Below are positions 1 through 64,000 of a DNA stretch of 64,000 bases, one piece after another. The stretch is from Hoeflea prorocentri (GTDB lineage: Bacteria; Pseudomonadota; Alphaproteobacteria; Rhizobiales; Rhizobiaceae). A model generated the notes under the pieces. It ran no database searches. It was not told the DNA's origin and saw nothing but the letters and a program-made list of their open reading frames with translations. Made by a program: the position numbers and the translations under genes. Location: assembly GCF_027944115.1 (NCBI RefSeq), contig NZ_JAPJZI010000001.1:558001-622000 (forward strand), written 5' to 3'. Each line of letters starts with the position of its first letter. Position 1 is the first letter of the stretch.

Positions 1-448
1 AGGGTTCCCGAATTGTCTGGACCTGAAACCCGGCCATGAACGGGATCGTTTCGCCATGTACCTTGTCTGCCGCTGCCCCATAGAACTCAAAATACCGGGT
101 GGTCGCGATCATATCGGCTTGCGCTTGGGAGAAAGGCTTACCCGTATCCATTGCCTCCAATCTGGCCAGTTCGTCGGCATTTTCCGACACTTTGATTGCA
201 AGCGCGTGGAGCAATCTGCCACGGTCAACAGCCGTAAGCCTGGACCATTCCCCGCCGTCAAAGGCACTTCTGGCCGCGCGCACGGCCATATCTATTTCTC
301 TTGTTCCACCAGCCGCAATATTTGCGATTACTTGTCCGTCACTAGGGCAGTGAAGCTTTATTGTCTTGTCGCCATCGGCCGCAACTTGCTGCCCGTCAAT
401 CAGGCAGTGCTTGACAGGTGTCGCGGAGCGGGGATTGTTTATTTCCAT
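1..448 (-). CDS. Aldehyde dehydrogenase, N-terminal part (cut by window edge)
   Basis: Reading the minus strand from the ATG at 448 gives 149 open codons that run off the window. The protein starts MEINNPRSATPV and matches the N-terminal half of NAD(P)-dependent aldehyde dehydrogenases. Family features seen are the substrate-entry strand (CLIDGQ), a segment near residues 60-75 typical of the family (ARSAFDGGEWS), an MDTGKP motif and the IREP segment that precedes the conserved PVGV. The catalytic Cys lies outside the window. A GGAAAG ribosome site precedes the start. A putative LysR operator at 552-566 lies about 100 bases upstream, which suggests co-regulation with the CoA-transferase and ABC importer. 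It would oxidise an aldehyde intermediate of the same pathway; the substrate is unknown. Confidence 0.85.
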   Translation of the reverse strand, partial: MEINNPRSATPVKHCLIDGQQVAADGDKTIKLHCPSDGQVIANIAAGGTREIDMAVRAARSAFDGGEWSRLTAVDRGRLLHALAIKVSENADELARLEAMDTGKPFSQAQADMIATTRYFEFYGAAADKVHGETIPFMAGFQVQTIREP

Positions 449-551
449 CTTCTTTCCAACTTCCTGCCGTTTGCTGGCGGCATAAAACAGTTGCGAAGAA
501 TGGTATTGAGATGGGCGCGTTCCCACAACGTAGTGGTTTGCAATCACCCAT

Positions 552-566
552 ATAGGTATAAGCTAT
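552..566. promoter_or_regulatory. Candidate LysR operator, copy 1
   Basis: ATAGGTATAAGCTAT is a near-perfect dyad (ATAG...CTAT) containing a T-N11-A core, as expected for LysR-type regulators. It lies between the 3' end of the lysR gene and the start of the aldehyde dehydrogenase read leftwards. Similar 15-mers occur at 1548 and 3385. The assignment to this LysR is inferred from position and recurrence. Confidence 0.6.
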
Positions 567-583
567 AGCCGGAATCCAACGCC

Positions 584-1522
584 TCACTTCGCGCAGAATT
601 CCCCCTTCCAGATGTCGCGCTCAACAAGTTCCTTGACGACTGAGACCGTCAGTTTCTGCACTTCTCTTGAAGCCCTTTTGAGAACCTTGTCGGGATTTCT
701 GACCAGATAAACCGATCGACGTATTGTGGGCTCGACGATCGGAGCGCTGACCAGTTCACCCTGGTTTTCGAAATCGTAGGCTGCCGCCGGGGCCAATATC
801 GTGCTGGCGCTGCCTCTCGAAACCAGGGATTTGATCTGGGTCAGAGAGTCCATCTCTACCACCACATTCAGCGTTTTGCCGGAGGACTTGCAGAAGCGGT
901 CAATCAAGATTCTCAACCCGTGCGATTTGGACGGCAGAACCAGCTCCACCGTTTTCAGTTTCTCCATGGGAACAGGGCAGCCGGGAGGCGTATCAAAGGG
1001 CCAATTGTCTTTGGCGGAATAAAAGTACATATCCTCATTCAAGAGCAGTTTACTCTGACTGCTGCGCAAGTTGTTGGTGTCATAGAGAATTGCCAAATCA
1101 ATACTTTGGTCGTCGACCCAGTCCTTGATAAAACCGCTCATCGCATCAACGGCCCGAAATCTGATCTGAGGATAATCGTTTCGGATTGTCTCGACCAAAG
1201 GAACAGACAACACCATGGAAACGGAACTGGGAAATCCAAAAACCACCATTCCGGTTGGTTCGGTGCCGGCAAGGCGCACGTCTTCCATTGCGACGTCAAC
1301 ATTGCTGAGTATTTTTTTGGCGTGTTCAAGAAATGTTGCGCCGGCCTCTGTCAGCGTGACACCACGCGATGACCTGATCAAAAGCTCGGTGCCGATACGC
1401 TCCTCCAGATTTTTCACCTGTTGTGAAAGCGATGGCTGCGCAATACCGATTTCCGAAGCTGCCGAGGCCAAAGACCCTTGTTCCGCTACCTCAATGAAAT
1501 AGCGCATCTGTCTTATTTCCAT
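584..1522 (-). CDS. LysR-family transcriptional regulator
   Basis: This 312-residue protein has the usual LTTR length and architecture. An N-terminal winged helix-turn-helix spans about residues 1-60 (MEIRQMRYFIEVAEQGSL, then AASEIGIAQPSLSQQVKNLE). A LysR substrate-binding domain follows from about residue 90. A GAGG ribosome site precedes the ATG. It is divergent from the CoA-transferase gene at 1641, with a 118-base gap that contains a T-N11-A dyad (1548-1562). Two more copies lie upstream of the flanking aldehyde dehydrogenase and the ABC importer. It is therefore probably the pathway-specific regulator of the 1-9.8 kb locus. The inducer cannot be read from the sequence. Confidence 0.93.
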   Translation of the reverse strand: MEIRQMRYFIEVAEQGSLASAASEIGIAQPSLSQQVKNLEERIGTELLIRSSRGVTLTEAGATFLEHAKKILSNVDVAMEDVRLAGTEPTGMVVFGFPSSVSMVLSVPLVETIRNDYPQIRFRAVDAMSGFIKDWVDDQSIDLAILYDTNNLRSSQSKLLLNEDMYFYSAKDNWPFDTPPGCPVPMEKLKTVELVLPSKSHGLRILIDRFCKSSGKTLNVVVEMDSLTQIKSLVSRGSASTILAPAAAYDFENQGELVSAPIVEPTIRRSVYLVRNPDKVLKRASREVQKLTVSVVKELVERDIWKGEFCAK

Positions 1523-1547
1523 GGCTGAAACATCCTCAATAGTGACT

Positions 1548-1562
1548 ATAGTTATTTCCTAT
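1548..1562. promoter_or_regulatory. Candidate LysR operator, copy 2
   Basis: ATAGTTATTTCCTAT lies 26 bases upstream of lysR and 79 bases upstream of the CoA-transferase. This is the standard position for an LTTR that autoregulates and controls a divergent target. It matches copies 1 and 3 at 11 and 14 of 15 positions. Confidence 0.62.
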
Positions 1563-1640
1563 GGCCCGTCAAGGAAACGCATATTTGCAGCTTAGTGGAG
1601 GTTAAATCACACTCAGGATGGTTCAACTGAAAGGGCGAAG

Positions 1641-2765
1641 ATGCGCGATTTGGAGTCACTGCTGGTCATAACGTTGGAACACGCAGTGGCGGCACCTTAC
1701 GCATCCTGCAAGCTCGCGGATGCGGGAGCCAGAGTTATAAAGGTGGAGCGCCCGGAGGGCGATTTCGCCCGGAACTACGATCAGCTGGTCAACGGATTGA
1801 GTGCCTATTTTATCTGGATAAACCGGGGCAAGGAATCGATCTGCCTGAATCTGAAAGCGGCTGAGGACCTGAAACTGTTCAAAAACATGCTTGCCGCCGC
1901 CGACGTGTTTATCCAGAATTTGGGGCCCGGTGTGATTGAGCGGCTGGGCATCGATATCAAGCAAGTGCGGCGCGACAATCCCAAACTCATCGCCTGTTCT
2001 ATTTCCGGGTACGGCAAGGAAGGTCCAGCGAAAAACCAGAAGGCGTACGATCTTCTCATTCAGGCGGAGAGCGGGCTGAGCGCAATCAATGGAACCGAAC
2101 ACGGACCTGCAAGGGTCGGTGTATCCGTTTGCGATATTGCCGCTGGAATGACAGCCTACCAGGCGATTTTACAGGCACTCATAGCACGGTCCAGGACCGG
2201 TGAAGGCCGTGAGATCGAAGTGTCGCTGTTTCATGCGATGGCAGACTGGATGAATGTCCCGTACCTTCAATTCAAATACGGTGATAAGCGGCCCACGCGC
2301 ATGGGGCTGTCTCATCCGACCATTGCTCCCTATGGCGCCTTTGAATGCAGTGACGGCAAAGTGCTGCTGCTGTCCATTCAAAATGAAAGAGAATGGGCCT
2401 CTCTTTGCGAGCTCGTGCTTGAGGACAAAACACTTCCGACGAGAGAGGGCTTCGACAGCAACTCAGCCCGCGTGAACAACCGCGAGCAGGTCGACCGCTT
2501 GGTTGCCGAGGCGGTTGCCAGGAGAACCAGGGCGCAGAACATCGAAACGCTCAAATCTGCTGGAATTGCCTTTGGGCGATTGTCTGAAATGGAAGACGTG
2601 GTCAAACACCCTCAACACAAATTTGTGGCAGTGGAAACAGAGACCGGAGTTGTTGATCTCCTGGCGCCCGGCGCATCGGTCGTGGGAGAAGAACACGTCT
2701 TTGCGCCTGTCCCGAAAAGGGGGGAGCACAGCGAACAGATTCGCGACGAATTTGGTTCGAATTGA
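1641..2765 (+). CDS. CaiB/BaiF-type (family III) CoA-transferase
   Basis: The 374-residue protein matches family III CoA-transferases, which move CoA between carboxylic acids through an aspartyl-CoA intermediate. Visible motifs are the N-terminal block with VIKVERPEGDFAR (about residues 32-44), the NRGKESICLNLK segment, and ISGYGKEGP. Asp165, in VCDIAAGM, sits where the catalytic Asp is found. C-terminal residues about 200-320 form the small domain. The start ATG is preceded by AAAGGGCGA. It is divergent from lysR and followed after 12 bases by an orphan ORF. Together with two aldehyde dehydrogenases it suggests that a CoA-activated acid is an intermediate of the pathway. The acid is unknown. 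Confidence 0.9.
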   Translation: MRDLESLLVITLEHAVAAPYASCKLADAGARVIKVERPEGDFARNYDQLVNGLSAYFIWINRGKESICLNLKAAEDLKLFKNMLAAADVFIQNLGPGVIERLGIDIKQVRRDNPKLIACSISGYGKEGPAKNQKAYDLLIQAESGLSAINGTEHGPARVGVSVCDIAAGMTAYQAILQALIARSRTGEGREIEVSLFHAMADWMNVPYLQFKYGDKRPTRMGLSHPTIAPYGAFECSDGKVLLLSIQNEREWASLCELVLEDKTLPTREGFDSNSARVNNREQVDRLVAEAVARRTRAQNIETLKSAGIAFGRLSEMEDVVKHPQHKFVAVETETGVVDLLAPGASVVGEEHVFAPVPKRGEHSEQIRDEFGSN

Positions 2766-2777
2766 CACCCATCACAT

Positions 2778-3263
2778 ATGCTGGCGGACATTTGGATGCC
2801 CAAAGCTGATCGTATTTTTGATGAAATAGACCACCAGTCCTTCCCACAAACAGCCCTGCAGATCATTGCAGAACAGGGAGCAAACCGCCGAGCGTTGGGC
2901 AGGGTCGGACTGCATCTGGCCGATTTTGCCTATGGCCTGACAATGTCAGCAAAGACGCGGCGTGAAGAAGCCCTGAGCGAGGAGAGCGACGGGACGTTCG
3001 AGCTTTTCTTGAAACGTCTGACAATGAGTGGCGATCCCTACGCCAAAGGTCTGGCCTATGACACGTGGTCAGTGTTTTCACCGACGATTGAGCGCGTTGA
3101 GGTCACGTTGAACAGGCAGGCCCCGCGAGTCATCGCGGCAGGTCAGAGCATCGAAATCCTGCCCGGCGAAGTGGTCAGCTTAAAACCGCTGAATGACAGC
3201 GTTGAGATATGTTGTCTGTTTGGTATCGCTCGCAGGTTCCTGCCGCCGGCCCGTAGTCTCTAG
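2778..3263 (+). CDS. Hypothetical protein, 161 residues
   Basis: I do not recognise this protein. It begins 12 bases after the CoA-transferase stop, on the same strand, so the two are probably cotranscribed. No strong ribosome site is visible, which leaves the start uncertain. The N-terminal half is helical and charged (ADRIFDEIDHQ, AKTRREEALSEES). The C-terminal half (about 105-150) looks like beta strands with SIEILPGEVVSLKPL, reminiscent of a small barrel, but I would not name a fold. There is no signal peptide or membrane segment. It is followed by about 280 bases without a gene that carry the third LysR-type operator. Confidence 0.6.
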   Translation: MLADIWMPKADRIFDEIDHQSFPQTALQIIAEQGANRRALGRVGLHLADFAYGLTMSAKTRREEALSEESDGTFELFLKRLTMSGDPYAKGLAYDTWSVFSPTIERVEVTLNRQAPRVIAAGQSIEILPGEVVSLKPLNDSVEICCLFGIARRFLPPARSL

Positions 3264-3384
3264 AACAGCTCTGAGACCGTTGCCGCAGCTCTGATCCCAA
3301 GTAAACAGGCTCGGGCGACCGTTCCTATTACGCCTATTTATTCAGATGGTTAGAAGTATTCGGGTCGAGGTTTGCACTGAAGGC

Positions 3385-3399
3385 ATAGGTATTTCCTAT
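3385..3399. promoter_or_regulatory. Candidate LysR operator, copy 3
   Basis: ATAGGTATTTCCTAT is a perfect 5-base dyad (ATAGG...CCTAT) with a T-N11-A core. It is 146 bases upstream of the importer's binding-protein gene, in the 3264-3544 gap. The rest of that gap shows no gene; the ribosome site of the next gene (GGGAGGAGA) lies at its right end. Confidence 0.65.
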
Positions 3400-3544
3400 A
3401 GCCTTCATCGCAAATGATGCGCTTCCTTGTGAGCGGCGACAATGCACGAATAACCGCATAGGCAGTCGACTGCCTGCGAATAACTCAAAGTTGGCCGGGC
3501 GCATGGTGTTTCCCGACAACTTCAATCAGGGAGGAGACATTTCA

Positions 3545-4699
3545 ATGTTGAAACGCTTGGCTGTTGCCGCGTTGTCTTTGCCACTTGCGCTGTCGCTTAA
3601 CAATGCGGCAAATGCGGAGGGGCTTGATGAATTGCCACCGGAACTCGCTGCTGCCTATGAAGGCGTCGATGAGGGGCAACCGGTCGGACCGTCGAAATAC
3701 CGCGACTGGACACCGCGTTCGGGTCCGCCCTGGAAGATCGGATATGCAAGTTCCTATGCGGGCAATACCTGGCGTGCCGAAGGCATGACGCGACTGATGG
3801 ATGTGATGCTTCCGCAGTATAAGGAAGCCGGTCTCGTATCCGAGGTTAAAGTAACGCAATCCGACCTCAACGATGCGCGTCAAATCCAACAGATACGCCA
3901 GTTGGTTGACGAGGGTGTGGATGCAATCATTATCTGCTGTTCAAACCCCGTTGCGTTGAACAAGGCCGTCAAATACGCCTATGACAAAGGCGTCGTCGTG
4001 TTTTCATACTCCGGCTACCTGACGTCCGACTTTGCTCTCAATGCATCATCAAACTACACAGATGGCGGCTACCAGATCGCCAAGGCGCTGATCGAGGAAG
4101 TTGGCGGCAAGGGCAACTTCCTGCTGGTTTCGGGTATTCCTGGCGCCGCTTCATCTGAAAGCTTCGATACCGGCGCGAGACGCGCTCTGGAAGAATTTCC
4201 GGATGCGAAACTTGTTGGTCAGGTGGCAGGAAACTGGACGGACCAGGTTGCGCAGACCGAAGTTCAGAAGTTCCTTGCGACCAACCCGGCAAAAATCGAC
4301 GGAATCATTGCGCAGGGCTCGCAAGAGACCGGGATATTGAAAGCCGTCCTTCAGTCTGGCCGCGATGTGATGCCGATCTCTCTTGCCGGTTCGGCCGGTG
4401 CCGCCTGTTATCTGAAAAAGAATCCGGGATGGATCAGCCATGCTTTCCAGATTTGGCCTCCCGGCGATGAAATGGAGCTTGGCTTCAACTCAGTCATTCG
4501 CACGCTTCAAAATCAGGGCCCGAAAGTACAGTCGATCTTGCGGCCGGTCTATCGTGTCGAAGCTGCCGATTACGTAGCCTCCCTTCCTGAAGACTGCTCA
4601 ATCGACAGCACCGCCTACATCCAGCCGGGTATCGATATCTGGTTCGACAACGAGCGGGCTGCCGGCTACTTCCTCCGCCCGAAAGATCCGCTTGAGTAG
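3545..4699 (+). CDS. Sugar-type ABC transporter, periplasmic substrate-binding protein
   Basis: The ATG at 3545 was chosen over one 54 bases upstream because it follows GGGAGGAGA and opens a signal peptide (MLKRLAVAALSLPLALSL, cleavage near NNAANA-EG). The mature part is a type I periplasmic-binding fold of the RbsB/Peripla_BP_4 kind. Landmarks are WKIGYASSYAGNTWRA at about residues 62-77, then DARQIQQIRQLVDEGVDAII and the domain crossover region near the C-terminus. Total length is 384 residues, longer than RbsB because of an N-terminal extension. It delivers the ligand to the permeases at 6338 and 7323. A strong hairpin follows the gene and may set its mRNA level above that of the other importer genes. 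The ligand is unknown. Confidence 0.9.
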   Translation: MLKRLAVAALSLPLALSLNNAANAEGLDELPPELAAAYEGVDEGQPVGPSKYRDWTPRSGPPWKIGYASSYAGNTWRAEGMTRLMDVMLPQYKEAGLVSEVKVTQSDLNDARQIQQIRQLVDEGVDAIIICCSNPVALNKAVKYAYDKGVVVFSYSGYLTSDFALNASSNYTDGGYQIAKALIEEVGGKGNFLLVSGIPGAASSESFDTGARRALEEFPDAKLVGQVAGNWTDQVAQTEVQKFLATNPAKIDGIIAQGSQETGILKAVLQSGRDVMPISLAGSAGAACYLKKNPGWISHAFQIWPPGDEMELGFNSVIRTLQNQGPKVQSILRPVYRVEAADYVASLPEDCSIDSTAYIQPGIDIWFDNERAAGYFLRPKDPLE

Positions 4700-4724
4700 G
4701 CCTGTTGTTCTCAGATCAAACAAC

Positions 4725-4756
4725 GAGGTCGGCAAGATAGCTTCTTTGCCGACCTC
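4725..4756 (+). terminator. Intercistronic hairpin between binding protein and ATPase genes
   Basis: Perfect 11-base inverted repeat GAGGTCGGCAA (4725-4735) and TTGCCGACCTC (4746-4756) with a 10-base loop. No long T-run follows, so it is better read as an attenuating or mRNA-stabilising element than as a complete terminator. Confidence 0.6.
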
Positions 4757-4799
4757 ACTTCGCGATTGTCGCATTCAAAAAGACCGGGCACACGCATAA

Positions 4800-6341
4800 A
4801 TGCCACTTGTAACACTGAAGAACATCTCAAAAAACTTCGGCGAGACTCATGCGCTCCGCGGTGCGAACCTGGAAACCAGGTTAGGGGAAATACACGCTAT
4901 TGTCGGCGAGAATGGCAGTGGCAAGAGCACCATGGCCAAGATCATATCGGGTGTCATTGTGCCAGACGCCGGATCCGTGGAGGTTCTTGGCGTTCATCCA
5001 AAAAACCCCAATGACGCCATCGCGGCCGGTGTCTCCACGATCTTCCAGGAAATCATGCTGGCGGAAGACCTTACGGTCTATGAAAACACCTTTGCCGGCA
5101 GCGACAGCCTTTGGACCAAAAAATACTCGGTTGCCGAAAAGCGAAAAATCACAGGAGAGATACTGGGCAGGCTGGTGGGCGAGCCGGTCAATCCAGACGC
5201 AATCGTGCGAACTCTGCCGTTGAACATCAAACAATGGATCGTCATCGCCCGAGCCATACTGAACAGGCCAAAGGTTCTGATCTTTGACGAAAGCTCCGCC
5301 GCACTGGATCTGGAGGCTACAAACCGGCTCCATGATGAGATGCGCAAACTCCGTGATGACGGATCCTGCGTGATACTTGTCACCCATCGCATAGCTGAGT
5401 TGGTCAAGATTACCGACAGTGCGACCGTTCTGCGCGATGGAGAAACCGTTGGCCGCCTTTCGAAGGAAGAAATTACTGAAGAGAACATCCTGAAAATGAT
5501 GTCCGCGTCATCTTCCGCGGAGGCCTCTACTCAAGCCAGAAAGGTGATTTCGACCGAGCAAAAGCCGGTCCTGTTTGTTGAGGGCTGCAAAGTCACGCCA
5601 GACGCGAAGCCGTTTGATTTCAAAGTACACGCCGGTGAAATCGTTGGTATCGCCGGATTGGATGGAGCCGGGCAAACCGAGTTCTTGAGGCAATTGTCCT
5701 GTATCGAAGCGCCGGCGGCGGGTCAGGTTATGGTCTGCGACAGCTCGGTAGAGACTCATGAGTTGGCATCGCTGGCGGAAGCGGAAGACGCCGGCATCAC
5801 CTATGTGTCCGGCGACAGAAAGCTGGAAGGCATTTTCCCGAACCTTTCGGTATTCGAAAATTTCGGCGTCGCGCTTATGGACCGGCTGACCCGCAGGAGC
5901 GGGGTCATCGCACGCGATCTGATCGGTGCCAAACTGGATGTTGAAATGGAAAGGCTGGCGATCAAGCTTGGGCACAAGTCCGACAAAATTTCGACGCTCT
6001 CCGGCGGCAATCAGCAAAAGGTTCTTATCGCGCGCGCCTTTGCCAGATCACCGCGTGTCATTGTCCTGAACGACCCTGCCAGGGGTGTCGATGTCGGTAC
6101 CAAACAAGATCTCTACAAACACCTGCGTGAATTCGCCTCCAATGGCGGTGCTGTCGTCTACCTCTCATCTGAAATCGAGGAATTCTACAACTTCGCGCAC
6201 AGGGCAGACGTTTTTGTAAACAAAACCATTTTCGCGTCGTTCAAAGAACAGGACATCAATGAAGACCATGTCCTGTCTGCCATGTTTGGAAGAACCGGCC
6301 ACATTGAATTTGATGCACAAGTGGAGGCTACAGTCAGATGA
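4800..6341 (+). CDS. Sugar-type ABC transporter, tandem ATP-binding protein
   Basis: A 513-residue protein with two ABC domains, as in RbsA/MglA. The first domain has Walker A GENGSGKST (about residues 36-44) and Walker B VLIFDES. The second has a degenerate Walker A (GLDGAGQTEF), a good signature (LSGGNQQK) and Walker B VIVLND. Oddly, the first-domain signature is degenerate: LPLNIKQW stands where this family has LSxGxQQ. In this family one site is usually catalytic and the other degenerate, so activity may rest on a composite site. It ends in an ATGA overlap with the first permease. It powers import of the ligand bound by the protein at 3545. Confidence 0.92.
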   Translation: MPLVTLKNISKNFGETHALRGANLETRLGEIHAIVGENGSGKSTMAKIISGVIVPDAGSVEVLGVHPKNPNDAIAAGVSTIFQEIMLAEDLTVYENTFAGSDSLWTKKYSVAEKRKITGEILGRLVGEPVNPDAIVRTLPLNIKQWIVIARAILNRPKVLIFDESSAALDLEATNRLHDEMRKLRDDGSCVILVTHRIAELVKITDSATVLRDGETVGRLSKEEITEENILKMMSASSSAEASTQARKVISTEQKPVLFVEGCKVTPDAKPFDFKVHAGEIVGIAGLDGAGQTEFLRQLSCIEAPAAGQVMVCDSSVETHELASLAEAEDAGITYVSGDRKLEGIFPNLSVFENFGVALMDRLTRRSGVIARDLIGAKLDVEMERLAIKLGHKSDKISTLSGGNQQKVLIARAFARSPRVIVLNDPARGVDVGTKQDLYKHLREFASNGGAVVYLSSEIEEFYNFAHRADVFVNKTIFASFKEQDINEDHVLSAMFGRTGHIEFDAQVEATVR

Positions 6342-7312
6342 CTCAGATCCTTCATCACCTTCGAGGTCAATTCAGCCATCTTATCGTGCCGGCAGGCCTG
6401 GTCGCCGTCCTGCTGCTGATCTGCGCCTTCAGATCGCCGCAGCTGTTCAGCGCTGTCGGGGCGGCCGGAGCAATCCTTGTATCCGCACCCCTTATTCTCG
6501 CAGCAATGGCCATCACGCCAATTGCCATGGCCGGAAGGGGCGGTGTTGATCTGTCGATCGGACCAGCCATCGGCTTCATCAATGTAACGATCGTCACCTG
6601 GCTGACCAGTTGGGGCTTTGAAAGCCCGGTGGCGGTGTTTGTATTCGCGATCGTCGTCGGGTGTATCTGGCAAATTCTGCTTGCTTCGATGATCGTATTC
6701 GTTCGCGTCTCACCGATCATCGTTTCCCTGGCAGGATTCATGATTCTGTCAGGTGTCAATCTGGTCATTCTGCCGCGACCAGGAGGTCTTGCGCCGGACT
6801 GGCTCTCCGACTGGGGATACGGCACCGAGCTTTTCAGCCCGGTCCTGTTTGTTCTGATCGCGGCCTTCGTTCTGTGGTTCCTCTTTCAACGAACCGCGAT
6901 GTTCCAACACATCCGATTGATGGGCGCTGACGAAAAGACAGCGTACACGGTTGGCATCAACATCAACGTCGTGCGGTTTGCGGCGCATCTGTCTGCAGGC
7001 GTTTTGACCGGCCTCGCGGCTGTCTGTCTGACCGGCCTCATAGGTTCAGGAGATCCGTCGCAGGGCAACACGCTGACCCTGCAAGCCATTACCGCTCTTG
7101 TTCTGGGTGGCACGTCACTTGCCGGCGGAAGGGGCGGCGTCGTCGGGTCGATCCTTGGTGCGATAGCCATGTATCTGATTTTCGTCGTGCTGAGCTCTTT
7201 CGATTTTGGAGCTATCTCAGGTTTCATGACGCAGATGAGCTACGGCCTGATCCTCGTCCTGTCGCTGCTGCTGACCCTCGTTGCCACCAGGCCGAAACCA
7301 GCGGCCGTTTGA
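6338..7312 (+). CDS. Sugar-type ABC transporter permease (BPD_transp_2/RbsC family)
   Basis: This 324-residue membrane protein begins in a 4-base overlap with the ATPase stop. Eight or more hydrophobic segments are visible, starting at LIVPAGLVAVLLLICAF. The family motifs GRGGVDLSIGP (about residues 66-76) and the cytoplasmic loop MGADEKTAYTVGININVVRF are present, followed by ALVLGGTSLAGGRGGVVGS. These are typical of RbsC-like permeases, where the loop contacts the ATPase. It probably forms a heterodimer with the permease at 7323, since two different permease genes are present. Confidence 0.92.
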   Translation: MTQILHHLRGQFSHLIVPAGLVAVLLLICAFRSPQLFSAVGAAGAILVSAPLILAAMAITPIAMAGRGGVDLSIGPAIGFINVTIVTWLTSWGFESPVAVFVFAIVVGCIWQILLASMIVFVRVSPIIVSLAGFMILSGVNLVILPRPGGLAPDWLSDWGYGTELFSPVLFVLIAAFVLWFLFQRTAMFQHIRLMGADEKTAYTVGININVVRFAAHLSAGVLTGLAAVCLTGLIGSGDPSQGNTLTLQAITALVLGGTSLAGGRGGVVGSILGAIAMYLIFVVLSSFDFGAISGFMTQMSYGLILVLSLLLTLVATRPKPAAV

Positions 7313-7322
7313 AGAGGTTTTG

Positions 7323-8327
7323 ATGGACATGCAACGACAAAACCCACTCACAGCCATCATGAGTTCCGACCACAAGGGCATCTTCCTCGGAGGCGCGCTT
7401 CTCGTCATTTTATTTTCGGCCGGGGCCTTTCTGGTCGAGGGCTTTGCCTCTTCAAACAATATCAGATCGATCCTGTTGTTGGCCGCGTTCCTCGGACTGG
7501 CTGCCCTTGGACAAACAATGGTGGCGCTGGTCGGGGGACTGGATCTGTCCATCCCGTTTGTCATCGGCGCGTCGAATATTCTGCTCGCATATCTGTTTGG
7601 AACCGGTATCCCGGCTGTGTTCTGCATCCTCATCATCGCCGTGATGGGACTTGGTATCGGTCTTTTGAATGCTGTGCTCAGCTACCGGCTCCAGGGGCAG
7701 GCTTTGATTGTCACCCTGGGCGTTGGCTTCGCCGTCGTGGGAGCGGCTCAGATTTTCACGACACTTGGGTCTCAGTATTCCGGCACCGTCTTCAGCGAGG
7801 TTCCGAAATGGTTTGCAACCATTGCATCCATCAACGGCAAGACACTGGGCCTGCCCATCCCGCCGGTTGTCATCATCTGGGCTCTGATTTCCGGGCTTGT
7901 CGTTTTTGCCACCAACCGGATGCGCCGAGGCCGGGAAATCTATGCAATTGGCGGGAATCGAACGGCCGCTGCGAGATTGAGAATCTCGGAGTTCAGAGTT
8001 TGGCTGCTCACCTACGGCGTTTCCGGGCTTATGGCGTCAATAACCGGAATGCTGCTGCTTGGTTTTTCCGGCGGCGGTTTCGCCGGCGTTGGAGATCCGT
8101 ATCTGTTTACGACTGTTGCGGCAGTCGTCGTCGGTGGAACCTCACTGCTCGGAGGTTCAGGGGGATATGGCGCAACGGTTATCGGCGTTCTTGTTCTCCA
8201 GGTCCTGACGTCGCTCCTGGTTGGCCTGGGCCTTAACTACGCTGCCCAGCAAACCGTATTCGGCCTTCTGATATTGCCGATGGTCGCCATCTACGCGCGA
8301 ACCCCGCACATTCGAATGCAAATCTAA
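7323..8327 (+). CDS. Sugar-type ABC transporter permease, second subunit
   Basis: The ATG at 7323 was chosen because a GAGG lies just upstream; an earlier in-frame start at 7281 would overlap the previous gene. The protein has 334 residues with about eight to ten membrane segments. Family motifs are LVGGLDLSIPFVIG near residue 70, the loop AIGGNRTAAARLRISEFRVW, and VVGGTSLLGGSGGYG. It is paralogous to the permease at 6338 and probably pairs with it in the inner membrane. The next gene follows after 20 bases with a strong ribosome site, which suggests one operon through to the aldehyde dehydrogenase. Confidence 0.92.
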   Translation: MDMQRQNPLTAIMSSDHKGIFLGGALLVILFSAGAFLVEGFASSNNIRSILLLAAFLGLAALGQTMVALVGGLDLSIPFVIGASNILLAYLFGTGIPAVFCILIIAVMGLGIGLLNAVLSYRLQGQALIVTLGVGFAVVGAAQIFTTLGSQYSGTVFSEVPKWFATIASINGKTLGLPIPPVVIIWALISGLVVFATNRMRRGREIYAIGGNRTAAARLRISEFRVWLLTYGVSGLMASITGMLLLGFSGGGFAGVGDPYLFTTVAAVVVGGTSLLGGSGGYGATVIGVLVLQVLTSLLVGLGLNYAAQQTVFGLLILPMVAIYARTPHIRMQI

Positions 8328-8347
8328 ACTCTAAGGAGGAGGAAGAA

Positions 8348-9802
8348 ATGAACGTGCAAGTCAATCCAGCTGAAATGAAAATCGACTTCGGCGGACCGTA
8401 CGTGATGTCTATCGGGGGCAAACTTGTCGGCTCCAACGAAACATTCGAAGTCTATAATCCAGCCACCGGGGGCGTTGTCGCCAATGCGCCTGCGGGTACC
8501 CGTGAACAGATGGAAGAAGCCATTGCGGCAGCCAAAGCCGCTCAGCCCGCTTGGGCTGCCCTGAGCTTCAAAGAACGGGGCGCCTATATCGAGGCATATG
8601 CTGATGCCCTTGAAGCCAATAAGGAAGACATCATCACCTTGCTGACCACCGAGCAGGGCAAACCCCGGCATTCCATGGCGACGGTGGAGGTCGATGCGGC
8701 CATTTACTGGGTTCGCGAGGTTGCAAAAAGAGAGCTCAAGAACGAGGTCATCGAAGATACCGAAGACCATGTCGTTGAAGTCGCTCATACGCCGCTCGGT
8801 GTGGTTGGAGCGATTACTCCGTGGAACTTTCCGATCCTTCTGGGGCTTTGGAAGATTGCGCCCTGCCTGTTGACCGGCAACACGATGGTTATGAAACCTT
8901 CGCCCTACACACCCTTGGGCACGCTTCGCTTTGGCGAAATCGCGCAACAGATCTTTCCCGAAGGCGTGCTCAACATTGTTTCCGGTGGAAACGAGCAGGG
9001 GCAATGGATGACGGAGCATCCGGATATCTCCAAGATCTCCTTTACGGGTTCGACCGCAACCGGAAAGAAGGTGATGGCGTCTTCCGCGTCAAACCTGAAG
9101 CGCATCACGTTGGAACTGGGCGGCAATGATCCGGCAATTCTGCTTCCGGAGACCGACTATGAACCCCTTATTCCGGTTCTGTTTGATGCCGCATACGGCA
9201 ATGCCGGCCAGTGGTGCATCGCGACCAAGCGGCTTTATGTCCACTCATCGCAGCAGAAGCAGTTTGTAGATGCTTTCGTGGCGTACGCCTCGACCAAGAC
9301 CGTTGGAGATGGCATGGATCCGAACACGGATATCGGTCCGATCCAAAACACCATGCAGTACAACAAATTGCGATCCTTATTCGCTGATACCAAGGACAAG
9401 GGCTACAACATTCGCCTGGGCGGAGAGATTGACGAAAGCCTGGACGGGAATTTCGTGCCCATAACCGTTGTAGACAATCCGCCGGAAGACAGCCGCGTTG
9501 TGCAAGAGGAGCCGTTTGGCCCCATTCTTCCGATCATTGCCTATGACGATGTTGATGATGTCATCGAAAAGGCAAATGACACGGAGTTTGGACTGGCCGC
9601 TTCAGTGTGGGGCCCCGATCGTGATGAAGCCATCGAAGTCGGCAAGCAAATCGAAGCGGGCACCGTCTGGGTCAATGAAATCCACATTCATGGGATCGAC
9701 ATCCCCTTCGGCGGTCACAAACAATCCGGCATGGGTGTTGAAAATGGTCGCGAAGGCCTTGAAGAGTTCACCAATACGAAGACCTACATGTTCAAGAAAT
9801 GA
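8348..9802 (+). CDS. NAD(P)-dependent aldehyde dehydrogenase
   Basis: A complete 484-residue aldehyde dehydrogenase with an excellent ribosome site (AAGGAGGAGG). Catalytic residues are visible: Asn160 in TPWNFP, Glu256 in LELGGND and the nucleophile Cys290 in GNAGQWC. The cofactor loop FTGSTATGKK is at about residues 232-241. It is the last gene of the importer operon and probably oxidises an aldehyde derived from the imported compound. It differs in sequence from the truncated dehydrogenase at 1-448, so the locus has two non-identical enzymes. The exact substrate cannot be assigned. Confidence 0.93.
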   Translation: MNVQVNPAEMKIDFGGPYVMSIGGKLVGSNETFEVYNPATGGVVANAPAGTREQMEEAIAAAKAAQPAWAALSFKERGAYIEAYADALEANKEDIITLLTTEQGKPRHSMATVEVDAAIYWVREVAKRELKNEVIEDTEDHVVEVAHTPLGVVGAITPWNFPILLGLWKIAPCLLTGNTMVMKPSPYTPLGTLRFGEIAQQIFPEGVLNIVSGGNEQGQWMTEHPDISKISFTGSTATGKKVMASSASNLKRITLELGGNDPAILLPETDYEPLIPVLFDAAYGNAGQWCIATKRLYVHSSQQKQFVDAFVAYASTKTVGDGMDPNTDIGPIQNTMQYNKLRSLFADTKDKGYNIRLGGEIDESLDGNFVPITVVDNPPEDSRVVQEEPFGPILPIIAYDDVDDVIEKANDTEFGLAASVWGPDRDEAIEVGKQIEAGTVWVNEIHIHGIDIPFGGHKQSGMGVENGREGLEEFTNTKTYMFKK

Positions 9803-9854
9803 CAGGTACTTCACGCATATCGCGTTCCTGCCCGCCAGGTGACGGGTGATCTTG

Positions 9855-9891
9855 CCGGTGGACAAGTGTTGTTCAACTCCTCGTCCACCGG
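9855..9891 (+). terminator. Hairpin downstream of the importer operon
   Basis: CCGGTGGAC (9855-9863) pairs with GTCCACCGG (9883-9891) across a 19-base loop, about 50 bases after the aldehyde dehydrogenase stop. There is no T-run, so termination activity is a guess. Confidence 0.4.
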
Positions 9892-9928
9892 AGATTTATC
9901 CGGCGGCCTCGTTTCGGGTACGGTGTGA

Positions 9929-9942
9929 TTGACCTGCGTCAA
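9929..9942. promoter_or_regulatory. FNR/FixK box upstream of the split-barrel flavoprotein
   Basis: TTGACCTGCGTCAA is a perfect TTGAC-N4-GTCAA dyad, 56 bases before the ATG at 9999. That is the spacing expected for a class II FNR-dependent promoter, centred near -41. Confidence 0.75.
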
Positions 9943-9998
9943 CTTGGCGGCGGCTGTCGATGCTCTAATGGACTCCAACGCTGAAGACGGAGCTCATT

Positions 9999-10448
9999 AT
10001 GGACCAGGAGAAACGCAATCAGGTCGTCTCGATCATCGATGACGTCAACGATATGACCATCGCCACGGTGCGTGACGACGGATTTCCGCAGGCAACGACG
10101 GTCAGCTTCATGAATGACGGGCTGACGCTTTATTTCATGACCACGAGCGACAGCCAAAAGGCCTCGAATATTGCAAAAAACAACAGGGTGTCGGTCACCA
10201 TTAACCGGGATTACGGGTCCTGGGACAAGATCGAAAGCCTGTCCATGGGCGGTTTGGCTCTTCGGGTCACCGACCCGGCCGAGCAGGAGAAGATCGGCGA
10301 GCTGCTTATGGAAAAGTTCCCTGAAGCTGCCCAGTACGAACCTGAGGACACTGATGTCGAGTTGGCTTTTTTCCGGGTCGAACCCCGGGTCGTCTCGCTC
10401 CTGGATTACTCGAAGGGTTTCGGTCACACCGAAACTTTGACCGTGTAG
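9999..10448 (+). CDS. Pyridoxamine 5'-phosphate oxidase-family (flavin split-barrel) protein
   Basis: A 149-residue protein with the FMN-binding split-barrel pattern. The strand TIATVRDDGFPQATTVSFM is near residues 18-36, then LYFMTTSDSQKASNIAKNNRVSVTIN. The family includes oxidases and general stress proteins that bind FMN, F420 or haem, so the reaction is not known. Proteins of this size in stress islands are usually called general stress proteins. It stands alone with its own FNR/FixK box and faces the convergent USP gene at 10507. No signal peptide is seen, so it should be cytoplasmic. Confidence 0.82.
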   Translation: MDQEKRNQVVSIIDDVNDMTIATVRDDGFPQATTVSFMNDGLTLYFMTTSDSQKASNIAKNNRVSVTINRDYGSWDKIESLSMGGLALRVTDPAEQEKIGELLMEKFPEAAQYEPEDTDVELAFFRVEPRVVSLLDYSKGFGHTETLTV

Positions 10449-10506
10449 GCATCGCGCCTCGGCCTGAAGCGGCAATAATTGCTGCGCAGGCAGGTGGAGC
10501 GAAGCG

Positions 10507-11340
10507 CTAGTGCATCATCAGGACGGGCACGTCGGTGTTGTTCAATACATGGCGCGTGACGCCGCCGAACACCTGTTCACGCCATCGGCGGTGGGAATAG
10601 GCACCCATGATAAGGATGCTGCCCGCCGTTTCTGCCGTTTTGTCGATCAGGAACTGTCCGGTCTTTTTTCTGCCGGGGTCATGCATTTCGATATCGACAG
10701 CCTTTGCGTGCAGCAAAAGGTATTCCTCTAGCTGTCTGAGAGTGTGCGCGCCGGAGTCGCTGCCGACTGTCACGACGACAACCTGTTTTGCGGCCTCAAT
10801 GAGTGGCATTGCCGCCGAAATCGCATGGGAGGCTTCCAGACTTTGGTTCCAGGCTATGACGATGCGGTTTCCAAGATCCTTGTCGGCCGGCCGGGGTGGG
10901 GTCAGGAGCAAAGGCTTTGAAGATTGCGACAACATCTGATCGAGCAGAAATTGCCAATAACGGCCCGCCGGCTGGTTGATGCTTCCCAGCACGGCAAGGT
11001 CTGAAAAGAGCGTATAATCGAGGAGCGACGTGCCGGGAACTTCGGACGTGCCGGTGAATTTGGCAGTTACCTTCTTGTAACGCGCGGCGTGCGCTTCAAA
11101 GGTGTCCTGCGCCAGTTGCTGTACTTGCTTCAGCTTCTGTTTTTCCTGTTCCTCGAGAGCTTCGATTTCGTTCTCCGACAGGCCCCAATTGTCCATCCAA
11201 TCTCCCATCGAGCGGTCATGCCGTGGAGATATGCCCTGAACCTGGGCTTTGTGATGGGCGGCCAGAACGAACGCAAAGTCCGCCGTTTGTGTCATGTCAA
11301 CACTATGACTGACGGGCAGAAGGATTCTCTTTATGGACAT
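10507..11340 (-). CDS. Universal stress protein, tandem-domain
   Basis: A 277-residue protein with two USP folds, each about 140 residues. The first starts IKRILLPVSHSVDMTQTADFAF and the second at about residue 155 with NRIVIAWNQSLEASHAI. The C-terminal nucleotide-binding loop reads MGAYSHRRWREQVFGGVTR and has Ser where the ATP-binding consensus G-x2-G-x9-G has the second Gly. ATP binding is therefore uncertain. The gene reads leftwards from a promoter with an FNR/FixK box at 11407, 66 bases upstream. In related bacteria such genes are induced by low oxygen and energy stress. Confidence 0.9.
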   Translation of the reverse strand: MSIKRILLPVSHSVDMTQTADFAFVLAAHHKAQVQGISPRHDRSMGDWMDNWGLSENEIEALEEQEKQKLKQVQQLAQDTFEAHAARYKKVTAKFTGTSEVPGTSLLDYTLFSDLAVLGSINQPAGRYWQFLLDQMLSQSSKPLLLTPPRPADKDLGNRIVIAWNQSLEASHAISAAMPLIEAAKQVVVVTVGSDSGAHTLRQLEEYLLLHAKAVDIEMHDPGRKKTGQFLIDKTAETAGSILIMGAYSHRRWREQVFGGVTRHVLNNTDVPVLMMH

Positions 11341-11406
11341 GGGCGCTATCTCCTTTCGGCCGGTTGTTGGCCGTCATGCATATTTGCATGTGTCCTGTGG
11401 GAAGAG

Positions 11407-11420
11407 TTGATCTGCGTCAG
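11407..11420. promoter_or_regulatory. FNR/FixK box upstream of the USP at 10507
   Basis: TTGATCTGCGTCAG matches TTGAT-N4-GTCAA with one mismatch at the last base. It is 66 bases upstream of the leftward USP start. Its reverse complement is identical to the box at 35581. Confidence 0.65.
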
Positions 11421-11487
11421 CTTCCGCTCACGAAAACGGGTTTTCTTCATGCAGGAGCGATCGGTCGCGCAGATGACCGTGATGCAT

Positions 11488-11913
11488 CTAGGGCCAGAGC
11501 TTTCTGATCTGCTTCGGCATTGCGTTTTTGACATCATCGATCTCGCCGCTGGAGACGTGGGCACCCAGAAGTCTGAAGACGGCGCTTACGGCTGTTTCCG
11601 TATCCTCGAGGGGTTTTTGATCGAAAACAGTGTCGACGCGCTTGAGAAAATCTTTCTTTTTTCGCGGGTGCGCCGGTGTTGTCGACGGGTTCCAGCCTTC
11701 GTAATAGATACCCCGTATCAGGACGGGCAATTGCGCTGCCAGCTGGGCGGCTTCATCGACTGAAAGCCAATCGCGCACGGCGTGAAGCGTCGTGCGAAAC
11801 AGCATGTAGGCTCTGTGCCTGTCTTCAAGACCCAGATCCCGGGAAAGTGTATTGAGCCACTCGTTCAAGGTATTTGGTGCATGATCGATTGATTTGATGC
11901 CGGTCAGTTCCAT
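11488..11913 (-). CDS. DUF2267-domain protein
   Basis: A 141-residue protein that matches the DUF2267 family, small helical proteins of unknown function common in stress and phasin-like loci of proteobacteria. Typical segments are AYMLFRTTLHAVRDWLSVDEAAQLAAQLP (residues about 39-67, described here in part: RDWLSVDEAAQLAAQLP), LIRGIYYEGWNP and DVKNAMPKQIRKLWP at the C-terminus. It lies 147 bases from the next leftward gene and has its own FNR/FixK box at 11983, 69 bases upstream. No membrane segment is present. Confidence 0.85.
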   Translation of the reverse strand: MELTGIKSIDHAPNTLNEWLNTLSRDLGLEDRHRAYMLFRTTLHAVRDWLSVDEAAQLAAQLPVLIRGIYYEGWNPSTTPAHPRKKKDFLKRVDTVFDQKPLEDTETAVSAVFRLLGAHVSSGEIDDVKNAMPKQIRKLWP

Positions 11914-11982
11914 AGCTCATCCAATGGCTTGTTGTTGACGGGACCAGAGACATCCATCATGTCGTTTGTCCGTTTCCACGGG

Positions 11983-11996
11983 TTGACGCAGGTCAA
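11983..11996. promoter_or_regulatory. FNR/FixK box upstream of the DUF2267 gene
   Basis: TTGACGCAGGTCAA is a perfect TTGAC-N4-GTCAA dyad, 69 bases before the leftward start at 11913. Confidence 0.75.
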
Positions 11997-12110
11997 TTTC
12001 GAACTCTGATCCAGCCATCGATCTGCGATCGTGACGACTTTGCCGACAAAGCCCACGGTCACACGCAATACGCGTTGCCAAAGATGCGCTTCAGGAACGC
12101 GGCTCGATCA

Positions 12111-12428
12111 TCATTCCATGCAGTTGCGGCATAGCGTGGCATAGGGAACCGCGTCCAGCCGCTCATCGGAGATGGGTTCGCCGCATTTGAGGCATTCGCC
12201 GTATATGTTGTTTTCCATCCTTTTGATGGCGGCGTCGATGGCTGCAATTTCTTCCTGACCGGCAAGACCCTGCAATTCGTGCACTTCGTCGAGTTCACGT
12301 TCCGTGGCCCGTTCCTCGGCATTGGGATTGACGGGATCGTCAAGCCAGTCCTCGATTTGTTTAAGCCGGTCCTCCAGCTCGGCCCGTTTGGCGAGAAGCC
12401 GCTTACGTCTTGTTTCAAGGTTTGTCAT
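12111..12428 (-). CDS. TraR/DksA-type zinc-finger protein
   Basis: A 105-residue protein with a coiled-coil-like N-terminal half (TRRKRLLAKRAELEDRLKQ) and a C-terminal four-Cys zinc finger. The Cys pairs are CLKC and CRNC, about 20 residues apart. Full DksA proteins are longer (about 150), so this is one of the short TraR/DksA-like proteins that may bind the RNA polymerase secondary channel. It is downstream of the FNR/FixK-like gene on the same strand, 128 bases away, and could be cotranscribed. No FNR/FixK box was seen directly upstream. Confidence 0.85.
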   Translation of the reverse strand: MTNLETRRKRLLAKRAELEDRLKQIEDWLDDPVNPNAEERATERELDEVHELQGLAGQEEIAAIDAAIKRMENNIYGECLKCGEPISDERLDAVPYATLCRNCME

Positions 12429-12556
12429 GTTTTTGTCCGCACCTATGTCCGGAAATCACAGTTTGCAGTTTTCGGATGGAGAGTTTGAGACTGACCGTTC
12501 CGCTTCTCCGGCCAAGTTGTTTTTCACTGTCTTCGGCGAAACCGTAAGTTCAAGAC

Positions 12557-13237
12557 CTAGTTGCGTTCCGCAAGCGTTTTCAGAAGAACCGGTTGGCGAA
12601 TGCAAACGCGGTGTTTTCTGGGCAACTCGATGTAACCACCCTGGCGAAGTACGGTCAGCGTGCGGCTTATTGTCTCGTGAGACAGGCCGAGGAAGTCCGC
12701 GATGTCCGACCGGCTCATGGGCAGGTCGAAACAGGTCTTGCCGTCGCGTTTTTCGCCGACACGAAGGAAGAGCGTGTAGAGGAAGGAGGCGACTTTCTCC
12801 GTTGCCGATTTGCGGCCGAGCATGATGAAATGCTCCTGCATACTGTTTATTTCCGACGCCGCATGGTGCAGCAAACGGTTTGTGAATTTGGTGTGGCCGG
12901 CTTTTTCCGCCGAGGCGGTATTGCCTGGATATACCCGCAGGCGGACCTTGCTTACGGCTTCGCAATTACAATGGTGGATGCCGTCGTGGCTGAGCCCGAT
13001 GACATCTCCTGGATAGCCGAAGGACAGAACCAGGCGACGTCCGTCAAGCAAAACCTTCGACGTGCGGACAACGCCCTCAATCATCTCGTAGATGAAATCC
13101 GCTTCATCGCCTTCGTAGAACAGCGAGTGTCCGGCCGTGATATTGATTGTCCTGGTAAGGGGCGGGTAACCGCCGGCCGCTTCGGTGTCCGTTATGGTGT
13201 CGGTATCAAGTGTGCTAACAGGTGACGTGACATACAT
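12557..13237 (-). CDS. Crp/Fnr-family transcriptional regulator, FNR/FixK type
   Basis: A 226-residue protein with an N-terminal cyclic-nucleotide-like beta roll (ITAGHSLFYEGDEADFIYEM) and a C-terminal winged helix. The recognition helix contains HETISRTL; its E-x-x-S-R pattern is the one FNR uses to read TTGAT. This fits the eleven boxes around it. The ATG at 13237 has an upstream CGGAGT; a start 42 bases earlier (13279) would add two Cys. Either way the N-terminal four-Cys cluster of FNR is missing, so it is more like FixK/DNR and probably does not sense oxygen through an iron-sulphur cluster. It is divergent from the response regulator gene. Confidence 0.88.
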   Translation of the reverse strand: MYVTSPVSTLDTDTITDTEAAGGYPPLTRTINITAGHSLFYEGDEADFIYEMIEGVVRTSKVLLDGRRLVLSFGYPGDVIGLSHDGIHHCNCEAVSKVRLRVYPGNTASAEKAGHTKFTNRLLHHAASEINSMQEHFIMLGRKSATEKVASFLYTLFLRVGEKRDGKTCFDLPMSRSDIADFLGLSHETISRTLTVLRQGGYIELPRKHRVCIRQPVLLKTLAERN

Positions 13238-13424
13238 GGTGCACTCCGCAGGTAAACCGCTAACATGCGGGCATTCCACCTGAGGTTGGTAACGTCAGTA
13301 TCCCATGTTTGTATCAAAATGTATGTGATCGTAACTTTGTCGTTATTCGCCGGTAGGCTGACTGGAATTGGCGGCATAGACAACAGTGAGTGCAAGCCGG
13401 GTTCATCCGGCGGATGGGGTAAGC

Positions 13425-14189
13425 ATGGCTGTGAAAAAGACCGGGATTCTCGTAGTAGATGACGAACCGAAGGTACGTCTGCTGTTGCGCCGGCTATTGG
13501 AGATGGAAAACTTCTTCGTGGCTGAAGCGGGCAATTCGCGCGAGGCTCTTGATTGCATGGACAAACATTCAATCGACCTGGTTACCCTCGATCTCAATCT
13601 GGGCAGCGAAAACGGTCTCAATGTTGCCTTGGCGATCCGCGCGAAAAGAGATGTTCCAATTGTCATGGTGACGGGCAAGGGGGATATCATCGATCGCGTT
13701 GTCGGGCTCGAGATGGGAGCCGATGATTACATTACGAAACCCTTTCACGGGCGCGAAGTCGTGGCGCGTGTGCGTTCCGTTCTGCGCCGCAGCGGCGGAC
13801 GAGCGGCCGAAAGGGAGCCGGCAACGGGTGAATCGAAGCCAAAATCAGACAGTGCGGTCTACCACGTCAATGGCTGGACCATCTGCCCATCCAGCATGGA
13901 ACTTTTTGATACCGATGGTTGCAGGCACAGTCTGACCAGTCAGGATTTCAAACTTCTGACCGTTTTTCTCAAAAATCCGAAACGGGTCCTGTCCCGCGAT
14001 CAGATCATGGATCGAACGCACGGTTCGAACTGGACGCCCTATGACCGTACGGTCGACAATCAGATTGCCCGCCTGAGAAAGAAAATTGAAAAGGACCCGA
14101 ATAACCCAACAATCATAAAGACGGTGCGGGGCGTCGGGTACATCATGACAGCCGACGTTGAGATGTGCGAAAGCGAAGCCGTGCTCTAG
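13425..14189 (+). CDS. OmpR-family response regulator
   Basis: A 254-residue two-domain regulator. The receiver (residues about 7-120) has acidic pair Asp12-Asp13, phospho-acceptor Asp56 in VTLDLNLG, and KPFHGREVV for the switch Lys. The C-terminal winged helix (about 150-245) has LTSQDFKLLTVFLKNP and TVRGVGYIM, as in OmpR/PhoB. The ATG at 13425 begins the receiver domain directly; a start 39 bases upstream adds only an unrelated leader. Its 3' end overlaps that of the kinase gene by 4 bases, in convergent orientation. It is a likely partner of that kinase, though it is OmpR-type and not the NarL-type FixJ. Confidence 0.92.
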   Translation: MAVKKTGILVVDDEPKVRLLLRRLLEMENFFVAEAGNSREALDCMDKHSIDLVTLDLNLGSENGLNVALAIRAKRDVPIVMVTGKGDIIDRVVGLEMGADDYITKPFHGREVVARVRSVLRRSGGRAAEREPATGESKPKSDSAVYHVNGWTICPSSMELFDTDGCRHSLTSQDFKLLTVFLKNPKRVLSRDQIMDRTHGSNWTPYDRTVDNQIARLRKKIEKDPNNPTIIKTVRGVGYIMTADVEMCESEAVL

Positions 14190-15727
14190 TCATCAGCTTC
14201 AATTACGGTCCGCAAAACCCGGGCCAGATCAGCCTGACGATAGGGTTTTCGCAGGAGGCTGAGCGAGCGGTTTGAAAGCCTGTCCGCATTCAACAGATCC
14301 TCGGCAAATCCGGAGGTCATCAGTATGCCGATGTCCGGGTGCATTTTTCTCGCCGCATCGACAACCCCGTAACCAGAGAGCCTGCCGGGCATGACCAGAT
14401 CGGTGAAGACGACATCGATATCCTTCCGGTTCTTCAATATGTTGAGGGCTTCCTGTCCATCACTGGCCGAAACCGTTCGATAGTTGAGGATTTCCAATCG
14501 TTGGACGGTCAGCTTGCGCACGCGGGGGTCGTCTTCCACGACAAGAACGAGCTCGCCTCTACCTTCCAGTGAGTGCTGATCCGCGATGTCATCCTGAGTG
14601 TGTTCAGCTTCTGCAACACCGTCGTGCCGCGGCAGATAAAGGTTGACCGTCGTTCCGAAGCCTTCCTCGGAATAAATGGTCACGTTGCCTCCCGATTGCT
14701 TGGCAAAACCGTAGACCGTTGACAGGCCAAGCCCCGTCCCGCGACCGGACTGCTTGGTTGTAAAGAAGGGCTCGAATGCTTTTTCGAGCACGTTTTCGGT
14801 CATGCCCACACCTGTGTCGCTGACTGAAATGCGAATGTAATCGCCCGGTTCCACGCCGATTTCACGCGCAGAGTAATGCTCGTCGATCACCGTGTTGCTG
14901 GTTTCTATAAACAGGCTTCCGCCGGCGGGCATTGCATCGCGGGCATTGACGGCGAGGTTAAGCAGCGCTGTTTCCACCTGTCCCGGATCAGCAAGGGTCG
15001 GCCACAGGTCCTTTGAAAGCCGCGCATCGAATTCGACATGAATGCCAAGCGTCCGCCTGAGCATGCTGAACAGGTTTTCAACCAGCGCATTCACGTCCAT
15101 GACTTTCGGCCGCAAGACGCTGCGCCGGGCAAAGGCCAGCAAAAGATCCGTCAGATTGGCTCCAAGCTCCGCCGCTTCACTCGCCTCCTTAAGGAGTTCC
15201 AGGTTGGTGCTGTCTTGCAGCTTTCTCTCAAGGAGTTCGAGATTTCCGGTAATGATTGTCAGCAGATTGTTGAAATCATGAGCTATTCCACCCGTCAGTT
15301 GACCGATGGCCTCGAGCCGCTGCGATCGCTCGAGTGCCTGTTCCGTGTTCTTTCTGGCCGTCAGGTCATGAATGATTCCGCAAAAATACACCTTGTCGCC
15401 GTTCCGGTATTCGCCGACCGCCAGATGGATGGGAAAGCTGGTTCCATCCATCTTTCTGCCGATAACCTCCCGGCCTTTGCCTATGATGTGCTTTTCGCCA
15501 GTCTGGATATATCGGCGGATATTGTCGTTATGCTCCCGAGCCCACTGCTCAGGCATGAGCATGCTCACATTGTTGCCGATCAGGTCCTTCAGCTCGTAGC
15601 CGAACAGCTGCTCGGTCGAGCGGTTCGCCGACTGGATCAGTCCGTCGCTGTCGATCGTGATGATCGAATCCACCGCGGCCTCAAGCAGGGCCTCGGTAAT
15701 GCTGGCCTGTTCGTGCGGTGTTTTCAT
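14186..15727 (-). CDS. FixL-like haem-PAS hybrid histidine kinase with C-terminal receiver
   Basis: A 513-residue soluble protein with no membrane segment. Domain order is PAS (about 10-125), HisKA with His150 (IAHDFNNLL), HATPase (N-box NLAVNARDAM near 257-266, DTGVGM, GTGLGLSTVYG) and a receiver (about 393-510) with Asp443 in FTDLVMPG. Aligning the PAS to Bradyrhizobium FixL by fixed offset puts His66, Arg72, His80, Ile81 and Arg86 on the haem ligand His200 and pocket residues Arg206, His214, Ile215 and Arg220. Only Ile218 differs (Lys84). It is therefore a likely haem-based oxygen sensor. It shares an FNR/FixK box with the divergent BON gene. Confidence 0.9.
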   Translation of the reverse strand: MKTPHEQASITEALLEAAVDSIITIDSDGLIQSANRSTEQLFGYELKDLIGNNVSMLMPEQWAREHNDNIRRYIQTGEKHIIGKGREVIGRKMDGTSFPIHLAVGEYRNGDKVYFCGIIHDLTARKNTEQALERSQRLEAIGQLTGGIAHDFNNLLTIITGNLELLERKLQDSTNLELLKEASEAAELGANLTDLLLAFARRSVLRPKVMDVNALVENLFSMLRRTLGIHVEFDARLSKDLWPTLADPGQVETALLNLAVNARDAMPAGGSLFIETSNTVIDEHYSAREIGVEPGDYIRISVSDTGVGMTENVLEKAFEPFFTTKQSGRGTGLGLSTVYGFAKQSGGNVTIYSEEGFGTTVNLYLPRHDGVAEAEHTQDDIADQHSLEGRGELVLVVEDDPRVRKLTVQRLEILNYRTVSASDGQEALNILKNRKDIDVVFTDLVMPGRLSGYGVVDAARKMHPDIGILMTSGFAEDLLNADRLSNRSLSLLRKPYRQADLARVLRTVIEADD

Positions 15728-15762
15728 GGTCTGAGCCAGTAGTGGTCTGAGGAATTCACCAA

Positions 15763-15776
15763 TTGATGCACATCAA
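15763..15776. promoter_or_regulatory. FNR/FixK box between the kinase and BON genes
   Basis: TTGATGCACATCAA is a perfect TTGAT-N4-ATCAA dyad. It lies 35 bases upstream of the leftward kinase start and 61 bases upstream of the rightward BON gene. The spacing suits the BON gene best. Confidence 0.78.
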
Positions 15777-15837
15777 GCGATGCGTGTGCAACTGCGCCAT
15801 TGTACCGGTTCTCCTTCAAGTTTGAGGAAAGCAGATT

Positions 15838-16494
15838 ATGGTTTCGGATTCCACTCTAACAAAACGCGTGCTCGATGAGCTTCGCTGGGACCGCAGTGTC
15901 GACCAGTCGCACATCGGTGTATCGTCGGCCCATGGTGCGGTCATACTGAGCGGGCATGTGCCCAACTATCCAGAAAAGATCGCGGCCTGCGAGGCGGCAA
16001 AGAGGGTCAAAGGCGTTCTCGCGGTTGCGGACGAGATCGAAGTCGATCTTCCCGCGGAGTGGCGGCGCGATGACGCAAGCATAGCCGAACGCATCGCACA
16101 TGTGCTGGGCTGGGGCGTCAATGTGCCACAGGATCAGGTCAAGGCGAGTGTCAGAAACGGCTATGTGACGCTTTCGGGAGAAGTTGACTGGCAGTATCAG
16201 CGCGCCCAGGTGCTGCAACAGATAAGGCATGTTGCCGGTCTGCGCGGCCTGACCAGTGAGATCAGGATCAAGCCGCGCGCAACCGCCGTCAGCGTGCAAA
16301 ATCAGATTGAAGAGGCCCTTTACAGACATTCCCAGGAAGAGGCGAAGACGGTTTGTGTAACCGTATCGGGAGATGCGGTTACGTTGAGCGGACACATCGC
16401 TGCACCTTATCAACGGGACCTTGTCAAGGAAGCCGCCTGGTCCGCACCGGGGGTGCGGCATGTCATCGACAATATGGAACTACGCCAGGCATGA
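15838..16494 (+). CDS. Triple BON-domain protein
   Basis: A 218-residue protein with three BON repeats at about residues 5-72, 78-145 and 150-217. Each shows the pattern V-x-L-S-G-x-V: AVILSGHVPNYPEK, YVTLSGEVDWQYQR and AVTLSGHIAAPYQR. BON domains are usually periplasmic or lipid-associated (OsmY), but this protein has no signal peptide, so it is probably cytoplasmic. A close paralogue is encoded at 31742. The upstream FNR/FixK box suggests induction at low oxygen. Exact function unknown. Confidence 0.9.
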   Translation: MVSDSTLTKRVLDELRWDRSVDQSHIGVSSAHGAVILSGHVPNYPEKIAACEAAKRVKGVLAVADEIEVDLPAEWRRDDASIAERIAHVLGWGVNVPQDQVKASVRNGYVTLSGEVDWQYQRAQVLQQIRHVAGLRGLTSEIRIKPRATAVSVQNQIEEALYRHSQEEAKTVCVTVSGDAVTLSGHIAAPYQRDLVKEAAWSAPGVRHVIDNMELRQA

Positions 16495-16587
16495 AGCCAG
16501 GTGTCTTAGGCTATGGCGAAACGGTGCGACGCCACCGGACCGGTCGCTGATCTGGTGAGCCAAGTGGTTGGCCGGTCGGCGGCATAA

Positions 16588-16601
16588 TTGATTCTCGTCA
16601 A
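16588..16601. promoter_or_regulatory. FNR/FixK box upstream of the host-attachment-type gene
   Basis: TTGATTCTCGTCAA is a perfect match to TTGAT-N4-GTCAA, 62 bases before the chosen start at 16664. Confidence 0.75.
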
Positions 16602-16663
16602 TAAGTCGCTCCACCACAGTTCCATTCTGGCAGTCCCCCCGTGATGATTTGTGGAATGTTCCT

Positions 16664-17101
16664 ATGAAATCGAGAATAACTTGGATCTTGACGGTGAACA
16701 GTAAAAGCGCCCGTGCAGTTGTGTACAGGGGACCGGGACTGGGCCTGACGCTCTTACCGGACAGGTATTGGGAATTCGCAGAACCAGAGGGACATACGGA
16801 TCGGCAAGGCCGCACCTTCAGCCGCACCCAGGCTATTCGTCACAAGCTGGAACCGCACACCAAGGCGCTGAACGACCGCGACAGATTTGCCAAGCAACTT
16901 GTCAGGGACCTGGCCGGCAACCTGCGCAGCGGCCAGTTCGAAAGTCTGATCATATGCGCGGCACCCTCCATGCTCGGCAGCTTGCGCAAGAGCTTCACCA
17001 TGCCTTTGCAGCATTGTGTCCGGGCGGAAGTCGCGAAGGACCTGAACGGCGTTCCGGTTCACGAACTTGCCTCCCACCTTGGTGACGTGCTGCCGGTTTG
17101 A
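16664..17101 (+). CDS. Host attachment protein-family (PF10116-type) protein
   Basis: A 145-residue protein starting MKSRITWILTVNSKSARAV, the usual opening of the family first described as required for attachment to host cells. Other landmarks are HTDRQGRTF, the FAKQLVRDLAGNL helix, and LIICAAPSMLGSLRK (about residues 94-108). These proteins resemble archaeal release-factor-like folds, and the name should not be taken as proof of a role in attachment. The ATG at 16664 matches family starts; one 15 bases upstream is possible. It ends in a small hairpin followed by four T. Confidence 0.85.
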   Translation: MKSRITWILTVNSKSARAVVYRGPGLGLTLLPDRYWEFAEPEGHTDRQGRTFSRTQAIRHKLEPHTKALNDRDRFAKQLVRDLAGNLRSGQFESLIICAAPSMLGSLRKSFTMPLQHCVRAEVAKDLNGVPVHELASHLGDVLPV

Positions 17102-17124
17102 GATTTTTAACGCATCTCAATTTT
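17098..17124 (+). terminator. Likely intrinsic terminator after the host-attachment-type gene
   Basis: TTGAGAT (17098-17104) pairs with ATCTCAA (17114-17120), followed by TTTT. The hairpin overlaps the stop codon and separates this gene from the convergent protease gene. Confidence 0.5.
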
Positions 17125-17146
17125 GCGGTCCGATTATCCGCTAGCT

Positions 17147-18310
17147 TCACGCGTGCGACCGTCCCTTGAGTTCTTCTATGCGTGCAACGCCCAGCCCTTG
17201 CAAAACGGCCAGATAGGCAAGCAGGTCTGAAAGCGAGATCACCCCGTCAAGCCTGCCGGCATGGCCAACCAGCATCTTTCGGCGGTTGGTACGGACCATT
17301 TTTTCGAAAAGCTCATCCACCGGCATGTCGACCGATACCGTATTGTCCGGGCCGCCCGCGACCATGATGTCTCCAAGGCGGGTGGTCGGCCAATTGTCGC
17401 GTTCAATCTCGCGCACGAGCGAGGCGTCCACGTAGCCGAGCAGGTGATTTCCCTCCAGCACCGGGACGAAACTGACGTTTTGCGCAAGCATGATATCGTT
17501 CACGGTGACGTCCAGCGTGTTGTCCACATCGGCTGCAATCGGCGAATGTGTCATCAAAGCTGAAATGGTCTGTTCTTTCAGGGCAGCCTTGATAATGAGT
17601 TGCTGGTAGCTGCTTCTGGATCCGGAAACGATGAAGAAGCCGATGAGGATCTGCCACAGGCCCGCAACCGAACTCGCGGTGAAGAGCGACAACACGCCCG
17701 ACACGATCAGGAAGATGCCAAACACCGTGCCGAAGCCGCTGGCGATCCGTGTTGCTTCGAAGACGTCGCCCTTGAGGTGCCAAAGCGCAGCCCTGAGGAT
17801 ACGGCCGCCATCCAGCGGAAAAGCGGGCACAAGATTAAAGATGGCCAGAACAAGATTGACGAAGCCGAGATAGACAAACACCACGTGCAGCGGTTTCGAG
17901 GCGCCGTTGCCGTCAAGTGCGACTATGGTCAGATAAAATAGAGCCGACAGTGCGAAGCTGGCGACCGGTCCAGCAACTGCGATCCAAAACTCCGATTTCG
18001 GGCTGCTCGGCTCCTGTTCCAGTTCGGCCACGCCGCCAAATACGAAGAGGGTTATGCCACCCACCTTAAGTCCAAAATGGCGGGCAACAAGCGAGTGGGC
18101 GAGCTCGTGCAGTATGAGGGATGAAAAAAGGCCGATCGCAGCCAATACGGACAGCGCGATATAGTCATATTGAGACTTGCCGGGAAGCTGTTGCGGGAAA
18201 TAGGCGACCGTCAAACTCCAGACAATCAAGGCCGCGATCAATAACCAGCTTGAATCAACCCGTATCTGAAACCCGAACAGCTCAAACAGTTTCACGGAGT
18301 TCTTGAACAT
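17147..18310 (-). CDS. Site-2 protease (M50 family) with paired CBS domains
   Basis: A 387-residue intramembrane zinc protease. The zinc motif HELAH is at residues 68-72 in a membrane segment (LFSSLILHELAHSLVARHFG), and the second ligand motif NLVPAFPLDGGR supplies the Asp. About five to six membrane segments precede two C-terminal CBS domains (about residues 245-380). CBS domains in such proteases bind adenine nucleotides and may tie cleavage to energy state. The ATG at 18310 has GGGATGG upstream; a start 42 bases earlier adds no recognisable sequence. An FNR/FixK box lies 57 bases upstream. The protein substrate is unknown. Confidence 0.9.
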   Translation of the reverse strand: MFKNSVKLFELFGFQIRVDSSWLLIAALIVWSLTVAYFPQQLPGKSQYDYIALSVLAAIGLFSSLILHELAHSLVARHFGLKVGGITLFVFGGVAELEQEPSSPKSEFWIAVAGPVASFALSALFYLTIVALDGNGASKPLHVVFVYLGFVNLVLAIFNLVPAFPLDGGRILRAALWHLKGDVFEATRIASGFGTVFGIFLIVSGVLSLFTASSVAGLWQILIGFFIVSGSRSSYQQLIIKAALKEQTISALMTHSPIAADVDNTLDVTVNDIMLAQNVSFVPVLEGNHLLGYVDASLVREIERDNWPTTRLGDIMVAGGPDNTVSVDMPVDELFEKMVRTNRRKMLVGHAGRLDGVISLSDLLAYLAVLQGLGVARIEELKGRSHA

Positions 18311-18367
18311 GGTTTCACCATCCCGATGGCCGATACCGCGACGGTGCACCAAAAGCGGATTGAGTTT

Positions 18368-18381
18368 TTGATTTTCATCAA
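18368..18381. promoter_or_regulatory. FNR/FixK box upstream of the site-2 protease
   Basis: TTGATTTTCATCAA is a perfect TTGAT-N4-ATCAA dyad, 57 bases upstream of the leftward protease start. It lies in the 333-base gap 18311-18643, which also has a second box for the rightward ppsA gene and otherwise nothing I recognise. Confidence 0.78.
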
Positions 18382-18563
18382 ATTTGCCGGGATAGCGGAA
18401 AGTCTACCCACCGGATTCCGGCCTGTAAAAATCAGTCCTGTTCCGGTTGATCCGAAGAAAGCCTCAATGGCGTCCGCGAAGGCGTTTCGGACCTGTTGGA
18501 CCGGATTCGGTTTCCAGGCGGTTTTTCCTGCGCTGGATTCGGTCATGCCGGCTTTAAGAGCAA

Positions 18564-18577
18564 TTGATCAGCATCAA
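18564..18577. promoter_or_regulatory. FNR/FixK box upstream of ppsA
   Basis: TTGATCAGCATCAA is a perfect dyad, 66 bases before the ATG at 18644. It would fall inside the coding region if a far-upstream start of ppsA were used, which argues for the shorter gene model. Confidence 0.78.
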
Positions 18578-18643
18578 TTGCCTGCCGCAGCATCCGACAT
18601 ATCGTGGCGGGCAATCGATTGTACATCACATATGGGCTGGGCG

Positions 18644-21037
18644 ATGAACGAAGACCGGTTGGTAATTTGGCTGGATGAGTGCGGACGCAAGGACATTGAT
18701 CTTGTGGGCGGTAAAAACGCCTCTCTCGGGGAAATGCTCGACGCGATGAAAGCGAACGACATTCCGGTGCCGCAGGGATTTGCCACCACATCTCACGCAT
18801 ATCGCCTGTTTGTTCAAGAAAACGGTCTTGAAAAGATCATTACCGAGGCCCTTTCTGACTTGGCGGATGGTGTGTCCAGCCTGCAGGAGACCGGTGCGCG
18901 CATACGCTCGGAATTCATGCATGCCCGATGGCCGCACCAGGTGGCCAAACGAATATTGAGCGCCTATGCGCGTCTGTCGGAACGCCTGTTGATTGACGGC
19001 GCGGATGTGGCGGTGCGTTCCAGCGCCACGGCCGAGGATCTGCCGGAGGCAAGCTTTGCCGGCCAGCAGGAGAGCTTCCTGAATATCAGGGGTGAAGAGG
19101 CGCTGCTTGCGGCATGCAAGAGGTGCTATGCGTCGCTGTTTACCGATCGGGCCATCACCTACAGGAACCTGCATGGGTTTGACCATCTGAAAGTCGCGCT
19201 CTCCATCGGGATCCAGGCCATGGTGCGATCGGATGTCGGATCGTCAGGTGTGATGTTCACGATCGATACCGAAACAGGATTCGACAAGGTCGTTGTCATC
19301 AACGCCGCCTGGGGTCTGGGCGAGAGCATTGTGCAGGGAAAAGTCGAGCCGGATGAATTCGTAACGTTCAAACCGTTTCTGGATCACAAGCGCCGCAAGC
19401 CTATCCTTGAGAAACGTCTCGGCGCAAAACAGATAAAGCTCATTTACGGCTCAGGTGACGAAGCAACACAATACGTCCCGACGTCCGTCGAGGCGCAATC
19501 GACCTACTGCCTTTCAGACTCGGAAGTGCTCACCCTGTCGCGCTGGGCCTGTGCGATTGAGCAACACTATGGCGTTCCGATGGATATCGAGTGGGCCAAG
19601 GACGGCACAAACGAACGGCTCTATATCGTTCAGGCCCGGCCGGAGACCGTCCAGTCGCGGAATGATTCATCCTTGTTCACGACCTATGAGATTGCCTCGA
19701 AGGGCCAGCAGATTGTCAGCGGTGTCAGCGTCGGGGACGCCGTTGCCACCGGCCGGGTTGTTCTGCTTGAGAGCCCCGAGCAGATTTCTGAATTCGTCGA
19801 TGGCAGTATTCTTGTGACGGGCGACACCGATCCCGACTGGGTTCCCATCATGAAACGGGCGGCCGGAATCGTGACCGACCATGGAGGGCGGACATCGCAT
19901 GCCGCGATCGTCAGCCGGGAACTTGGGCTGCCAGCGATCGTCGGGACAAGGGATGCAACGCGGCGTCTGCATACCGGGCAGGACGTAACGCTCTCCTGCG
20001 CCGAGGGTGACGTCGGATTTGTCTATGAAGGCGTGGCGCAAATCAGCCGCAACACCATATCCGCAGAAGATATTCCCGAGACGGAAACCCAGGTCATGCT
20101 GAACCTGGCCAATCCCGGCGCTGCGTTTCGCTGGTGGAAGGTGCCCGCAGACGGTGTCGGGTTGGCTCGTATGGAATTTGTGATCGGAAACCATATCAAG
20201 ATACACCCAATGGCGCTTGCCCGGTTTGACGAGGTGAAGGATGAGCAGGCCAGGAGCGAAATCGAATCCTTGACTGCCGGATACCCGCGCAAACGGGATT
20301 TTTTCATCGAAAAACTGGCGGTCGGCCTGGCTCGCATCGCCGCGACGGTTCACCCAAAACCGGTCATTGTCCGAATGAGCGATTTCAAGACCAATGAATA
20401 CGCCAACCTCATAGGAGGCCGTGTGTTCGAACCGGTCGAAGAAAACCCCATGATCGGCTTTCGCGGCGCATCGCGATACTATTCCGAGAGCTATGAAACC
20501 GGATTTGCGATGGAGTGCGAAGCCATCGCAAAGCTCAGAGACGAGCTTGGTTTTGACAATGTGATCGTCATGATCCCGTTTTGCAGGTCTCCGGCCGAGG
20601 CGGACAGGGTTCTTGAGGTCATGGCGTCAAAGGGGATGAAACGTGGCGATAACGGGCTTCAGGTGTTCATGATGTGCGAGGTTCCGTCCAATGTCATACT
20701 GGCGGATGCGTTTGCCCGGCGGTTTGACGGATTCTCAATCGGATCGAACGACCTGACGCAACTGACCCTTGGTGTCGACAGGGACAACGAGATCTTGTCG
20801 GACCTCTTCGATGAGGAGAATGACGCCGTCAAATGGATGATCTCCAAGGTGATCGTCGACGCCCACAAACTGGATACACGTGTCGGTTTGTGCGGGCAGG
20901 CGCCGAGTGACAAGCCCGGCTTTGCCGAGTTTCTTGTCCGGTCCGGGATTGACTCCATATCGGTGACACCCGACAGTTTCGTCAGCGTGAAAAAACACGT
21001 GGCGTGCGCCGAGCAGCATCTCCGTGATACAAAGTGA
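18644..21037 (+). CDS. ppsA: Phosphoenolpyruvate synthase (pyruvate, water dikinase)
   Basis: This 797-residue enzyme makes PEP, AMP and phosphate from pyruvate, ATP and water, the entry step of gluconeogenesis. Its length matches PpsA (about 790). The ATP-grasp domain starts DIDLVGGKNASLGEM and includes VRSSATAEDLPEASFAGQQ. The phosphohistidine is His419 in GGRTSHAAIVSRELG. The PEP/pyruvate barrel holds the metal and substrate residues and, near the C-terminus, GLCGQAPSD with the catalytic Cys. The ATG at 18644 was chosen because it gives the family N-terminus (MNEDRLVIWLDEC) and leaves the FNR/FixK box in the promoter; an open frame extends 318 bases upstream but does not look like protein. 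pfkB follows after 60 bases. Confidence 0.95.
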   Translation: MNEDRLVIWLDECGRKDIDLVGGKNASLGEMLDAMKANDIPVPQGFATTSHAYRLFVQENGLEKIITEALSDLADGVSSLQETGARIRSEFMHARWPHQVAKRILSAYARLSERLLIDGADVAVRSSATAEDLPEASFAGQQESFLNIRGEEALLAACKRCYASLFTDRAITYRNLHGFDHLKVALSIGIQAMVRSDVGSSGVMFTIDTETGFDKVVVINAAWGLGESIVQGKVEPDEFVTFKPFLDHKRRKPILEKRLGAKQIKLIYGSGDEATQYVPTSVEAQSTYCLSDSEVLTLSRWACAIEQHYGVPMDIEWAKDGTNERLYIVQARPETVQSRNDSSLFTTYEIASKGQQIVSGVSVGDAVATGRVVLLESPEQISEFVDGSILVTGDTDPDWVPIMKRAAGIVTDHGGRTSHAAIVSRELGLPAIVGTRDATRRLHTGQDVTLSCAEGDVGFVYEGVAQISRNTISAEDIPETETQVMLNLANPGAAFRWWKVPADGVGLARMEFVIGNHIKIHPMALARFDEVKDEQARSEIESLTAGYPRKRDFFIEKLAVGLARIAATVHPKPVIVRMSDFKTNEYANLIGGRVFEPVEENPMIGFRGASRYYSESYETGFAMECEAIAKLRDELGFDNVIVMIPFCRSPAEADRVLEVMASKGMKRGDNGLQVFMMCEVPSNVILADAFARRFDGFSIGSNDLTQLTLGVDRDNEILSDLFDEENDAVKWMISKVIVDAHKLDTRVGLCGQAPSDKPGFAEFLVRSGIDSISVTPDSFVSVKKHVACAEQHLRDTK

Positions 21038-21097
21038 TTGTGAAACGGCTTGCCGTATCCGAAAGCCCACCAGACGAACGGTTCCTTAGGTCGCAAC

Positions 21098-22015
21098 ATG
21101 TCCGATATTCTGTGTATTGCGCTCAATCCCACCGTCGACGTGTCGTGTGAAGCCGAGCAGGTCCGGCACACATTCAAGGTTCGCACACACAACCAGCGCC
21201 ACGACCCTGGCGGAGGTGGCATAAATGTGGCCCGCGTGGTTGCCGAATTGGGCGGGTCCGCCGAGGTCATATATCTGTCCGGCGGCGCAACCGGTGCACT
21301 TCTTGATGACTGCATGGAGAAAACCGGATTGCCGAGGCACAACATAGTGACCGAAGCTCCGACACGGGTGTCTTACATGGTCCGCGAGATGCTGACCGAA
21401 CTGGAGTATCGATTTGTTCCCGAGGGACTTGAGATCAACCCGGCAAGCGTCGAGAAGGTGGTTGAACGGGTGGCAGCGTTCGAAGGAGACTACGTTGTTG
21501 CGAGCGGAAGCCTGCCGCAAGGATTGCCTGATGACACCTATGCCAAAATTGCCGAATCCATGCGCGATGCGGGAACGCGATTTGTCCTCGACACATCTGG
21601 AGCCGCTTTGCAAAGCGCATTGGATGCGGGCGGCCTGTTTCTGATCAAGCCGAGCATCGGTGAACTGCAGAAGCTTGTCGGTCGCAGGCTTGACGAGGAT
21701 GACGCACAAAATGCGGCGATGAACATCGTGCGCGGCGGTGGCGCTCGCTACGTGGCCGTCTCGATGGGCGCCGAAGGTGCGTTCCTTGCCAGTGAGACCG
21801 GCGTTTTGCGATTGCATGCCAGACGCGTCAATGTGCAATCGGCTGTCGGTGCAGGCGACAGTTTCGTCGGGGCCATGGTTCATTCCCTGGCGGCGGGGCG
21901 CGATGTGGAGGCTGCATTCCGGTTGGGCATGGCAGCCGGTGCGGCAGCGGTCATGACGCCGGGCACACAGCTGTGCAGGCGCAAGGATGTTGAGGCGCTT
22001 TTTGACGGGCGGTGA
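21098..22015 (+). CDS. pfkB: 6-phosphofructokinase, PfkB (Pfk-2) type
   Basis: A 305-residue ribokinase-fold sugar kinase. The N-terminus (ILCIALNPTVDVS) and the PGGGGINVARVVAELGG motif at about residues 37-53 match E. coli Pfk-2 more closely than fructose-1-phosphate kinases. The catalytic Asp is in GAGDSFVGAMV near residue 252. The ATG at 21098 begins the conserved domain; an open frame upstream adds 16 unrelated residues. It lies 60 bases after ppsA, so the operon pairs a gluconeogenic with a glycolytic enzyme. Phosphofructokinase activity is inferred; another hexose-phosphate substrate is possible. Confidence 0.87.
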   Translation: MSDILCIALNPTVDVSCEAEQVRHTFKVRTHNQRHDPGGGGINVARVVAELGGSAEVIYLSGGATGALLDDCMEKTGLPRHNIVTEAPTRVSYMVREMLTELEYRFVPEGLEINPASVEKVVERVAAFEGDYVVASGSLPQGLPDDTYAKIAESMRDAGTRFVLDTSGAALQSALDAGGLFLIKPSIGELQKLVGRRLDEDDAQNAAMNIVRGGGARYVAVSMGAEGAFLASETGVLRLHARRVNVQSAVGAGDSFVGAMVHSLAAGRDVEAAFRLGMAAGAAAVMTPGTQLCRRKDVEALFDGR

Positions 22016-22065
22016 GCCAACCGCGCCAATCCTTGATCTATTCCGTCTCCTCGACCCGACAAGAA

Positions 22066-22079
22066 TTGATCGGCGTCAA
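22066..22079. promoter_or_regulatory. FNR/FixK box upstream of the usp-ndvB operon
   Basis: TTGATCGGCGTCAA is a perfect match to TTGAT-N4-GTCAA, 120 bases before the TTG start at 22200. The distance implies a leader of about 80 bases if the promoter is class II. Confidence 0.72.
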
Positions 22080-22199
22080 TTTGAGTTCGACAATTCGAAC
22101 AATAATCGGTTGCAGAGCGGCAATAGGGCGTTCGCCCCGCGTCGGTTAGCCCGTTGAAAAACCGACCCGCTCGACCTCGCACAGCAGGGAGAGCCAACG

Positions 22200-23234
22200 T
22201 TGCAAAGCAAGCCAGTCGAAGACACGGATCAGAACGAGCAGCCTTTTGCTTCCGAAAACGGCAACAACGGACTGGTGCCGAATGTTGTCGCATGCGTCGA
22301 CACGTCTCCGGTATCGCGCAAGGTCGTGTCACACGCCAGAACAATCGCCCGCGCCCTTGGCGGCGAGTTGTCTCTTGTTCACTTTGTTGAAACCGGGACT
22401 GACAATGCACAGTCACCGTCCGATCCCATCGAGTGGGACATTCGTCGCCGGAAAGCCAATCTCTTCCTGTCCTCCTTAGCCAGCCAGTTCGAATCTCGTC
22501 AAAGGCCCCTGGCATTCAACGTGCTTGAGGGAAATTCGATCGATCAGATCGAATGCCCGGGTGGACATGCCTTTAACATCACCGCCTTCTGTCGAAGCAG
22601 CGAAGTTTCAAAACGCACCATCGGCGCAACGGCGCGTCGCATCGTTGACGGGTCTGCCGGGTCGCTGTTGCTCGTGCCAAACACCGTGCCTCAGACGGAG
22701 GAGGTTACCTATTCAAGGATCCTTGTCCCGCTCGACGGATCATCGCGGGCAGAAGCTGCCATTCCGGTCGCCATGCGCATCGCGAAGCATGAAAAGGCGG
22801 AGATCGTGTTGCTGCATGTTACGCCGAAAATTGACTTGATTGGCGGCGCAGGCCAGCGGGTCAAGGACATGGAGCTTCAGGAAGAGTTGACGAGGAGAAA
22901 TGCCAGACTGGCTCGCGAATATATTGAGCGGACACGCGCATCGCTTCTGGGAAGCGGGATCGACGTCAGATGTGTGCTGCTGAAAGGCGGTGATGCCAGG
23001 CGCCGCATCGAAGATTCCATAACCTCCCTTTCGATCGATCTTCTGGTCATGTCCTCGCACGGACAAAGCGGCTATTCCGATGTTCCCATTGGTGATGTTT
23101 CGAATTTCGTTTTGAGCAGGACATCAATTCCGGTTCTGATCGTAAGGCGACCGCATTCCACTGACCTGACACATGTTTATTCAAGCGCGGAGGCCAGCGG
23201 CATCCGGAGGCCAGCCGGAACCTCAGGAATATGA
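22200..23234 (+). CDS. Universal stress protein, tandem-domain, TTG start
   Basis: A 344-residue protein with two USP-like regions. The N-terminal one (about 28-160) is divergent. The C-terminal one (about 172-315) is standard: YSRILVPLDGSSRAEAAIP, then VMSSHGQSGYSDVPIGDVSNFVLSRTSIPVLIVR (given here in part: MSSHGQSGYSDVPIGDVSN). The start is TTG with GGGAGAG eight bases upstream; no suitable ATG lies nearby. The stop overlaps the start of the cyclic glucan synthase by 4 bases (ATGA), so the two are translationally coupled. This places a stress protein and a giant glycosyltransferase in one transcript under an FNR/FixK box. Confidence 0.85.
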   Translation: MQSKPVEDTDQNEQPFASENGNNGLVPNVVACVDTSPVSRKVVSHARTIARALGGELSLVHFVETGTDNAQSPSDPIEWDIRRRKANLFLSSLASQFESRQRPLAFNVLEGNSIDQIECPGGHAFNITAFCRSSEVSKRTIGATARRIVDGSAGSLLLVPNTVPQTEEVTYSRILVPLDGSSRAEAAIPVAMRIAKHEKAEIVLLHVTPKIDLIGGAGQRVKDMELQEELTRRNARLAREYIERTRASLLGSGIDVRCVLLKGGDARRRIEDSITSLSIDLLVMSSHGQSGYSDVPIGDVSNFVLSRTSIPVLIVRRPHSTDLTHVYSSAEASGIRRPAGTSGI

Positions 23235-26200
23235 TGGATGCGGTTTCCGGGCCTGAAAACGAGATGGGGCGGGCGGCTTTCGAACTGGCAGGATCGCAGG
23301 TCCTGTTGTCCGCCGTAGAACCACAGTCGGATATATACGCAAAACTCAGCGAACTGACTGGCTGGCTGGACCGGCTGCGGACATATTGCCTTGACGCACC
23401 TGCCGTCCACAGCAGGGCCGCCGACTGGCTGCTTGATAATGACTATCAGGTTCTACGCGCCATCCGGCAGGTGCAGAGCGGTCTTCCGGAGCATTTTTTT
23501 GGCCGTCTTGATGTCGTTCAATCGAATTCGGGCGTGATCCGGCCCCGAATTTTCGACATCGCCCACTCGATATCCGCTGTTGATGGAATACAAATTTCGA
23601 TGCGGAACCTTGTGCAGTATCTGAACGCGTTCCAGGAAAAGGACGGGTTATCGATCGCCGAGCTATGGGCCTTTCCATCCGCTCTCAGGCTGGCCAGCCT
23701 GGAGATGCTTGCGGTCGCGTTTTTCCGGCTCGATGAAGATCTGTCGTTTCCCTTTCGTGTAGACGAACCGGATGAAACGACGGATCCGGCAGATCTTGTC
23801 GCGCGATCGATTATCAATCTTGGTGCGATACATTCCATACGATGGCAGGACTTTGTTGATCAGACGAGCCTCGTCGAGGCTGTGCTGACATCCGATCCGG
23901 CGCGGGTTTATCGGCGCATGGAATTCAGCTCCCGCGATACTTACCGCAAAGTCATAGAAAAAACGGCCGCGCACTCTTCTCTGGACGAGGTCGAAGTCGC
24001 GCGATGCGCGGTCAAGCTGTCGTCGCCCTTTGAAGATGACGATCCGCGAAAGCATGTGGGCTACTGGCTTGAAGGTGCGGGGCTTGCGGAGCTTGAAACC
24101 CTTGCCGCAAGCCGGGTACCTGCCATTGAGAGGATCGGCCGGAAGCTGCAATTTCTGAAGGGCGGCCTTTATGCTGCATCTTTGGTGACGGTTGCCGTGT
24201 TGGCTCTGTGTGTGCCGGTTTACTATCTTTATCTTGTCAGCGCCCCGCCTTGGGCCTGGATATTGGCGACGGCGCTGTCATTCATTCCCGCGTCCGTTTT
24301 GAGCGTGTCGCTTGTTCATTGGGCGATCACCCAGTTGGTGCGACCCAGGCAACTGCCGGCATTCGATTTCAGTAAAGGCATACCGGACGAATACGCGACC
24401 ACTGTGATCGTGCCAGTGATTGTGACGAAGCCGGATGAAATTCTGGCAATCGTTTCGCGACTTGAGACAAGGCGGTTGGCAAATCCGGACAAAAACCTTC
24501 GCTATGTATTGCTTTCGGATCTTTGTGACGCCGATCACGAACGGCTGGATAGCGACGACGCCATCGAGCAGGGACTGGTGTCCGCGTTTCATGACCTCAA
24601 CCGTCGACATGGCCAGGCTGGTTACGAACCGTTTGTCCTGATGCATCGCCACAGGGTGTACAACACCGGCAACGGGCGGTGGATGGGCTGGGAAAGGAAG
24701 CGGGGCAAACTCGAACAGTTCAACCGGTTCGTACTGGGCGACCCGTCAACGGCATTTTCCGTCAGCGTCGGTTCACTCGAGGCGCTGCGGCAAAACCGCT
24801 ACGTCATTACACTCGACGCCGACACCATGCTGCCGCCCGGTGCTGCGGCCCAACTTGTCGGAACGCTCGCCCATCCCTTGAACCGGGCGGTGGTTGATGA
24901 GCGCTCGGGGCAGGTCCTTTCGGGGTATTCCATCCTGCAGCCACGCATGGAGATGTTCCCGTCGGTCGGATCTGAAACGCTGTTTTCGCACCTTTACTCC
25001 GGCGACGCCGCGATAGACATCTATACCAGGGCGGTTTCGGATGTTTATCAGGACATGTTCGGCAGCGGCAGCTTTGTCGGCAAAGGCATCTATGACGTCA
25101 AGGTGCTGCAGGGACGCCTTGAGAACCGTATCCCGGAAAACGCCATCCTCAGTCATGACCTTTTTGAAGGCTTGCTTGGCAGAACCGCGCTTGTCACCAA
25201 TATCGTCCTTTATGAAAGCTTCCCGTCCACCTATGCGGAGTATGTGCTGCGGCTTCACCGGTGGGTGAGGGGAGACTGGCAGTTGCTTCCCTGGTTAAGG
25301 CGGCGCGTACCGATGGCAGACGGCACACGCGCGAACAACCCTTTTTCATTGCTGGACCGATGGAAGATCATCGACAATCTTCGGCGCAGCCTCGTGCCGC
25401 CGGCGTTGCTGCTCTTTTTCATTGGCGGCTGGATGGTCCTGCCTGGAAGCGCGGTCCTGTGGACCCTTCTGGCGGTTGCGGCCCCGGGCACCTATCTTTT
25501 GGGTGAGCTTTTTTCCGGCCTTTCCCGTGCCCTGAAACGGGGTTTTGCCGGCGAGTTGCTCCACAGATTGCGGGAAAACAGCGGCCGGTGGTTTCTGGCC
25601 ATAACATTCCTTGTCAGCGACACGCTGATTTCCATTGATGCGATTGTCCGGACCGTATGGCGCGTCGGTATCAGCCAGCAAAATCTCCTGGAGTGGCGCT
25701 CGGCCGCCCATACAGCGGAGTGGGTCTCCAGCCATAGTCCGCGTAGCGCAATATGGAAGCTGATGTGGCCGTCATCGGCTCTGTCCGTTGTGCTTTTTGC
25801 CGTCCTCATCCTGTTTCATCACCATGCTCTGTCGGCTGCGACACCATTGCTTGTCCTGTGGTTGCTGGCTCCTGAAATCGCGATCTGGACCAGCAAAACA
25901 AGGCGCATTCGGCGGGAGGCGCTTGATCAGCGCCAGTCCGGCTTCTTGCTGCGGATTGCCCGGCGCACCTGGCATTTCTTCGAGATGTTTGCCGGACCGG
26001 AGGACAATTGGCTGCCGCCGGACAACTACCAGGATGCACCGCGTTCAGCGACGGCGCACAGAACGTCACCGACAAATATCGGCTTGTATATGGTTTCGGC
26101 CCTGTCGGCCCGCGATTTTGGCTTCATAACGACCGATGACTTTGCCTCCAGGTGCCGCAACGTCCACAGCACGCTGGATCGGATGCAGACCTACCGTGGA

Positions 26201-29200
26201 CATCTGCTCAACTGGTACGACACGCGGAGCCTGGAGCCTCTGGAGCCGCGTTATGTCTCCACGGTCGACAGCGGAAACCTTGCGATCAGCCTGCTGGCGG
26301 TCAAAAACGGATGCCGGCAGATCATAGACAGCCCGGTCATGGACGGGTCATTGTGGCGCGGTCTTGATTGCGTTCTCGACCTTCTTGAAGAGGCTGCCGG
26401 ACGCCTTTCCGCGTGGGAATCCGGGAATTGCGAACGCAGCTTGAGCGCCGTCAGGTCTCAGATTGCCCTGGCCACCGGTTCCATGGACGAGTGGCTTCCG
26501 GCTCTGGAACGGCTCGACGGGTTTTGGCCCGAGCTCGAAAATGCAATAGGCGGGGCGATTGAAGCCAGCACGTCAACGACGGCGTCTGATCTGGAGGAAA
26601 TACGGGTATGGGTTGAACGCTTTGAGCATCACCTGCGTGCGCTGCGCCGGGCGATGGGTATCTATCTGCCCTGGCTGGGCAAGCTGGAAACAGCCCCGGA
26701 ACAATACTCCGCTCTTGCCCGACAAATCCGCGGCTGTCTGGACCCTTCCTCTGCCATAGGCGAGGCGCGTTCCAAGAGTATTCAGTGTCTGGAACTCATC
26801 GACGGCTTGAGCGATGAGGATCAGGCCGATGAATGGCTGCGGGGGCTACGTCTTGCCATCGAACACGGTCTGCAGCGTCAGGAGCTATTGCAGTTCAGTC
26901 TGGAGGATATTTGCGACCTTTGCGACGAAAAATCCTACGGGATGAATTTCGCCTTTCTCTACGATCCGGAAGTGAGGCTGTTTCGGATTGGCTACAATCT
27001 CAGCAGCGGCCAGATGGACACCAGCCACTATGACCTGCTGGCGACGGAAGCGAGGCTGGCCAGTTTTTTCGCCATTGCAAAACACGATGCACCGATCGAA
27101 CACTGGTTCTATCTCGGCAGGCCGATCACAAGGCTGCGCGGAAAGCCCTCTATTCTTTCCTGGAACGGGTCGATGTTCGAGTATCTCATGCCGCCTCTGT
27201 TCCTTCCCGGCAAGCGCGACACGCTCCTTGGAGAGAGCGAGGCAACGGCGATCGAGTATCAACGCCACTATGCCAAGCGACGCGGCGTGCCGTGGGGCAT
27301 CTCCGAATCCGCATTTGCAGTTACGGATGCCGATGGCAACTATCAGTATCGCGCATTTGGCGCTCCGGGGCTGGGTATCCGCAGGGGTTTGACCAGCGAT
27401 CTGGTTATTGCTCCTTATGCCAGTGCGCTTGCCCTTTGCATCTGGCCCAACGCCGCCGTCAAAAACCTGCGGCTGTTCGAACAACTGGGTGTTCTGGGAA
27501 TACACGGTTTCGTGGAGGCTCTGGACTATACACCCGACAGGGCGGACGCACATGGGGGCTACGTCCCGGTGAACACCTACATGGCTCACCACCAGGGAAT
27601 GATCCTTGCTGCCATAGCGAATGTGCTGGGCAAAGACATTCTTGTCCGACACGTACTGAGTGAACGGCGCCTTCAGGCGGTGGAATATCTGCTGCAGGAA
27701 AAAGTGCCGTGGACCGTATCGACGGAACCGGGCAGGGCAGACGAAATCTGGTCGCAACCGGAAGAACCCAAGAGCCTTCCGGGGCCTGCATCATGGATTC
27801 CGACCCGTACCGGCACCGTTCCTCAGTTTCACCATATCGGCAACGGTCACATGTCCATGAGAATATCCGACGCCGGTGGCGGTGGGCTTTCCTTGAACGG
27901 AACTTCGCTGACGCGCTGGCAGCCGGATCCGACACGGGATCACTATGGATACTGGATCTACGTTCAGGATGAAGAAAGCGGTTCCATCTGGTCTGTCGGA
28001 CGGCGTCCCGCAGGCCGTGATGCCGATGAGGAAAGGGTCGTCTTTCACCAGCATATGGTTGAAATGATGCGGCGCGCGGATCGGCTCACGGTTCGGATGG
28101 AGGCAACGGTCGCTCCTTCGGACAATGTGGAAATCCGGCAGGTCACCGTTACGAATGAGGATGAGGTCGACAGATCGATCCTTTTGACGAGTTACGCGGA
28201 AGTGGTGCTGTCGCCGCCGCGGGATGACGAACGCCATCCCGCGTTCAGCAAACTGTTTGTGCACAGCTCCTACAATGCCAGGAAGCGGTGTCTGCTATTC
28301 GAACGCAGGCCGAGGAGGCCAACGGATTCCCCTCCGGTGCTCCTGCACACCATTGCCGGCGATGAAGCCGATTTCGACATCGTCTCCTACGAAACCGATC
28401 GCAGATCGTTTCTTGGCCGATGCCCGGATGGTGACAGGCCGGAGGCGCTGCGTTCGGGATGTTCACGATCAACCGGCTGGACGCTCGACCCGGTCATGTC
28501 TATGCAGGTGCGGCTCAGGCTCAAGCCGATGCAGACCCGGTCATTTTCGTTTGTAACGGTGAGCGCAAAGTCGGCCCGGGCGGCCATGGACATTGCCGAC
28601 AAATATCGCACGCGTGACTTTGGCTGGGTATTTCGTGACGCATCGCGCACCTATTCCCGGGAGTATCGGCGTCTGGAAATCGACTCGCAGAAGGCGCCCC
28701 AGCTTCAGGCTCTGTCGTCCTTGCTGGCACAGAATTGTCCTGCCTTGCGTCGAGCACCCGGATCCATCACGTCGAACCGCTTTGGCCAACCTGACCTTTG
28801 GCAGTTTGGCATATCGGGCGATCTGCCGATCCTGTTGATCAAAATCGAGGATGAAGAAGGTTTCGACCTTGTCGATCTTCTGGTTCGTGCGCAGCAACTG
28901 TGGCGGCGGGGCGGATTGGAGGCCGATATTGCTATCCTGCGGATTGGCAGTTCGGGTTATGAGGAGCCGGTTCGCGAGCGAATCCTGTCGGTCTTGCGCG
29001 ATGCCCATGCCTACGGGTTTCTTGGACGAAATGGCGGCGTTCACCTCATCTCCGCAAGTCACATCGACCCTAAAAGGCGTTTCGCCCTGGAGGCTTCGGC
29101 GAGCGTTGTTCTGGAGCCTGAGAAGCTGAGCCTTGAAGAGGCTCTGGATGCTGTTCTGGAGTCCCGCGCGCCGCCACCGCGGTTTGAACCGGCAGTTCCA

Positions 29201-31639
29201 ATACGGTTCATCACGCCCCGACAACTGCAGCGGCCAGGCGGTCTTGAATTCGACAACGGCTTTGGCGGGTTTGATAAGGACAATGGCGAGTATGTCGTCT
29301 TTCTGGAGCCGGGCGAACGCACGCCGGCGCCCTGGTGCAATGTGCTGGCAAACGACACATTCGGAACCATCGTCAGCGAATCCGGCCTCGGGTTCAGCTG
29401 GGCAGAAAACAGCGGCGAAAACCGATTGACGTCGTGGAGCAACGACCCGGTTTGCGACACGCCCGGCGAATTTCTCTATCTGCGTGATGAAGCCAGTGCC
29501 GAGTTCTGGACAGTCACCGCAGCACCGCTGGGAGACAAGTCCGCGTGTGAAACGCGGCACGGGGCAGGGTTTACGAGCTATCGGCAGAACAACCATGCCC
29601 TCGAGCAGGAAATGCTGGTGTTCGTTCCCAAATCCGATCCGGTCAAGATCGTGCGCCTGAGACTGAACAATCTTGCGTCAGAGACCCGCAGGATCACCGC
29701 AACCTATTTTGCCGACCTGTTGCTGGGCGCGGTGGGCAGCAGTGCAAAACCGCATATTGCCTGCCAATACAGTCCTGGCTGCAAGGCGATATTGGCGAAC
29801 AATGCCTGGAACCCGGAATTTGCATCGCGCGTCGCCTTTCTGACCGCCTCCCTGCCACCGCATTCAATGTCCGGCGACCGGTATGATTTTCTCGGCCATG
29901 AGGGGGACCATGCCAACCCTGCTGCCCTGCGGCACATGGATCTGGGAGGCCGCTTTACAGCTGGAGGCGATGTGTGCGCGGCCTACCAGGTGCATCTGGA
30001 TATCGCGCCGGGCGAGACCGCCGAGGTTTGTTTTGTGCTTGGTCAAGGAGAAGACGGCACCGCAGCCGAGGCGCTGGCCGGGAAATGGACCTCTCCGGCA
30101 GTCGTCAACGGGGCGCTGGAAGAGATCGATGACCTGTGGGCCAAGCGGTTCGCTGTTGCCTTTGTCGAAACACCGGACCGGGCTTTCGACCTGATGATGA
30201 ACCGCTGGTTGCCATACCAGAACATGTCGTCACGCTATCTGGCCCGCGCGGGCTTCTACCAGGCGGGCGGAGCGTTCGGATACCGGGACCAGTTGCAGGA
30301 TACTCTGGCGTTGCTGCACAGCGATCCCGATCTGGTCCGCAGCCACTTGCTCAGGGCTGCCAGCCATCAGTTCGAGGAAGGAGACGCTCTTCACTGGTGG
30401 CACCCGCCCTCTGGCCGCGGCGTTCGCACGCATTGCTCCGACGACTATCTGTGGCTTCCCTTCGTAACCGCCCGCTATGTGGAGGCGACGGGTGACCGGT
30501 CTGTGCTTGACGAACCGGTGCCGTTTCTGACCGGTCCGGAACTGCGGGCGGACCAGCACGATCATTACGCCCTGTTTGATGTGGGCGACAGCGCGAGCCT
30601 TTATGAACACTGCAAACGGGCACTGGAGCGGATGATGCCGACCGGCCGGCACGGCCTGCCGCTGATCGGTACCGGTGACTGGAATGACGGCATGGATCGT
30701 GTCGGCTGGAAGAAGAAGGGTGAAAGTGTCTGGCTTGCCTGGTTCCAGATTGCGATTATCTCGCATTTTGTCCCGATCATGCGGCGCAGGGGGGATGCGG
30801 CCGCCGCCACCCGTCTACGAGACCATGCCAAGAAACTCAAAGAGGCCATAGGCAGCAGCGCCTGGGACGGAAAATGGTTCCTGCGTGCGTTCGATGATGA
30901 TGGCGAGGTTTGGGGGTCGAGCAGTATTGATGAGTGCCGGATCGATTCCATAGCCCAGTCCTGGAGCGTTCTTTCCGGTGGACCGATCAGCAAGAAAAAG
31001 GTTGAGGCAATCGGGTCTGCGAAGAAACTGCTCATCGATCCGCAAAACCGCCTTGTCAAACTGCTGGACCCGCCTTTCGAAAACACCACGCGTGATCCGG
31101 GTTACATCAAGGCTTATCCGCCGGGTGTGAGGGAAAACGGCGGTCAATATACACATGCGGCGGCCTGGCTTGGCCTGGCCTGCGCCAAGCTTGGCGATGG
31201 CGATGCCGCCTGGCAGGTTTTTGATATCATCAATCCGATCCGCCGCGCGGACAAAAGGGAGGCGGCCGACCTGTATCGCCGCGAACCCTATGTGCTGCCG
31301 GGCGACGTCAGTGCCCTTGCTTCGCGGGAAGGCCAGGGCGGCTGGTCCTGGTATACGGGCGCTGCGGGATGGACCTGGCAACTGGGCATGGAAGGCATTC
31401 TTGGCGTTCGGATTGAAAGCAAGGCCTTCACGATCGATCCGAGCCTTCCGCGACAGTGGCGGAAGGCCAGGGTCGTGCTCAACAGGCCCGATGGTACGGT
31501 TATAGTGACGATCGATGATCCGCAGGGTGTAGGCCATGGCGTAAAGTGGATAAAGGCGGGCGGCAGGACCGTGAAGGGAAACAAGATCGGTTTTCCAGGC
31601 CCCGGCAGAACGCTCAAGGTGACTGTTCGGCTCGGATAG
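23231..31639 (+). CDS. ndvB: Cyclic beta-1,2-glucan synthase (NdvB/ChvB family)
   Basis: At 2802 residues this is the full length of NdvB/ChvB. The enzyme initiates, elongates and cyclises beta-1,2-glucan from UDP-glucose at the inner membrane. Hydrophobic segments flank a GT84 domain (about residues 390-760) with ITLDADTMLPPG and the acceptor motif LRLHRWVRGDW. A glucoamylase-like domain follows in the middle (about 950-1500). The C-terminal GH94 part includes GTGDWNDGMDRVG near residue 2480, which holds the catalytic-type Asp, and controls ring size. It overlaps the USP stop by 4 bases. Cyclic glucans act in osmotic adaptation and host interaction; a low-oxygen link is inferred from context. 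There may be another ndvB elsewhere in the genome. Confidence 0.93.
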   Translation: MMDAVSGPENEMGRAAFELAGSQVLLSAVEPQSDIYAKLSELTGWLDRLRTYCLDAPAVHSRAADWLLDNDYQVLRAIRQVQSGLPEHFFGRLDVVQSNSGVIRPRIFDIAHSISAVDGIQISMRNLVQYLNAFQEKDGLSIAELWAFPSALRLASLEMLAVAFFRLDEDLSFPFRVDEPDETTDPADLVARSIINLGAIHSIRWQDFVDQTSLVEAVLTSDPARVYRRMEFSSRDTYRKVIEKTAAHSSLDEVEVARCAVKLSSPFEDDDPRKHVGYWLEGAGLAELETLAASRVPAIERIGRKLQFLKGGLYAASLVTVAVLALCVPVYYLYLVSAPPWAWILATALSFIPASVLSVSLVHWAITQLVRPRQLPAFDFSKGIPDEYATTVIVPVIVTKPDEILAIVSRLETRRLANPDKNLRYVLLSDLCDADHERLDSDDAIEQGLVSAFHDLNRRHGQAGYEPFVLMHRHRVYNTGNGRWMGWERKRGKLEQFNRFVLGDPSTAFSVSVGSLEALRQNRYVITLDADTMLPPGAAAQLVGTLAHPLNRAVVDERSGQVLSGYSILQPRMEMFPSVGSETLFSHLYSGDAAIDIYTRAVSDVYQDMFGSGSFVGKGIYDVKVLQGRLENRIPENAILSHDLFEGLLGRTALVTNIVLYESFPSTYAEYVLRLHRWVRGDWQLLPWLRRRVPMADGTRANNPFSLLDRWKIIDNLRRSLVPPALLLFFIGGWMVLPGSAVLWTLLAVAAPGTYLLGELFSGLSRALKRGFAGELLHRLRENSGRWFLAITFLVSDTLISIDAIVRTVWRVGISQQNLLEWRSAAHTAEWVSSHSPRSAIWKLMWPSSALSVVLFAVLILFHHHALSAATPLLVLWLLAPEIAIWTSKTRRIRREALDQRQSGFLLRIARRTWHFFEMFAGPEDNWLPPDNYQDAPRSATAHRTSPTNIGLYMVSALSARDFGFITTDDFASRCRNVHSTLDRMQTYRGHLLNWYDTRSLEPLEPRYVSTVDSGNLAISLLAVKNGCRQIIDSPVMDGSLWRGLDCVLDLLEEAAGRLSAWESGNCERSLSAVRSQIALATGSMDEWLPALERLDGFWPELENAIGGAIEASTSTTASDLEEIRVWVERFEHHLRALRRAMGIYLPWLGKLETAPEQYSALARQIRGCLDPSSAIGEARSKSIQCLELIDGLSDEDQADEWLRGLRLAIEHGLQRQELLQFSLEDICDLCDEKSYGMNFAFLYDPEVRLFRIGYNLSSGQMDTSHYDLLATEARLASFFAIAKHDAPIEHWFYLGRPITRLRGKPSILSWNGSMFEYLMPPLFLPGKRDTLLGESEATAIEYQRHYAKRRGVPWGISESAFAVTDADGNYQYRAFGAPGLGIRRGLTSDLVIAPYASALALCIWPNAAVKNLRLFEQLGVLGIHGFVEALDYTPDRADAHGGYVPVNTYMAHHQGMILAAIANVLGKDILVRHVLSERRLQAVEYLLQEKVPWTVSTEPGRADEIWSQPEEPKSLPGPASWIPTRTGTVPQFHHIGNGHMSMRISDAGGGGLSLNGTSLTRWQPDPTRDHYGYWIYVQDEESGSIWSVGRRPAGRDADEERVVFHQHMVEMMRRADRLTVRMEATVAPSDNVEIRQVTVTNEDEVDRSILLTSYAEVVLSPPRDDERHPAFSKLFVHSSYNARKRCLLFERRPRRPTDSPPVLLHTIAGDEADFDIVSYETDRRSFLGRCPDGDRPEALRSGCSRSTGWTLDPVMSMQVRLRLKPMQTRSFSFVTVSAKSARAAMDIADKYRTRDFGWVFRDASRTYSREYRRLEIDSQKAPQLQALSSLLAQNCPALRRAPGSITSNRFGQPDLWQFGISGDLPILLIKIEDEEGFDLVDLLVRAQQLWRRGGLEADIAILRIGSSGYEEPVRERILSVLRDAHAYGFLGRNGGVHLISASHIDPKRRFALEASASVVLEPEKLSLEEALDAVLESRAPPPRFEPAVPIRFITPRQLQRPGGLEFDNGFGGFDKDNGEYVVFLEPGERTPAPWCNVLANDTFGTIVSESGLGFSWAENSGENRLTSWSNDPVCDTPGEFLYLRDEASAEFWTVTAAPLGDKSACETRHGAGFTSYRQNNHALEQEMLVFVPKSDPVKIVRLRLNNLASETRRITATYFADLLLGAVGSSAKPHIACQYSPGCKAILANNAWNPEFASRVAFLTASLPPHSMSGDRYDFLGHEGDHANPAALRHMDLGGRFTAGGDVCAAYQVHLDIAPGETAEVCFVLGQGEDGTAAEALAGKWTSPAVVNGALEEIDDLWAKRFAVAFVETPDRAFDLMMNRWLPYQNMSSRYLARAGFYQAGGAFGYRDQLQDTLALLHSDPDLVRSHLLRAASHQFEEGDALHWWHPPSGRGVRTHCSDDYLWLPFVTARYVEATGDRSVLDEPVPFLTGPELRADQHDHYALFDVGDSASLYEHCKRALERMMPTGRHGLPLIGTGDWNDGMDRVGWKKKGESVWLAWFQIAIISHFVPIMRRRGDAAAATRLRDHAKKLKEAIGSSAWDGKWFLRAFDDDGEVWGSSSIDECRIDSIAQSWSVLSGGPISKKKVEAIGSAKKLLIDPQNRLVKLLDPPFENTTRDPGYIKAYPPGVRENGGQYTHAAAWLGLACAKLGDGDAAWQVFDIINPIRRADKREAADLYRREPYVLPGDVSALASREGQGGWSWYTGAAGWTWQLGMEGILGVRIESKAFTIDPSLPRQWRKARVVLNRPDGTVIVTIDDPQGVGHGVKWIKAGGRTVKGNKIGFPGPGRTLKVTVRLG

Positions 31640-31668
31640 CCGGCTTTGCGGATCTGCACATGCAAAAA

Positions 31669-31682
31669 TTGATGCACGTCAA
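31669..31682. promoter_or_regulatory. FNR/FixK box upstream of the second BON gene
   Basis: TTGATGCACGTCAA is a perfect match to TTGAT-N4-GTCAA, 59 bases before the ATG at 31742. It differs from the box of the first BON gene by one base. Confidence 0.77.
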
Positions 31683-31741
31683 TCATGCCGGCTGCCAGTT
31701 GCGCATCATGGAGGTCCATAAGCACCAATCGGAGACTGTCC

Positions 31742-32392
31742 ATGATCGATGATGCAACCTTGAAGCAAAATGTTCTCGATGAACTGCAATGGGATGTCAA
31801 AGTAAATCACGCGCATATTGGCGTCGTGACGTCCGACGGATCCGTGACGCTGAGCGGACATGTGGAAAGCTATCCCGAAAAAACGGCCGCCGTTGATGCA
31901 ACGAAGAGGGTTCGCGGCGTCAAGGCGCTGGCCGATGAGATCTCGGTGCACCTGCCGTCGGAAAGGCGGATTGACGACAGCGATATCGCGGGACGCCTGG
32001 CGCATGTTCTGGAGTGGAACGTGTCCATTCCGGACAGCAATGTGCAGGCCAGTGTTCATGCGGGTCATGTCACATTGACAGGTGAGGTCGAATGGCAACG
32101 CCAACGCCGGCACATTGAAGAGCAGGTCCTGCACGTCAGCGGCATAACGGGAATCTCGAACAAGATTACCATCAAGGCAGGGCCGACACGGTCGGACGTC
32201 AAGCAGGAAATCGAGAACGCCCTCTTGCGCAGTTCAGAAAAAGAGGCCGATCAGATCAAAGTCACGGTTTCGGGCAATACGGTGACCCTGGAAGGATATG
32301 TGCGCGATTTTCATCAGCGCGACCTTATCGAAGATGCAGCCTGGGCTGCGCCGGGGGTGCTTTATGTCGTCGACAATATCCGTATCGAATAG
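31742..32392 (+). CDS. Triple BON-domain protein, paralogue
   Basis: A 216-residue protein closely related to that at 15838 over its whole length, for example IDDATLKQNVLDELQWD against VSDSTLTKRVLDELRWD. Three BON repeats carry SVTLSGHVESYPEK, HVTLTGEVEWQRQR and TVTLEGYVRDFHQR. No signal peptide is present. The ATG at 31742 follows GGAGA; the open frame extends 57 bases further upstream but would include the FNR/FixK box. A GC-rich hairpin lies about 40 bases after the stop. The duplication and matching promoter boxes suggest the pair arose by duplication of gene plus promoter. Confidence 0.9.
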   Translation: MIDDATLKQNVLDELQWDVKVNHAHIGVVTSDGSVTLSGHVESYPEKTAAVDATKRVRGVKALADEISVHLPSERRIDDSDIAGRLAHVLEWNVSIPDSNVQASVHAGHVTLTGEVEWQRQRRHIEEQVLHVSGITGISNKITIKAGPTRSDVKQEIENALLRSSEKEADQIKVTVSGNTVTLEGYVRDFHQRDLIEDAAWAAPGVLYVVDNIRIE

Positions 32393-32430
32393 GCATTGTC
32401 TGCCTGCATTTCCGAAGCCCCGTGACACTG

Positions 32431-32459
32431 GGTGATCTGCCGAACTCCGGCGGATCACC
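32431..32459 (+). terminator. Hairpin after the second BON gene
   Basis: GGTGATCTGCCG (32431-32442) pairs with CGGCGGATCACC (32448-32459) with one G-T pair and a 5-base loop. There is no T-run, so it may be an mRNA-end or processing element. Confidence 0.45.
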
Positions 32460-32519
32460 ATCCATGGTTCACGGTCGCCGATCTTGAGTCTGCGTCAGTA
32501 ACCGGAAGCTTTGTCGTCA

Positions 32520-33350
32520 ATGAAACCCAAGACCCTCATGACCGTGCAATCGACAGATATGCCGGCCGAGTCCATTGAACCCATGCTTTCACTGGCACAC
32601 CGCATGGATGCCCATTTGAACATCGTTGTGGTCGGTCTGGTTCAGACAGGACCGGAGATATTTTACGGTGGCGCTCCCGAATACTATATCAACGACCGCA
32701 GATCCGAGATGGTTCGCACAACCGACAAGCGGGTCGACGCACTGGAGCAGCTGGCACGCAAGGCTGGTGTATCTGTTTCGGTCATCGCGAACAATCTGGA
32801 GCGATCGGCCATTTCCGTCGTTGTTGGAAAGCACGCTCTCTTTTCAGACATGGTGCTCATTCCGCATGCGCGTGTTCCGGGCAACCCGATTTGCACGGAG
32901 GCCTTCAACGGCATCCTGTTTACCGCAGGTATTCCCGTCCTGGTGTTGGGAGAGGACGAGGACGTTCGATATCCCTTCAAACGTATTGTCATCGCCTGGA
33001 ACTTCGAGCCCGAAGCGGTTCGGGCCATCCACCGAAGCCTGCAGATTCTTGAGGATGCGGAGGATGTCAGGGTTGTCCTGGTGGATCCGGACCACCGCAT
33101 ATATGGAGCAAGTCCGGGAGATGACATCGCAACGTTCCTGACCCGGCATGGTCTCCCGGTCACGGTTGATGTGATCTCAAGCGCCGAGAAGGATGTTGCA
33201 GACGCTTTGCTGAAACATGCGGCCGACAAGGACGCGGACCTTGTTGTCATGGGTGCATACGGGCATTCGCGGTTCCAGCAATGGCTGCTTGGCGGCACGA
33301 CCCGGGACATCCTGCAGAATGCCTCTTGTCCGGTGTTCATGGTCCACTGA
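32520..33350 (+). CDS. Universal stress protein, tandem-domain
   Basis: A 276-residue two-domain USP. The second domain starts near residue 155 (FKRIVIAWNFEPEAVRAIH) and ends with MGAYGHSRFQQWLLGGTTRD, which fits the ATP-binding pattern G-x2-G-x9-G. The N-terminal domain starts KPKTLMTVQSTDMPAE. The ATG at 32520 is preceded by GGAAG at good spacing; a TTG nine bases upstream is too close to it. It stops 5 bases before the convergent ftsH stop. A degenerate FNR-like sequence (32484-32498) is one base too long in its spacer and was not counted. Confidence 0.9.
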   Translation: MKPKTLMTVQSTDMPAESIEPMLSLAHRMDAHLNIVVVGLVQTGPEIFYGGAPEYYINDRRSEMVRTTDKRVDALEQLARKAGVSVSVIANNLERSAISVVVGKHALFSDMVLIPHARVPGNPICTEAFNGILFTAGIPVLVLGEDEDVRYPFKRIVIAWNFEPEAVRAIHRSLQILEDAEDVRVVLVDPDHRIYGASPGDDIATFLTRHGLPVTVDVISSAEKDVADALLKHAADKDADLVVMGAYGHSRFQQWLLGGTTRDILQNASCPVFMVH

Positions 33351-33355
33351 GAACG

Positions 33356-35197
33356 TCAGGCGGATTCCTGCCTTTCCGTCTCTGTGTGTCTTCGTCCATC
33401 CAGATCAAGCGGCGCAAAATCCTCCGGTGTTATGGTCTCCTTTTCGAGCAGCAGATTTGCACCCTCTTCAAGATCCTCGCGCCGCGCGGTCAGTATTTCC
33501 CTCGCGCGGCCGTAGGCCGTATCAATGAGTTCGCGCACGGCGAGGTCGACCTCCCGGGCGGTTGCCTCCGAGTATTCCCTTGGGCGCATGCTGAGCGCAT
33601 TGTCTCCCAAATAGCTTGCACGCTGCTCCTCCAAGACCGCCTGACCGGTCTTTTCCCACATGCCGAACCGGGTCACGATCTGCCGCGCGACATCCGTGGC
33701 CTTGGCGAGATCGTCCGCGGCGCCCGTGGATATTTCGCCGAAGACAAGATCCTCCGCCGCGCGGCCCGCCAGCAGCACGGTCATGCGGCTCTTCAGTTCA
33801 TCGGTCGTGATCAGAAAGCGATCCTCGGTCGGCCTTTGCAAGGTGTAACCAAGTGCGCCGATGGATCTGGGTATGATTGAAACCTTGTGAACGGGATCAC
33901 TGCCGGGGAGGGATGCGGCGGCCAGTGCATGCCCCATTTCGTGATAGGCAACACGCCGGCGCTCGTCCGGATTGAGAAGGCGGGAGCGTCGCTCCGACCC
34001 GGCGACTATGCGTTCGACCGCGCTGGTGAAATCCTCCATGGTCACGGTGTCCGCACCGCGCCGGGTCGCCACGATGGCTGCCTCGTTTACAAGGTTGGCG
34101 AGATCGGCCCCGGTAAATCCGGGGGTCAGCCCGGCGACCTCACCGACATCGAGGTCCTGTGCAAAGGTAACCTGTTTCAGATGGACCCTCAAAATGGCTT
34201 CGCGGCCGATTTTGTCGGGCCTGTCCACGACGACCTGCCTGTCAAACCGGCCGGCCCGCAGAAGTGCGGGGTCAAGTATTTCCGGCCGGTTGGTTGCGGC
34301 CAGCAGGACAATGCCGGAGCGCGGGTCAAAACCGTCCAGCTCCGCAAGGAGCTGATTGAGCGTCTGTTCCTTTTCGTCATGACCCCCTCCGACATTGCCA
34401 AGCGGCGAGCGCGCGCGGCCCAGTGCGTCGAGTTCATCAATGAAGATGATGCAGGGCGCTGCCTTGCGGGCCTGTTCAAACAGATCGCGCACACGCGCGG
34501 CGCCGACACCCACAAACATTTCAACAAACTCGGATCCCGATATGGAGAAGAAAACAACACCGGCCTCACCGGCGACCGCGCGCGCCAGAAGTGTCTTTCC
34601 GGTACCGGGCGGGCCGACAAGCAAGACCCCCTTGGGCACGCGGGCGCCGAGGCGTTCATATTTCTGCTTGTCTTTCAGAAAGGAAACGATCTCCTGGAGT
34701 TCGGCCTTAGCCTGGTCGACGCCGGCCACATCCTCGAAACTCACTCCGGTCTCGGTCTCCACGTATACCTTCGCCTTTGACCGTCCGATATTCATTGCGC
34801 CGCCCATGCCCTGACGCTCGGCGATGCGGCGGAACAGGAAGAACCAAACCCCGAGGAAAAACAGCATCGGGACGATCCATGACAGAAGATTGGTCAGCCA
34901 ATTGCCGTCCGCTGCACCGGAATACTCAACATCCGCCTGGTCCAGGATCTCGGCAATGTCCGTGCCGACGCGATTGGTGACGAAGTAGCGCTTCCCGTCT
35001 CGGGGGATCTTGAACTCGCCCTGCAAGCGGGTATCGGAAACCAGAACGCTGGCGATCTGATCGCTGTCCAGCAGAGTTTTGAATTCGCTATAGGATATGC
35101 GACTGGTTTCCTGGGCACTGATCCACATCTGCACGAAAACAATCGCAACGAGAGCAAACAGTATGTAGGCGAAATTGAGCTGTTGCTGTTTGTTCAT
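33356..35197 (-). CDS. ftsH: ATP-dependent zinc metalloprotease FtsH
   Basis: A 613-residue membrane AAA protease that degrades membrane and regulatory proteins. Two membrane segments lie at about residues 9-26 and 104-121 with a periplasmic loop between. Walker A GPPGTGKT is at 195-202, Walker [11 protein letters not shown] at 250-259, the second region of homology near 302-320, and the zinc motif HEMGH at 419-423. It is shorter than housekeeping FtsH (about 640) and sits in a stress island, so it may be a specialised second copy. Start ATG has AGGAAC upstream on its strand. It shares an FNR/FixK box with the divergent zinc-ribbon gene. Confidence 0.94.
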
Positions 35198-35260
35198 CCG
35201 AGGTTCCTTAGGTGGTGTGCGGCGCTGGTATGGAATTTACAGCAGAGCAGCTCACGCCCA

Positions 35261-35274
35261 TTGATCCGGATCAA
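35261..35274. promoter_or_regulatory. FNR/FixK box between ftsH and the zinc-ribbon gene
   Basis: TTGATCCGGATCAA is a perfect symmetric dyad. It is 63 bases from the ftsH start and 70 bases from the zinc-ribbon start, so it could serve both directions. Confidence 0.8.
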
Positions 35275-35344
35275 ACACATGATGAAACCGTGTTAAATCC
35301 TTGAAACCATTGAAATAGAATGAAAGTTCCCTATATGTTCTGTA

Positions 35345-35509
35345 ATGAATGTCAGAGTGAACATGGATCTGGAGACGTGTTGCGAACAGAATGCGGATCA
35401 AAAACCCCGTCGCTGCCTGATGTGCGGCAAGATGTTCGACAGCTTTGGACCCGGAAACCGCATCTGCAAAAAGTGCAAGTCGACACAGGCCTGGAAGCGC
35501 GGCATTTGA
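35345..35509 (+). CDS. Small zinc-ribbon protein, 54 residues
   Basis: The open frame from ATG 35345 to TGA 35507-35509 encodes 54 residues. Two Cys pairs, CLMC at 24-27 and CKKC at 41-44, with FDSFGPGNRI between them, form a compact four-Cys zinc ribbon. Very short proteins with this C-x2-C, FxSxGPGNRxC pattern are common in alphaproteobacteria, function unknown. The basic C-terminus (STQAWKRGI) could contact nucleic acid. It is divergent from ftsH under a shared FNR/FixK box. It may start at the internal Met7. Confidence 0.75.
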   Translation: MNVRVNMDLETCCEQNADQKPRRCLMCGKMFDSFGPGNRICKKCKSTQAWKRGI

Positions 35510-35580
35510 TGCCGTCTGCCAGGTTGCGATAAGTCTGGTCGGGCCAAAGGGCCGGATTAGCCGCAACTCGCCCGGCAAAA

Positions 35581-35594
35581 CTGACGCAGATCAA
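35581..35594. promoter_or_regulatory. FNR/FixK box upstream of the flavodoxin
   Basis: CTGACGCAGATCAA matches the dyad with one mismatch in the first base. It is 34 bases before the ATG at 35629, so a class II promoter would start at or next to the ATG. It is the exact reverse complement of the box at 11407. Confidence 0.55.
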
Positions 35595-35628
35595 GAACAA
35601 CCCGGGCAAAACTGGTTTGCTTGCGGGT

Positions 35629-36129
35629 ATGACCAAGATTCTTGTCGTCTACTATTCCTTGTCAGGCCACACCAGGCAGGTTGCAGAGGCAGTTGCGGAA
35701 CTGACCGGCGCCGATATTGAGATGCTGCAGGATGTGAAGCGTCGATCGGGTCTGTTCGGCTATATCAGATCTGCAATCGAGGCCGTGCGCGAGCGAAAAC
35801 CGGCCATCCGGCCGACAGAGTTCGACCCATCACAATACGACCTTGTTGTCATTGGAACGCCTGTATGGGCGGGCAAGATATGCGCGCCGATGCGGACATA
35901 TCTCGTCGACACGGTCAGCGATTTTCCCCCTGTGGCCTTTTTGTGCTGCCAGGGTGGCAATGGGGCGGAAAAGGTCTTCAGGCAGATGTCGGAACTGTGT
36001 TTCAGAAAGCCCGTTGCCACGCTGGTCGTAAACGACCGCGAACTGGCATCGGGAGCCCATCTGTCGAGGATGGATTCATTTGTTCAATCGCTGGTGTCCA
36101 GTGCAGACAATCTGAAGCTGGTCGAGTAG
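35629..36129 (+). CDS. Flavodoxin-fold protein
   Basis: A 166-residue FMN-binding-type protein. The phosphate loop SLSGHTRQVAEAVAE is at residues 9-23, and the isoalloxazine-side loops are GTPVWAGKICAPM (about 76-88) and CCQGGNGAEKVF. This matches the flavodoxin/NAD(P)H-quinone-reductase superfamily; a role as a low-potential electron carrier or quinone reductase is inferred. The ATG at 35629 begins the fold directly; a TTG 12 bases earlier is the alternative. It lies in the FNR/FixK-box island and is convergent with the P-type ATPase. Confidence 0.85.
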   Translation: MTKILVVYYSLSGHTRQVAEAVAELTGADIEMLQDVKRRSGLFGYIRSAIEAVRERKPAIRPTEFDPSQYDLVVIGTPVWAGKICAPMRTYLVDTVSDFPPVAFLCCQGGNGAEKVFRQMSELCFRKPVATLVVNDRELASGAHLSRMDSFVQSLVSSADNLKLVE

Positions 36130-36229
36130 TTTTTCTGCTTCTATCCCGGCTTGCCGGAGTCGGGAAAACTGGTTCCTTCAAATATTGCCCTTCAGGATGC
36201 GATGCCCGGGGCCGTTGTGTCACGGGCTG

Positions 36230-38947
36230 TCAGCGTTTCCATCCAAGTACCCGTCGGCGCAGCCATTTTTCACATTCAAGGATGAACAGCAGCGCGGTAC
36301 CGAACAGGATGATCAGTGCGCCGTGTTCCAGGGATATCGGCGCTGAGCCCAGTGTCGCATTCAAGAACGGTGTGTATGTAAAGGCCAATTGCGCCAGCAC
36401 GGTTAAGACCATACCGATCCATATCGCCGGTGTGCCGGCCAGACCGGAAAGCGTCAGCGATGCCAGGTGCAGATAGCGCACCGAAAACAGATAAAAGATC
36501 TCCATGACCACAATGGCGTTGACCGACAGGGTCTGCGCGTAGGGCAAGCCCTCGGTTTCGGCGGTGGACAGGAACAACCAGAACACGACCGCGGCCATCA
36601 AGACTGATACGAGGCCGACACGCCACACCATTTCAGTGTCGAGAAGGGAGGCCCGGCGGCCGCGAGGCGGTCTGTCCATGACGGTCGGCTCGGGCGGCTC
36701 GAACGCCAGTGTCAATCCGAGCGCTACCGCCGTCACCAGGTTGATCCAGAGGATCTGCACCGGTGTTATCGGCAGTGACAAACCGAGGAGTATTGCCGAC
36801 ATGATGATGAGCGCCTCACCGCCATTGGTCGGCAGGTTCCAGGCGATCACCTTGCGAATGTTGTCATAGACCGTACGACCCTCGCGTACCGCGGACGCAA
36901 TGGTTGCAAAATTGTCGTCGGCCAGCACGACCTCCGCGGCCTCCTTGGCGGCCTGCGTACCCTTGATTCCCATTGCTATCCCGACATCCGCACGTTTGAG
37001 AGCAGGGGCGTCATTGACACCGTCGCCGGTCATGGCGACCGTTTCGCCATCCGCCTGAAGTGCCTGCACGAGGCGTAGCTTGTGAATGGGTGCGGTGCGG
37101 GCAAAGACGCTGGAACTCTTGACGGCTGCGCGCAGTTCGTTGTCGTCAAAACCGTCAATGTCCGAGCCGCTGAGAACCTTGCCGTCTGAAGCCATGCCGA
37201 GCTGATCCGCAATTGCCTTTGCCGTCAGCGCATGATCGCCGGTGATCATCTTGACGGTGATCCCGGCACGCCGGCACTGGCGCATTGCGCTGACGGCCTC
37301 GGGGCGCGGCGGATCAATGAAGCCCGCAGCGCCGAGCAGATTGAAACCCGCTCCCATATCGGGAGAATCCGGCAAAGTGTCTCCGCTCCATTCCTTGCGG
37401 GCGAAAGCGAGGACCCTGCGACCCCTTTGCGCCATTGCATCGAATGCCGCATTCCATGCCGAGATGTCCAGGGGGTGCCGACCCTCCTGTCCCGCCTGAT
37501 GGCTACACATGGCAAGCACAACATGCGGAGCGCCTTTCAGGTAGATAAACGCAACGTCATCGGACTGGTTGAGTGTCGCCATGAAGCGGTTTTCAGCCTC
37601 GAAAGGCATCTCATCAATTCGCCGATGGTGTTGACGTTCAAGCGCCGTGTCAAAGCCAGCTTTTGCCGCGAGCGCAAGGAGCGCGCCTTCCATCGGATCT
37701 CCTGCAACACTCCAGGTTTGTTCGGCCGAGCAGTTCAGCTCGGCATCGTTGCAAAGCAGCCCGGCACGGATCATTTCGAATGCGGGGTGGTCGGGCTTGA
37801 GGCTGATAGCGGCGTTTGCAACGCTGATGTCGCCGACGGGGCCGTAACCTTCACCGGTGACATCCAGTGTTTCCAGATCGGGACCGGCAACGAGATTGCG
37901 CACAACCATCTCGTTTTGGGTCAGGGTTCCGGTCTTGTCGGTGCAGATCACGGATACGGCGCCGAGCGTCTCAACCGCCGGCAACCGGCGTATGACCGCG
38001 TTCCGCGCCGCCATGCGACGCACCCCGGTGGCGAGCGTTATGGTGATAACGGCAGGCAGGCCTTCCGGAATTGCAGAGACTGCCATGCCCACCATTGCAA
38101 GAAGGGCATATTCCGGCGCGTAGTCGCGCATAAGCACCGCGAAAGCGAAGAACACGGAGCAAAAGGACAGTATGATGACGGTTAGAATCTGGGCGAAGCG
38201 ATTGATTTGACGAAGCAGCGGTGTCTGCGTCTTTTCGATGCTTGCAAGGGCCGTGCCGATGCGGCCGACCTGCGCCTGCTTTCCGGTGGCGACGACAACA
38301 CCGGTGCACCGCCCGGCGGCAATCAATGTTCCCGAATACGCCATCGACGTGCGATCGCCGAGGGGCGTGTCACGATCAACAGGATCCGTCTGCTTGGTGG
38401 CCGGAACGGATTCTCCAGTCAGCGCCGCTTCCTCAACCCGAAGACCCCTTGCTTCAATCAGTCGCAGATCGGCCGGCACACGGTCGCCTGCCGCCAACAA
38501 TACGATGTCGCCAGGAACGAGTTCGCCGGCCGGGCGACCTTGGGCCTTGCCGTCGCGCAGAGCCAACGCCTGCAGCGGCAACATGGCGCGTACGGCTTCA
38601 AGCGCTTCTTCCGCCTTGCCTTCCTGCCAGTATCCGATGGCGGCGTTGACGATAACCACGGCAAGGATAACGATCGTATCGGTCCAGTGACCGAGAATTG
38701 CCGTTGCGCCGGCAGAGCCGATCAAAACCCATATGAGCAGATTGTTGAATTGTCGAAACAGACGTTGCAGCGCACCTGGGCGGGGGACATCCGGAAGTAC
38801 GTTTGCCCCGAATCGGGCACGCCGCGCCGCAGCTTCCTCGTCGCTCAACCCCTCAGGTCCCGTTTCAAGCTGCCCAAATGCGCTTTCCACGGGAAGGGTG
38901 TACCAAAGCTGGTCGTCGAATGGGCGGTGCGCACTGGCCGACATCAC
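36230..38947 (-). CDS. P-type cation-transporting ATPase (P2 class)
   Basis: A 905-residue ion pump with the layout of P2 ATPases. It has an N-terminal cation-ATPase domain, the actuator loop LTGES at about 176-180, the membrane motif AIPEGLP at 292-298, phosphorylated Asp337 in DKTGTLT and the hinge MTGDGVNDAP near 620. About ten membrane segments are seen, the last four to six at the C-terminus. The IPEGLP motif is that of Ca2+ or Na+/K+-type pumps rather than heavy-metal pumps; Ca2+, Mn2+ or Mg2+ are possible cargoes. Such pumps often accompany usp genes in low-oxygen regulons. No FNR/FixK box was seen in its own upstream region. Confidence 0.9.
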   Translation of the reverse strand: MMSASAHRPFDDQLWYTLPVESAFGQLETGPEGLSDEEAAARRARFGANVLPDVPRPGALQRLFRQFNNLLIWVLIGSAGATAILGHWTDTIVILAVVIVNAAIGYWQEGKAEEALEAVRAMLPLQALALRDGKAQGRPAGELVPGDIVLLAAGDRVPADLRLIEARGLRVEEAALTGESVPATKQTDPVDRDTPLGDRTSMAYSGTLIAAGRCTGVVVATGKQAQVGRIGTALASIEKTQTPLLRQINRFAQILTVIILSFCSVFFAFAVLMRDYAPEYALLAMVGMAVSAIPEGLPAVITITLATGVRRMAARNAVIRRLPAVETLGAVSVICTDKTGTLTQNEMVVRNLVAGPDLETLDVTGEGYGPVGDISVANAAISLKPDHPAFEMIRAGLLCNDAELNCSAEQTWSVAGDPMEGALLALAAKAGFDTALERQHHRRIDEMPFEAENRFMATLNQSDDVAFIYLKGAPHVVLAMCSHQAGQEGRHPLDISAWNAAFDAMAQRGRRVLAFARKEWSGDTLPDSPDMGAGFNLLGAAGFIDPPRPEAVSAMRQCRRAGITVKMITGDHALTAKAIADQLGMASDGKVLSGSDIDGFDDNELRAAVKSSSVFARTAPIHKLRLVQALQADGETVAMTGDGVNDAPALKRADVGIAMGIKGTQAAKEAAEVVLADDNFATIASAVREGRTVYDNIRKVIAWNLPTNGGEALIIMSAILLGLSLPITPVQILWINLVTAVALGLTLAFEPPEPTVMDRPPRGRRASLLDTEMVWRVGLVSVLMAAVVFWLFLSTAETEGLPYAQTLSVNAIVVMEIFYLFSVRYLHLASLTLSGLAGTPAIWIGMVLTVLAQLAFTYTPFLNATLGSAPISLEHGALIILFGTALLFILECEKWLRRRVLGWKR

Positions 38948-39397
38948 ATGCCCTCTTTCAAAGCTGCTTGCGAGGTTATGACAGTTCGAGTCTCGGAAGA
39001 ATGCTGCGGCTCTTCCAAACGTATTGATGGATTACGGGCCATGAATGGCGTGCGACAGGACTATAGACCGGCGAATGCATGAAGAGAACAGGCGTTTCAG
39101 CGCAGACTGTGTCCGTTGCGGCTTTTTCGAAATCATTCGTGTGCCGTGTGATGCGTGTTTTCCTCTTTTTGTGACCAACCATTTGCGGTTATGGGCGCAA
39201 GAGCTAGATTTTAGAATTGTTGTAAAGTAGAAGGTCGGGGTGCTCGCATTTCCAGGCAAGCCTGTCTTCGCTCGTTATGGGGAACAAGACTGCAAATGTC
39301 TTGCCCGGATAGCGGCCCATCCGCGAAGGCAGGACTACCCAAATTACGAAACCACGGTGCGAGAGAAATCGCAGGATCACGTAAAAGGGAGACCAAA
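38948..39397. other. Long intergenic region upstream of the ATPase and bacterioferritin genes
   Basis: About 450 bases between divergent genes. It contains an Irr-type box (39210-39226) and the ribosome site AAGGGAG of bfr at its right end. A 51-codon open frame (39075-39230) encodes two CxxC pairs but has no ribosome site and overlaps the Irr box, so it was not called. The remainder shows nothing recognisable. Confidence 0.6.
39210..39226. promoter_or_regulatory. Candidate Irr box (ICE) upstream of bfr
   Basis: TTTAGAATTGTTGTAAA fits the rhizobial iron control element TTTRGAAYNRTTCYAAA with a single mismatch. It is 171 bases upstream of the bacterioferritin ATG. Irr commonly represses bfr under iron limitation in this order. 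Confidence 0.6.
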
Positions 39398-39883
39398 ATG
39401 AAGGGCAGCAAAAAGGTTATCGACTATCTCAACGATGCACTCAAACATGAGCTGACGGCGTCAAGCCAGTTCTGGCTGCATTACCGCCTCATGGACGATT
39501 GGGGTTTCGGCAAGCTTGCCGCCAAATGGCGTGAGGAATCGATCGAGGAAATGCAGCACGCGGACGATCTGATCGTGCGGATCATCTTCCTCGAAGGCCA
39601 TCCGAATTTGCAGACCCTCAACCCTTTGAGGATCGGCGAGAACGTCAAGGATATTCTTGATGCGGATCTTGTCGCCGAATATGAGGCGCGGGCGCTTTAC
39701 AAGGAGGCGCGCGATGTGTGCCGGGAAGAGGGCGACTACGTATCAATGGCGCTTTTTGAGAAACTGATGTCCGACGAGGAAGGACATATCGACTTTCTTG
39801 AAACACAGATCGATCTCTACAAGACGCTTGGCGAGCAGCAATACTGCCTGCTTAATGCGGATTCCGCAGACAAGGCCGAGTAA
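39398..39883 (+). CDS. bfr: Bacterioferritin
   Basis: A 161-residue iron-storage haem protein that forms 24-mers. Every ferroxidase ligand is present at the canonical number: Glu18, Glu51, His54, Glu94, Glu127 and His130. The haem axial Met52 is also kept ([10 protein letters not shown]). The ATG at 39398 follows AAGGGAG at good spacing; the frame is open a further 102 bases upstream but that part has no family similarity. It is convergent with hmuV and separated from it by a perfect hairpin. It probably stores iron released from imported haem. Confidence 0.97.
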
Positions 39884-39901
39884 CGCTCAACACCGGACGA
39901 G

Positions 39902-39925
39902 GCCGCGCGGTTATGACCGCGCGGC
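39902..39925. terminator. Perfect hairpin between bfr and hmuV
   Basis: GCCGCGCGGT (39902-39911) pairs with ACCGCGCGGC (39916-39925) around the tetraloop TATG. It sits between convergent genes and overlaps the hmuV stop, so it may end both transcripts. Confidence 0.6.
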
Positions 39926-40738
39926 ACTTTGACCAGCAGAGGCCACGCCGTTGGCCATGGCTGATTGCGGCAGGACAAATGTTGTGTCCCGAGGTGCCTG
40001 ATCGACCTGCAGGTCGCAGTCGAAGACGGACCGGAGCAGATCTGTCTTGATGACCTTGCTCGGCGCTCCGAATTCGACGCATCGGCCCCCTTTCATGGCC
40101 AAAACCTTGTCGGAATACATAGATGTCAGGTTCAGGTCATGCAGGACCGCAAGAACCCCTCCGCCTTTGCGGACATAGTCCCGTGCGATATCCATGATGA
40201 TGAGCTGATGGCGGATGTCGAGGCTTGAAATAGGCTCATCGAGAAAGAGAAACCGCGACCTGTTGTCGAAAACCGGTTCCCAGACCTGGCACAACACGCG
40301 GGCCAGTTGCACTCTTTGTTGTTCTCCGCCCGAGAGTTCCTGGTAGAAACGCCCGACGAAGCCTTCAAGGTCGACGCGCTCCAGTGCCTGTTCAACCAGA
40401 CGTTCCGCGACTTGAACGGGGACGCCTGAACGACCGGTCGTCAGGCCGAACCGTACGACCTCGCGAACCGTAAACGGAAAGGACAGGTGCGAAATCTGTG
40501 GCAGAACCGCCCGCCACAGAGCCATTTCCCAAGGTTGATGCTTCGCAATCTCGCGTCCATAAAACCGAACGGAGCCAGAATAGGCGAGATCACCCGATAC
40601 GGCGCGCAAAAGCGTTGTCTTGCCGCTTCCGTTCGGCCCGATGATCGTCGTGATCTCACCTGCCGATGCCCGGAAACTCGCGTTTTCGACGATTGGCTTG
40701 CGGCCGATATGAACTGTTGTTTTGTTGACTTCGATCAT
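39911..40738 (-). CDS. hmuV: Haem ABC transporter ATP-binding protein
   Basis: A 275-residue ABC ATPase of the haem/cobalamin (HmuV/BtuD) group. Walker A GPNGSGKTT is at about 34-42, the signature LSGGEQQRVQLARVL near 143-157, and Walker B FLFLDEPISSLD near 172-183. It provides the energy for haem import through HmuU. It is the last gene of the leftward order hemP-hmuS-hmuT-hmuU-hmuV, 16 bases after hmuU. Confidence 0.95.
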   Translation of the reverse strand: MIEVNKTTVHIGRKPIVENASFRASAGEITTIIGPNGSGKTTLLRAVSGDLAYSGSVRFYGREIAKHQPWEMALWRAVLPQISHLSFPFTVREVVRFGLTTGRSGVPVQVAERLVEQALERVDLEGFVGRFYQELSGGEQQRVQLARVLCQVWEPVFDNRSRFLFLDEPISSLDIRHQLIIMDIARDYVRKGGGVLAVLHDLNLTSMYSDKVLAMKGGRCVEFGAPSKVIKTDLLRSVFDCDLQVDQAPRDTTFVLPQSAMANGVASAGQSAARS

Positions 40739-40754
40739 CGTTAATCTCGAAAGC

Positions 40755-41861
40755 TCACAGATCCAGAACGCCGCGTCGGTTCAGCAGTATCCAGAGGAAA
40801 AACGGCGAGCCGACCAGGGCGGTTATGATGCCGATCGGAAGTTCGGCCGGTGCAACGATTGTCCGGGCTGCGGCGTCTGCTGCCAGGAGCATGCTTGCTC
40901 CAAGGAGCGCCGAAGCCGGCAAAAGGAACCGATGGTCGGGTCCGATCAGCAGACGAAGCAGATGGGGAACGACAATGCCGACAAAACCGATAATTCCGCT
41001 GACGGCGACAGCTGCCCCGGTTGCCGCGGCAACAAAGATGATTGCCATCACTTTGAATCTCTGGACCGACAATCCCATATGCCGCGCCGCCGCCTCGCCA
41101 AGGGTCATGGCATTGAGGCCGCTTGCCAGAAGCGGGCTGACAACCAAAATCACCAGGATGATTGGACCGGCTGCGAACACTTTCGTCCAGTTTGCTCCGG
41201 CGAGCGAGCCAAGGCTCCAGAAGGTCAGGTCGCGCAATTGCTGATCATCGGCAAGGAAAATCAAAATTCCGGTCGCCGCACCGGCCAGCGCCGCCAGGGC
41301 AATTCCGGCAAGCAGCATCGTTGCCACCGAGGTCATGCCATGCCGTGTCGACACCCGATAGAGCAAGAGCGTCGTCAGCAAACCACCGACAAAAGCCGCA
41401 AGCGGCAGCGCATATATGCCGGCGAGAGTTGCAAGCGGCGCGAGGATTGTCGGTCCGAGGACGATCATCGACACCGCACCCAGGGCTGCTCCTGAGGAGA
41501 CGCCAACAATGCCGGGGTCGGCAAGCGGGTTGCGGAACAGGCCCTGCATGACTGCGCCGCACACAGCCAGGCCCGCACCGACCAGAATGCCCATGGCTGC
41601 GCGGGGCAGGCGGATATCGTTGATGATGATGTGATCGCGCTGGCTCAGTTCCGGTTCGATGCCGAGAAATGGAGCGATCCAGGATTTTACCACTGCAAGC
41701 GCGGACGCGTCTGAAGCACCGGTGGCGAGGCTGAACAAAAAGGTTGCGCAGAGCAGGCCTAGCAGCACCACGATCGACGCACGGGCGCGCTGCGAGCGGT
41801 CTCCTTCTGCAATTTGCCTTGTAGGTCGTGATCGGCCGGAAGCCGGCGCTCGTTGCAACAT
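40755..41861 (-). CDS. hmuU: Haem ABC transporter permease (FecCD family)
   Basis: A 368-residue inner-membrane permease with about ten hydrophobic segments. Family landmarks include RLPRAAMGILVGAGLAVCG (about 102-120), NPLADPGIVGVSSGAALGA and GIIGFVGIVVPHLLRLLIG. These are the standard motifs of FecCD/BtuC permeases. The start is two bases from the hmuT stop, which suggests coupled translation. It forms the haem channel with two HmuV subunits. Confidence 0.95.
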   Translation of the reverse strand: MLQRAPASGRSRPTRQIAEGDRSQRARASIVVLLGLLCATFLFSLATGASDASALAVVKSWIAPFLGIEPELSQRDHIIINDIRLPRAAMGILVGAGLAVCGAVMQGLFRNPLADPGIVGVSSGAALGAVSMIVLGPTILAPLATLAGIYALPLAAFVGGLLTTLLLYRVSTRHGMTSVATMLLAGIALAALAGAATGILIFLADDQQLRDLTFWSLGSLAGANWTKVFAAGPIILVILVVSPLLASGLNAMTLGEAAARHMGLSVQRFKVMAIIFVAAATGAAVAVSGIIGFVGIVVPHLLRLLIGPDHRFLLPASALLGASMLLAADAAARTIVAPAELPIGIITALVGSPFFLWILLNRRGVLDL

Positions 41862-41863
41862 TG

Positions 41864-42730
41864 TTAATTGTCGTTGCCATTGAGCGAGGCCGAGAGCTCG
41901 CGAACAGCCTCAGCGGTGCGCGGGCCAAAACCCAGAAGGTACTGGCCGCCCATTTCCACGATAGCCGCGTTTTTTCCTGCCGGCGTCGCATTCAGCGCCG
42001 GGTGTCCAAGTACGGATTCGCGGTTCATCTGGTGATTGCCGGTCCGGCTCATGACGAGAATGATGTCGGGCGCAGCAGTGATGATGGCTTCATCATTGAC
42101 CTGCTTGTAGCCGCTGAAGTCGGAAAGCGCGTTTTCGCCGCCGGCCATTTCGATGATCGCGGCGGCGCTGGTATTGGCACCTGCCGCCAGAACCCGGCCG
42201 CCCTGGAGGCTGAGAACAAACAGCACCCGCCGCTGTTGCGAGACCTGTGCCGCCTGTCGCTGGGCCCGGCTGACATCGGCCTCCACCTGTTTGGCCAGGG
42301 CCTCGGCCTTGTTCGCGACGCCGAGGGCGTTTCCGACGGCAATGATCTTTGCGACGATGCCATCGCGATCGAACCTTTCGGGAATTGTTACGATCGGTAC
42401 ACTTGCGCCCTTGAGCGCTTCAAGTGCCTCGGGAGGCCCGGACCCTTCGAGTGCGAGGATCATGTCCGGACCAACGGAAAGAACCCCTTCCGGCGAGAGG
42501 GCGCGGATATAACCGACATCGGGCAGTTTCGTTGCGTCCTCGGGATAGTTGCTGGTGGTGTCACGTGCGACCAGCCTGTCCTGTTCGCCGAGAGCGAAGA
42601 CGATTTCGGTTATTGAGCCGCCGATTGAGACAATGCTGCCCGCATCCTTGTTTGCGTGGGCCGCTGACACCGCCAGGAGCAAGAACAGAATGACGACATC
42701 GCTCAAGGACTTTATCTTTTGCAAAAACAT
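41864..42730 (-). CDS. hmuT: Periplasmic haem-binding protein
   Basis: The ATG at 42730 was chosen because it has GAGAGGC upstream and opens a signal peptide (FLQKIKSLSDVVILFLLLAV, then SAAHA). An earlier start at 42802 adds an unrelated 24-residue leader. The mature protein, out of 288 residues in all, is a cluster A/class III binding protein. It has IVSIGGSITEIVFALGEQDRLVARDTTS near the N-terminus (shown in part: GGSITEIVFALGEQDR); a Tyr in SNYPEDA is the probable haem ligand. It passes haem from the outer-membrane receptor to HmuUV. Confidence 0.93.
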   Translation of the reverse strand: MFLQKIKSLSDVVILFLLLAVSAAHANKDAGSIVSIGGSITEIVFALGEQDRLVARDTTSNYPEDATKLPDVGYIRALSPEGVLSVGPDMILALEGSGPPEALEALKGASVPIVTIPERFDRDGIVAKIIAVGNALGVANKAEALAKQVEADVSRAQRQAAQVSQQRRVLFVLSLQGGRVLAAGANTSAAAIIEMAGGENALSDFSGYKQVNDEAIITAAPDIILVMSRTGNHQMNRESVLGHPALNATPAGKNAAIVEMGGQYLLGFGPRTAEAVRELSASLNGNDN

Positions 42731-42761
42731 GATTGCCTCTCGGAAAATCACAAGTGGCCGG

Positions 42762-43847
42762 TTAGGCGACTGCGTTTGAAATTGCGGACGGATCGACAGC
42801 ACGTTTGGGCAGGTTCTCCATCACCAGCCTCCAGTCGTTGCGCTCATCTGCGCCTTCCCGGCGTACGCCGAAGAACTGAATGATCAGGTCACCGTTGCCG
42901 TTATAGGCTTCCAGGGAGGTCACGTGCCCGTCCTTGTTGGGTTTACGAACTGCCCAGAGCTCGTCGATATGATCGGCCCGAAGATGAAGGTGAAAACCCG
43001 GATCCAGGATGTTGAGCCACGGTCCCATCTGCTTGATCTGATGGATGGGACCGCTGTGGATCTGGACAACACCGGGGCTGGCGACAAAGCACATGATCGG
43101 GATGTCTTCGGTCACGCATATGTTCAGTGCGGCGAGCAGAGCGCTTTTGTGGAGTTGCCAGGCGAATTCATCGTCGATTGCACTGACCGCCTGATGCCGT
43201 GTCAGGTTCAGCCGGCGCAGGATGCCGGCAAATTGATGAACGTCTTTCATTGCCGCCCAACGGTTTCGCATATCTGCCAAATCGGCGTCGTGGACAACTC
43301 TTGGCCGGCTGCCTGTTTGCGGACGAGGCTTGATCCGCAGAACCTCATTCTGATCGTCACCTTTGAGCTGCGCGACCAGACGGTTGAAGGCCTTCAGGTC
43401 GGAGTTCGGTCTCAGATGGATTTTGTGAACCGCATCGCCATAGGCGTCGAAGAACTGGAGGCTGCGGGTGGTGTTTTCCGCGGCGTGTTTTTCGACCGCA
43501 AATCCATGCACCCATGCCGCACCCTTGATGCGCAGGTCGATGTCCTCGCCCAATACGATTGCACCTCGATCGCTGGTGCGCACCCCATCATAGACGCCGA
43601 TTTTCTCGTGCACGGCGCTCTCATTTCGGGTCAGCGCCATGACTTCGCCAAGGGATTCAAGTCCGTTCAGAATATTGTTGATGCGCATTTCAAGACGGGT
43701 GCTGCGCTGCCCGCACCACGAGGCAATGATGTCGGCCTCAGACACGCCAAGTTTTAATGCGAGATCCCGCTCACGCATTTTGGGATTATCCAGACAGGCC
43801 TGCCTGATGCTTTCGGGGCCGCTGTCTGCTGTTGTCATTTGTGCCAT
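42762..43847 (-). CDS. hmuS: Haemin-degrading/haem-trafficking protein HmuS
   Basis: A 361-residue cytoplasmic protein made of two HemS/ChuX repeats (about residues 20-175 and 195-345). The N-terminal repeat has MTRNESAVHEKIGVYDG-type sequence (ALTRNESAVHEKIGVYDG), and the second has the haem-binding His region around LNICVTEDIPIMCFVASPG. It receives haem after import and either degrades it or hands it on; the two roles are both reported in this family. It is encoded between hemP and hmuT. A start three codons later (43838) is possible. Confidence 0.92.
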   Translation of the reverse strand: MAQMTTADSGPESIRQACLDNPKMRERDLALKLGVSEADIIASWCGQRSTRLEMRINNILNGLESLGEVMALTRNESAVHEKIGVYDGVRTSDRGAIVLGEDIDLRIKGAAWVHGFAVEKHAAENTTRSLQFFDAYGDAVHKIHLRPNSDLKAFNRLVAQLKGDDQNEVLRIKPRPQTGSRPRVVHDADLADMRNRWAAMKDVHQFAGILRRLNLTRHQAVSAIDDEFAWQLHKSALLAALNICVTEDIPIMCFVASPGVVQIHSGPIHQIKQMGPWLNILDPGFHLHLRADHIDELWAVRKPNKDGHVTSLEAYNGNGDLIIQFFGVRREGADERNDWRLVMENLPKRAVDPSAISNAVA

Positions 43848-43879
43848 CGTTATCGTCCAACCGGTATGAGTGAAGTGCG

Positions 43880-44065
43880 TTATTTGTTGAGGATGAGCTT
43901 TCCATGGCGTGTGATCTTCAACCGGTAGATCGCACCATGGTGATCAATGTTGAGTTCTTTGGCGCCAAGGAAAAGGTCCTGGCTTTTCAGCGTCCTGACA
44001 GCGGTTTGACTGTTTTCAGCCTCTCCTTGCCGCGTTGTCTTCGGTTCCCAGCTCGGCTGTTGCAT
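43880..44065 (-). CDS. hemP: Haemin uptake protein HemP
   Basis: A 61-residue protein of the HemP/HmuP family. The conserved core is SQDLFLGAKELNIDHHGAIY followed by RLKITRHGKLILNK at the C-terminus. The ATG at 44065 has GGAG eight bases upstream; a TTG two codons earlier is too close to it. In rhizobia HmuP is a co-activator needed for expression of the haem receptor. It is the first gene of the leftward haem operon and is divergent from the receptor gene, with an iron-responsive box between them. Confidence 0.92.
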   Translation of the reverse strand: MQQPSWEPKTTRQGEAENSQTAVRTLKSQDLFLGAKELNIDHHGAIYRLKITRHGKLILNK

Positions 44066-44132
44066 TTTCAAATCTCCGTCCCGGTCCTTCGGGTTGCTAT
44101 GAACGCAGGCAGTACATTGCCGGCACCAAACT

Positions 44133-44147
44133 TGACAAAAAAAATCA
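44133..44147. promoter_or_regulatory. Candidate RirA box (IRO) between hemP and the receptor gene
   Basis: TGACAAAAAAAATCA has the form TGA-N9-TCA. It is 67 bases from hemP and 129 bases from the receptor start. The motif is short, so chance matches are possible; a second copy upstream of the TonB operon adds support. It overlaps a TTGACA hexamer. Confidence 0.5.
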
Positions 44148-44276
44148 TATTAATTAGGCAGTGCAATACCGGAGTGGGATTGTCAAGTTTTGGCAAGGAT
44201 AATTCCGGACCAAACCAGAGTAATCAGCCAGCAAGCCGGTCGGTCAGCGAGCTCACGAAATCTTTGAGGGTTCGAA

Positions 44277-46373
44277 ATGGGTATTATGGGGCGCAGGGCT
44301 ACGGTTCTGCTTGGCGGTGTAGCAATTGTTCTGTCAGCGAGTGGTTATTCTGCTTCGGCACAGGATGCCGAAGATGGGCAGGCCGCAGAAACAACAGTCA
44401 ACAGTGACGAAAAAAAGGGCCGCGTCACGCGGCTCGACAGGCTTGTTGTCGGCGCGGGCGTAGAGAAGGTCGCTATCGACACGCCTCAGGCTGTCACGGT
44501 TGTCGATCAGGCCGATATCGACAGTCTCCAGGCAACGGTGATTACGGATGTTGTTGAGAATGTGCCGGGTGTGAATGCGACGGGTGGAAGCGGTGCCTTT
44601 GGCCAGAATTTCAACATAAGGGGTGTTGGCGCGTCGGAATCCGGCGGGGAAGAGGGCCGCATTATCTTTAACGTTGATGGTGTCAACAAGTTCTTCGAGC
44701 AATACCGTATGGGCGGCTTCTTCACCGACCCGGAACTCTACAAACAGGTTGAGATTCTCCGCGGTCCGGCATCATCCACACTATACGGCTCCGGCGCGCT
44801 GGGGGGCGTTATCAATTTCACCACCAAAGATGCGTCTGACTTTCTTGGCGATGAATACAACACTGTCGTCAGGCTGAAAAACGCTTATGAAACCAATGCG
44901 GAGGCCTATCTAGGTTCGGCCGTCTTTGCACATCGCTTCAACGATCATGCCGAAGTGCTCTTTGTGGGCGATTATCGAACCAGCAGCAACTACACAAGTG
45001 GTGACGGGACGGAAATCACCGGAACCGGAACCAATCAGCCAAACGGTCTTGCCAAGGGGACATTCACCTTCGGCGAAAACATGGAACAGGAACTTCGCAT
45101 TTCCTATCAGCAATATGAAGCCAACGCGAAGAATGTCCGGTATGACCAGCTCAATGGTGGCGCCACCTTTTTCCCGATCCTGGACCAAAGAACGGTCTCC
45201 GACAAGACCGCAATCATTGCCTACAGCAATGACGCTTCCGACAATCCGTGGCTCGATCTGAACATGCAGGTGTCCTATTCGGACACGTTCAACGAACAGG
45301 TTTGCACCACCGATCCAGCCTGCGCTTCGTTTGCAGATTCAGATTATGGTTATGAGACCTATCAATTCAACATCGACAACACGTTCGAGCATATCGGCGG
45401 AAGTTTTGAGAACTATCTGACAATCGGAAATCAGACGGCCCATCAGAAGCGGACTCGTGACGGTTCGGATTCTGCCTCCCATGCCGAAGGAACAGACTTC
45501 CAAACCGGTTTCTTCCTGCAGAACGAGTTGATCTGGAATGACCGGTTGACCGTTATCGCCGGGTCGCGCTTCGACTATCAAAATTTGTCGCCGCAGACCA
45601 ACACGGTCATTCCTGCCGGCACGCCGGACAAGGACAATTTTGGTTTCTCGCCGAAGATCGCCGTGCTCTACAAAATTACCGATGCGTTTTCGATGTTCGG
45701 ATCTATTGCGCATACTGAAAGGCTGCCGACGCTAGACGAGGTATACCAGCTCAGCGGCGGAACATTTCAGCTCGATCTGGAGCCTGAAAAGTCCAACAAT
45801 TTCGAGGCTGGCCTTGCCTATTCCGGCTATGACCTTCTCAGCGAAGGAGATTCGCTACAGTTCAAGACCACCGGCTTCTACAACGACATTACCAACTACA
45901 TTGAGGACTTTGGCCGCTTCGCGGTGCCACGCTTTGTCAACAGTGGCAATGTGGAGATATACGGCGCGGAGGTGGAAGCAGCCTATGTGTCGGACTACTT
46001 CTATTCCAATGCCGGCTACTCCTATGTACGGGGGTTCAACAAGTCGACCGGTGGTTATCTCAACACCGTCGCGCCCCATGAATTCTTCATCACCGTTGGC
46101 AAGACAATGCCGGATTACGGACTGGATTTCGGCTGGACGAGCCGTTTTGTAGCCGCCCAGAATGAAACGGTGTCGCGGTCGAGTACACCGGCGTTTGACG
46201 TCCACGATTTCTATGTCAACTGGGTTCCTGTGGAAGGTCCTCTCGTGGGTTGGGAAGGTCGCTTCCGCGTCGACAATGTCTTTAACGAGCAATATCAGGA
46301 GTTTCTTGAGGGGTTTGCCGCGGAGGGCCGGACCTTCAAGTTCACGCTGGTCAAGGAACTTGGCTGGTCGTGA
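44277..46373 (+). CDS. hmuR: TonB-dependent haem/haemoglobin receptor
   Basis: A 698-residue outer-membrane receptor with a signal peptide (MGIMGRRATVLLGGVAIVL, ending near SASAQ). The plug domain (about 55-170) includes DTPQAVTVVDQADIDSL, NVPGVNATGGSGAFGQNFNIRG (shown in part: GVNATGGSGAFGQNFNIRG) and ILRGPASSTLYGSGALGGV. The beta barrel follows and ends with FTLVKELGW-S, close to the aromatic C-terminus needed for assembly. The layout fits the haemin/haemoglobin receptor subfamily. It is divergent from hemP and precedes the TonB operon, so haem is the most likely ligand. Confidence 0.92.
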   Translation: MGIMGRRATVLLGGVAIVLSASGYSASAQDAEDGQAAETTVNSDEKKGRVTRLDRLVVGAGVEKVAIDTPQAVTVVDQADIDSLQATVITDVVENVPGVNATGGSGAFGQNFNIRGVGASESGGEEGRIIFNVDGVNKFFEQYRMGGFFTDPELYKQVEILRGPASSTLYGSGALGGVINFTTKDASDFLGDEYNTVVRLKNAYETNAEAYLGSAVFAHRFNDHAEVLFVGDYRTSSNYTSGDGTEITGTGTNQPNGLAKGTFTFGENMEQELRISYQQYEANAKNVRYDQLNGGATFFPILDQRTVSDKTAIIAYSNDASDNPWLDLNMQVSYSDTFNEQVCTTDPACASFADSDYGYETYQFNIDNTFEHIGGSFENYLTIGNQTAHQKRTRDGSDSASHAEGTDFQTGFFLQNELIWNDRLTVIAGSRFDYQNLSPQTNTVIPAGTPDKDNFGFSPKIAVLYKITDAFSMFGSIAHTERLPTLDEVYQLSGGTFQLDLEPEKSNNFEAGLAYSGYDLLSEGDSLQFKTTGFYNDITNYIEDFGRFAVPRFVNSGNVEIYGAEVEAAYVSDYFYSNAGYSYVRGFNKSTGGYLNTVAPHEFFITVGKTMPDYGLDFGWTSRFVAAQNETVSRSSTPAFDVHDFYVNWVPVEGPLVGWEGRFRVDNVFNEQYQEFLEGFAAEGRTFKFTLVKELGWS

Positions 46374-46398
46374 TCGGCGCATCTCCAGCATGCCGAGC

Positions 46399-46426
46399 AA
46401 AGCGGCGGGCTTCGGTTCGCCGTTTT
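46399..46426 (+). terminator. Likely intrinsic terminator after the haem receptor gene
   Basis: AAAGCGGCG (46399-46407) pairs with CGCCGTTTT (46418-46426), including one G-T pair, around a 10-base loop. The stem ends in a T-run. Confidence 0.55.
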
Positions 46427-46492
46427 CCGGTGCGGCCATATGCAGCAAGGGCGTATGGCTCTTGACCGCGCCACGCATTTGTGCTGATAAAT

Positions 46493-46507
46493 TGAGTATA
46501 AAAGTCA
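46493..46507. promoter_or_regulatory. Candidate RirA box (IRO) upstream of the TonB operon
   Basis: TGAGTATAAAAGTCA has the form TGA-N9-TCA and lies in an AT-rich stretch 51 bases before the ATG at 46559. Confidence 0.5.
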
Positions 46508-46558
46508 ACTTTAAATCAACCTCGTAAGATGCCTGTTGCAGCAGATGGACGAACGGTC

Positions 46559-46981
46559 ATGAAGACGCTCTTTGCCACTACGATCGCGGTTTTTTCCATT
46601 CTTTCACAGGTCGCTTCTGCGGATGACAAGGCACCGGTTCTTTCACTTGAGTTGAACAAACTTGCCAAAAGCGAGAGCGGGTGTCTGGCGACCTTCATGG
46701 TCAAGAACGGTTTTGAAGCACCCTTGGAGAAGGTTGCGTTCGAGATCGTCCTTTTTAACGGCGATGGGCTGGTCGACCGGATGATGGTTCTGGATTTCAG
46801 CCCGCTTTCAACGGGCAAGACAAGGGTGCGGCAGTTCGACCTTGCCGGTGCTGACTGCAATAGCATCTCGCGCGTTCTCATCAACGACGCGGCAGCTTGC
46901 AAGGGGGCGTCCGTCGCGGCAACAGCGTGTCTGGAAAGCCTTGAGACGAATGCGCGCCCCGATGTTGAGTTCGGCAGCTAA
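46559..46981 (+). CDS. Small secreted protein of the TonB operon
   Basis: A 140-residue protein with a signal peptide (MKTLFATTIAVFSILSQVASA). The rest looks like beta strands with four Cys (GCLATFMV, GADCNS, AACKG, TACLE) that could form two disulphides. The ATG at 46559 was chosen because it starts the signal peptide; a start 30 bases upstream is possible. It is followed by exbB after 11 bases. Similar proteins precede exbB in other alphaproteobacterial TonB operons, but I know no assigned function. Confidence 0.75.
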   Translation: MKTLFATTIAVFSILSQVASADDKAPVLSLELNKLAKSESGCLATFMVKNGFEAPLEKVAFEIVLFNGDGLVDRMMVLDFSPLSTGKTRVRQFDLAGADCNSISRVLINDAAACKGASVAATACLESLETNARPDVEFGS

Positions 46982-46992
46982 CGGGTGGGACA

Positions 46993-47697
46993 ATGATTTT
47001 TTCCGACATGTTCAAAAACGGTGCTTCCCTTATCGATCTCGGCGGACCTGTCGTTGCAATATTGCTTTGCATCTCTGTCGTGGCGCTGGCTCTGATCCTT
47101 TTGAAATCTGCGCAGTTCGCCTGGCAGCGTGTGGGACGCCGTAAGCGGCAGGACAAAGCCTATTTCCTCTGGGCGCACGGCAGTCCGGCCGAAGCGCTCT
47201 CCTTGCTTGAAGGCGATCGGTCGGCGCTCGCCGACGTCATGAGTGTTGCAATTCGTCTTGGGTCGGACAGTTCGATCCCCAAGGATGTGGTGGAAGAAGA
47301 GGCCGGGCGTGTTGCTCTGGGGCGCCTTTACGGGCTGCAAAGGGGCTTTCGCGCTCTCGACGCGATTGTTCAGGTTGCCCCTCTCTTGGGCCTGTTTGGC
47401 ACCGTTCTTGGTATGATTGAAGCTTTCCAGACACTGCAGGGCGCCGGCAATGCCGTCGACCCTTCGATCCTTGCCGGCGGCATCTGGGTTGCGTTGCTGA
47501 CCACCGCGGTCGGCCTTGCCGTCGCCATGCCGGTCTCGCTGGTCCTGACCTGGTTCGAAAGCCGGGTGGAAAATGAACGGGTCGCTATCGAAACCATGGC
47601 GACGAAGCTGCTTTCACAGCAACAGATCATGTCTCTTGGAGGCGAGCAGGCACAGCGTATCGTCAACCTGGCGGAGCGTGTGGGCCATGCGCATTGA
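46993..47697 (+). CDS. exbB: ExbB-type proton-channel protein (MotA/TolQ/ExbB family)
   Basis: A 234-residue inner-membrane protein with three membrane segments. The first is near residues 16-37 (VVAILLCISVVALALILL), and the two others are in the C-terminal half. The family core VAPLLGLFGTVLGMIEAFQTL (in part: PLLGLFGTVLGMIEAFQ) is at about 129-148, and GGIWVALLTTAVGLAVAMP follows. ExbB pentamers surround ExbD and use the proton gradient to drive TonB. The next gene starts 11 bases before this stop. Confidence 0.93.
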   Translation: MIFSDMFKNGASLIDLGGPVVAILLCISVVALALILLKSAQFAWQRVGRRKRQDKAYFLWAHGSPAEALSLLEGDRSALADVMSVAIRLGSDSSIPKDVVEEEAGRVALGRLYGLQRGFRALDAIVQVAPLLGLFGTVLGMIEAFQTLQGAGNAVDPSILAGGIWVALLTTAVGLAVAMPVSLVLTWFESRVENERVAIETMATKLLSQQQIMSLGGEQAQRIVNLAERVGHAH

Positions 47698-48076
47698 CCG
47701 TGCCATAAAGCGACGAAAGAAGCTGTCGCTAACGTCTCTGATCGACGTGATTTTCCTGCTTTTGCTGTTCTTCATGCTGTCTTCGACGTTCACACGCTTT
47801 GCCGAGGTCGACATTGTTGCCGGTCGCGCCGGAACGCCGGTGGCGACCACGAAAGCCCCTGATATCTTCATCCGCCTCGAGGCCGGCGATGACTGGAAAA
47901 TCAACGGGGCGGCACTCGACATTGATGCGGCGATGATTGAGTTGCAGCGGCTTGAGGACCTTGGCGCATCGACTGCGGTCGTCGTGGTGCGCCCGCAGGT
48001 CTCTTCGCAGGAACTGGTCGACGCGTTGGAGCGCATCTCGAAGTCCGCAAATCTCAAAGTCGCGGTTGCGGGGTGA
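47687..48076 (+). CDS. exbD: ExbD-type protein, first copy
   Basis: A 129-residue protein with one N-terminal membrane segment (LIDVIFLLLLFFMLSSTF). Asp20 in LTSLIDVIF is the essential protonatable residue (Asp25 in E. coli ExbD). The rest is a periplasmic domain. The ATG at 47687 was chosen because it overlaps exbB by 11 bases and gives the short basic leader RIDRAIKRRKK typical of the family. It is followed by a second, unlike exbD after 7 bases. Confidence 0.92.
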   Translation: MRIDRAIKRRKKLSLTSLIDVIFLLLLFFMLSSTFTRFAEVDIVAGRAGTPVATTKAPDIFIRLEAGDDWKINGAALDIDAAMIELQRLEDLGASTAVVVVRPQVSSQELVDALERISKSANLKVAVAG

Positions 48077-48083
48077 TCTGACG

Positions 48084-48527
48084 ATGCAGTTGCCAGCCCC
48101 CAGGCCGAAGCCCCAAAGGGAAAACACGATCGCGTTGATCAATATCGTTTTCCTGATGCTGATCTTCTTCCTGATCGCTGGCACGCTCGCGCCGCCGATG
48201 GATGGGGATGTCGAGTTGATCAGAGCGGCGGACGCGCGCGCGGTCGAGCCGCCGCGTGCACTCTTTGTTACCGAAGCTGGCGTCCTCAAATATGAAGGGA
48301 ACGTCGTGACGCCGGAGGGTTTCGTTGAAAGGAAGAAAGCGGAGTCTTTTCAGGGCGATCAACTCATATCCGAAAGTTCTGAATCGGGACGGGGGCTTAA
48401 AGGCCCGGTGATCAAGATTGCCGCTGATGGTAAGTTGCCGGCAACAAAGCTTGTTGAGATTATTGACCGGTTGAAGACCGCAGGCGCCGGCAAGATCGCG
48501 GTGATCACCGAAAGGAAATCACGGTGA
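48084..48527 (+). CDS. ExbD-type protein, second copy, Asp replaced by Asn
   Basis: A 147-residue ExbD homologue with membrane segment LINIVFLMLIFFLIAGTL. In alignment with the first copy, its Asn20 (codon AAT at 48141-48143) stands where Asp20 is found, so the proton-carrying residue is missing. The periplasmic part (about 40-147) is longer. ExbD works as a dimer inside the ExbB ring, so a mixed ExbD pair is plausible. The gene ends in a 4-base overlap with tonB (GTGA). Confidence 0.88.
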   Translation: MQLPAPRPKPQRENTIALINIVFLMLIFFLIAGTLAPPMDGDVELIRAADARAVEPPRALFVTEAGVLKYEGNVVTPEGFVERKKAESFQGDQLISESSESGRGLKGPVIKIAADGKLPATKLVEIIDRLKTAGAGKIAVITERKSR

Positions 48528-49675
48528 GTTTGCGCTGGTGGCATTTCGGTCTGGCCCTTGTTGCGTCGCTGGTCATTCACGGCGCTGTCGATATCTGGCT
48601 GCACGACGGCGAAGATTCGGTGAAGGCTGCCGGATCGGCCAACGCGCAGATCGCCATCATCGGCAACGCGACGGCAGACATGCTGGTCGAAGGCGGTGAG
48701 ATGGAAGCGGCGGAGGCTGCACCGCTTGCTGCCGCTTATGCGAATCCGGTTCAACAGACCATGATCAAGCCCGAGGAGGCCGTCGCGCCGCTTGCACATT
48801 CACCGCTAAGGTCCCCCGCATCAATGACAGTGGCTTTGCCGGCTTCCCACAGCACCGCGCCGATCATTGCGTCAGCGCCGGTGGATGTCACTCAGGCGGA
48901 ACGTCTATCGAGCACCAATGCTCAATCTGAGTTGGAGCAGAATGCTGTTGAAGCTTCAAAATCTGCGGTGAAACAAGCGTCTGTCGACGCGGTACAAACG
49001 AAGCCCGTTGCCGAGACCGAACGGAACCCTGTCGAGCCTGCCGATCTGCAAGAGCCAACCACACAGCCGGTTGAAGCGGCCACAAGCCTCGCTCCTGCCC
49101 CGGCTCAGCCGGTGAAACCGGCACCTGACATCAAGGTTCAGGAAGTCAAACCGGTGGAGACTGCGGCTTTGATCAGGCCGATTGAGCCGGTTGCGACGCC
49201 CAAGAAGAAGCCGGCCAGGAAAGAAGTCAAAAAACCGAGCAAGAAAAAAACGGTCAAAAAGGGCAATAAGGGTCAAAACAAGAAGAACGCGAAACAGGGC
49301 CTGGCCGATGGTAAAGAGTCGGGCAGACGGGATTCGGCAGGCAACTCAAAAGCAGGAAGCCGCAAGGGTTCTGCGGGCAATGCAGCTGTCTCCAACTATC
49401 CCGGAAAAGTGTATCGAAAACTGCGCCGCTCGCTTCGTTACCCGAGCAAGGCACGTTCCAAAAAACTGCGAGGAACAGCACTGGTGCGTTTCGTGGTTGG
49501 CCCTGGCGGACAGGTGACTGCTTCCGGTGTTGCACGCAGTTCCGGGTCAAAGCTCCTCGATGCCGCGGCGCTTGCGACGGTGCGGCGTGCTGCACCCTTT
49601 CCAAAAATCCCGCCGGCATCAAATAGAAGAAGCTGGAGCTTCACGGTCCCGCTGGAATTCAAACCACGAAGATAA
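48524..49675 (+). CDS. tonB: TonB
   Basis: A 383-residue energy transducer starting with GTG, preceded by AAAGGA. One N-terminal membrane segment (HFGLALVASLVIHGAVDIWL) is followed by a long Pro/Ala/Lys-rich periplasmic linker (about 90-285), with a very basic Lys run near 230-265. The C-terminal TonB fold (about 290-383) has SNYPGKVYRKLRRSLRYPS and GTALVRFVVGPGGQV. It spans the periplasm to drive the haem receptor. The linker is long compared with E. coli TonB (239 residues in all). Start overlaps the second exbD by 4 bases. Confidence 0.93.
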   Translation: MSLRWWHFGLALVASLVIHGAVDIWLHDGEDSVKAAGSANAQIAIIGNATADMLVEGGEMEAAEAAPLAAAYANPVQQTMIKPEEAVAPLAHSPLRSPASMTVALPASHSTAPIIASAPVDVTQAERLSSTNAQSELEQNAVEASKSAVKQASVDAVQTKPVAETERNPVEPADLQEPTTQPVEAATSLAPAPAQPVKPAPDIKVQEVKPVETAALIRPIEPVATPKKKPARKEVKKPSKKKTVKKGNKGQNKKNAKQGLADGKESGRRDSAGNSKAGSRKGSAGNAAVSNYPGKVYRKLRRSLRYPSKARSKKLRGTALVRFVVGPGGQVTASGVARSSGSKLLDAAALATVRRAAPFPKIPPASNRRSWSFTVPLEFKPRR

Positions 49676-49688
49676 GGAGAATGCATCC

Positions 49689-50024
49689 ATGTTCATCGCC
49701 ATGAACCGGTTCAAAATAGAAACTGGCTCGGAAGGAGCATTTGAGACCCTCTGGAAGGAGAGGGAATCCCACCTGAAGGATACGGCCGAGTTTGAGGAAT
49801 TCAAACTTTTGCGTGGACCAGTCGATGAGGAAGGCGGCTACACGCTTTATGCCTCCCACACCACCTGGAGCAGCCGGGCGGCTTTCGAAGCCTGGACTAA
49901 ATCTGTCAGCTTCCGCAAGGCTCATGAAAATGCCGGCAAAAGCGATATCCAGTATCTCGGGCACCCTCAGCTTGAGACCTTCGAGACGGTGGATGGCACT
50001 TTCTTGTCGGCTGATGCGGCATGA
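49689..50024 (+). CDS. IsdG-type haem-degrading monooxygenase (ABM family)
   Basis: A 111-residue antibiotic-biosynthesis-monooxygenase-fold protein. Residues Asn6, Trp69 and His79 occupy the positions of the Asn-Trp-His triad of IsdG, including the ten-residue Trp-His spacing. This supports oxidative haem cleavage and iron release in the cytoplasm, as for rhizobial HmuQ/HmuD. The ATG at 49689 follows AAGGAG. It is 13 bases after tonB and overlaps the next gene by 4 bases. Confidence 0.85.
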   Translation: MFIAMNRFKIETGSEGAFETLWKERESHLKDTAEFEEFKLLRGPVDEEGGYTLYASHTTWSSRAAFEAWTKSVSFRKAHENAGKSDIQYLGHPQLETFETVDGTFLSADAA

Positions 50025-50425
50025 AAGCCGGCATGGGCTCGGGCGTAAGGCGCGGCGGGCGCAGGCCGTCACGGTTCGACCACCGGTCCATGCATGTCAA
50101 CCGGCAGGCCCGATCCTGGCAACTGTCCGAAAGCAGGTTGCTTTACATCAGCGCTGACGGCCTGCCGGACCATGCGCGCGATGTTGCCGACTGGTTCGGC
50201 GCCCAGTTCACCGAAGCCGGTCCGGACTGGCGGCCGGATGTCGAGTCGGTCGACTGTGTACTCTGCCCCAAACGGGCCCTGAGTGCGCGCGATCGTGCTG
50301 ATCTGCGACGCCGCTGCAGCAAGGCTGGTATCCCGCTTGTTTGCCTGAACGGAACCAGCCGTACCTGTTTCAGACATGCACTTTTGTCGCTCGTCAGAAC
50401 CGAGGCTTCAGGTGCAAAAAGCTAA
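50021..50425 (+). CDS. Small Cys-containing protein, possibly DUF2325-like
   Basis: A 134-residue protein that starts in a 4-base overlap with the haem monooxygenase stop. The N-terminal 30 residues are basic. The region about 78-125 (VDCVLCPKRALSARDRADL, KAGIPLVCLNGTS) resembles the C-terminal part of DUF2325 proteins, where a Cys-containing loop is followed by a strand. That similarity is weak. The four to five Cys could bind metal or haem. Its place as last gene of the haem operon suggests a role with the monooxygenase. Confidence 0.6.
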   Translation: MKAGMGSGVRRGGRRPSRFDHRSMHVNRQARSWQLSESRLLYISADGLPDHARDVADWFGAQFTEAGPDWRPDVESVDCVLCPKRALSARDRADLRRRCSKAGIPLVCLNGTSRTCFRHALLSLVRTEASGAKS

Positions 50426-50747
50426 GCATCAGCAAATGAGTGCCTGATCCTGTTTTGAGCCTCGTGGCTGAGAAAGGGAAATGGCTCGCTCCAGCCCTTG
50501 CCTGGCCGCCGAGCTCCTCCAATCCACACGGCGGGATTTAACCAAGAACTTCGAAGTTGCCAAAGGTCAGATCGGCGGATTGTCAGTCCCTGCAATCTGT
50601 TGCAGTTTTTTGAACTCATGTTGCTGACGTTCCGTTCATGATATCTGGAGAGGACACCGGCCCGATATCGACGGCGAAACAAGCGCATGGCCATTCGGCT
50701 TTGTCCTTTATCGGGTGTCGGATTGACACGCAAAGGGATATCTTTTC
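50426..50747. other. Intergenic region between the haem and catabolic loci
   Basis: About 320 bases without a convincing gene on either strand. The right end carries AAAGGGA, the ribosome site of the aldolase. No operator matching those at 52016 and 57504 is present. Confidence 0.6.
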
Positions 50748-51503
50748 ATGACCTTCAAGGAACGCATGCTTTCCGGTCAGATTCTGGTCGGGACTTTCCT
50801 GAAAACCCCGGCCCATGAAATAATTGAGGTGCTGGCCAAATCCAGGCTGGATTTTCTGTGTCTTGATGCGGAGCATGCGCCCTTTGACCGTGGGCGCATG
50901 GATATGTGCCTTGCTATGGCCCGGGCACTCGATATTCCCACTTTGGTGCGCGTGCCGGTTGGAGAATCGGTGGAACTCCTCAAGGCCCTCGACAGCGGTG
51001 CCACCGGTGTCGTCGTTCCCCATGTCGACAGCGTTGAGAAGGCCAGGCGCATCGCGCGCGCAGGCCGGTTCGGTCACGGTGGGCGTGGATATGCCGGCTC
51101 GACCCGCTGGGCCGGTTTTGCGACGCGGCCCATGGCTGATGTGCTCAAGCAGTCCGAGGAAGAGACCATTGTCATCGCCCAGATCGAAGAGCCGGAGGGT
51201 GTTGACGCCGCAAATGAGATCGCTGCGGTTCCGGGTATTGACGGTCTCTTCGTCGGTCCTGCTGATCTGGCGGTCTGCTTTGGCACGACCGATTTGTCCG
51301 GTCCTGAGGTTGTTGACGCCATGCGCAGAACCGGGGAGGCGGCAAAAGCCCATGGTAAAGCCCTGATGACCTTCGCAGGCTCCTCGGCGGCCGGTCCGGG
51401 TTTGCGCGAGCTGGGTGTCACGATGTTCTTCGTGGCGTCAGAACACGCGTTCATTCTGCATGGTGCGAATGCAGAGGCCGACGCGTTTCATGATCTGGAC
51501 TGA
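50748..51503 (+). CDS. HpcH/HpaI-type aldolase
   Basis: A 251-residue class II pyruvate aldolase family member. The enzymes split 2-keto-3-deoxy or 4-hydroxy-2-oxo acids into pyruvate and an aldehyde with a divalent metal. His43 in AEHAPFDRG is the family base; Arg68 (TLVRVP), the metal-binding Glu in QIEEPEG and Asp in FVGPADLAV are also present. Length is typical (HpaI 262). The ATG follows AAAGGGA. It may belong to the catabolic pathway next door, although no shared operator was found. The natural substrate is unknown. Confidence 0.9.
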   Translation: MTFKERMLSGQILVGTFLKTPAHEIIEVLAKSRLDFLCLDAEHAPFDRGRMDMCLAMARALDIPTLVRVPVGESVELLKALDSGATGVVVPHVDSVEKARRIARAGRFGHGGRGYAGSTRWAGFATRPMADVLKQSEEETIVIAQIEEPEGVDAANEIAAVPGIDGLFVGPADLAVCFGTTDLSGPEVVDAMRRTGEAAKAHGKALMTFAGSSAAGPGLRELGVTMFFVASEHAFILHGANAEADAFHDLD

Positions 51504-51561
51504 GCCCGCGCGCGTGACGGGCTGATCTTTGAAGAAAACCCGGCTTCAAAAATTTGAGGCT

Positions 51562-51581
51562 TGACCGGATAAGGCCGGTCA
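51562..51581. terminator. Hairpin between convergent aldolase and ridA genes
   Basis: TGACCGG (51562-51568) pairs with CCGGTCA (51575-51581) around ATAAGG. It overlaps the ridA stop codon and may end both transcripts; no T-run is seen. Confidence 0.45.
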
Positions 51582-51989
51582 GGCCTGTTCCAGTGCGTTT
51601 GCATTTCGTGCGCGTGCTGTGACCACGAGTTCAACTTTCAGGTCCGGATTACCCATATCGCACGCGCAGCAGCATCGAACGGGCAGGTTGTTCTGATCGA
51701 CCCATGAATCCCAGACTTCGTTGATCTCGGCAAAAAAACGCATGTCGCGCAGCCATATCTGCACCAGAAGAAGGTCCGACTTATCCGAGCCCAGTTTTGC
51801 AAGACGAAATTCAACCTTTTCAAGAGCTTGACGCATCATTTGCGCTGCGTCCAGATTGGGATCGTAGGGCTTTTCCGGCGTAGCGACGAAGTATGCGACC
51901 CCATTATGGCTTATGATTTCGCTGGAGCGATCAAGGTCGTTGCTCCTGGATCCCGGATTTCTACCGCTTCTGACGATTGGGTCACTCAT
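51579..51989 (-). CDS. RidA-family enamine/imine deaminase
   Basis: A 136-residue member of the RidA/YjgF family, which hydrolyses reactive enamine and imine intermediates. Arg105 (NLPVRCC) and Glu120 (LKVELVV) fall on the RidA active-site numbers. An unusual three-Cys run follows Arg105. The ATG at 51989 has GAGG upstream; the frame stays open a further 75 bases but would cross the LacI-type operator. It is divergent from the TRAP binding-protein gene, with one operator between. Such a protein fits a pathway where FAD oxidases make imines. Confidence 0.88.
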   Translation of the reverse strand: MSDPIVRSGRNPGSRSNDLDRSSEIISHNGVAYFVATPEKPYDPNLDAAQMMRQALEKVEFRLAKLGSDKSDLLLVQIWLRDMRFFAEINEVWDSWVDQNNLPVRCCCACDMGNPDLKVELVVTARARNANALEQA

Positions 51990-52015
51990 GGTGATCGAGC
52001 CTCTCAAGTGATTGT

Positions 52016-52029
52016 TGCACTCGTGTGCA
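52016..52029. promoter_or_regulatory. LacI-type operator between ridA and the TRAP genes
   Basis: TGCACTCGTGTGCA is a dyad with a central CG, as usual for LacI-family operators. The same 17 bases (TTGCACTCGTGTGCATA) recur at 57503. It overlaps a TTGCAC -35-like element followed 17 bases later by TAATGT, upstream of the TRAP binding-protein gene. Confidence 0.7.
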
Positions 52030-52080
52030 TACTCGGTTAATGTGGTGCTCACAAGAGATGTCATGAGGAGGATTCAAGAA

Positions 52081-53259
52081 ATGTCGATCTACAATCGCGC
52101 CACGCGAATGGCTGCCGTGGTATTGGCTTCATGCGTTTTGGCAGGAACGGCTCTGGCAGAAGAGGTTTCTTTGCCCAAGCAGATGACCTGGACGAACTAC
52201 AACTCAAACTCGATCATCTTTGCCCAGGCTGTGGCTATTGGCGAAATTCTCGAAAAACATCATGGCATGAAGCTGAATGTGACGCCGGTAAAATCCGGCT
52301 ATGCGCGTGTCCTTCCGCTGTTGAACGGACGGGCGGACATGATGCTCACGGGAACAGATGGTTTCTTTGCACAGGAAGGTGTCTTCGCCTTTGCAAAGAA
52401 AGAGGCGGGCCCCATGCCGCTTCAACTCGTGCTTTACAATGAAATTCAGCCTGGCAACGGCGTTGTCGGGGCAGGTGATGCCGGGATCAACACGCCGGCC
52501 GACCTCAAGGGCAAGCGTGTAGCCTATCTTCAGGGTTCGCCATCTTCAAACAAGGTTGTCGAGGCAACACTGGCCTTTGCCGAATTGACCTGGGATGACG
52601 TCATCAGGATCCCGGTCTCCTCGTTCTCGGATGCGCATGACGCCATTATCAACGGTCAGGCGGATGCCGCGCCCGGCAATATGATCTCCGGTTCGATCGA
52701 GCGCATTGCAAACTCACCCCGCGGTATTCAATGGGCGCCCACACCCCATTCCGACGAGGAAGGCTGGACGCGGATGAAGGCTGTGGCTCCCTATATTCAA
52801 AAGGCTGTCATGACCAAGGGAATCGGTATTCCCGAGGGCGGATCGGTCGAGTTCAACGGCTATGGATTTCCCGAATGGCTGGTCATGGAGGATATAGATG
52901 CCGATACGACCTATAACCTCGTCAAGGCCATGGACATGCACTATGACGAAATCGCCGGTTCCGCACCCCGCTCGGACGGTTACGAGCTGTCGCGTCAGAA
53001 CATGCAGCAGTCCTGGCCCTGGCACGAGGGGGCCGTTCGCTACTTCAAGGAAAAGGGCATCTGGTCCGATGCCGATGAGGCCCATAATCAAATGATGCTC
53101 AAGCGTCAGATGGTATTGGCCGATGCCTGGAAGGCATTTATGGACAACAGCCCGCCTTCGGACGAAGCCGAGTTTACGGAAGGCTGGGGCAAAGCCCGGG
53201 CCGCGGCACTGACCGAAGCCGGCTTGCCTGTCATCTACTATGAGATTTCCGGTGGCTAA
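52081..53259 (+). CDS. TAXI-family TRAP transporter solute-binding protein
   Basis: A 392-residue periplasmic binding protein with a signal peptide (MAAVVLASCVLAGTALA). The N-terminal domain has YNSNSIIFAQAVAIGEILE and SGYARVLPLLNGRADMML, and the pattern DLKGKRVAYLQGSPSSNKVV is typical of TAXI proteins. The ATG at 52081 follows GAGGATTC. TAXI proteins capture organic acids or amino acids for Na+- or H+-driven import. The ligand is probably the substrate of the oxidases encoded downstream. The fused permease follows after 9 bases. Confidence 0.9.
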   Translation: MSIYNRATRMAAVVLASCVLAGTALAEEVSLPKQMTWTNYNSNSIIFAQAVAIGEILEKHHGMKLNVTPVKSGYARVLPLLNGRADMMLTGTDGFFAQEGVFAFAKKEAGPMPLQLVLYNEIQPGNGVVGAGDAGINTPADLKGKRVAYLQGSPSSNKVVEATLAFAELTWDDVIRIPVSSFSDAHDAIINGQADAAPGNMISGSIERIANSPRGIQWAPTPHSDEEGWTRMKAVAPYIQKAVMTKGIGIPEGGSVEFNGYGFPEWLVMEDIDADTTYNLVKAMDMHYDEIAGSAPRSDGYELSRQNMQQSWPWHEGAVRYFKEKGIWSDADEAHNQMMLKRQMVLADAWKAFMDNSPPSDEAEFTEGWGKARAAALTEAGLPVIYYEISGG

Positions 53260-53268
53260 ATAGATCGA

Positions 53269-55293
53269 ATGTCGACTGACCGGCCCATTGCGGGCCGGTC
53301 GCCGCCGAAATCGGAGCGCTTTGAAATCATGACCAGGGCCGAACAAACTGTGGAGCAATCCAAACCGCTCCAATACAATCCAGTTGTTCGCTATCTGACC
53401 ATTCTTGCCGGGTTGGTTGCAACCGGCCTTGTCACCTACAAGGTGTTCGGAATCGGCATCATTGTCGGGGTAATCCCGACTGAGGCTTTTTATTTTTACG
53501 CAATGTTCGGCATCGTGGTGCCGCTTGTCTTCCTGCTTTTCCCCCTTGGGGGCGCCGGAAGTCCACTTGTTTTCAGGCTGCTGGATATCGTTTTCTTTTT
53601 GGCGATGCTCGTGTTTGGCTCAATCTTTGCGTTCAAGGCCGCCAGGATAATCGACTATGGCTGGGAATTTGCTGCACCGACCTGGGCATTGTGGATTGCC
53701 CTGGGAATGTGGCTTCTGACCATAGAGGCCTCCCGGCGAGCGGCAGGCACAGCCGTTGCCGTTGTCATCGCAATCGGTTCATTTTACCCGGTTTTCGGCG
53801 GAGCAGAGTGGCTAGGGCCATTGCAGGTTCGCAGTGTCAGCCTGCTCGATACGGCCGCATTCCATATCTTTGGTGGCGAGAGTGTTGTCGGCGTACCGTT
53901 GCGGGCACTCGTCAATATTGTGCTCGGCTTTCTGGTTTTTGGCGCTGCGCTTCAGCATACCGGGGCCGGTAAGTTCTTTCTCGATCTGTCGTTTGCGCTT
54001 CTCGGGTCGACACGGGGAGGGCCGGCAAAGGTATCCATCATCGCCAGCGGCTTCATGGGCTCGATCAGCGGCAGTGTCGTGACCAATGTTGTCACAACCG
54101 GCGTGCTGACCATTCCGGCGATGCGACGGATAGGCATCCCGGCTTCGAAGGCGGGAGCGATTGAGGCCTGTGCATCAACCGGCGGGGTTTTGATGCCACC
54201 GGTCATGGGGGCCACGGCTTTCGTGATGGCCACCTATCTGGAAACTCCATACCAAACCATCGCGCTGGCCGCCGCCATTCCGTCGTTTCTCTATTTCTTC
54301 GGCCTGTTTGTTCAGATGGACGGGTTCGCGGCACGCCACGGTATCGTCGGGATGCCCCGCGAGGACCTGCCGAAACTGCGCAATGTGATGCGTGAGGGTT
54401 GGTATTACCTTCTCGTCATCGTGCTGATGATTTGGCTTTTGTTCTTCCTCAAGCGGGAATCTCTTGCTCCGTTTTATGCAACCGCGGTTCTGATCACCAT
54501 CAATCAGATCCTCCCGAAGCAGCGTTGGAGCCTGAAGGACTTCGGAGAGTTCCTGTTCAGCGCTTCCAGACTGATCGTTGAGATCGGAACCATTCTTGCC
54601 GGGGTAGGGCTGCTGATGGGATCGCTGATCCTGACGGGGAAAATCGGCTCGCTGGCGTATGATCTGGTCGGGTTTGCCGGGGGTAATATGCTCCTCCTAT
54701 TGCTGATGGGGGCGCTGACGAGCATGATCCTGGGGATGGGCATGACCATCACCGCCGCCTATTTGTTCCTGGCGATTGCCCTTGCGCCTGCTCTGGCGGA
54801 CAGCGGTCTCAACGTTTTGGCGGTTCACTTGTTCATGCTGTATTGGGCAATGATTTCATACATTACCCCTCCTGTCGCTTTTGCTGCATTTGCTGCTGCG
54901 CCGATCGCCGGATCAAGTGCCATGCGAACGGGATTTGAGTCGATGAAGTTTGCTTCGGTTATTTACTTCATTCCGTTCTTCTTCGTTCTGAACCCGGCGC
55001 TGATCGGGCAGGGAGATATCACCAGCATTGCCGTTACCGTGCTGACTGCGACGGCAGGCGTGGTGCTGATCGCAGCGGCACTGCAGGGCTACCTCATCGG
55101 ATTTGGGTCTCTGGTCGGGTCAGTATTTGCGCTGCCGGCGCGTGCGGGCCTTTTCCTCACCGGCTTGATTTTGCTGGCGCCAGGAGGCGACCTGCTGGGT
55201 GTTACGGCGACCCAGTTGACCGTTGCTGCAATCGCTCTCGGGATTGTATCACTTGCGGTGGTTCGCCTGACCCAGCGCGCTGCTGCAATCTAG
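53269..55293 (+). CDS. TRAP transporter fused permease (TAXI type)
   Basis: A 674-residue inner-membrane protein in which the small (DctQ) and large (DctM) subunits are fused. About 16-18 membrane segments are visible. The large-subunit core has IASGFMGSISGSVVTNVVTTG and ASTGGVLMPPVMGATAFVM, characteristic of the family. An internal ATG at 53329 is an equally good start and would give 654 residues; neither has a strong ribosome site. It works with the protein at 52081. The gene ends 4 bases into the convergent opine-dehydrogenase-like gene. Confidence 0.92.
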   Translation: MSTDRPIAGRSPPKSERFEIMTRAEQTVEQSKPLQYNPVVRYLTILAGLVATGLVTYKVFGIGIIVGVIPTEAFYFYAMFGIVVPLVFLLFPLGGAGSPLVFRLLDIVFFLAMLVFGSIFAFKAARIIDYGWEFAAPTWALWIALGMWLLTIEASRRAAGTAVAVVIAIGSFYPVFGGAEWLGPLQVRSVSLLDTAAFHIFGGESVVGVPLRALVNIVLGFLVFGAALQHTGAGKFFLDLSFALLGSTRGGPAKVSIIASGFMGSISGSVVTNVVTTGVLTIPAMRRIGIPASKAGAIEACASTGGVLMPPVMGATAFVMATYLETPYQTIALAAAIPSFLYFFGLFVQMDGFAARHGIVGMPREDLPKLRNVMREGWYYLLVIVLMIWLLFFLKRESLAPFYATAVLITINQILPKQRWSLKDFGEFLFSASRLIVEIGTILAGVGLLMGSLILTGKIGSLAYDLVGFAGGNMLLLLLMGALTSMILGMGMTITAAYLFLAIALAPALADSGLNVLAVHLFMLYWAMISYITPPVAFAAFAAAPIAGSSAMRTGFESMKFASVIYFIPFFFVLNPALIGQGDITSIAVTVLTATAGVVLIAAALQGYLIGFGSLVGSVFALPARAGLFLTGLILLAPGGDLLGVTATQLTVAAIALGIVSLAVVRLTQRAAAI

Positions 55294-56411
55294 CGATTAC
55301 CGGATCGGAGATAGGTCTTGATGTCCTCAACGCTTAGTCCGGCCAGACCCAAGGCTTCCAGGGTCAGCCCTTTTGCCCAGTAGTCTTCGCCGAGAATGGC
55401 GTTGAGAATATCAACCAGTCCACGGTGAAGCGGGGCGGGCGCACCCAACATCTCCGAAAGGCGGACAAAGGGGATATGGGCAAAGGGCAAATCCCAGCTT
55501 AGCCAATGACGCCATATGTCCGGATCGAGATCCGGCAGGGCATGGTAGAAGGGCGCGTTGTGTATCGCTTCCTGTACCGATGAGCCGTGACCGCCGTAGA
55601 GCACGTTGATCTGGTCGGCCAGAGACCTGAACGGATATCCGAACCGGTCCAAAACCGGCCGGCGCTCCTGGTCTAGAGCCTCTGCCAACTGCCCGGCGGC
55701 AGCCGAATTGCCCTCCTGGTAGAACCTGATCTTCCGCTGCTCTTTTTTTGCAACATCAAACAATCCGATGCCCGTCAGGGCGATCGCCGGATGGACAAGA
55801 AAATTCATGCTTTCGAGATTTGTTTCCAGGACATCCTGTTTGACGTCGAATATCGGCAGAATCGATCCCAGAAGTGCGGCACAATGCGCGGTATTTTCTG
55901 ACGGAAAGACGCCAAGCGCCAATGATTTGCGGACAACATGCGGTGTGATTACACCATCCATTATCCCGCCGGCATGGGTGGGTGAGGTGCATTCGCTCAA
56001 TGTCACGTCGGAAATGCCGTGTTCACGCAATATGCGTGCCGTGCGAAATGCGGCCCAGTATCCATGTGTCTGAACATGGATATGCTGTCCTTTCGAAAGT
56101 GCCGGTGCAAAGGTTGCAATTCTGCGCTCGATGTCCGTCGGAGGCGTGTCGACAAATATGATCTCGGCGTCGGATACGGCGTCGATGGGCATTTGTGCCA
56201 GCCGAATGCCGTGAACAGGGCCGGTTGTCTCTGATAAAAGGTGCGCGGTCTCATGGCGAATGGAAAGACCTAGATTGAGGTGATGCTCAATCGTGTTTTG
56301 CTCATCTTTGCTGGCTCCCGCGAGCGTGACGTCGTGGCCAAGGCAGGCAAGGTCGGCAGACAGTGTCAGGCCTATGGAAAGCGGCGTGTTGCCGATAACT
56401 GCTATTCTCAC
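55290..56411 (-). CDS. Octopine/nopaline dehydrogenase-family protein
   Basis: A 373-residue protein with an N-terminal Rossmann domain (about 1-170) and the helical C-terminal opine-dehydrogenase domain (about 180-340). The latter has FLVHPAIALTGIGLFD with a His-Pro pair common in this family. Opine dehydrogenases interconvert an N-carboxyalkyl amino acid with an amino acid plus a keto acid. The dinucleotide loop reads VIGNTPLSIGL rather than GxGxxG, so cofactor binding is altered or lost. The start overlaps the lacI stop by 4 bases, which indicates coupling. Confidence 0.8.
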   Translation of the reverse strand: MRIAVIGNTPLSIGLTLSADLACLGHDVTLAGASKDEQNTIEHHLNLGLSIRHETAHLLSETTGPVHGIRLAQMPIDAVSDAEIIFVDTPPTDIERRIATFAPALSKGQHIHVQTHGYWAAFRTARILREHGISDVTLSECTSPTHAGGIMDGVITPHVVRKSLALGVFPSENTAHCAALLGSILPIFDVKQDVLETNLESMNFLVHPAIALTGIGLFDVAKKEQRKIRFYQEGNSAAAGQLAEALDQERRPVLDRFGYPFRSLADQINVLYGGHGSSVQEAIHNAPFYHALPDLDPDIWRHWLSWDLPFAHIPFVRLSEMLGAPAPLHRGLVDILNAILGEDYWAKGLTLEALGLAGLSVEDIKTYLRSGNR

Positions 56412-57421
56412 CGGTTCGTGCTCCGCCGGGACGAGGATCTTGGAATGAGACGGCAGGCAAAGGCTTCTTCGGTCTCGCCGGTCGGCTTGTCGTTGACGAT
56501 ATTGTCCACCATGCGAGCAACCGAGGTCAGCATTGAATCAAGAGGGAGCTCGATCGTCGTCAGGTCATACGCACCCCAGGCGCTGTTTGGCGTTCCATCA
56601 AAGCCGACAATCAGAACATCCTCGGGAATGCGTGCATGGTAGGCTTTGCGGGCCTGGTCAATTAGTCCGAATGCAAGCAGGTCGTTGGCGCACAGGATTC
56701 CATCAGGCCATGTGTCGGCGCTGAATATCTCGTCCGCGGCCTTTGCGCCTCCCTCATATCTGTAATTTCCGGAGACGATCTTGAAAGGTTCAAGACCGGC
56801 CTGTTCCAGGCCACTCAGAAAACCGTTCATGCGCTGCTCGGCCGTTGCCGTACCGGCAAGGCCACCAACGATTGCAATCCGGCGGCAGCCGGATTTCACA
56901 AGATGTGTTGCGGCGAGGTGCCCTCCCTGCCGCAGGTCAGGCGCGACACTCGGCAGGTCCACCTCTGCAAGGGAACGGTTAAATAAAATGCAGGGCGTGT
57001 CCAGGCCGCGGATCGCACTCTGGACGTCCTCGGTTACGTTCAACGCCGTTATCAGGATTGCGGCGACCTGATATTCCTCTATCGCCTGCCAGTACTCTTT
57101 CGTTGCTGCATCCTGGCCGATCTGAAAGACAATCGGAACCAGTTTCATATCGCGTAATCGTTCAACAATCTGTTGTGTTGCAAGAGCGTGAAACGGATTG
57201 ATCAGATCACCGATTACCACTGCAATGATGTTGCTCCGCTGCGAAATCAGTGAACGTGCCAAGGCGTTCGGCCGATATCCTATCTCGTCGGCGCATTTGT
57301 ATATTTTCTGCCGGGTTTTCTCCGAAACATTTGAATCGGGTGTATAGGCGCGGGAAACCGTGGAGCGCGACACCCCGGCAAGGCGTGCGACGTCATTTGA
57401 TGTGGCTTTCTGCTTTTTCAC
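56408..57421 (-). CDS. LacI-family transcriptional regulator
   Basis: A 337-residue regulator with the N-terminal LacI helix-turn-helix (SNDVARLAGVSRSTVSRAY, about residues 8-26), the hinge helix (NALARSLISQ) and a periplasmic-binding-type effector domain. It is transcribed with the opine-dehydrogenase-like gene. A dyad 82 bases upstream (57504-57517) recurs at 52016, which marks its probable regulon: RidA, the TRAP importer, the oxidases and itself. The effector is presumably the imported compound. Confidence 0.93.
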   Translation of the reverse strand: MKKQKATSNDVARLAGVSRSTVSRAYTPDSNVSEKTRQKIYKCADEIGYRPNALARSLISQRSNIIAVVIGDLINPFHALATQQIVERLRDMKLVPIVFQIGQDAATKEYWQAIEEYQVAAILITALNVTEDVQSAIRGLDTPCILFNRSLAEVDLPSVAPDLRQGGHLAATHLVKSGCRRIAIVGGLAGTATAEQRMNGFLSGLEQAGLEPFKIVSGNYRYEGGAKAADEIFSADTWPDGILCANDLLAFGLIDQARKAYHARIPEDVLIVGFDGTPNSAWGAYDLTTIELPLDSMLTSVARMVDNIVNDKPTGETEEAFACRLIPRSSSRRSTNR

Positions 57422-57503
57422 GTTACGCCCACCTCCTCATCACGCCTTAATAGCGCGCAACGACAGGTTCGGCAAACCAAACGGGGGAGATTCTTACTTT
57501 GGT

Positions 57504-57517
57504 TGCACTCGTGTGCA
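57504..57517. promoter_or_regulatory. LacI-type operator overlapping the oxidase promoter
   Basis: TGCACTCGTGTGCA, identical to the copy at 52016. TTGCAC at 57503 could be a -35 element, with TATGAT at 57526-57531 after 17 bases as -10. Transcription would then begin at about the ATG of the oxidase (57538). Confidence 0.7.
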
Positions 57518-57537
57518 TAACTTTCTATGATCTTATA

Positions 57538-58719
57538 ATGAATGCAAATAACATAAGAGATTTTAATGTTGTATCAGCCGATGTCATCATTGTCGGATCG
57601 GGCCTTGTCGGCGTTCTGATCGCGATAAATATCGCACTCGAGGGCAGACGTGTATTGGTCTGTGACAGGAGCGAGCTTTTTTCACAAGCATCGGCTTTGA
57701 ATGCAGGAGGTGTGCGGCGAATCGGCCGTTCAAAGGAAGAGATGCCGCTGGCGATGGCGGCGCATGATTTGTGGCGAAAAACAAGTGGAACGCCCCTTGC
57801 CGGCGCCTTCAATGCCGTCGGGCATCTGATCCTCGCGGAAACGGATGACGAGGCGGAAACGCTCCACGTGCACCTGAAGAACGCGCGGGATGCGGGAATG
57901 GGACGCGTCGAGTTGATGAGCGCGGCGCAAATATCCAACCGTGTTCCCGGTCTTCATACAAATGGCCTCACGCTGGGGTTGTTCACACCCGATGACGGAT
58001 ATGCTGAACCTGACGGTGTGGGACAATCTGTCATTCAGGCCGCAATTGAAACTGGTGTCGGGTTTTCCGCGCAAACGAATGTGACCGGTCTCGCGTCAAT
58101 TAACGGTGGTTTTGAACTTGAAACCGATCGCGGCAAACTCAGGTGCGCGAAAATCGTGAATGCGGCTGGCTATGGCGGTTCGGCCATTGCGGGACTGGCC
58201 GGTGACGATTTTCGTGTTGAAACCCGAGCGCCGATCGCGTTGGAAACGGCGGCTGCGGATGTGGCGTTGGGACCCGTTGTCCAGACCGTTGGCCGCAGAC
58301 TGACACTCAAGCAGGTGCGCGATGGCCGTTTCCTGATCGGAGGCGGACATCGTGGGGTTCCCTATCCTGACGAGGGACGCGCCGAAAGCATCAGCGATGA
58401 AGAAGAGCAAAATCTGGCGACCGCCCGCTCCCTGCTTGGTGCACTTGATGGTGTCGAGGTGACGAAATCATGGGCGGGGCTTGAGGCATACAGCACCGAT
58501 GGTTTGCCGATCATCGGCCGTTCGGCGAAACATCCCGACATTATCCATGCCTTTGCTTTCTCGGGACATGGTTTTCAGATCGCACCTGCAGTGGCGCAGG
58601 TCGTGGCGGATCTTGTTGCCGAACGGGAGCCGAGAACGGATATATCCGGTTTGGCTGCGGAACGTTTTTCCACTCAGGATGCTGCGGCGGACATTATGCT
58701 TGAGGAGGGCGATCAATGA
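57538..58719 (+). CDS. FAD-dependent oxidoreductase (DAO family)
   Basis: A 393-residue flavoprotein. The Rossmann motif VIIVGSGLVGVLIA is at about residues 17-30, followed by a second nucleotide contact (CDRSELFSQASALNAGGVRR in part: LFSQASALNAGGVRR) and a C-terminal GLPIIGRSAK with FSGHGFQIAP, as in sarcosine/D-amino-acid oxidases. It probably oxidises a C-N bond of an amine or amino-acid derivative to an imine. The ATG at 57538 lacks a ribosome site and lies where transcription may start, so the mRNA may be leaderless. Stop overlaps the next gene by 4 bases. Confidence 0.87.
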   Translation: MNANNIRDFNVVSADVIIVGSGLVGVLIAINIALEGRRVLVCDRSELFSQASALNAGGVRRIGRSKEEMPLAMAAHDLWRKTSGTPLAGAFNAVGHLILAETDDEAETLHVHLKNARDAGMGRVELMSAAQISNRVPGLHTNGLTLGLFTPDDGYAEPDGVGQSVIQAAIETGVGFSAQTNVTGLASINGGFELETDRGKLRCAKIVNAAGYGGSAIAGLAGDDFRVETRAPIALETAAADVALGPVVQTVGRRLTLKQVRDGRFLIGGGHRGVPYPDEGRAESISDEEEQNLATARSLLGALDGVEVTKSWAGLEAYSTDGLPIIGRSAKHPDIIHAFAFSGHGFQIAPAVAQVVADLVAEREPRTDISGLAAERFSTQDAAADIMLEEGDQ

Positions 58720-59621
58720 ACAAGGCGACAGCGCGTCAACCCGTGGCCGGGTTATCCGCGCCAAAGGGGCGGCTACCAATGGATCCGCCATCGGCACCAT
58801 CCTCGATCTTACCCTCGGGTGCGTGCGATTCCCACCTCCATATCTTCGGCGAAGCGGAATGCTTTCCGCTGGCGACGAATATCTATGAACGTCCCGCCGA
58901 GGGCACGCTCGATGATTGGCTCGGGCGTCTCGAAAGACAAATGCAAGTGCTGGGTCTGGAGCGGGCTGTCCTTGTCGGATCCGTTGCCTATCGCGAAGAC
59001 AATCGCCTTCTCGTCGAAGCGCTGCGGCGGGGTGGCGGAGCCTTCCGAGGCATCGCACTGGTCGGGCCGGATGTCTCAAAGACAGAGCTTCGCAAACTGA
59101 AGGCCGAAGGTGTCTGTGGCGTTCGTGTCAACATGCGGCACCCCGGCGCTTTGGACCATGAAGGCCTGAAGCGCATAGCGCCGCTGCTTGGCGAACTCGG
59201 ACTGCATGTGCAGATCCTGCTGGACTGTCAGGATCAGTTTGACGCCCTTCAGGACGATTTCAGGGCATTTGGTATCAAGGTTGTGGTCGATCACATGGCG
59301 AGCTTTTCTCCGCAGGCTCCCGCGCCATATTCGAACGGCTTCCTTCGGGCGATGGAGGAGGGGTGGCTTTACGTCAAGCTTTCCGCTCCATACCGGCGGG
59401 AAGACATGCCGTATATTGAGAGCCAAAATGCTCTCATGGCTCTTCTTTCCGCCCGGGATGACCGTATCGTTTGGGGGACGGATTGGCCGTATGTGATCTA
59501 CAATGGCCCGCAACCTGATGCCGGCCGTCTTGTGGATTGGGTTCTGAGCGTGTGCTCCGAAAGGCAGATACAACGGATTTTTGCACAGACACCTGCCGAA
59601 CTCTATTTCTCCAGGCACTAG
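58716..59621 (+). CDS. Amidohydrolase-family (PDC hydrolase-like) TIM-barrel hydrolase
   Basis: A 301-residue protein of the amidohydrolase 2 family. The metal-site motif is CDSHLHIF near residue 34, a barrel His appears in VVVDHMASF, and the C-terminal catalytic Asp is in WGTDWPYV near residue 258. The overall pattern is close to 2-pyrone-4,6-dicarboxylate lactonase-type enzymes, which often hydrolyse lactones of organic acids. It overlaps the upstream oxidase (ATGA), and the next gene starts 2 bases after its stop. Confidence 0.88.
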   Translation: MNKATARQPVAGLSAPKGRLPMDPPSAPSSILPSGACDSHLHIFGEAECFPLATNIYERPAEGTLDDWLGRLERQMQVLGLERAVLVGSVAYREDNRLLVEALRRGGGAFRGIALVGPDVSKTELRKLKAEGVCGVRVNMRHPGALDHEGLKRIAPLLGELGLHVQILLDCQDQFDALQDDFRAFGIKVVVDHMASFSPQAPAPYSNGFLRAMEEGWLYVKLSAPYRREDMPYIESQNALMALLSARDDRIVWGTDWPYVIYNGPQPDAGRLVDWVLSVCSERQIQRIFAQTPAELYFSRH

Positions 59622-59623
59622 AC

Positions 59624-60850
59624 TTGAAAACCGCAATCGTCGGCGCCGGAATTGTCGGCTCAGCAATCGGCTTCAGATTGGCGGGTTCGGGTCACGATGT
59701 GACGTTTTTTGACCCCGCCGCCGGAAAACGATCGACGTCCTACGGAAATGCCGGCCATATCGGAACAGCATCAGTTGTTCCATGGGCATCACCAGAAAAT
59801 CTGAGCTCTGCATTTCGAAATCATGCCGACCCGACGCATCCCCTTACATTGAGATTAGTTGATCTTCTCGGGCAGCCACGTTGGCTTGCCAGGTTCCTTT
59901 GGGCCTGCCGGCGATCCAGTGCCAGTCAAGCAATGCATGCGCTGGCCTCGATACTGTCGGTTTCGGATGACTGGCTCAATCTACTCCTGAAGGATGCAAA
60001 TGTTGAAAAGTTGCGCGAGAAAAAAGGCCTCTTGCATGTCTATCTGTCGGAGGAGACTGCCCGGGGTGCCAGGGATGCGCTTTCGCGCCGACGGGATATG
60101 GGCATCGCTGTAACAGACTTGAGGACCGATGAACTGTTCGAGCTCGAACCGGGGCTGATTGAGTCTGCATCGCGATCCGGGGTTGTCGGAGCCACCTTGT
60201 TTCCCGATGTGGCGCAGATCACCTCACCGCAGGCGTTGCTTGAGGCCTTTCGCAAAGGGTCTATGGCAGGGATATGCGCCGAAACGGTTGTTGATGTCAC
60301 GGCCGGTTCCGCCGGCGTTATGATCAAAACGGATCTGGACGAGCATGCTTTCGATGCCGTTGTCATTGCGGCAGGTCTGGGCAGCGCCAGCCTTGCGCGT
60401 CCGCATGGCGCGAGAGTGCCGTTGATCGCAGAAAGAGGGTATCACGAGCAGTATGATGTTCCTGCCCGGTTTCGAAGGTCTGCGCTGCTGGTCGACATGC
60501 GTGTGGTCGCCTCGCCGATGAGGGAAGGCGTCCGGTTGACGACCGGCGCCGAGTTCACGCGGTCTTCGCGAAAACCCGATTTTGATCGCATTGCCCCGGT
60601 TCTCGACAAGGCAAAACCGTTCCTTGGCATTGCTGACAACAAGCCAAACCTTTGGTCCGGCGATCGGCCCAGCACACCTGACTCAATGCCTGTGATTGGG
60701 GCCGCGCCATCAAGCAATCGGGTTTTTCTTGCCTATGGCCACGGACATCTGGGGCTGACCATGGCCGCAGTAACAGCGGAAATTGCACGGGCGCATTTCC
60801 ACAATGAAATGAGTCCCATATCTTTAGCGCCCTTTCGCCCCGACCGATGA
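59624..60850 (+). CDS. FAD-dependent oxidoreductase, DadA-like, TTG start
   Basis: A 408-residue flavoprotein resembling D-amino-acid dehydrogenases. The Rossmann motif IVGAGIVGSAIGFRLA begins at residue 5. SYGNAGHIGTASVVPWASP is the next landmark and matches DadA-type enzymes. The C-terminal DSMPVIGAAP and GHGHLGLTM complete the FAD site. The start is the TTG at 59624, two bases after the upstream stop; longer in-frame starts would overlap the amidohydrolase and add unrelated residues. It is the last gene of the three-gene oxidase operon and differs clearly from the oxidase at 57538. Confidence 0.87.
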   Translation: MKTAIVGAGIVGSAIGFRLAGSGHDVTFFDPAAGKRSTSYGNAGHIGTASVVPWASPENLSSAFRNHADPTHPLTLRLVDLLGQPRWLARFLWACRRSSASQAMHALASILSVSDDWLNLLLKDANVEKLREKKGLLHVYLSEETARGARDALSRRRDMGIAVTDLRTDELFELEPGLIESASRSGVVGATLFPDVAQITSPQALLEAFRKGSMAGICAETVVDVTAGSAGVMIKTDLDEHAFDAVVIAAGLGSASLARPHGARVPLIAERGYHEQYDVPARFRRSALLVDMRVVASPMREGVRLTTGAEFTRSSRKPDFDRIAPVLDKAKPFLGIADNKPNLWSGDRPSTPDSMPVIGAAPSSNRVFLAYGHGHLGLTMAAVTAEIARAHFHNEMSPISLAPFRPDR

Positions 60851-60927
60851 GCTGAGGCGTTTAAAACCCCACTACAACAATATGTTAGCGTAAACACCTG
60901 TTGCGCGACCGAAGGAAACCGAAGCGG

Positions 60928-61692
60928 TTAGTCCTCTACCGGCCCGACGAAGTTCTTGTAAGCAATGGCGGCCAGCCAGCCCGCATCGACGGGCAGCGTT
61001 ACGCCAGTGATCGCCGCGGCCCGGTCCGAACACAGGAAAGCGATTGCGTCGGCGATGTGTTCAGGCATCACGAACATCGGTAGCGCGCCGGCATTCAGGA
61101 TCGCCTCGCGGTCTCGCTGGCCGGCTTCAATACGCTGTTTGAGGACCGGGGTCAGTGTGAAGGTCGGCGCAACACAGTTGACCCGCACCATGTCCGGGCC
61201 CATCTCGGCGGCCAGGAGCTCCGTCAGGCTGACAATGGCGGCCTTACCCGGCGCATAAGCCGGCAGCGGTAATGGCATGGCTCCGTTTATTGAGCTCAAA
61301 TTGACAATCGCCCCTGTCTTGCGGGCCCGCATCCGCGCTCCGGTCGAGCGACACATCATGTAGGTGCCGCGGTAATTGACCTGCCAGATCCTGTCGTGCT
61401 CCTGCATGCTCATGCGGCGCGAGGACATGGCGTTCTGCAAAACGCCGGCGGAATTTACGAGGATTTCGATCGGTCCGAGGTCCGTTTCAACCTGCTCGAC
61501 CGTCCGGTCGACATCTGCTTCCTTGGCCACATCCAGCGTGATGGCCATGCCGCCGACTTCCGCTGCCACAGTCTTTGCCGCTTCTTCGTTGCGGTCGGCA
61601 ATGGCGATGCCGTGCCCTTCCTCAGCAAGCTTGAGCGCCGTCGCATGGCCGATCCCGCTTCCGCCGCCCGTGATCAAAGCCACTTTTGCCAT
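60928..61692 (-). CDS. Short-chain dehydrogenase/reductase
   Basis: A 254-residue classical SDR. The cofactor motif TGGGSGIG is at about residues 8-15, NSAGVL near 84, the catalytic Ser in NLSSING and the YAPGK pair (YxxxK) near 150. The ATG at 61692 follows AAGGAG on its strand; an earlier ATG adds a 19-residue Pro-rich leader with no family similarity. It probably oxidises a hydroxy acid or alcohol with NAD(P). It is cotranscribed with the upstream GlcD-type gene, 69 bases away. Confidence 0.9.
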   Translation of the reverse strand: MAKVALITGGGSGIGHATALKLAEEGHGIAIADRNEEAAKTVAAEVGGMAITLDVAKEADVDRTVEQVETDLGPIEILVNSAGVLQNAMSSRRMSMQEHDRIWQVNYRGTYMMCRSTGARMRARKTGAIVNLSSINGAMPLPLPAYAPGKAAIVSLTELLAAEMGPDMVRVNCVAPTFTLTPVLKQRIEAGQRDREAILNAGALPMFVMPEHIADAIAFLCSDRAAAITGVTLPVDAGWLAAIAYKNFVGPVED

Positions 61693-61761
61693 GTCGTCTC
61701 CTTCCCGCTTGTCCGCCGGGTGAGCCGGCTTTGCCGGTTCAGGTGCCATATGTTTCCGATG

Positions 61762-63144
61762 CTAAAATGAATCCGGCAAGACTTTGCCCGGATTCATGAT
61801 CGCTTTGGGGTCCAGGCTTTGCTTGATCGCTGCCATCACATTGACGGCATTGCCTGACTGGAGCAGCAGTGTTTCGCGCTTGCCCTGTCCAATCCCGTGT
61901 TCACCGGTGCAGGTGCCCCCGACCTTGATCGCCCTTTCGGAAATCTGTTCCAGCAGCTTATGCGCCTTGGCCGTTTCATCCGGGTCCAGCGGATCGATGC
62001 CGATCAGAACATGGAAATTTCCGTCGCCCACATGCCCGACAATCGTTCCCGGCAATCCAAGCTCGGCCAGATCGTTCTGTGCGGCCTTTATGCTTTCGGC
62101 CAGGTGAGAGATCGGAACGCAGGCGTCCGTCGTGTGGCCTGATTTTCCGGGCATCGCCGCAACAGCGGCCCAATAGGCATCGTGGCGGGCTTTCCATAGT
62201 CTGCCGATCTCGTCCGCATTCGAGGCAGCCTTGATATCTTTGGCTCCTGCGTCGTCCAGCAGTTCGCGAAACACCTTGAACTCGGCCTTTACGGCATCTT
62301 CCATACCTGCAAACTCGAAGAACAAGGTCGGCGCTTCTGTCAGGTCCAGTTTTGAATAGCGGTTGCAGGCGCTGATCTGCGCGGTGTCGAGAAGTTCCAG
62401 CCTGCCGACATTCAACCCGCACTGAACGCACGATATGACCGCATTGCAAGCGGCCTCGATGGACGGAAATGTCGCGACGCCGGCCACGATGTGTTCGGGG
62501 ATGCCGTGGAGCTTTACCGTGATCTCGGTTATCGCGGCCAACGTGCCTTCGGACCCGACCAGAAGCCGGGTCAGGTCGTAGCCGGCGGAGGATTTCTTGG
62601 CGCGGGTGCCGGTTCTGATGATCTCTCCATTGGCCAGAACACATTCCAGCGCCAGGACGTTTTCGGCCATTGTGCCATATCTGACGGCATTGGTTCCCGA
62701 CGCCCGCGTCGACACCATTCCGCCGATGCTCGCATCCGCACCGGGATCGATCGGAAAATGCAGTCCGGTTGCCCGCAGTTCCTCGTTCAGCCGTTTGCGT
62801 GTCACGCCGGGCTGCACAACCGCGATCAGGTCCTCAGGGACAATTTCGAGGATATTCGCCATCTTTGAAAAGTCCATCGACACGCCGCCCCTGGGAGCAT
62901 TGACATGTCCCTCCACGGAGGTGCCCGCCCCAAAGGGGATAACGGGAACGCCATAGGCGTTGCAGGTTTTCAGCACAGAAGCGACCTCTCCCGTGTCGTG
63001 GGGAAAGACGACACAATCCGGAAGCTGTGCCTCAAGCCAGGTCGTGGAATTCACGTGGTGACGCCGCATTGCTTCCGACGCCTCGAACCGCTCCCCGAAT
63101 TGCTGTTTGAGGACCCCCAGACAGGCTTCGTAATTCTGCTGCAC
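61762..63144 (-). CDS. FAD-binding 2-hydroxyacid dehydrogenase (GlcD/D-lactate dehydrogenase type)
   Basis: A 460-residue flavoprotein with the type 4 FAD-binding domain in its first half (PFGAGTSVEGHVNAPRGGVS at about 75-94, then DPGADASIGGMVSTRASGTN in part). The C-terminal cap has HVGDGNFHVLIG and the end motif GTCTGEHGIGQGKRE. These features match glycolate/D-lactate dehydrogenases that pass electrons to quinone or cytochrome c. The ATG is preceded by GGAGG. It likely feeds a 2-hydroxy acid from the pathway into the respiratory chain; lactate or glycolate are possible. Confidence 0.92.
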   Translation of the reverse strand: MQQNYEACLGVLKQQFGERFEASEAMRRHHVNSTTWLEAQLPDCVVFPHDTGEVASVLKTCNAYGVPVIPFGAGTSVEGHVNAPRGGVSMDFSKMANILEIVPEDLIAVVQPGVTRKRLNEELRATGLHFPIDPGADASIGGMVSTRASGTNAVRYGTMAENVLALECVLANGEIIRTGTRAKKSSAGYDLTRLLVGSEGTLAAITEITVKLHGIPEHIVAGVATFPSIEAACNAVISCVQCGLNVGRLELLDTAQISACNRYSKLDLTEAPTLFFEFAGMEDAVKAEFKVFRELLDDAGAKDIKAASNADEIGRLWKARHDAYWAAVAAMPGKSGHTTDACVPISHLAESIKAAQNDLAELGLPGTIVGHVGDGNFHVLIGIDPLDPDETAKAHKLLEQISERAIKVGGTCTGEHGIGQGKRETLLLQSGNAVNVMAAIKQSLDPKAIMNPGKVLPDSF

Positions 63145-63307
63145 TTTAATCCTCCGCTGTTTGCGCCGGGCGGATCATATTTGGGAAAACCGGATATATG
63201 TAGCCTAAATTCTTGCCAGTCATTATGACGAGAGCCTGCAGAAGGTGGATAGCTCTCACGGGGTCTGTCTTTATTCTGATCCGAACGCGCATGTGATTGA
63301 GGTTTCA

Positions 63308-64000
63308 ATGGCTGAGAGCGACGGCGTATTCGAAGACCCGCTTTATACCGATCCGCAATTTGCTCAGCTTTATGACGCCAATTTCGGGCCTGAGCGCGCC
63401 GACTTCGATTTCTGCAAGCGGTTGGCGGCGGATGCTGGTTCGGTCCTGGATCTGGGATGCGGCACTGGCGCGTTGCTGGCTGCTTTGTCCAAGGGGCGCA
63501 ATTTAACGGGTGTCGATCCGGCCAGCGCCATGCTTGAGATCGCGCGCCAGCGGCCGGGCGGGGAGCGTGTTCAATGGGTTGAAGCCGATGCCCGCACAGT
63601 CCGGCTGGAGCGCCGCTTTGATCTCGTTCTGCTGACGGGACATGCTTTCCAGGTTTTCCTCACCCGCGAAGATCAGCTGTCTGCGCTTGAAACCATCGCA
63701 CACCACTTGTCGCCCGATGGCCGCTTCATATTCGACACGAGGAACCCGTCGCTAAAATCCTGGAAACGCTGGACACCTGAAGATCGGCAGCAGATCGAAC
63801 ACCCGGAACATGGGAACGTGGAAACCTGGAACAACGTATCCGAGGATCCTGCTACCGGGATCGTGAGTTACGAGACATATTACCGGATTCTTCGAACCGG
63901 CAGGACGCTGAGCACCGTGTCGCAGATCGTGTTTCCGCAAAAGGACGTGCTGGACGAACTGCTCGATGCGGCGGGTCTTGCTGTCGAGCAATGGTATGGG
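63308..64000 (+). CDS. Class I SAM-dependent methyltransferase (cut by window edge)
   Basis: An open frame of 231 codons from the ATG at 63308 to the window end. The SAM-binding motif I VLDLGCGTGALLAAL is at about residues 45-59, followed by GVDPASAML (motif II) and the strand RFDLVLLTGHAFQVF. These place it in the small-molecule methyltransferase superfamily (Methyltransf_25). The C-terminus is missing. A GAGG lies upstream of the start. There is no sign of a link to the neighbouring catabolic operon, from which it is divergent. Confidence 0.88.
   Translation, partial: MAESDGVFEDPLYTDPQFAQLYDANFGPERADFDFCKRLAADAGSVLDLGCGTGALLAALSKGRNLTGVDPASAMLEIARQRPGGERVQWVEADARTVRLERRFDLVLLTGHAFQVFLTREDQLSALETIAHHLSPDGRFIFDTRNPSLKSWKRWTPEDRQQIEHPEHGNVETWNNVSEDPATGIVSYETYYRILRTGRTLSTVSQIVFPQKDVLDELLDAAGLAVEQWYG

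Follow-up and report, generated by a model that had tools for sequence, protein, structure and literature searches.

Why should some 26 kb of the Hoeflea prorocentri genome carry eleven FNR/FixK-type boxes, which regulator would act on them, and in response to which signal? We analysed a window of 64,000 nucleotides (contig NZ_JAPJZI010000001.1, positions 558,001 to 622,000), in which a sequence-only reading had proposed a clustered low-oxygen regulon with nine perfect TTGAY-N4-RTCAA boxes and two with one mismatch. The genes that it had listed (stress proteins, proteases, PEP synthase and glucan synthase) are matched by profile annotation. The features are as follows, with coordinates counted from the first letter of the window, boxes located by pattern search, and gaps in nucleotides (nt) from box to start codon.

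9929–9942, +, perfect box, PNPOx-family gene target, gap 56 (pattern and geometry)
9999–10448, +, pyridoxamine 5'-phosphate oxidase-like flavoprotein (PF01243, 6.5e-18)
10507–11340, −, universal stress protein USP1 (PF00582)
11407–11420, −, one-mismatch box for USP1, gap 66
11488–11913, −, DUF2267 protein (PF10025)
11983–11996, −, perfect box for the DUF2267 gene, gap 69
12111–12428, −, DksA/TraR-type zinc-finger protein without its own box here (PF21173, PF01258)
12557–13237, −, FixK-type CRP/FNR regulator, 226 aa from the ATG at 13237; longer ORF to 13279 (FixK2 4i2o; alignment of five)
13310–13335, −, K-box-like tandem repeat, three GNTACA-like units with 10-bp period, 73–98 nt upstream of the FixK ATG
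13425–14189, +, OmpR-type response regulator (FxkR-like), divergent from fixK; ORF opens at 13386 (PF00072, PF00486)
14186–15727, −, hybrid FixL (hFixL): heme-type PAS, HisKA, HATPase, receiver (profiles and alignment)
15763–15776, +, perfect box; hFixL on one side (gap 35), BON1 on the other (gap 61)
15838–16494, +, triple-BON protein BON1 (PF04972, three stretches)
16588–16601, +, perfect box for the host-attachment-type gene, gap 62
16664–17101, +, Host_attach/baeRF12 family protein (PF10116, PF18856 on ORF 16649–17101)
17147–18310, −, M50 (site-2-type) membrane protease with CBS domain (PF02163, PF00571; genus distribution)
18368–18381, −, perfect box for the M50-CBS gene, gap 57
18564–18577, +, perfect box for the PEP synthase operon, gap 54; −10 letters at 22 rather than 21 nt
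18632–21037, +, phosphoenolpyruvate (PEP) synthase (TIGR01418 above cut-off)
21050–22015, +, PfkB-type hexose kinase close behind PEP synthase (PF00294; TIGR03168 above cut-off)
22066–22079, +, perfect box for the USP2–glucan synthase unit, gap 120
22200–23234, +, universal stress protein USP2 (PF00582, two stretches)
23231–31639, +, NdvB-type glucan synthase, 2802 aa, GH94, glucoamylase-like (PF06165, PF17167, PF10091; GT2-like below cut-off)
31669–31682, +, perfect box for BON2–USP3, gap 59
31742–32392, +, triple-BON protein BON2 (PF04972, three stretches, on ORF 31685–32392)
32511–33350, +, universal stress protein USP3 (PF00582)
33356–35197, −, FtsH-type membrane protease (TIGR01241 above cut-off)
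35261–35274, −, perfect box; FtsH on one side (gap 63), a small zinc-ribbon ORF on the other (gap 70)
35345–35509, +, zinc-ribbon-like ORF, 54 aa (DZR_2 below cut-off only)
35581–35594, +, one-mismatch box for the flavodoxin-like gene, gap 34
35629–36129, +, flavodoxin-like protein (PF12682 on ORF 35617–36129)

All nine perfect boxes were recovered where the sequence-only reading had placed them, against 0.32 expected from shuffles (at most 2 in any of 100), and the window holds no further perfect match outside the 26-kb stretch. A scan of the 5.04-Mb genome with the perfect pattern, which is palindromic and so matches on both strands, returned 74 rows for 37 distinct places; the reversed control pattern gave 6. 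Nine of the 37 places fall within 25.3 kb, or 0.5% of the genome, where 0.19 would be expected (binomial P = 2e-13, rising to about 5e-11 once the genome is tiled), so that the density, earlier asserted to exceed chance and now compared genome-wide, is not equal elsewhere. With one mismatch allowed, the window contains 20 matches versus 7.7 expected. The one-mismatch boxes at 11407 and 35581 are present and intergenic as described; they are weaker evidence, being picks out of eleven near-matches. Read toward their target genes, they share the identical 14-mer CTGACGCAGATCAA.

By re-assigned gene starts, intergenic DNA makes up only 2510 of the 26427 bases of the region, yet it holds all eleven listed boxes, as had been claimed. 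The spacing of "56–70 bases" to the start codon, attributed to most boxes, holds in slightly altered form for nine (54–69 nt) and fails at 22066 (120 nt) and 35581 (34 nt). Twenty-one nucleotides downstream of the boxes toward the targets, a −10-like hexamer retains 18 of 22 key letters (A2 and T6 over 11 sites), a score equalled by none of 5000 single-base shuffles at any offset between 10 and 35; both letters are present at eight of the eleven sites, including 11407, and just one at 35581. Such a constant box-to-−10 distance is the geometry of class II promoters of FixK and FnrN, with the box centred about −40.5 to −41.5 from predicted starts. We therefore reject chance clustering or a compositional artefact, to which the two picked one-mismatch boxes lend their only weight, as practically impossible in view of the shuffles, the genome contrast and the fixed −10 distance. 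The DksA-type, fixK and response regulator genes have no box with fewer than three mismatches within 250 nt.

The sequence-only reading had put a regulator with FNR-type recognition-helix residues in the middle of the cluster. The helix stands, with E..SR in a CRP-type HTH, but the protein is of FixK type: its closest solved relative is FixK2 (4i2o, E 2.3e-27). The N terminus MYVTSP, common to all five FixK orthologues (one reads MYVTSPI), was taken as the start, which is probably at 13237. The five-orthologue alignment contains no N-terminal Fe-S cysteine cluster after this start, and the Cys-X2-Cys-Xn-Cys ligands of FNR/FnrN are absent from 12557–13237; FNR identity was rejected on this ground. 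NCBIfam FixK, a Caulobacter equivalog, is the best-scoring family, but the regulator does not belong to that equivalog because it reaches 157.7 bits against a cut-off of 300.

The oxygen sensor, which the earlier reading lacked, is most likely the hybrid FixL adjoining FixK. Its PAS domain aligns with FixL (1dp6, E 2.5e-29) with conserved heme-binding proximal His (H66) and distal Arg (R86), and profile searches found HisKA, HATPase and a C-terminal receiver. The G004 orthologue is without the PAS segment carrying the heme His, and heme sensing is therefore not universal in the group. A perfect box precedes hfixL in this genome (G000), G003 and G004, and a box with one mismatch in G002 and G005. 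The response regulator, with OmpR-type domains, has orthologues in four relatives. Between it and fixK lies the K-box-like repeat, whose three-unit form occurs upstream of fixK in 8 of 8 loci examined with 29 summed mismatches versus a shuffle minimum of 56 (0/300); these are the loci with a fixK start already located, R. lentis (L049) and S. meliloti (L050) being left out, and they are not independent, since G002 and G005 are close to each other. In the window alone, 1 of 300 shuffles matched the three-unit form. The degenerate two-unit form has 3 mismatches and was equalled by 94 of 300 shuffles, and two plain K-box pattern searches of the window found 18 and 22 matches versus 17.5 expected (47 and 13 of 100 shuffles as good). 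The signal emerges only from the eight-locus comparison and the three-unit form.

Could the boxes instead serve mainly FnrN, sensing oxygen via its Fe-S cluster and controlling the island while the local FixK is minor or silent? Such an FnrN, with the cysteine motif CQACEARHHGMC, is encoded elsewhere (G000:C1:2390716). It may act at the same boxes and even be the chief regulator at some of them; according to the available part of PMC4999443, the motifs of FixK and FnrN scarcely differ. Boxes elsewhere in the genome lie between the FnrN gene and a radical-SAM (hemN-type) gene, between ccoN-type and hemerythrin genes, and before a nitrate reductase alpha gene. Against this, orthologues of FixK, hFixL and the M50-CBS protease, the island gene tested across the genus, occur in the same five of eight same-genus genomes (this one included). 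M50-CBS is absent from the three genomes without this FixK, although these do have a more distant CRP/FNR relative (32–34% identity), presumably FnrN/FnrL. We consider control chiefly by FnrN improbable. Box number does not follow the island, since G001 has 63 boxes without this FixK. The sensor, response regulator, FixK and several targets are kept in four of the seven other genomes; the varying gene order among the five of eight that have them hints at gain or loss. Recent foreign origin was rejected: the window has no tRNA genes, and GC is 53–60% with no clear step at the island.

The box-to-−10 spacing also speaks against FnrN as the main user. In counts that omit one-mismatch boxes and assign island membership by eye from listings, 21 versus 22 nt occurs 8 to 1 in the island and 5 to 16 elsewhere in the genome (Fisher P 0.0016). 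The idea was first seen in this genome and then tried in relatives, four of which support it weakly (islands 14 to 9, elsewhere 34 to 54; one-sided P 0.047); genomes with FixK, this one included, give 61 to 80 versus 12 to 32 in those without (one-sided P 0.041), and the plasmids named below show no preference (8 to 10). We tentatively suggest two anaerobox promoter classes, a 21-nt class (centre −40.5) in the FixK island and a 22-nt class (−41.5) in the FnrN set, in which spacing rather than box letters might separate the targets. If true, survival genes under mild hypoxia (heme-sensor branch) and respiration near anoxia (Fe-S branch) could be controlled independently. In the open-access literature searched, this preference is possibly new. 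Through the one-base difference, the long-standing problem of how FixK and FnrN divide their targets despite near-identical sites becomes directly testable.

Plasmids of Sulfitobacter, Tropicibacter and Terrarubrum, like the island, carry relatives of hFixL, the response regulator and FixK (37–53% identical) and the K-box-like repeat before fixK. R. lentis p1 has hFixL and FixK relatives within this identity range; no response regulator relative was found in that stretch. Neighbours resemble the island's (USP, CBS, ppsA; in R. lentis BON, FtsH, PNPOx), whereas the boxes are fewer (2–6 perfect per 25–49 kb), and in Tropicibacter hfixL lies apart from the response regulator and fixK. Unlike the island, two of these loci have cbb3 oxidase genes nearby: on the Sulfitobacter and Terrarubrum plasmids, the relatives of the trio sit near ccoNOP, FixH and ccoG.

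These neighbours count against the idea that the trio senses another signal, such as nitric oxide, redox state or starvation, and that the island is a general stress regulon with FNR-like boxes. Heme PAS domains can bind other gases, the targets are generic stress genes, the annotated island genes include no terminal oxidase, and nifH had no match above cut-off in the eight genomes searched. The heme-ligand His and distal Arg, however, match FixL, and FixK2 targets under microoxia in Bradyrhizobium, as far as the published portions at hand describe them, include several of the same families; we regard a different signal as quite unlikely.

The clustered FNR/FixK-type regulon is supported by box enrichment, intergenic position, promoter geometry and conservation in the genus. 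From the observed sequences, box statistics, −10 geometry, K-box-like repeat, heme-ligand alignment and co-occurrence we infer, with a probability of roughly 0.8, a low-oxygen survival island with its own hFixL-FxkR-FixK-type switch among the predicted targets; oxygen response, phosphotransfer, binding, activation and physiological role all belong to this inferred part. About fifteen stress and metabolism genes would stand behind near-identical boxes together with a complete predicted oxygen-sensing switch. At low oxygen, O2 would leave the heme of hybrid FixL, the kinase would activate the response regulator, and the latter would bind the K-box-like repeat and turn fixK on. FixK, without an Fe-S motif, would then occupy the boxes, centred about −40.5, as class II activator and switch on about eleven transcription units encoding USPs, BON, DUF2267 and Host_attach-type proteins, the FtsH and M50-CBS proteases, PEP synthase with PfkB kinase, glucan synthase and flavodoxin. 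The box before hfixL would probably provide positive feedback, and FnrN may come in as oxygen falls further. Within 26 kb the island would bring together sensor, relay, activator and about eleven promoters, a compact natural set. Its occurrence in a genus without nifH above cut-off suggests a role for the rhizobial FixL-type switch in general hypoxic survival as well.

The closest known system is the hFixL-FxkR-FixK circuit of R. leguminosarum and R. etli, which, in the available parts of PMC7888657 and PMC4999443, has the same hybrid FixL, non-FixJ response regulator and FixK without an Fe-S motif, FnrN elsewhere in the genome, and a K-box (GTTACA-N4-GTTACA) upstream of fixK where the island has a K-box-like repeat. 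The targets there are fixNOQP, fixGHIS and fnrN, whereas the neighbours of the trio here are stress, protease and carbon-metabolism genes; the box before hfixL and the lack of nifH above cut-off also set the island apart from that circuit. The FixK2 regulon of B. diazoefficiens, under FixLJ instead of a hybrid FixL and OmpR-type regulator, likewise has boxes at −47 to −72 listed for genes of the USP, host-attachment and PEP synthase families and, elsewhere, of the PNPOx family. In the portions of PMC9104804 at hand, its USP, host-attachment, ppsA, Hsp20 and PNPOx genes have boxes at −47 to −86 and are down in deltafixK2 at 0.5% O2. Several of these targets lie within bll4634-blr4659 (PMC9104804, PMC6515984, in part), for which the proteome paper (PMC6515984) lists CBS and 1-phosphofructokinase-type proteins, families also found in the island. 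Term searches of the main texts matched no BON, FtsH, glucan or DksA in either paper and no DUF2267 in PMC6515984. As a separate observation, the box of bll4412, as given in the accessible material, is the same 14-mer as that at 9929. The lxa locus of Burkholderia cenocepacia, as partly described in PMC6127331 and PMC3759415, similarly clusters USPs, a heat-shock protein, a BON-type protein and a flavin/nitro-reductase; it takes its name (low-oxygen-activated) from its activation at low oxygen, a CRP regulator related to Anr/FixK has been proposed for it, and its mutant was reported to be less viable after anoxia. Its host belongs to another bacterial class, and the likeness noted here is one of gene content. 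With comparable low-oxygen clusters already described in other bacteria, we class the island as a clearly delimited further case of a known type of system.

The sequence-only reading had proposed that eleven boxes of the FNR/FixK type (TTGAY-N4-RTCAA) define a low-oxygen regulon clustered in 26 kb, hereafter the island. Nine perfect boxes lie where it placed them, against 0.32 expected, and none of 100 shuffles reached nine. Perfect boxes occur at 37 distinct places in the 5.04-Mb genome (6 for the reversed control), and a genome scan confirmed the proposed density: nine of the 37 fall within 25.3 kb (binomial P = 2e-13; 5e-11 after tiling). Allowing one mismatch, the window holds 20 matches against 7.7 expected, so the two additional listed sites are a selection out of eleven; both are intergenic and identical in sequence to each other when read in target orientation. 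All 11 listed boxes are intergenic, as claimed, where intergenic DNA makes up 9.5% of the region, given gene starts that we chose from alignments and spacing. The spacing of 56-70 bases to most start codons held approximately, with 54-69 nt for nine of 11 and exceptions at USP2 (120 nt) and flavodoxin (34 nt).

Gene families were assigned with Pfam and NCBIfam. The island begins with PNPOx-like, universal stress protein (USP), DUF2267 and DksA/TraR-type genes, followed by a regulatory trio:

12557..13237, minus strand: fixK, CRP/FNR regulator
13425..14189, plus strand: OmpR-type response regulator
14186..15727, minus strand: hfixL, PAS-HisKA-HATPase-receiver kinase

It continues with a triple BON protein, Host_attach/baeRF12, an M50 protease with CBS domain (M50-CBS), PEP synthase, a PfkB-type kinase, a USP, a GH94-containing glucan synthase (2802 aa), a second triple BON protein, a USP, FtsH, a small zinc-ribbon-like ORF and flavodoxin. 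Judging from the coordinates, PEP synthase-PfkB, USP2-glucan synthase (overlapping) and BON2-USP3 are likely operons. The zinc-ribbon-like ORF (35345-35509; 54 aa, CxxC...CxxC) is divergent from ftsH and has its own -10-like hexamer 21 nt off the shared box; annotation could easily miss it. The DksA/TraR-type gene (12111-12428), located after fixK, lacks a box in the window; in the same-genus genome G004, the counterpart ORF has a perfect box 33 nt ahead of it (L032:3407 and 3454, L032 being the G004 stretch). Downstream of the island, translations at 39911-48527 read as hemin/iron ABC-uptake-like, TonB receptor-like (44277-46373) and ExbB/ExbD-like genes.

The regulator at 12557, to which that reading assigned FNR-type recognition helix residues, belongs to the CRP/FNR family and is FixK-type, not FNR: its closest solved relative is FixK2 (4i2o, E 2.3e-27). 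MYVTSP is common to the FixK orthologues and was taken as the start, which drops the cysteines of the longer ORF and thereby any FNR cluster. FixK2 is regulated through oxidation at Cys183 (PMC9104804), a residue replaced by serine in the solved structure (C183S). The corresponding residue is Ser in the window FixK (LPMSRSD) and Cys in all four same-genus orthologues (LPMCRSD); the window FixK might thus have lost the FixK2-type redox brake and be insensitive to oxidation.

The kinase PAS domain is FixL-like (1dp6, E 2.5e-29), and the heme-binding His and distal Arg of FixL align with H66 and R86 here. Together with the receiver domain, this makes the kinase a hybrid FixL (hFixL). In all five genomes a box precedes hfixL, which suggests feedback; the match is perfect in the window, G003 and G004, and G002 and G005 each have one mismatch. 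The G004 orthologue (L032:109-1719) is missing six PAS residues, including the heme-ligand histidine, and keeps both this box and the repeat described below; it could be either a sensor with a different input or a sequence error.

The response regulator gene lies between fixK and the kinase gene and is transcribed away from fixK. All eight loci examined, namely the window, four same-genus genomes (G002 and G005 being much alike) and three plasmids, have a tandem repeat of three GNTACA-like units before fixK (10- or 11-bp period, beginning 90-104 nt ahead of the ATG). Its summed mismatches were 29, against a shuffle minimum of 56 (0/300); taken by itself, the window repeat is weak in its two-unit form (94/300 shuffles equally good) and good in its three-unit form (1/300). 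It resembles the K-box GTTACA-N4-GTTACA of R. leguminosarum/R. etli (PMC7888657, PMC4999443). G002 carries a second, partial response-regulator relative (66% over 101 residues; L033:17987-18289, on its fetched stretch) on the far side of fixK.

When the 11 sites are superimposed at the box, each facing its target (BON1 and FtsH for the two divergent boxes), an xAxxxT hexamer exactly 21 nt away matches 18 of 22 letters. The next best offsets give 9, and shuffling the flanks base by base 5000 times never reached 18 at any offset of 10-35. Eight sites have both letters and two (PNPOx, flavodoxin) have one; the PEP synthase site has none and fits 22 nt. Placing the -10 at -12 to -7 centres the box at -40.5. 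For E. coli FNR, the value is -41.5. In Bradyrhizobium nosR, two mapped starts lie 40.5 and 67.5 from the axis of a FixK2-type box (PMC5582078).

Outside the island there are 28 boxes, some inside ORFs. Among 20 annotated flanking proteins are a ccoN-type oxidase, hemerythrin, radical SAM (hemN-type), nitrate reductase alpha, two USPs, Hsp20, two alcohol dehydrogenase-type proteins and di-heme peroxidase; GatB, RecQ and EF-G-like neighbours look like chance. A further neighbour is FnrN, a CRP regulator recognised by its CQACEARHHGMC motif. H. prorocentri thus has two regulators able to read the same box. Searching for the box with A..T at 21 or 22 nt gave 8 to 1 in the island (the exception being PEP synthase) and 5 to 16 elsewhere in this genome (Fisher P = 0.0016), 14 to 9 in the islands and 34 to 54 elsewhere in four relatives (one-sided P = 0.047), and 8 to 10 on named plasmids. 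The difference is a lead that was noticed post hoc in this genome; support from elsewhere is weak. Two outside boxes with 21-nt spacing, G000:C1:1551090 and G000:C1:1781565 (the latter preceding an alcohol dehydrogenase gene), are candidate distant FixK targets.

Close FixK orthologues (57-62%) occur in four of 60 relatives searched, all same-genus (G002-G005). Among eight same-genus genomes, hFixL and M50-CBS occur in the same five as FixK and were not found in G001, G006 and G007. The four relatives' fetched stretches share the response regulator next to fixK (57-61%), Host_attach (40-41%), PfkB (56-62%) and USPs; two (G003, G004) have PEP synthase, and some have Hsp20, cation ATPase, DksA or ABC-export genes (Pfam was run on a subset of the ORFs in G002, G003 and G004). 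Gene order differs. These 26-40 kb stretches hold seven (G004), six (G003), four (G002) and four (G005) perfect boxes. Of the genomes without the trio, G006 has 26 boxes, never three within 26 kb when all are inspected by eye; G007 has 16 and G001 63. G001 shows that many boxes can exist without FixK of this type.

Regulation of the island is predicted from sequence, and comparable systems exist. In B. diazoefficiens at 0.5% O2, USP bll4644, host-attachment bll4645, ppsA blr4655, Hsp20 blr4637 and PNPOx blr4240 are lower in deltafixK2 (PMC9104804, Table 2), and CBS blr4646 and 1-phosphofructokinase-type blr4659 appear in tables of microoxia-changed proteins (PMC6515984). B. cenocepacia has a similar low-oxygen cluster in its lxa locus (PMC6127331, PMC3759415). 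On R. lentis p1, relatives of FixK and hFixL are encoded close to PNPOx, FtsH, BON, GroEL and CBS genes, and relatives of the whole trio occur on plasmids of Tropicibacter and Sulfitobacter, together with ppsA or USP/CBS/cbb3 genes. With FixK2 targets, the lxa locus and these plasmid relatives known, the island represents a kind of system already known.
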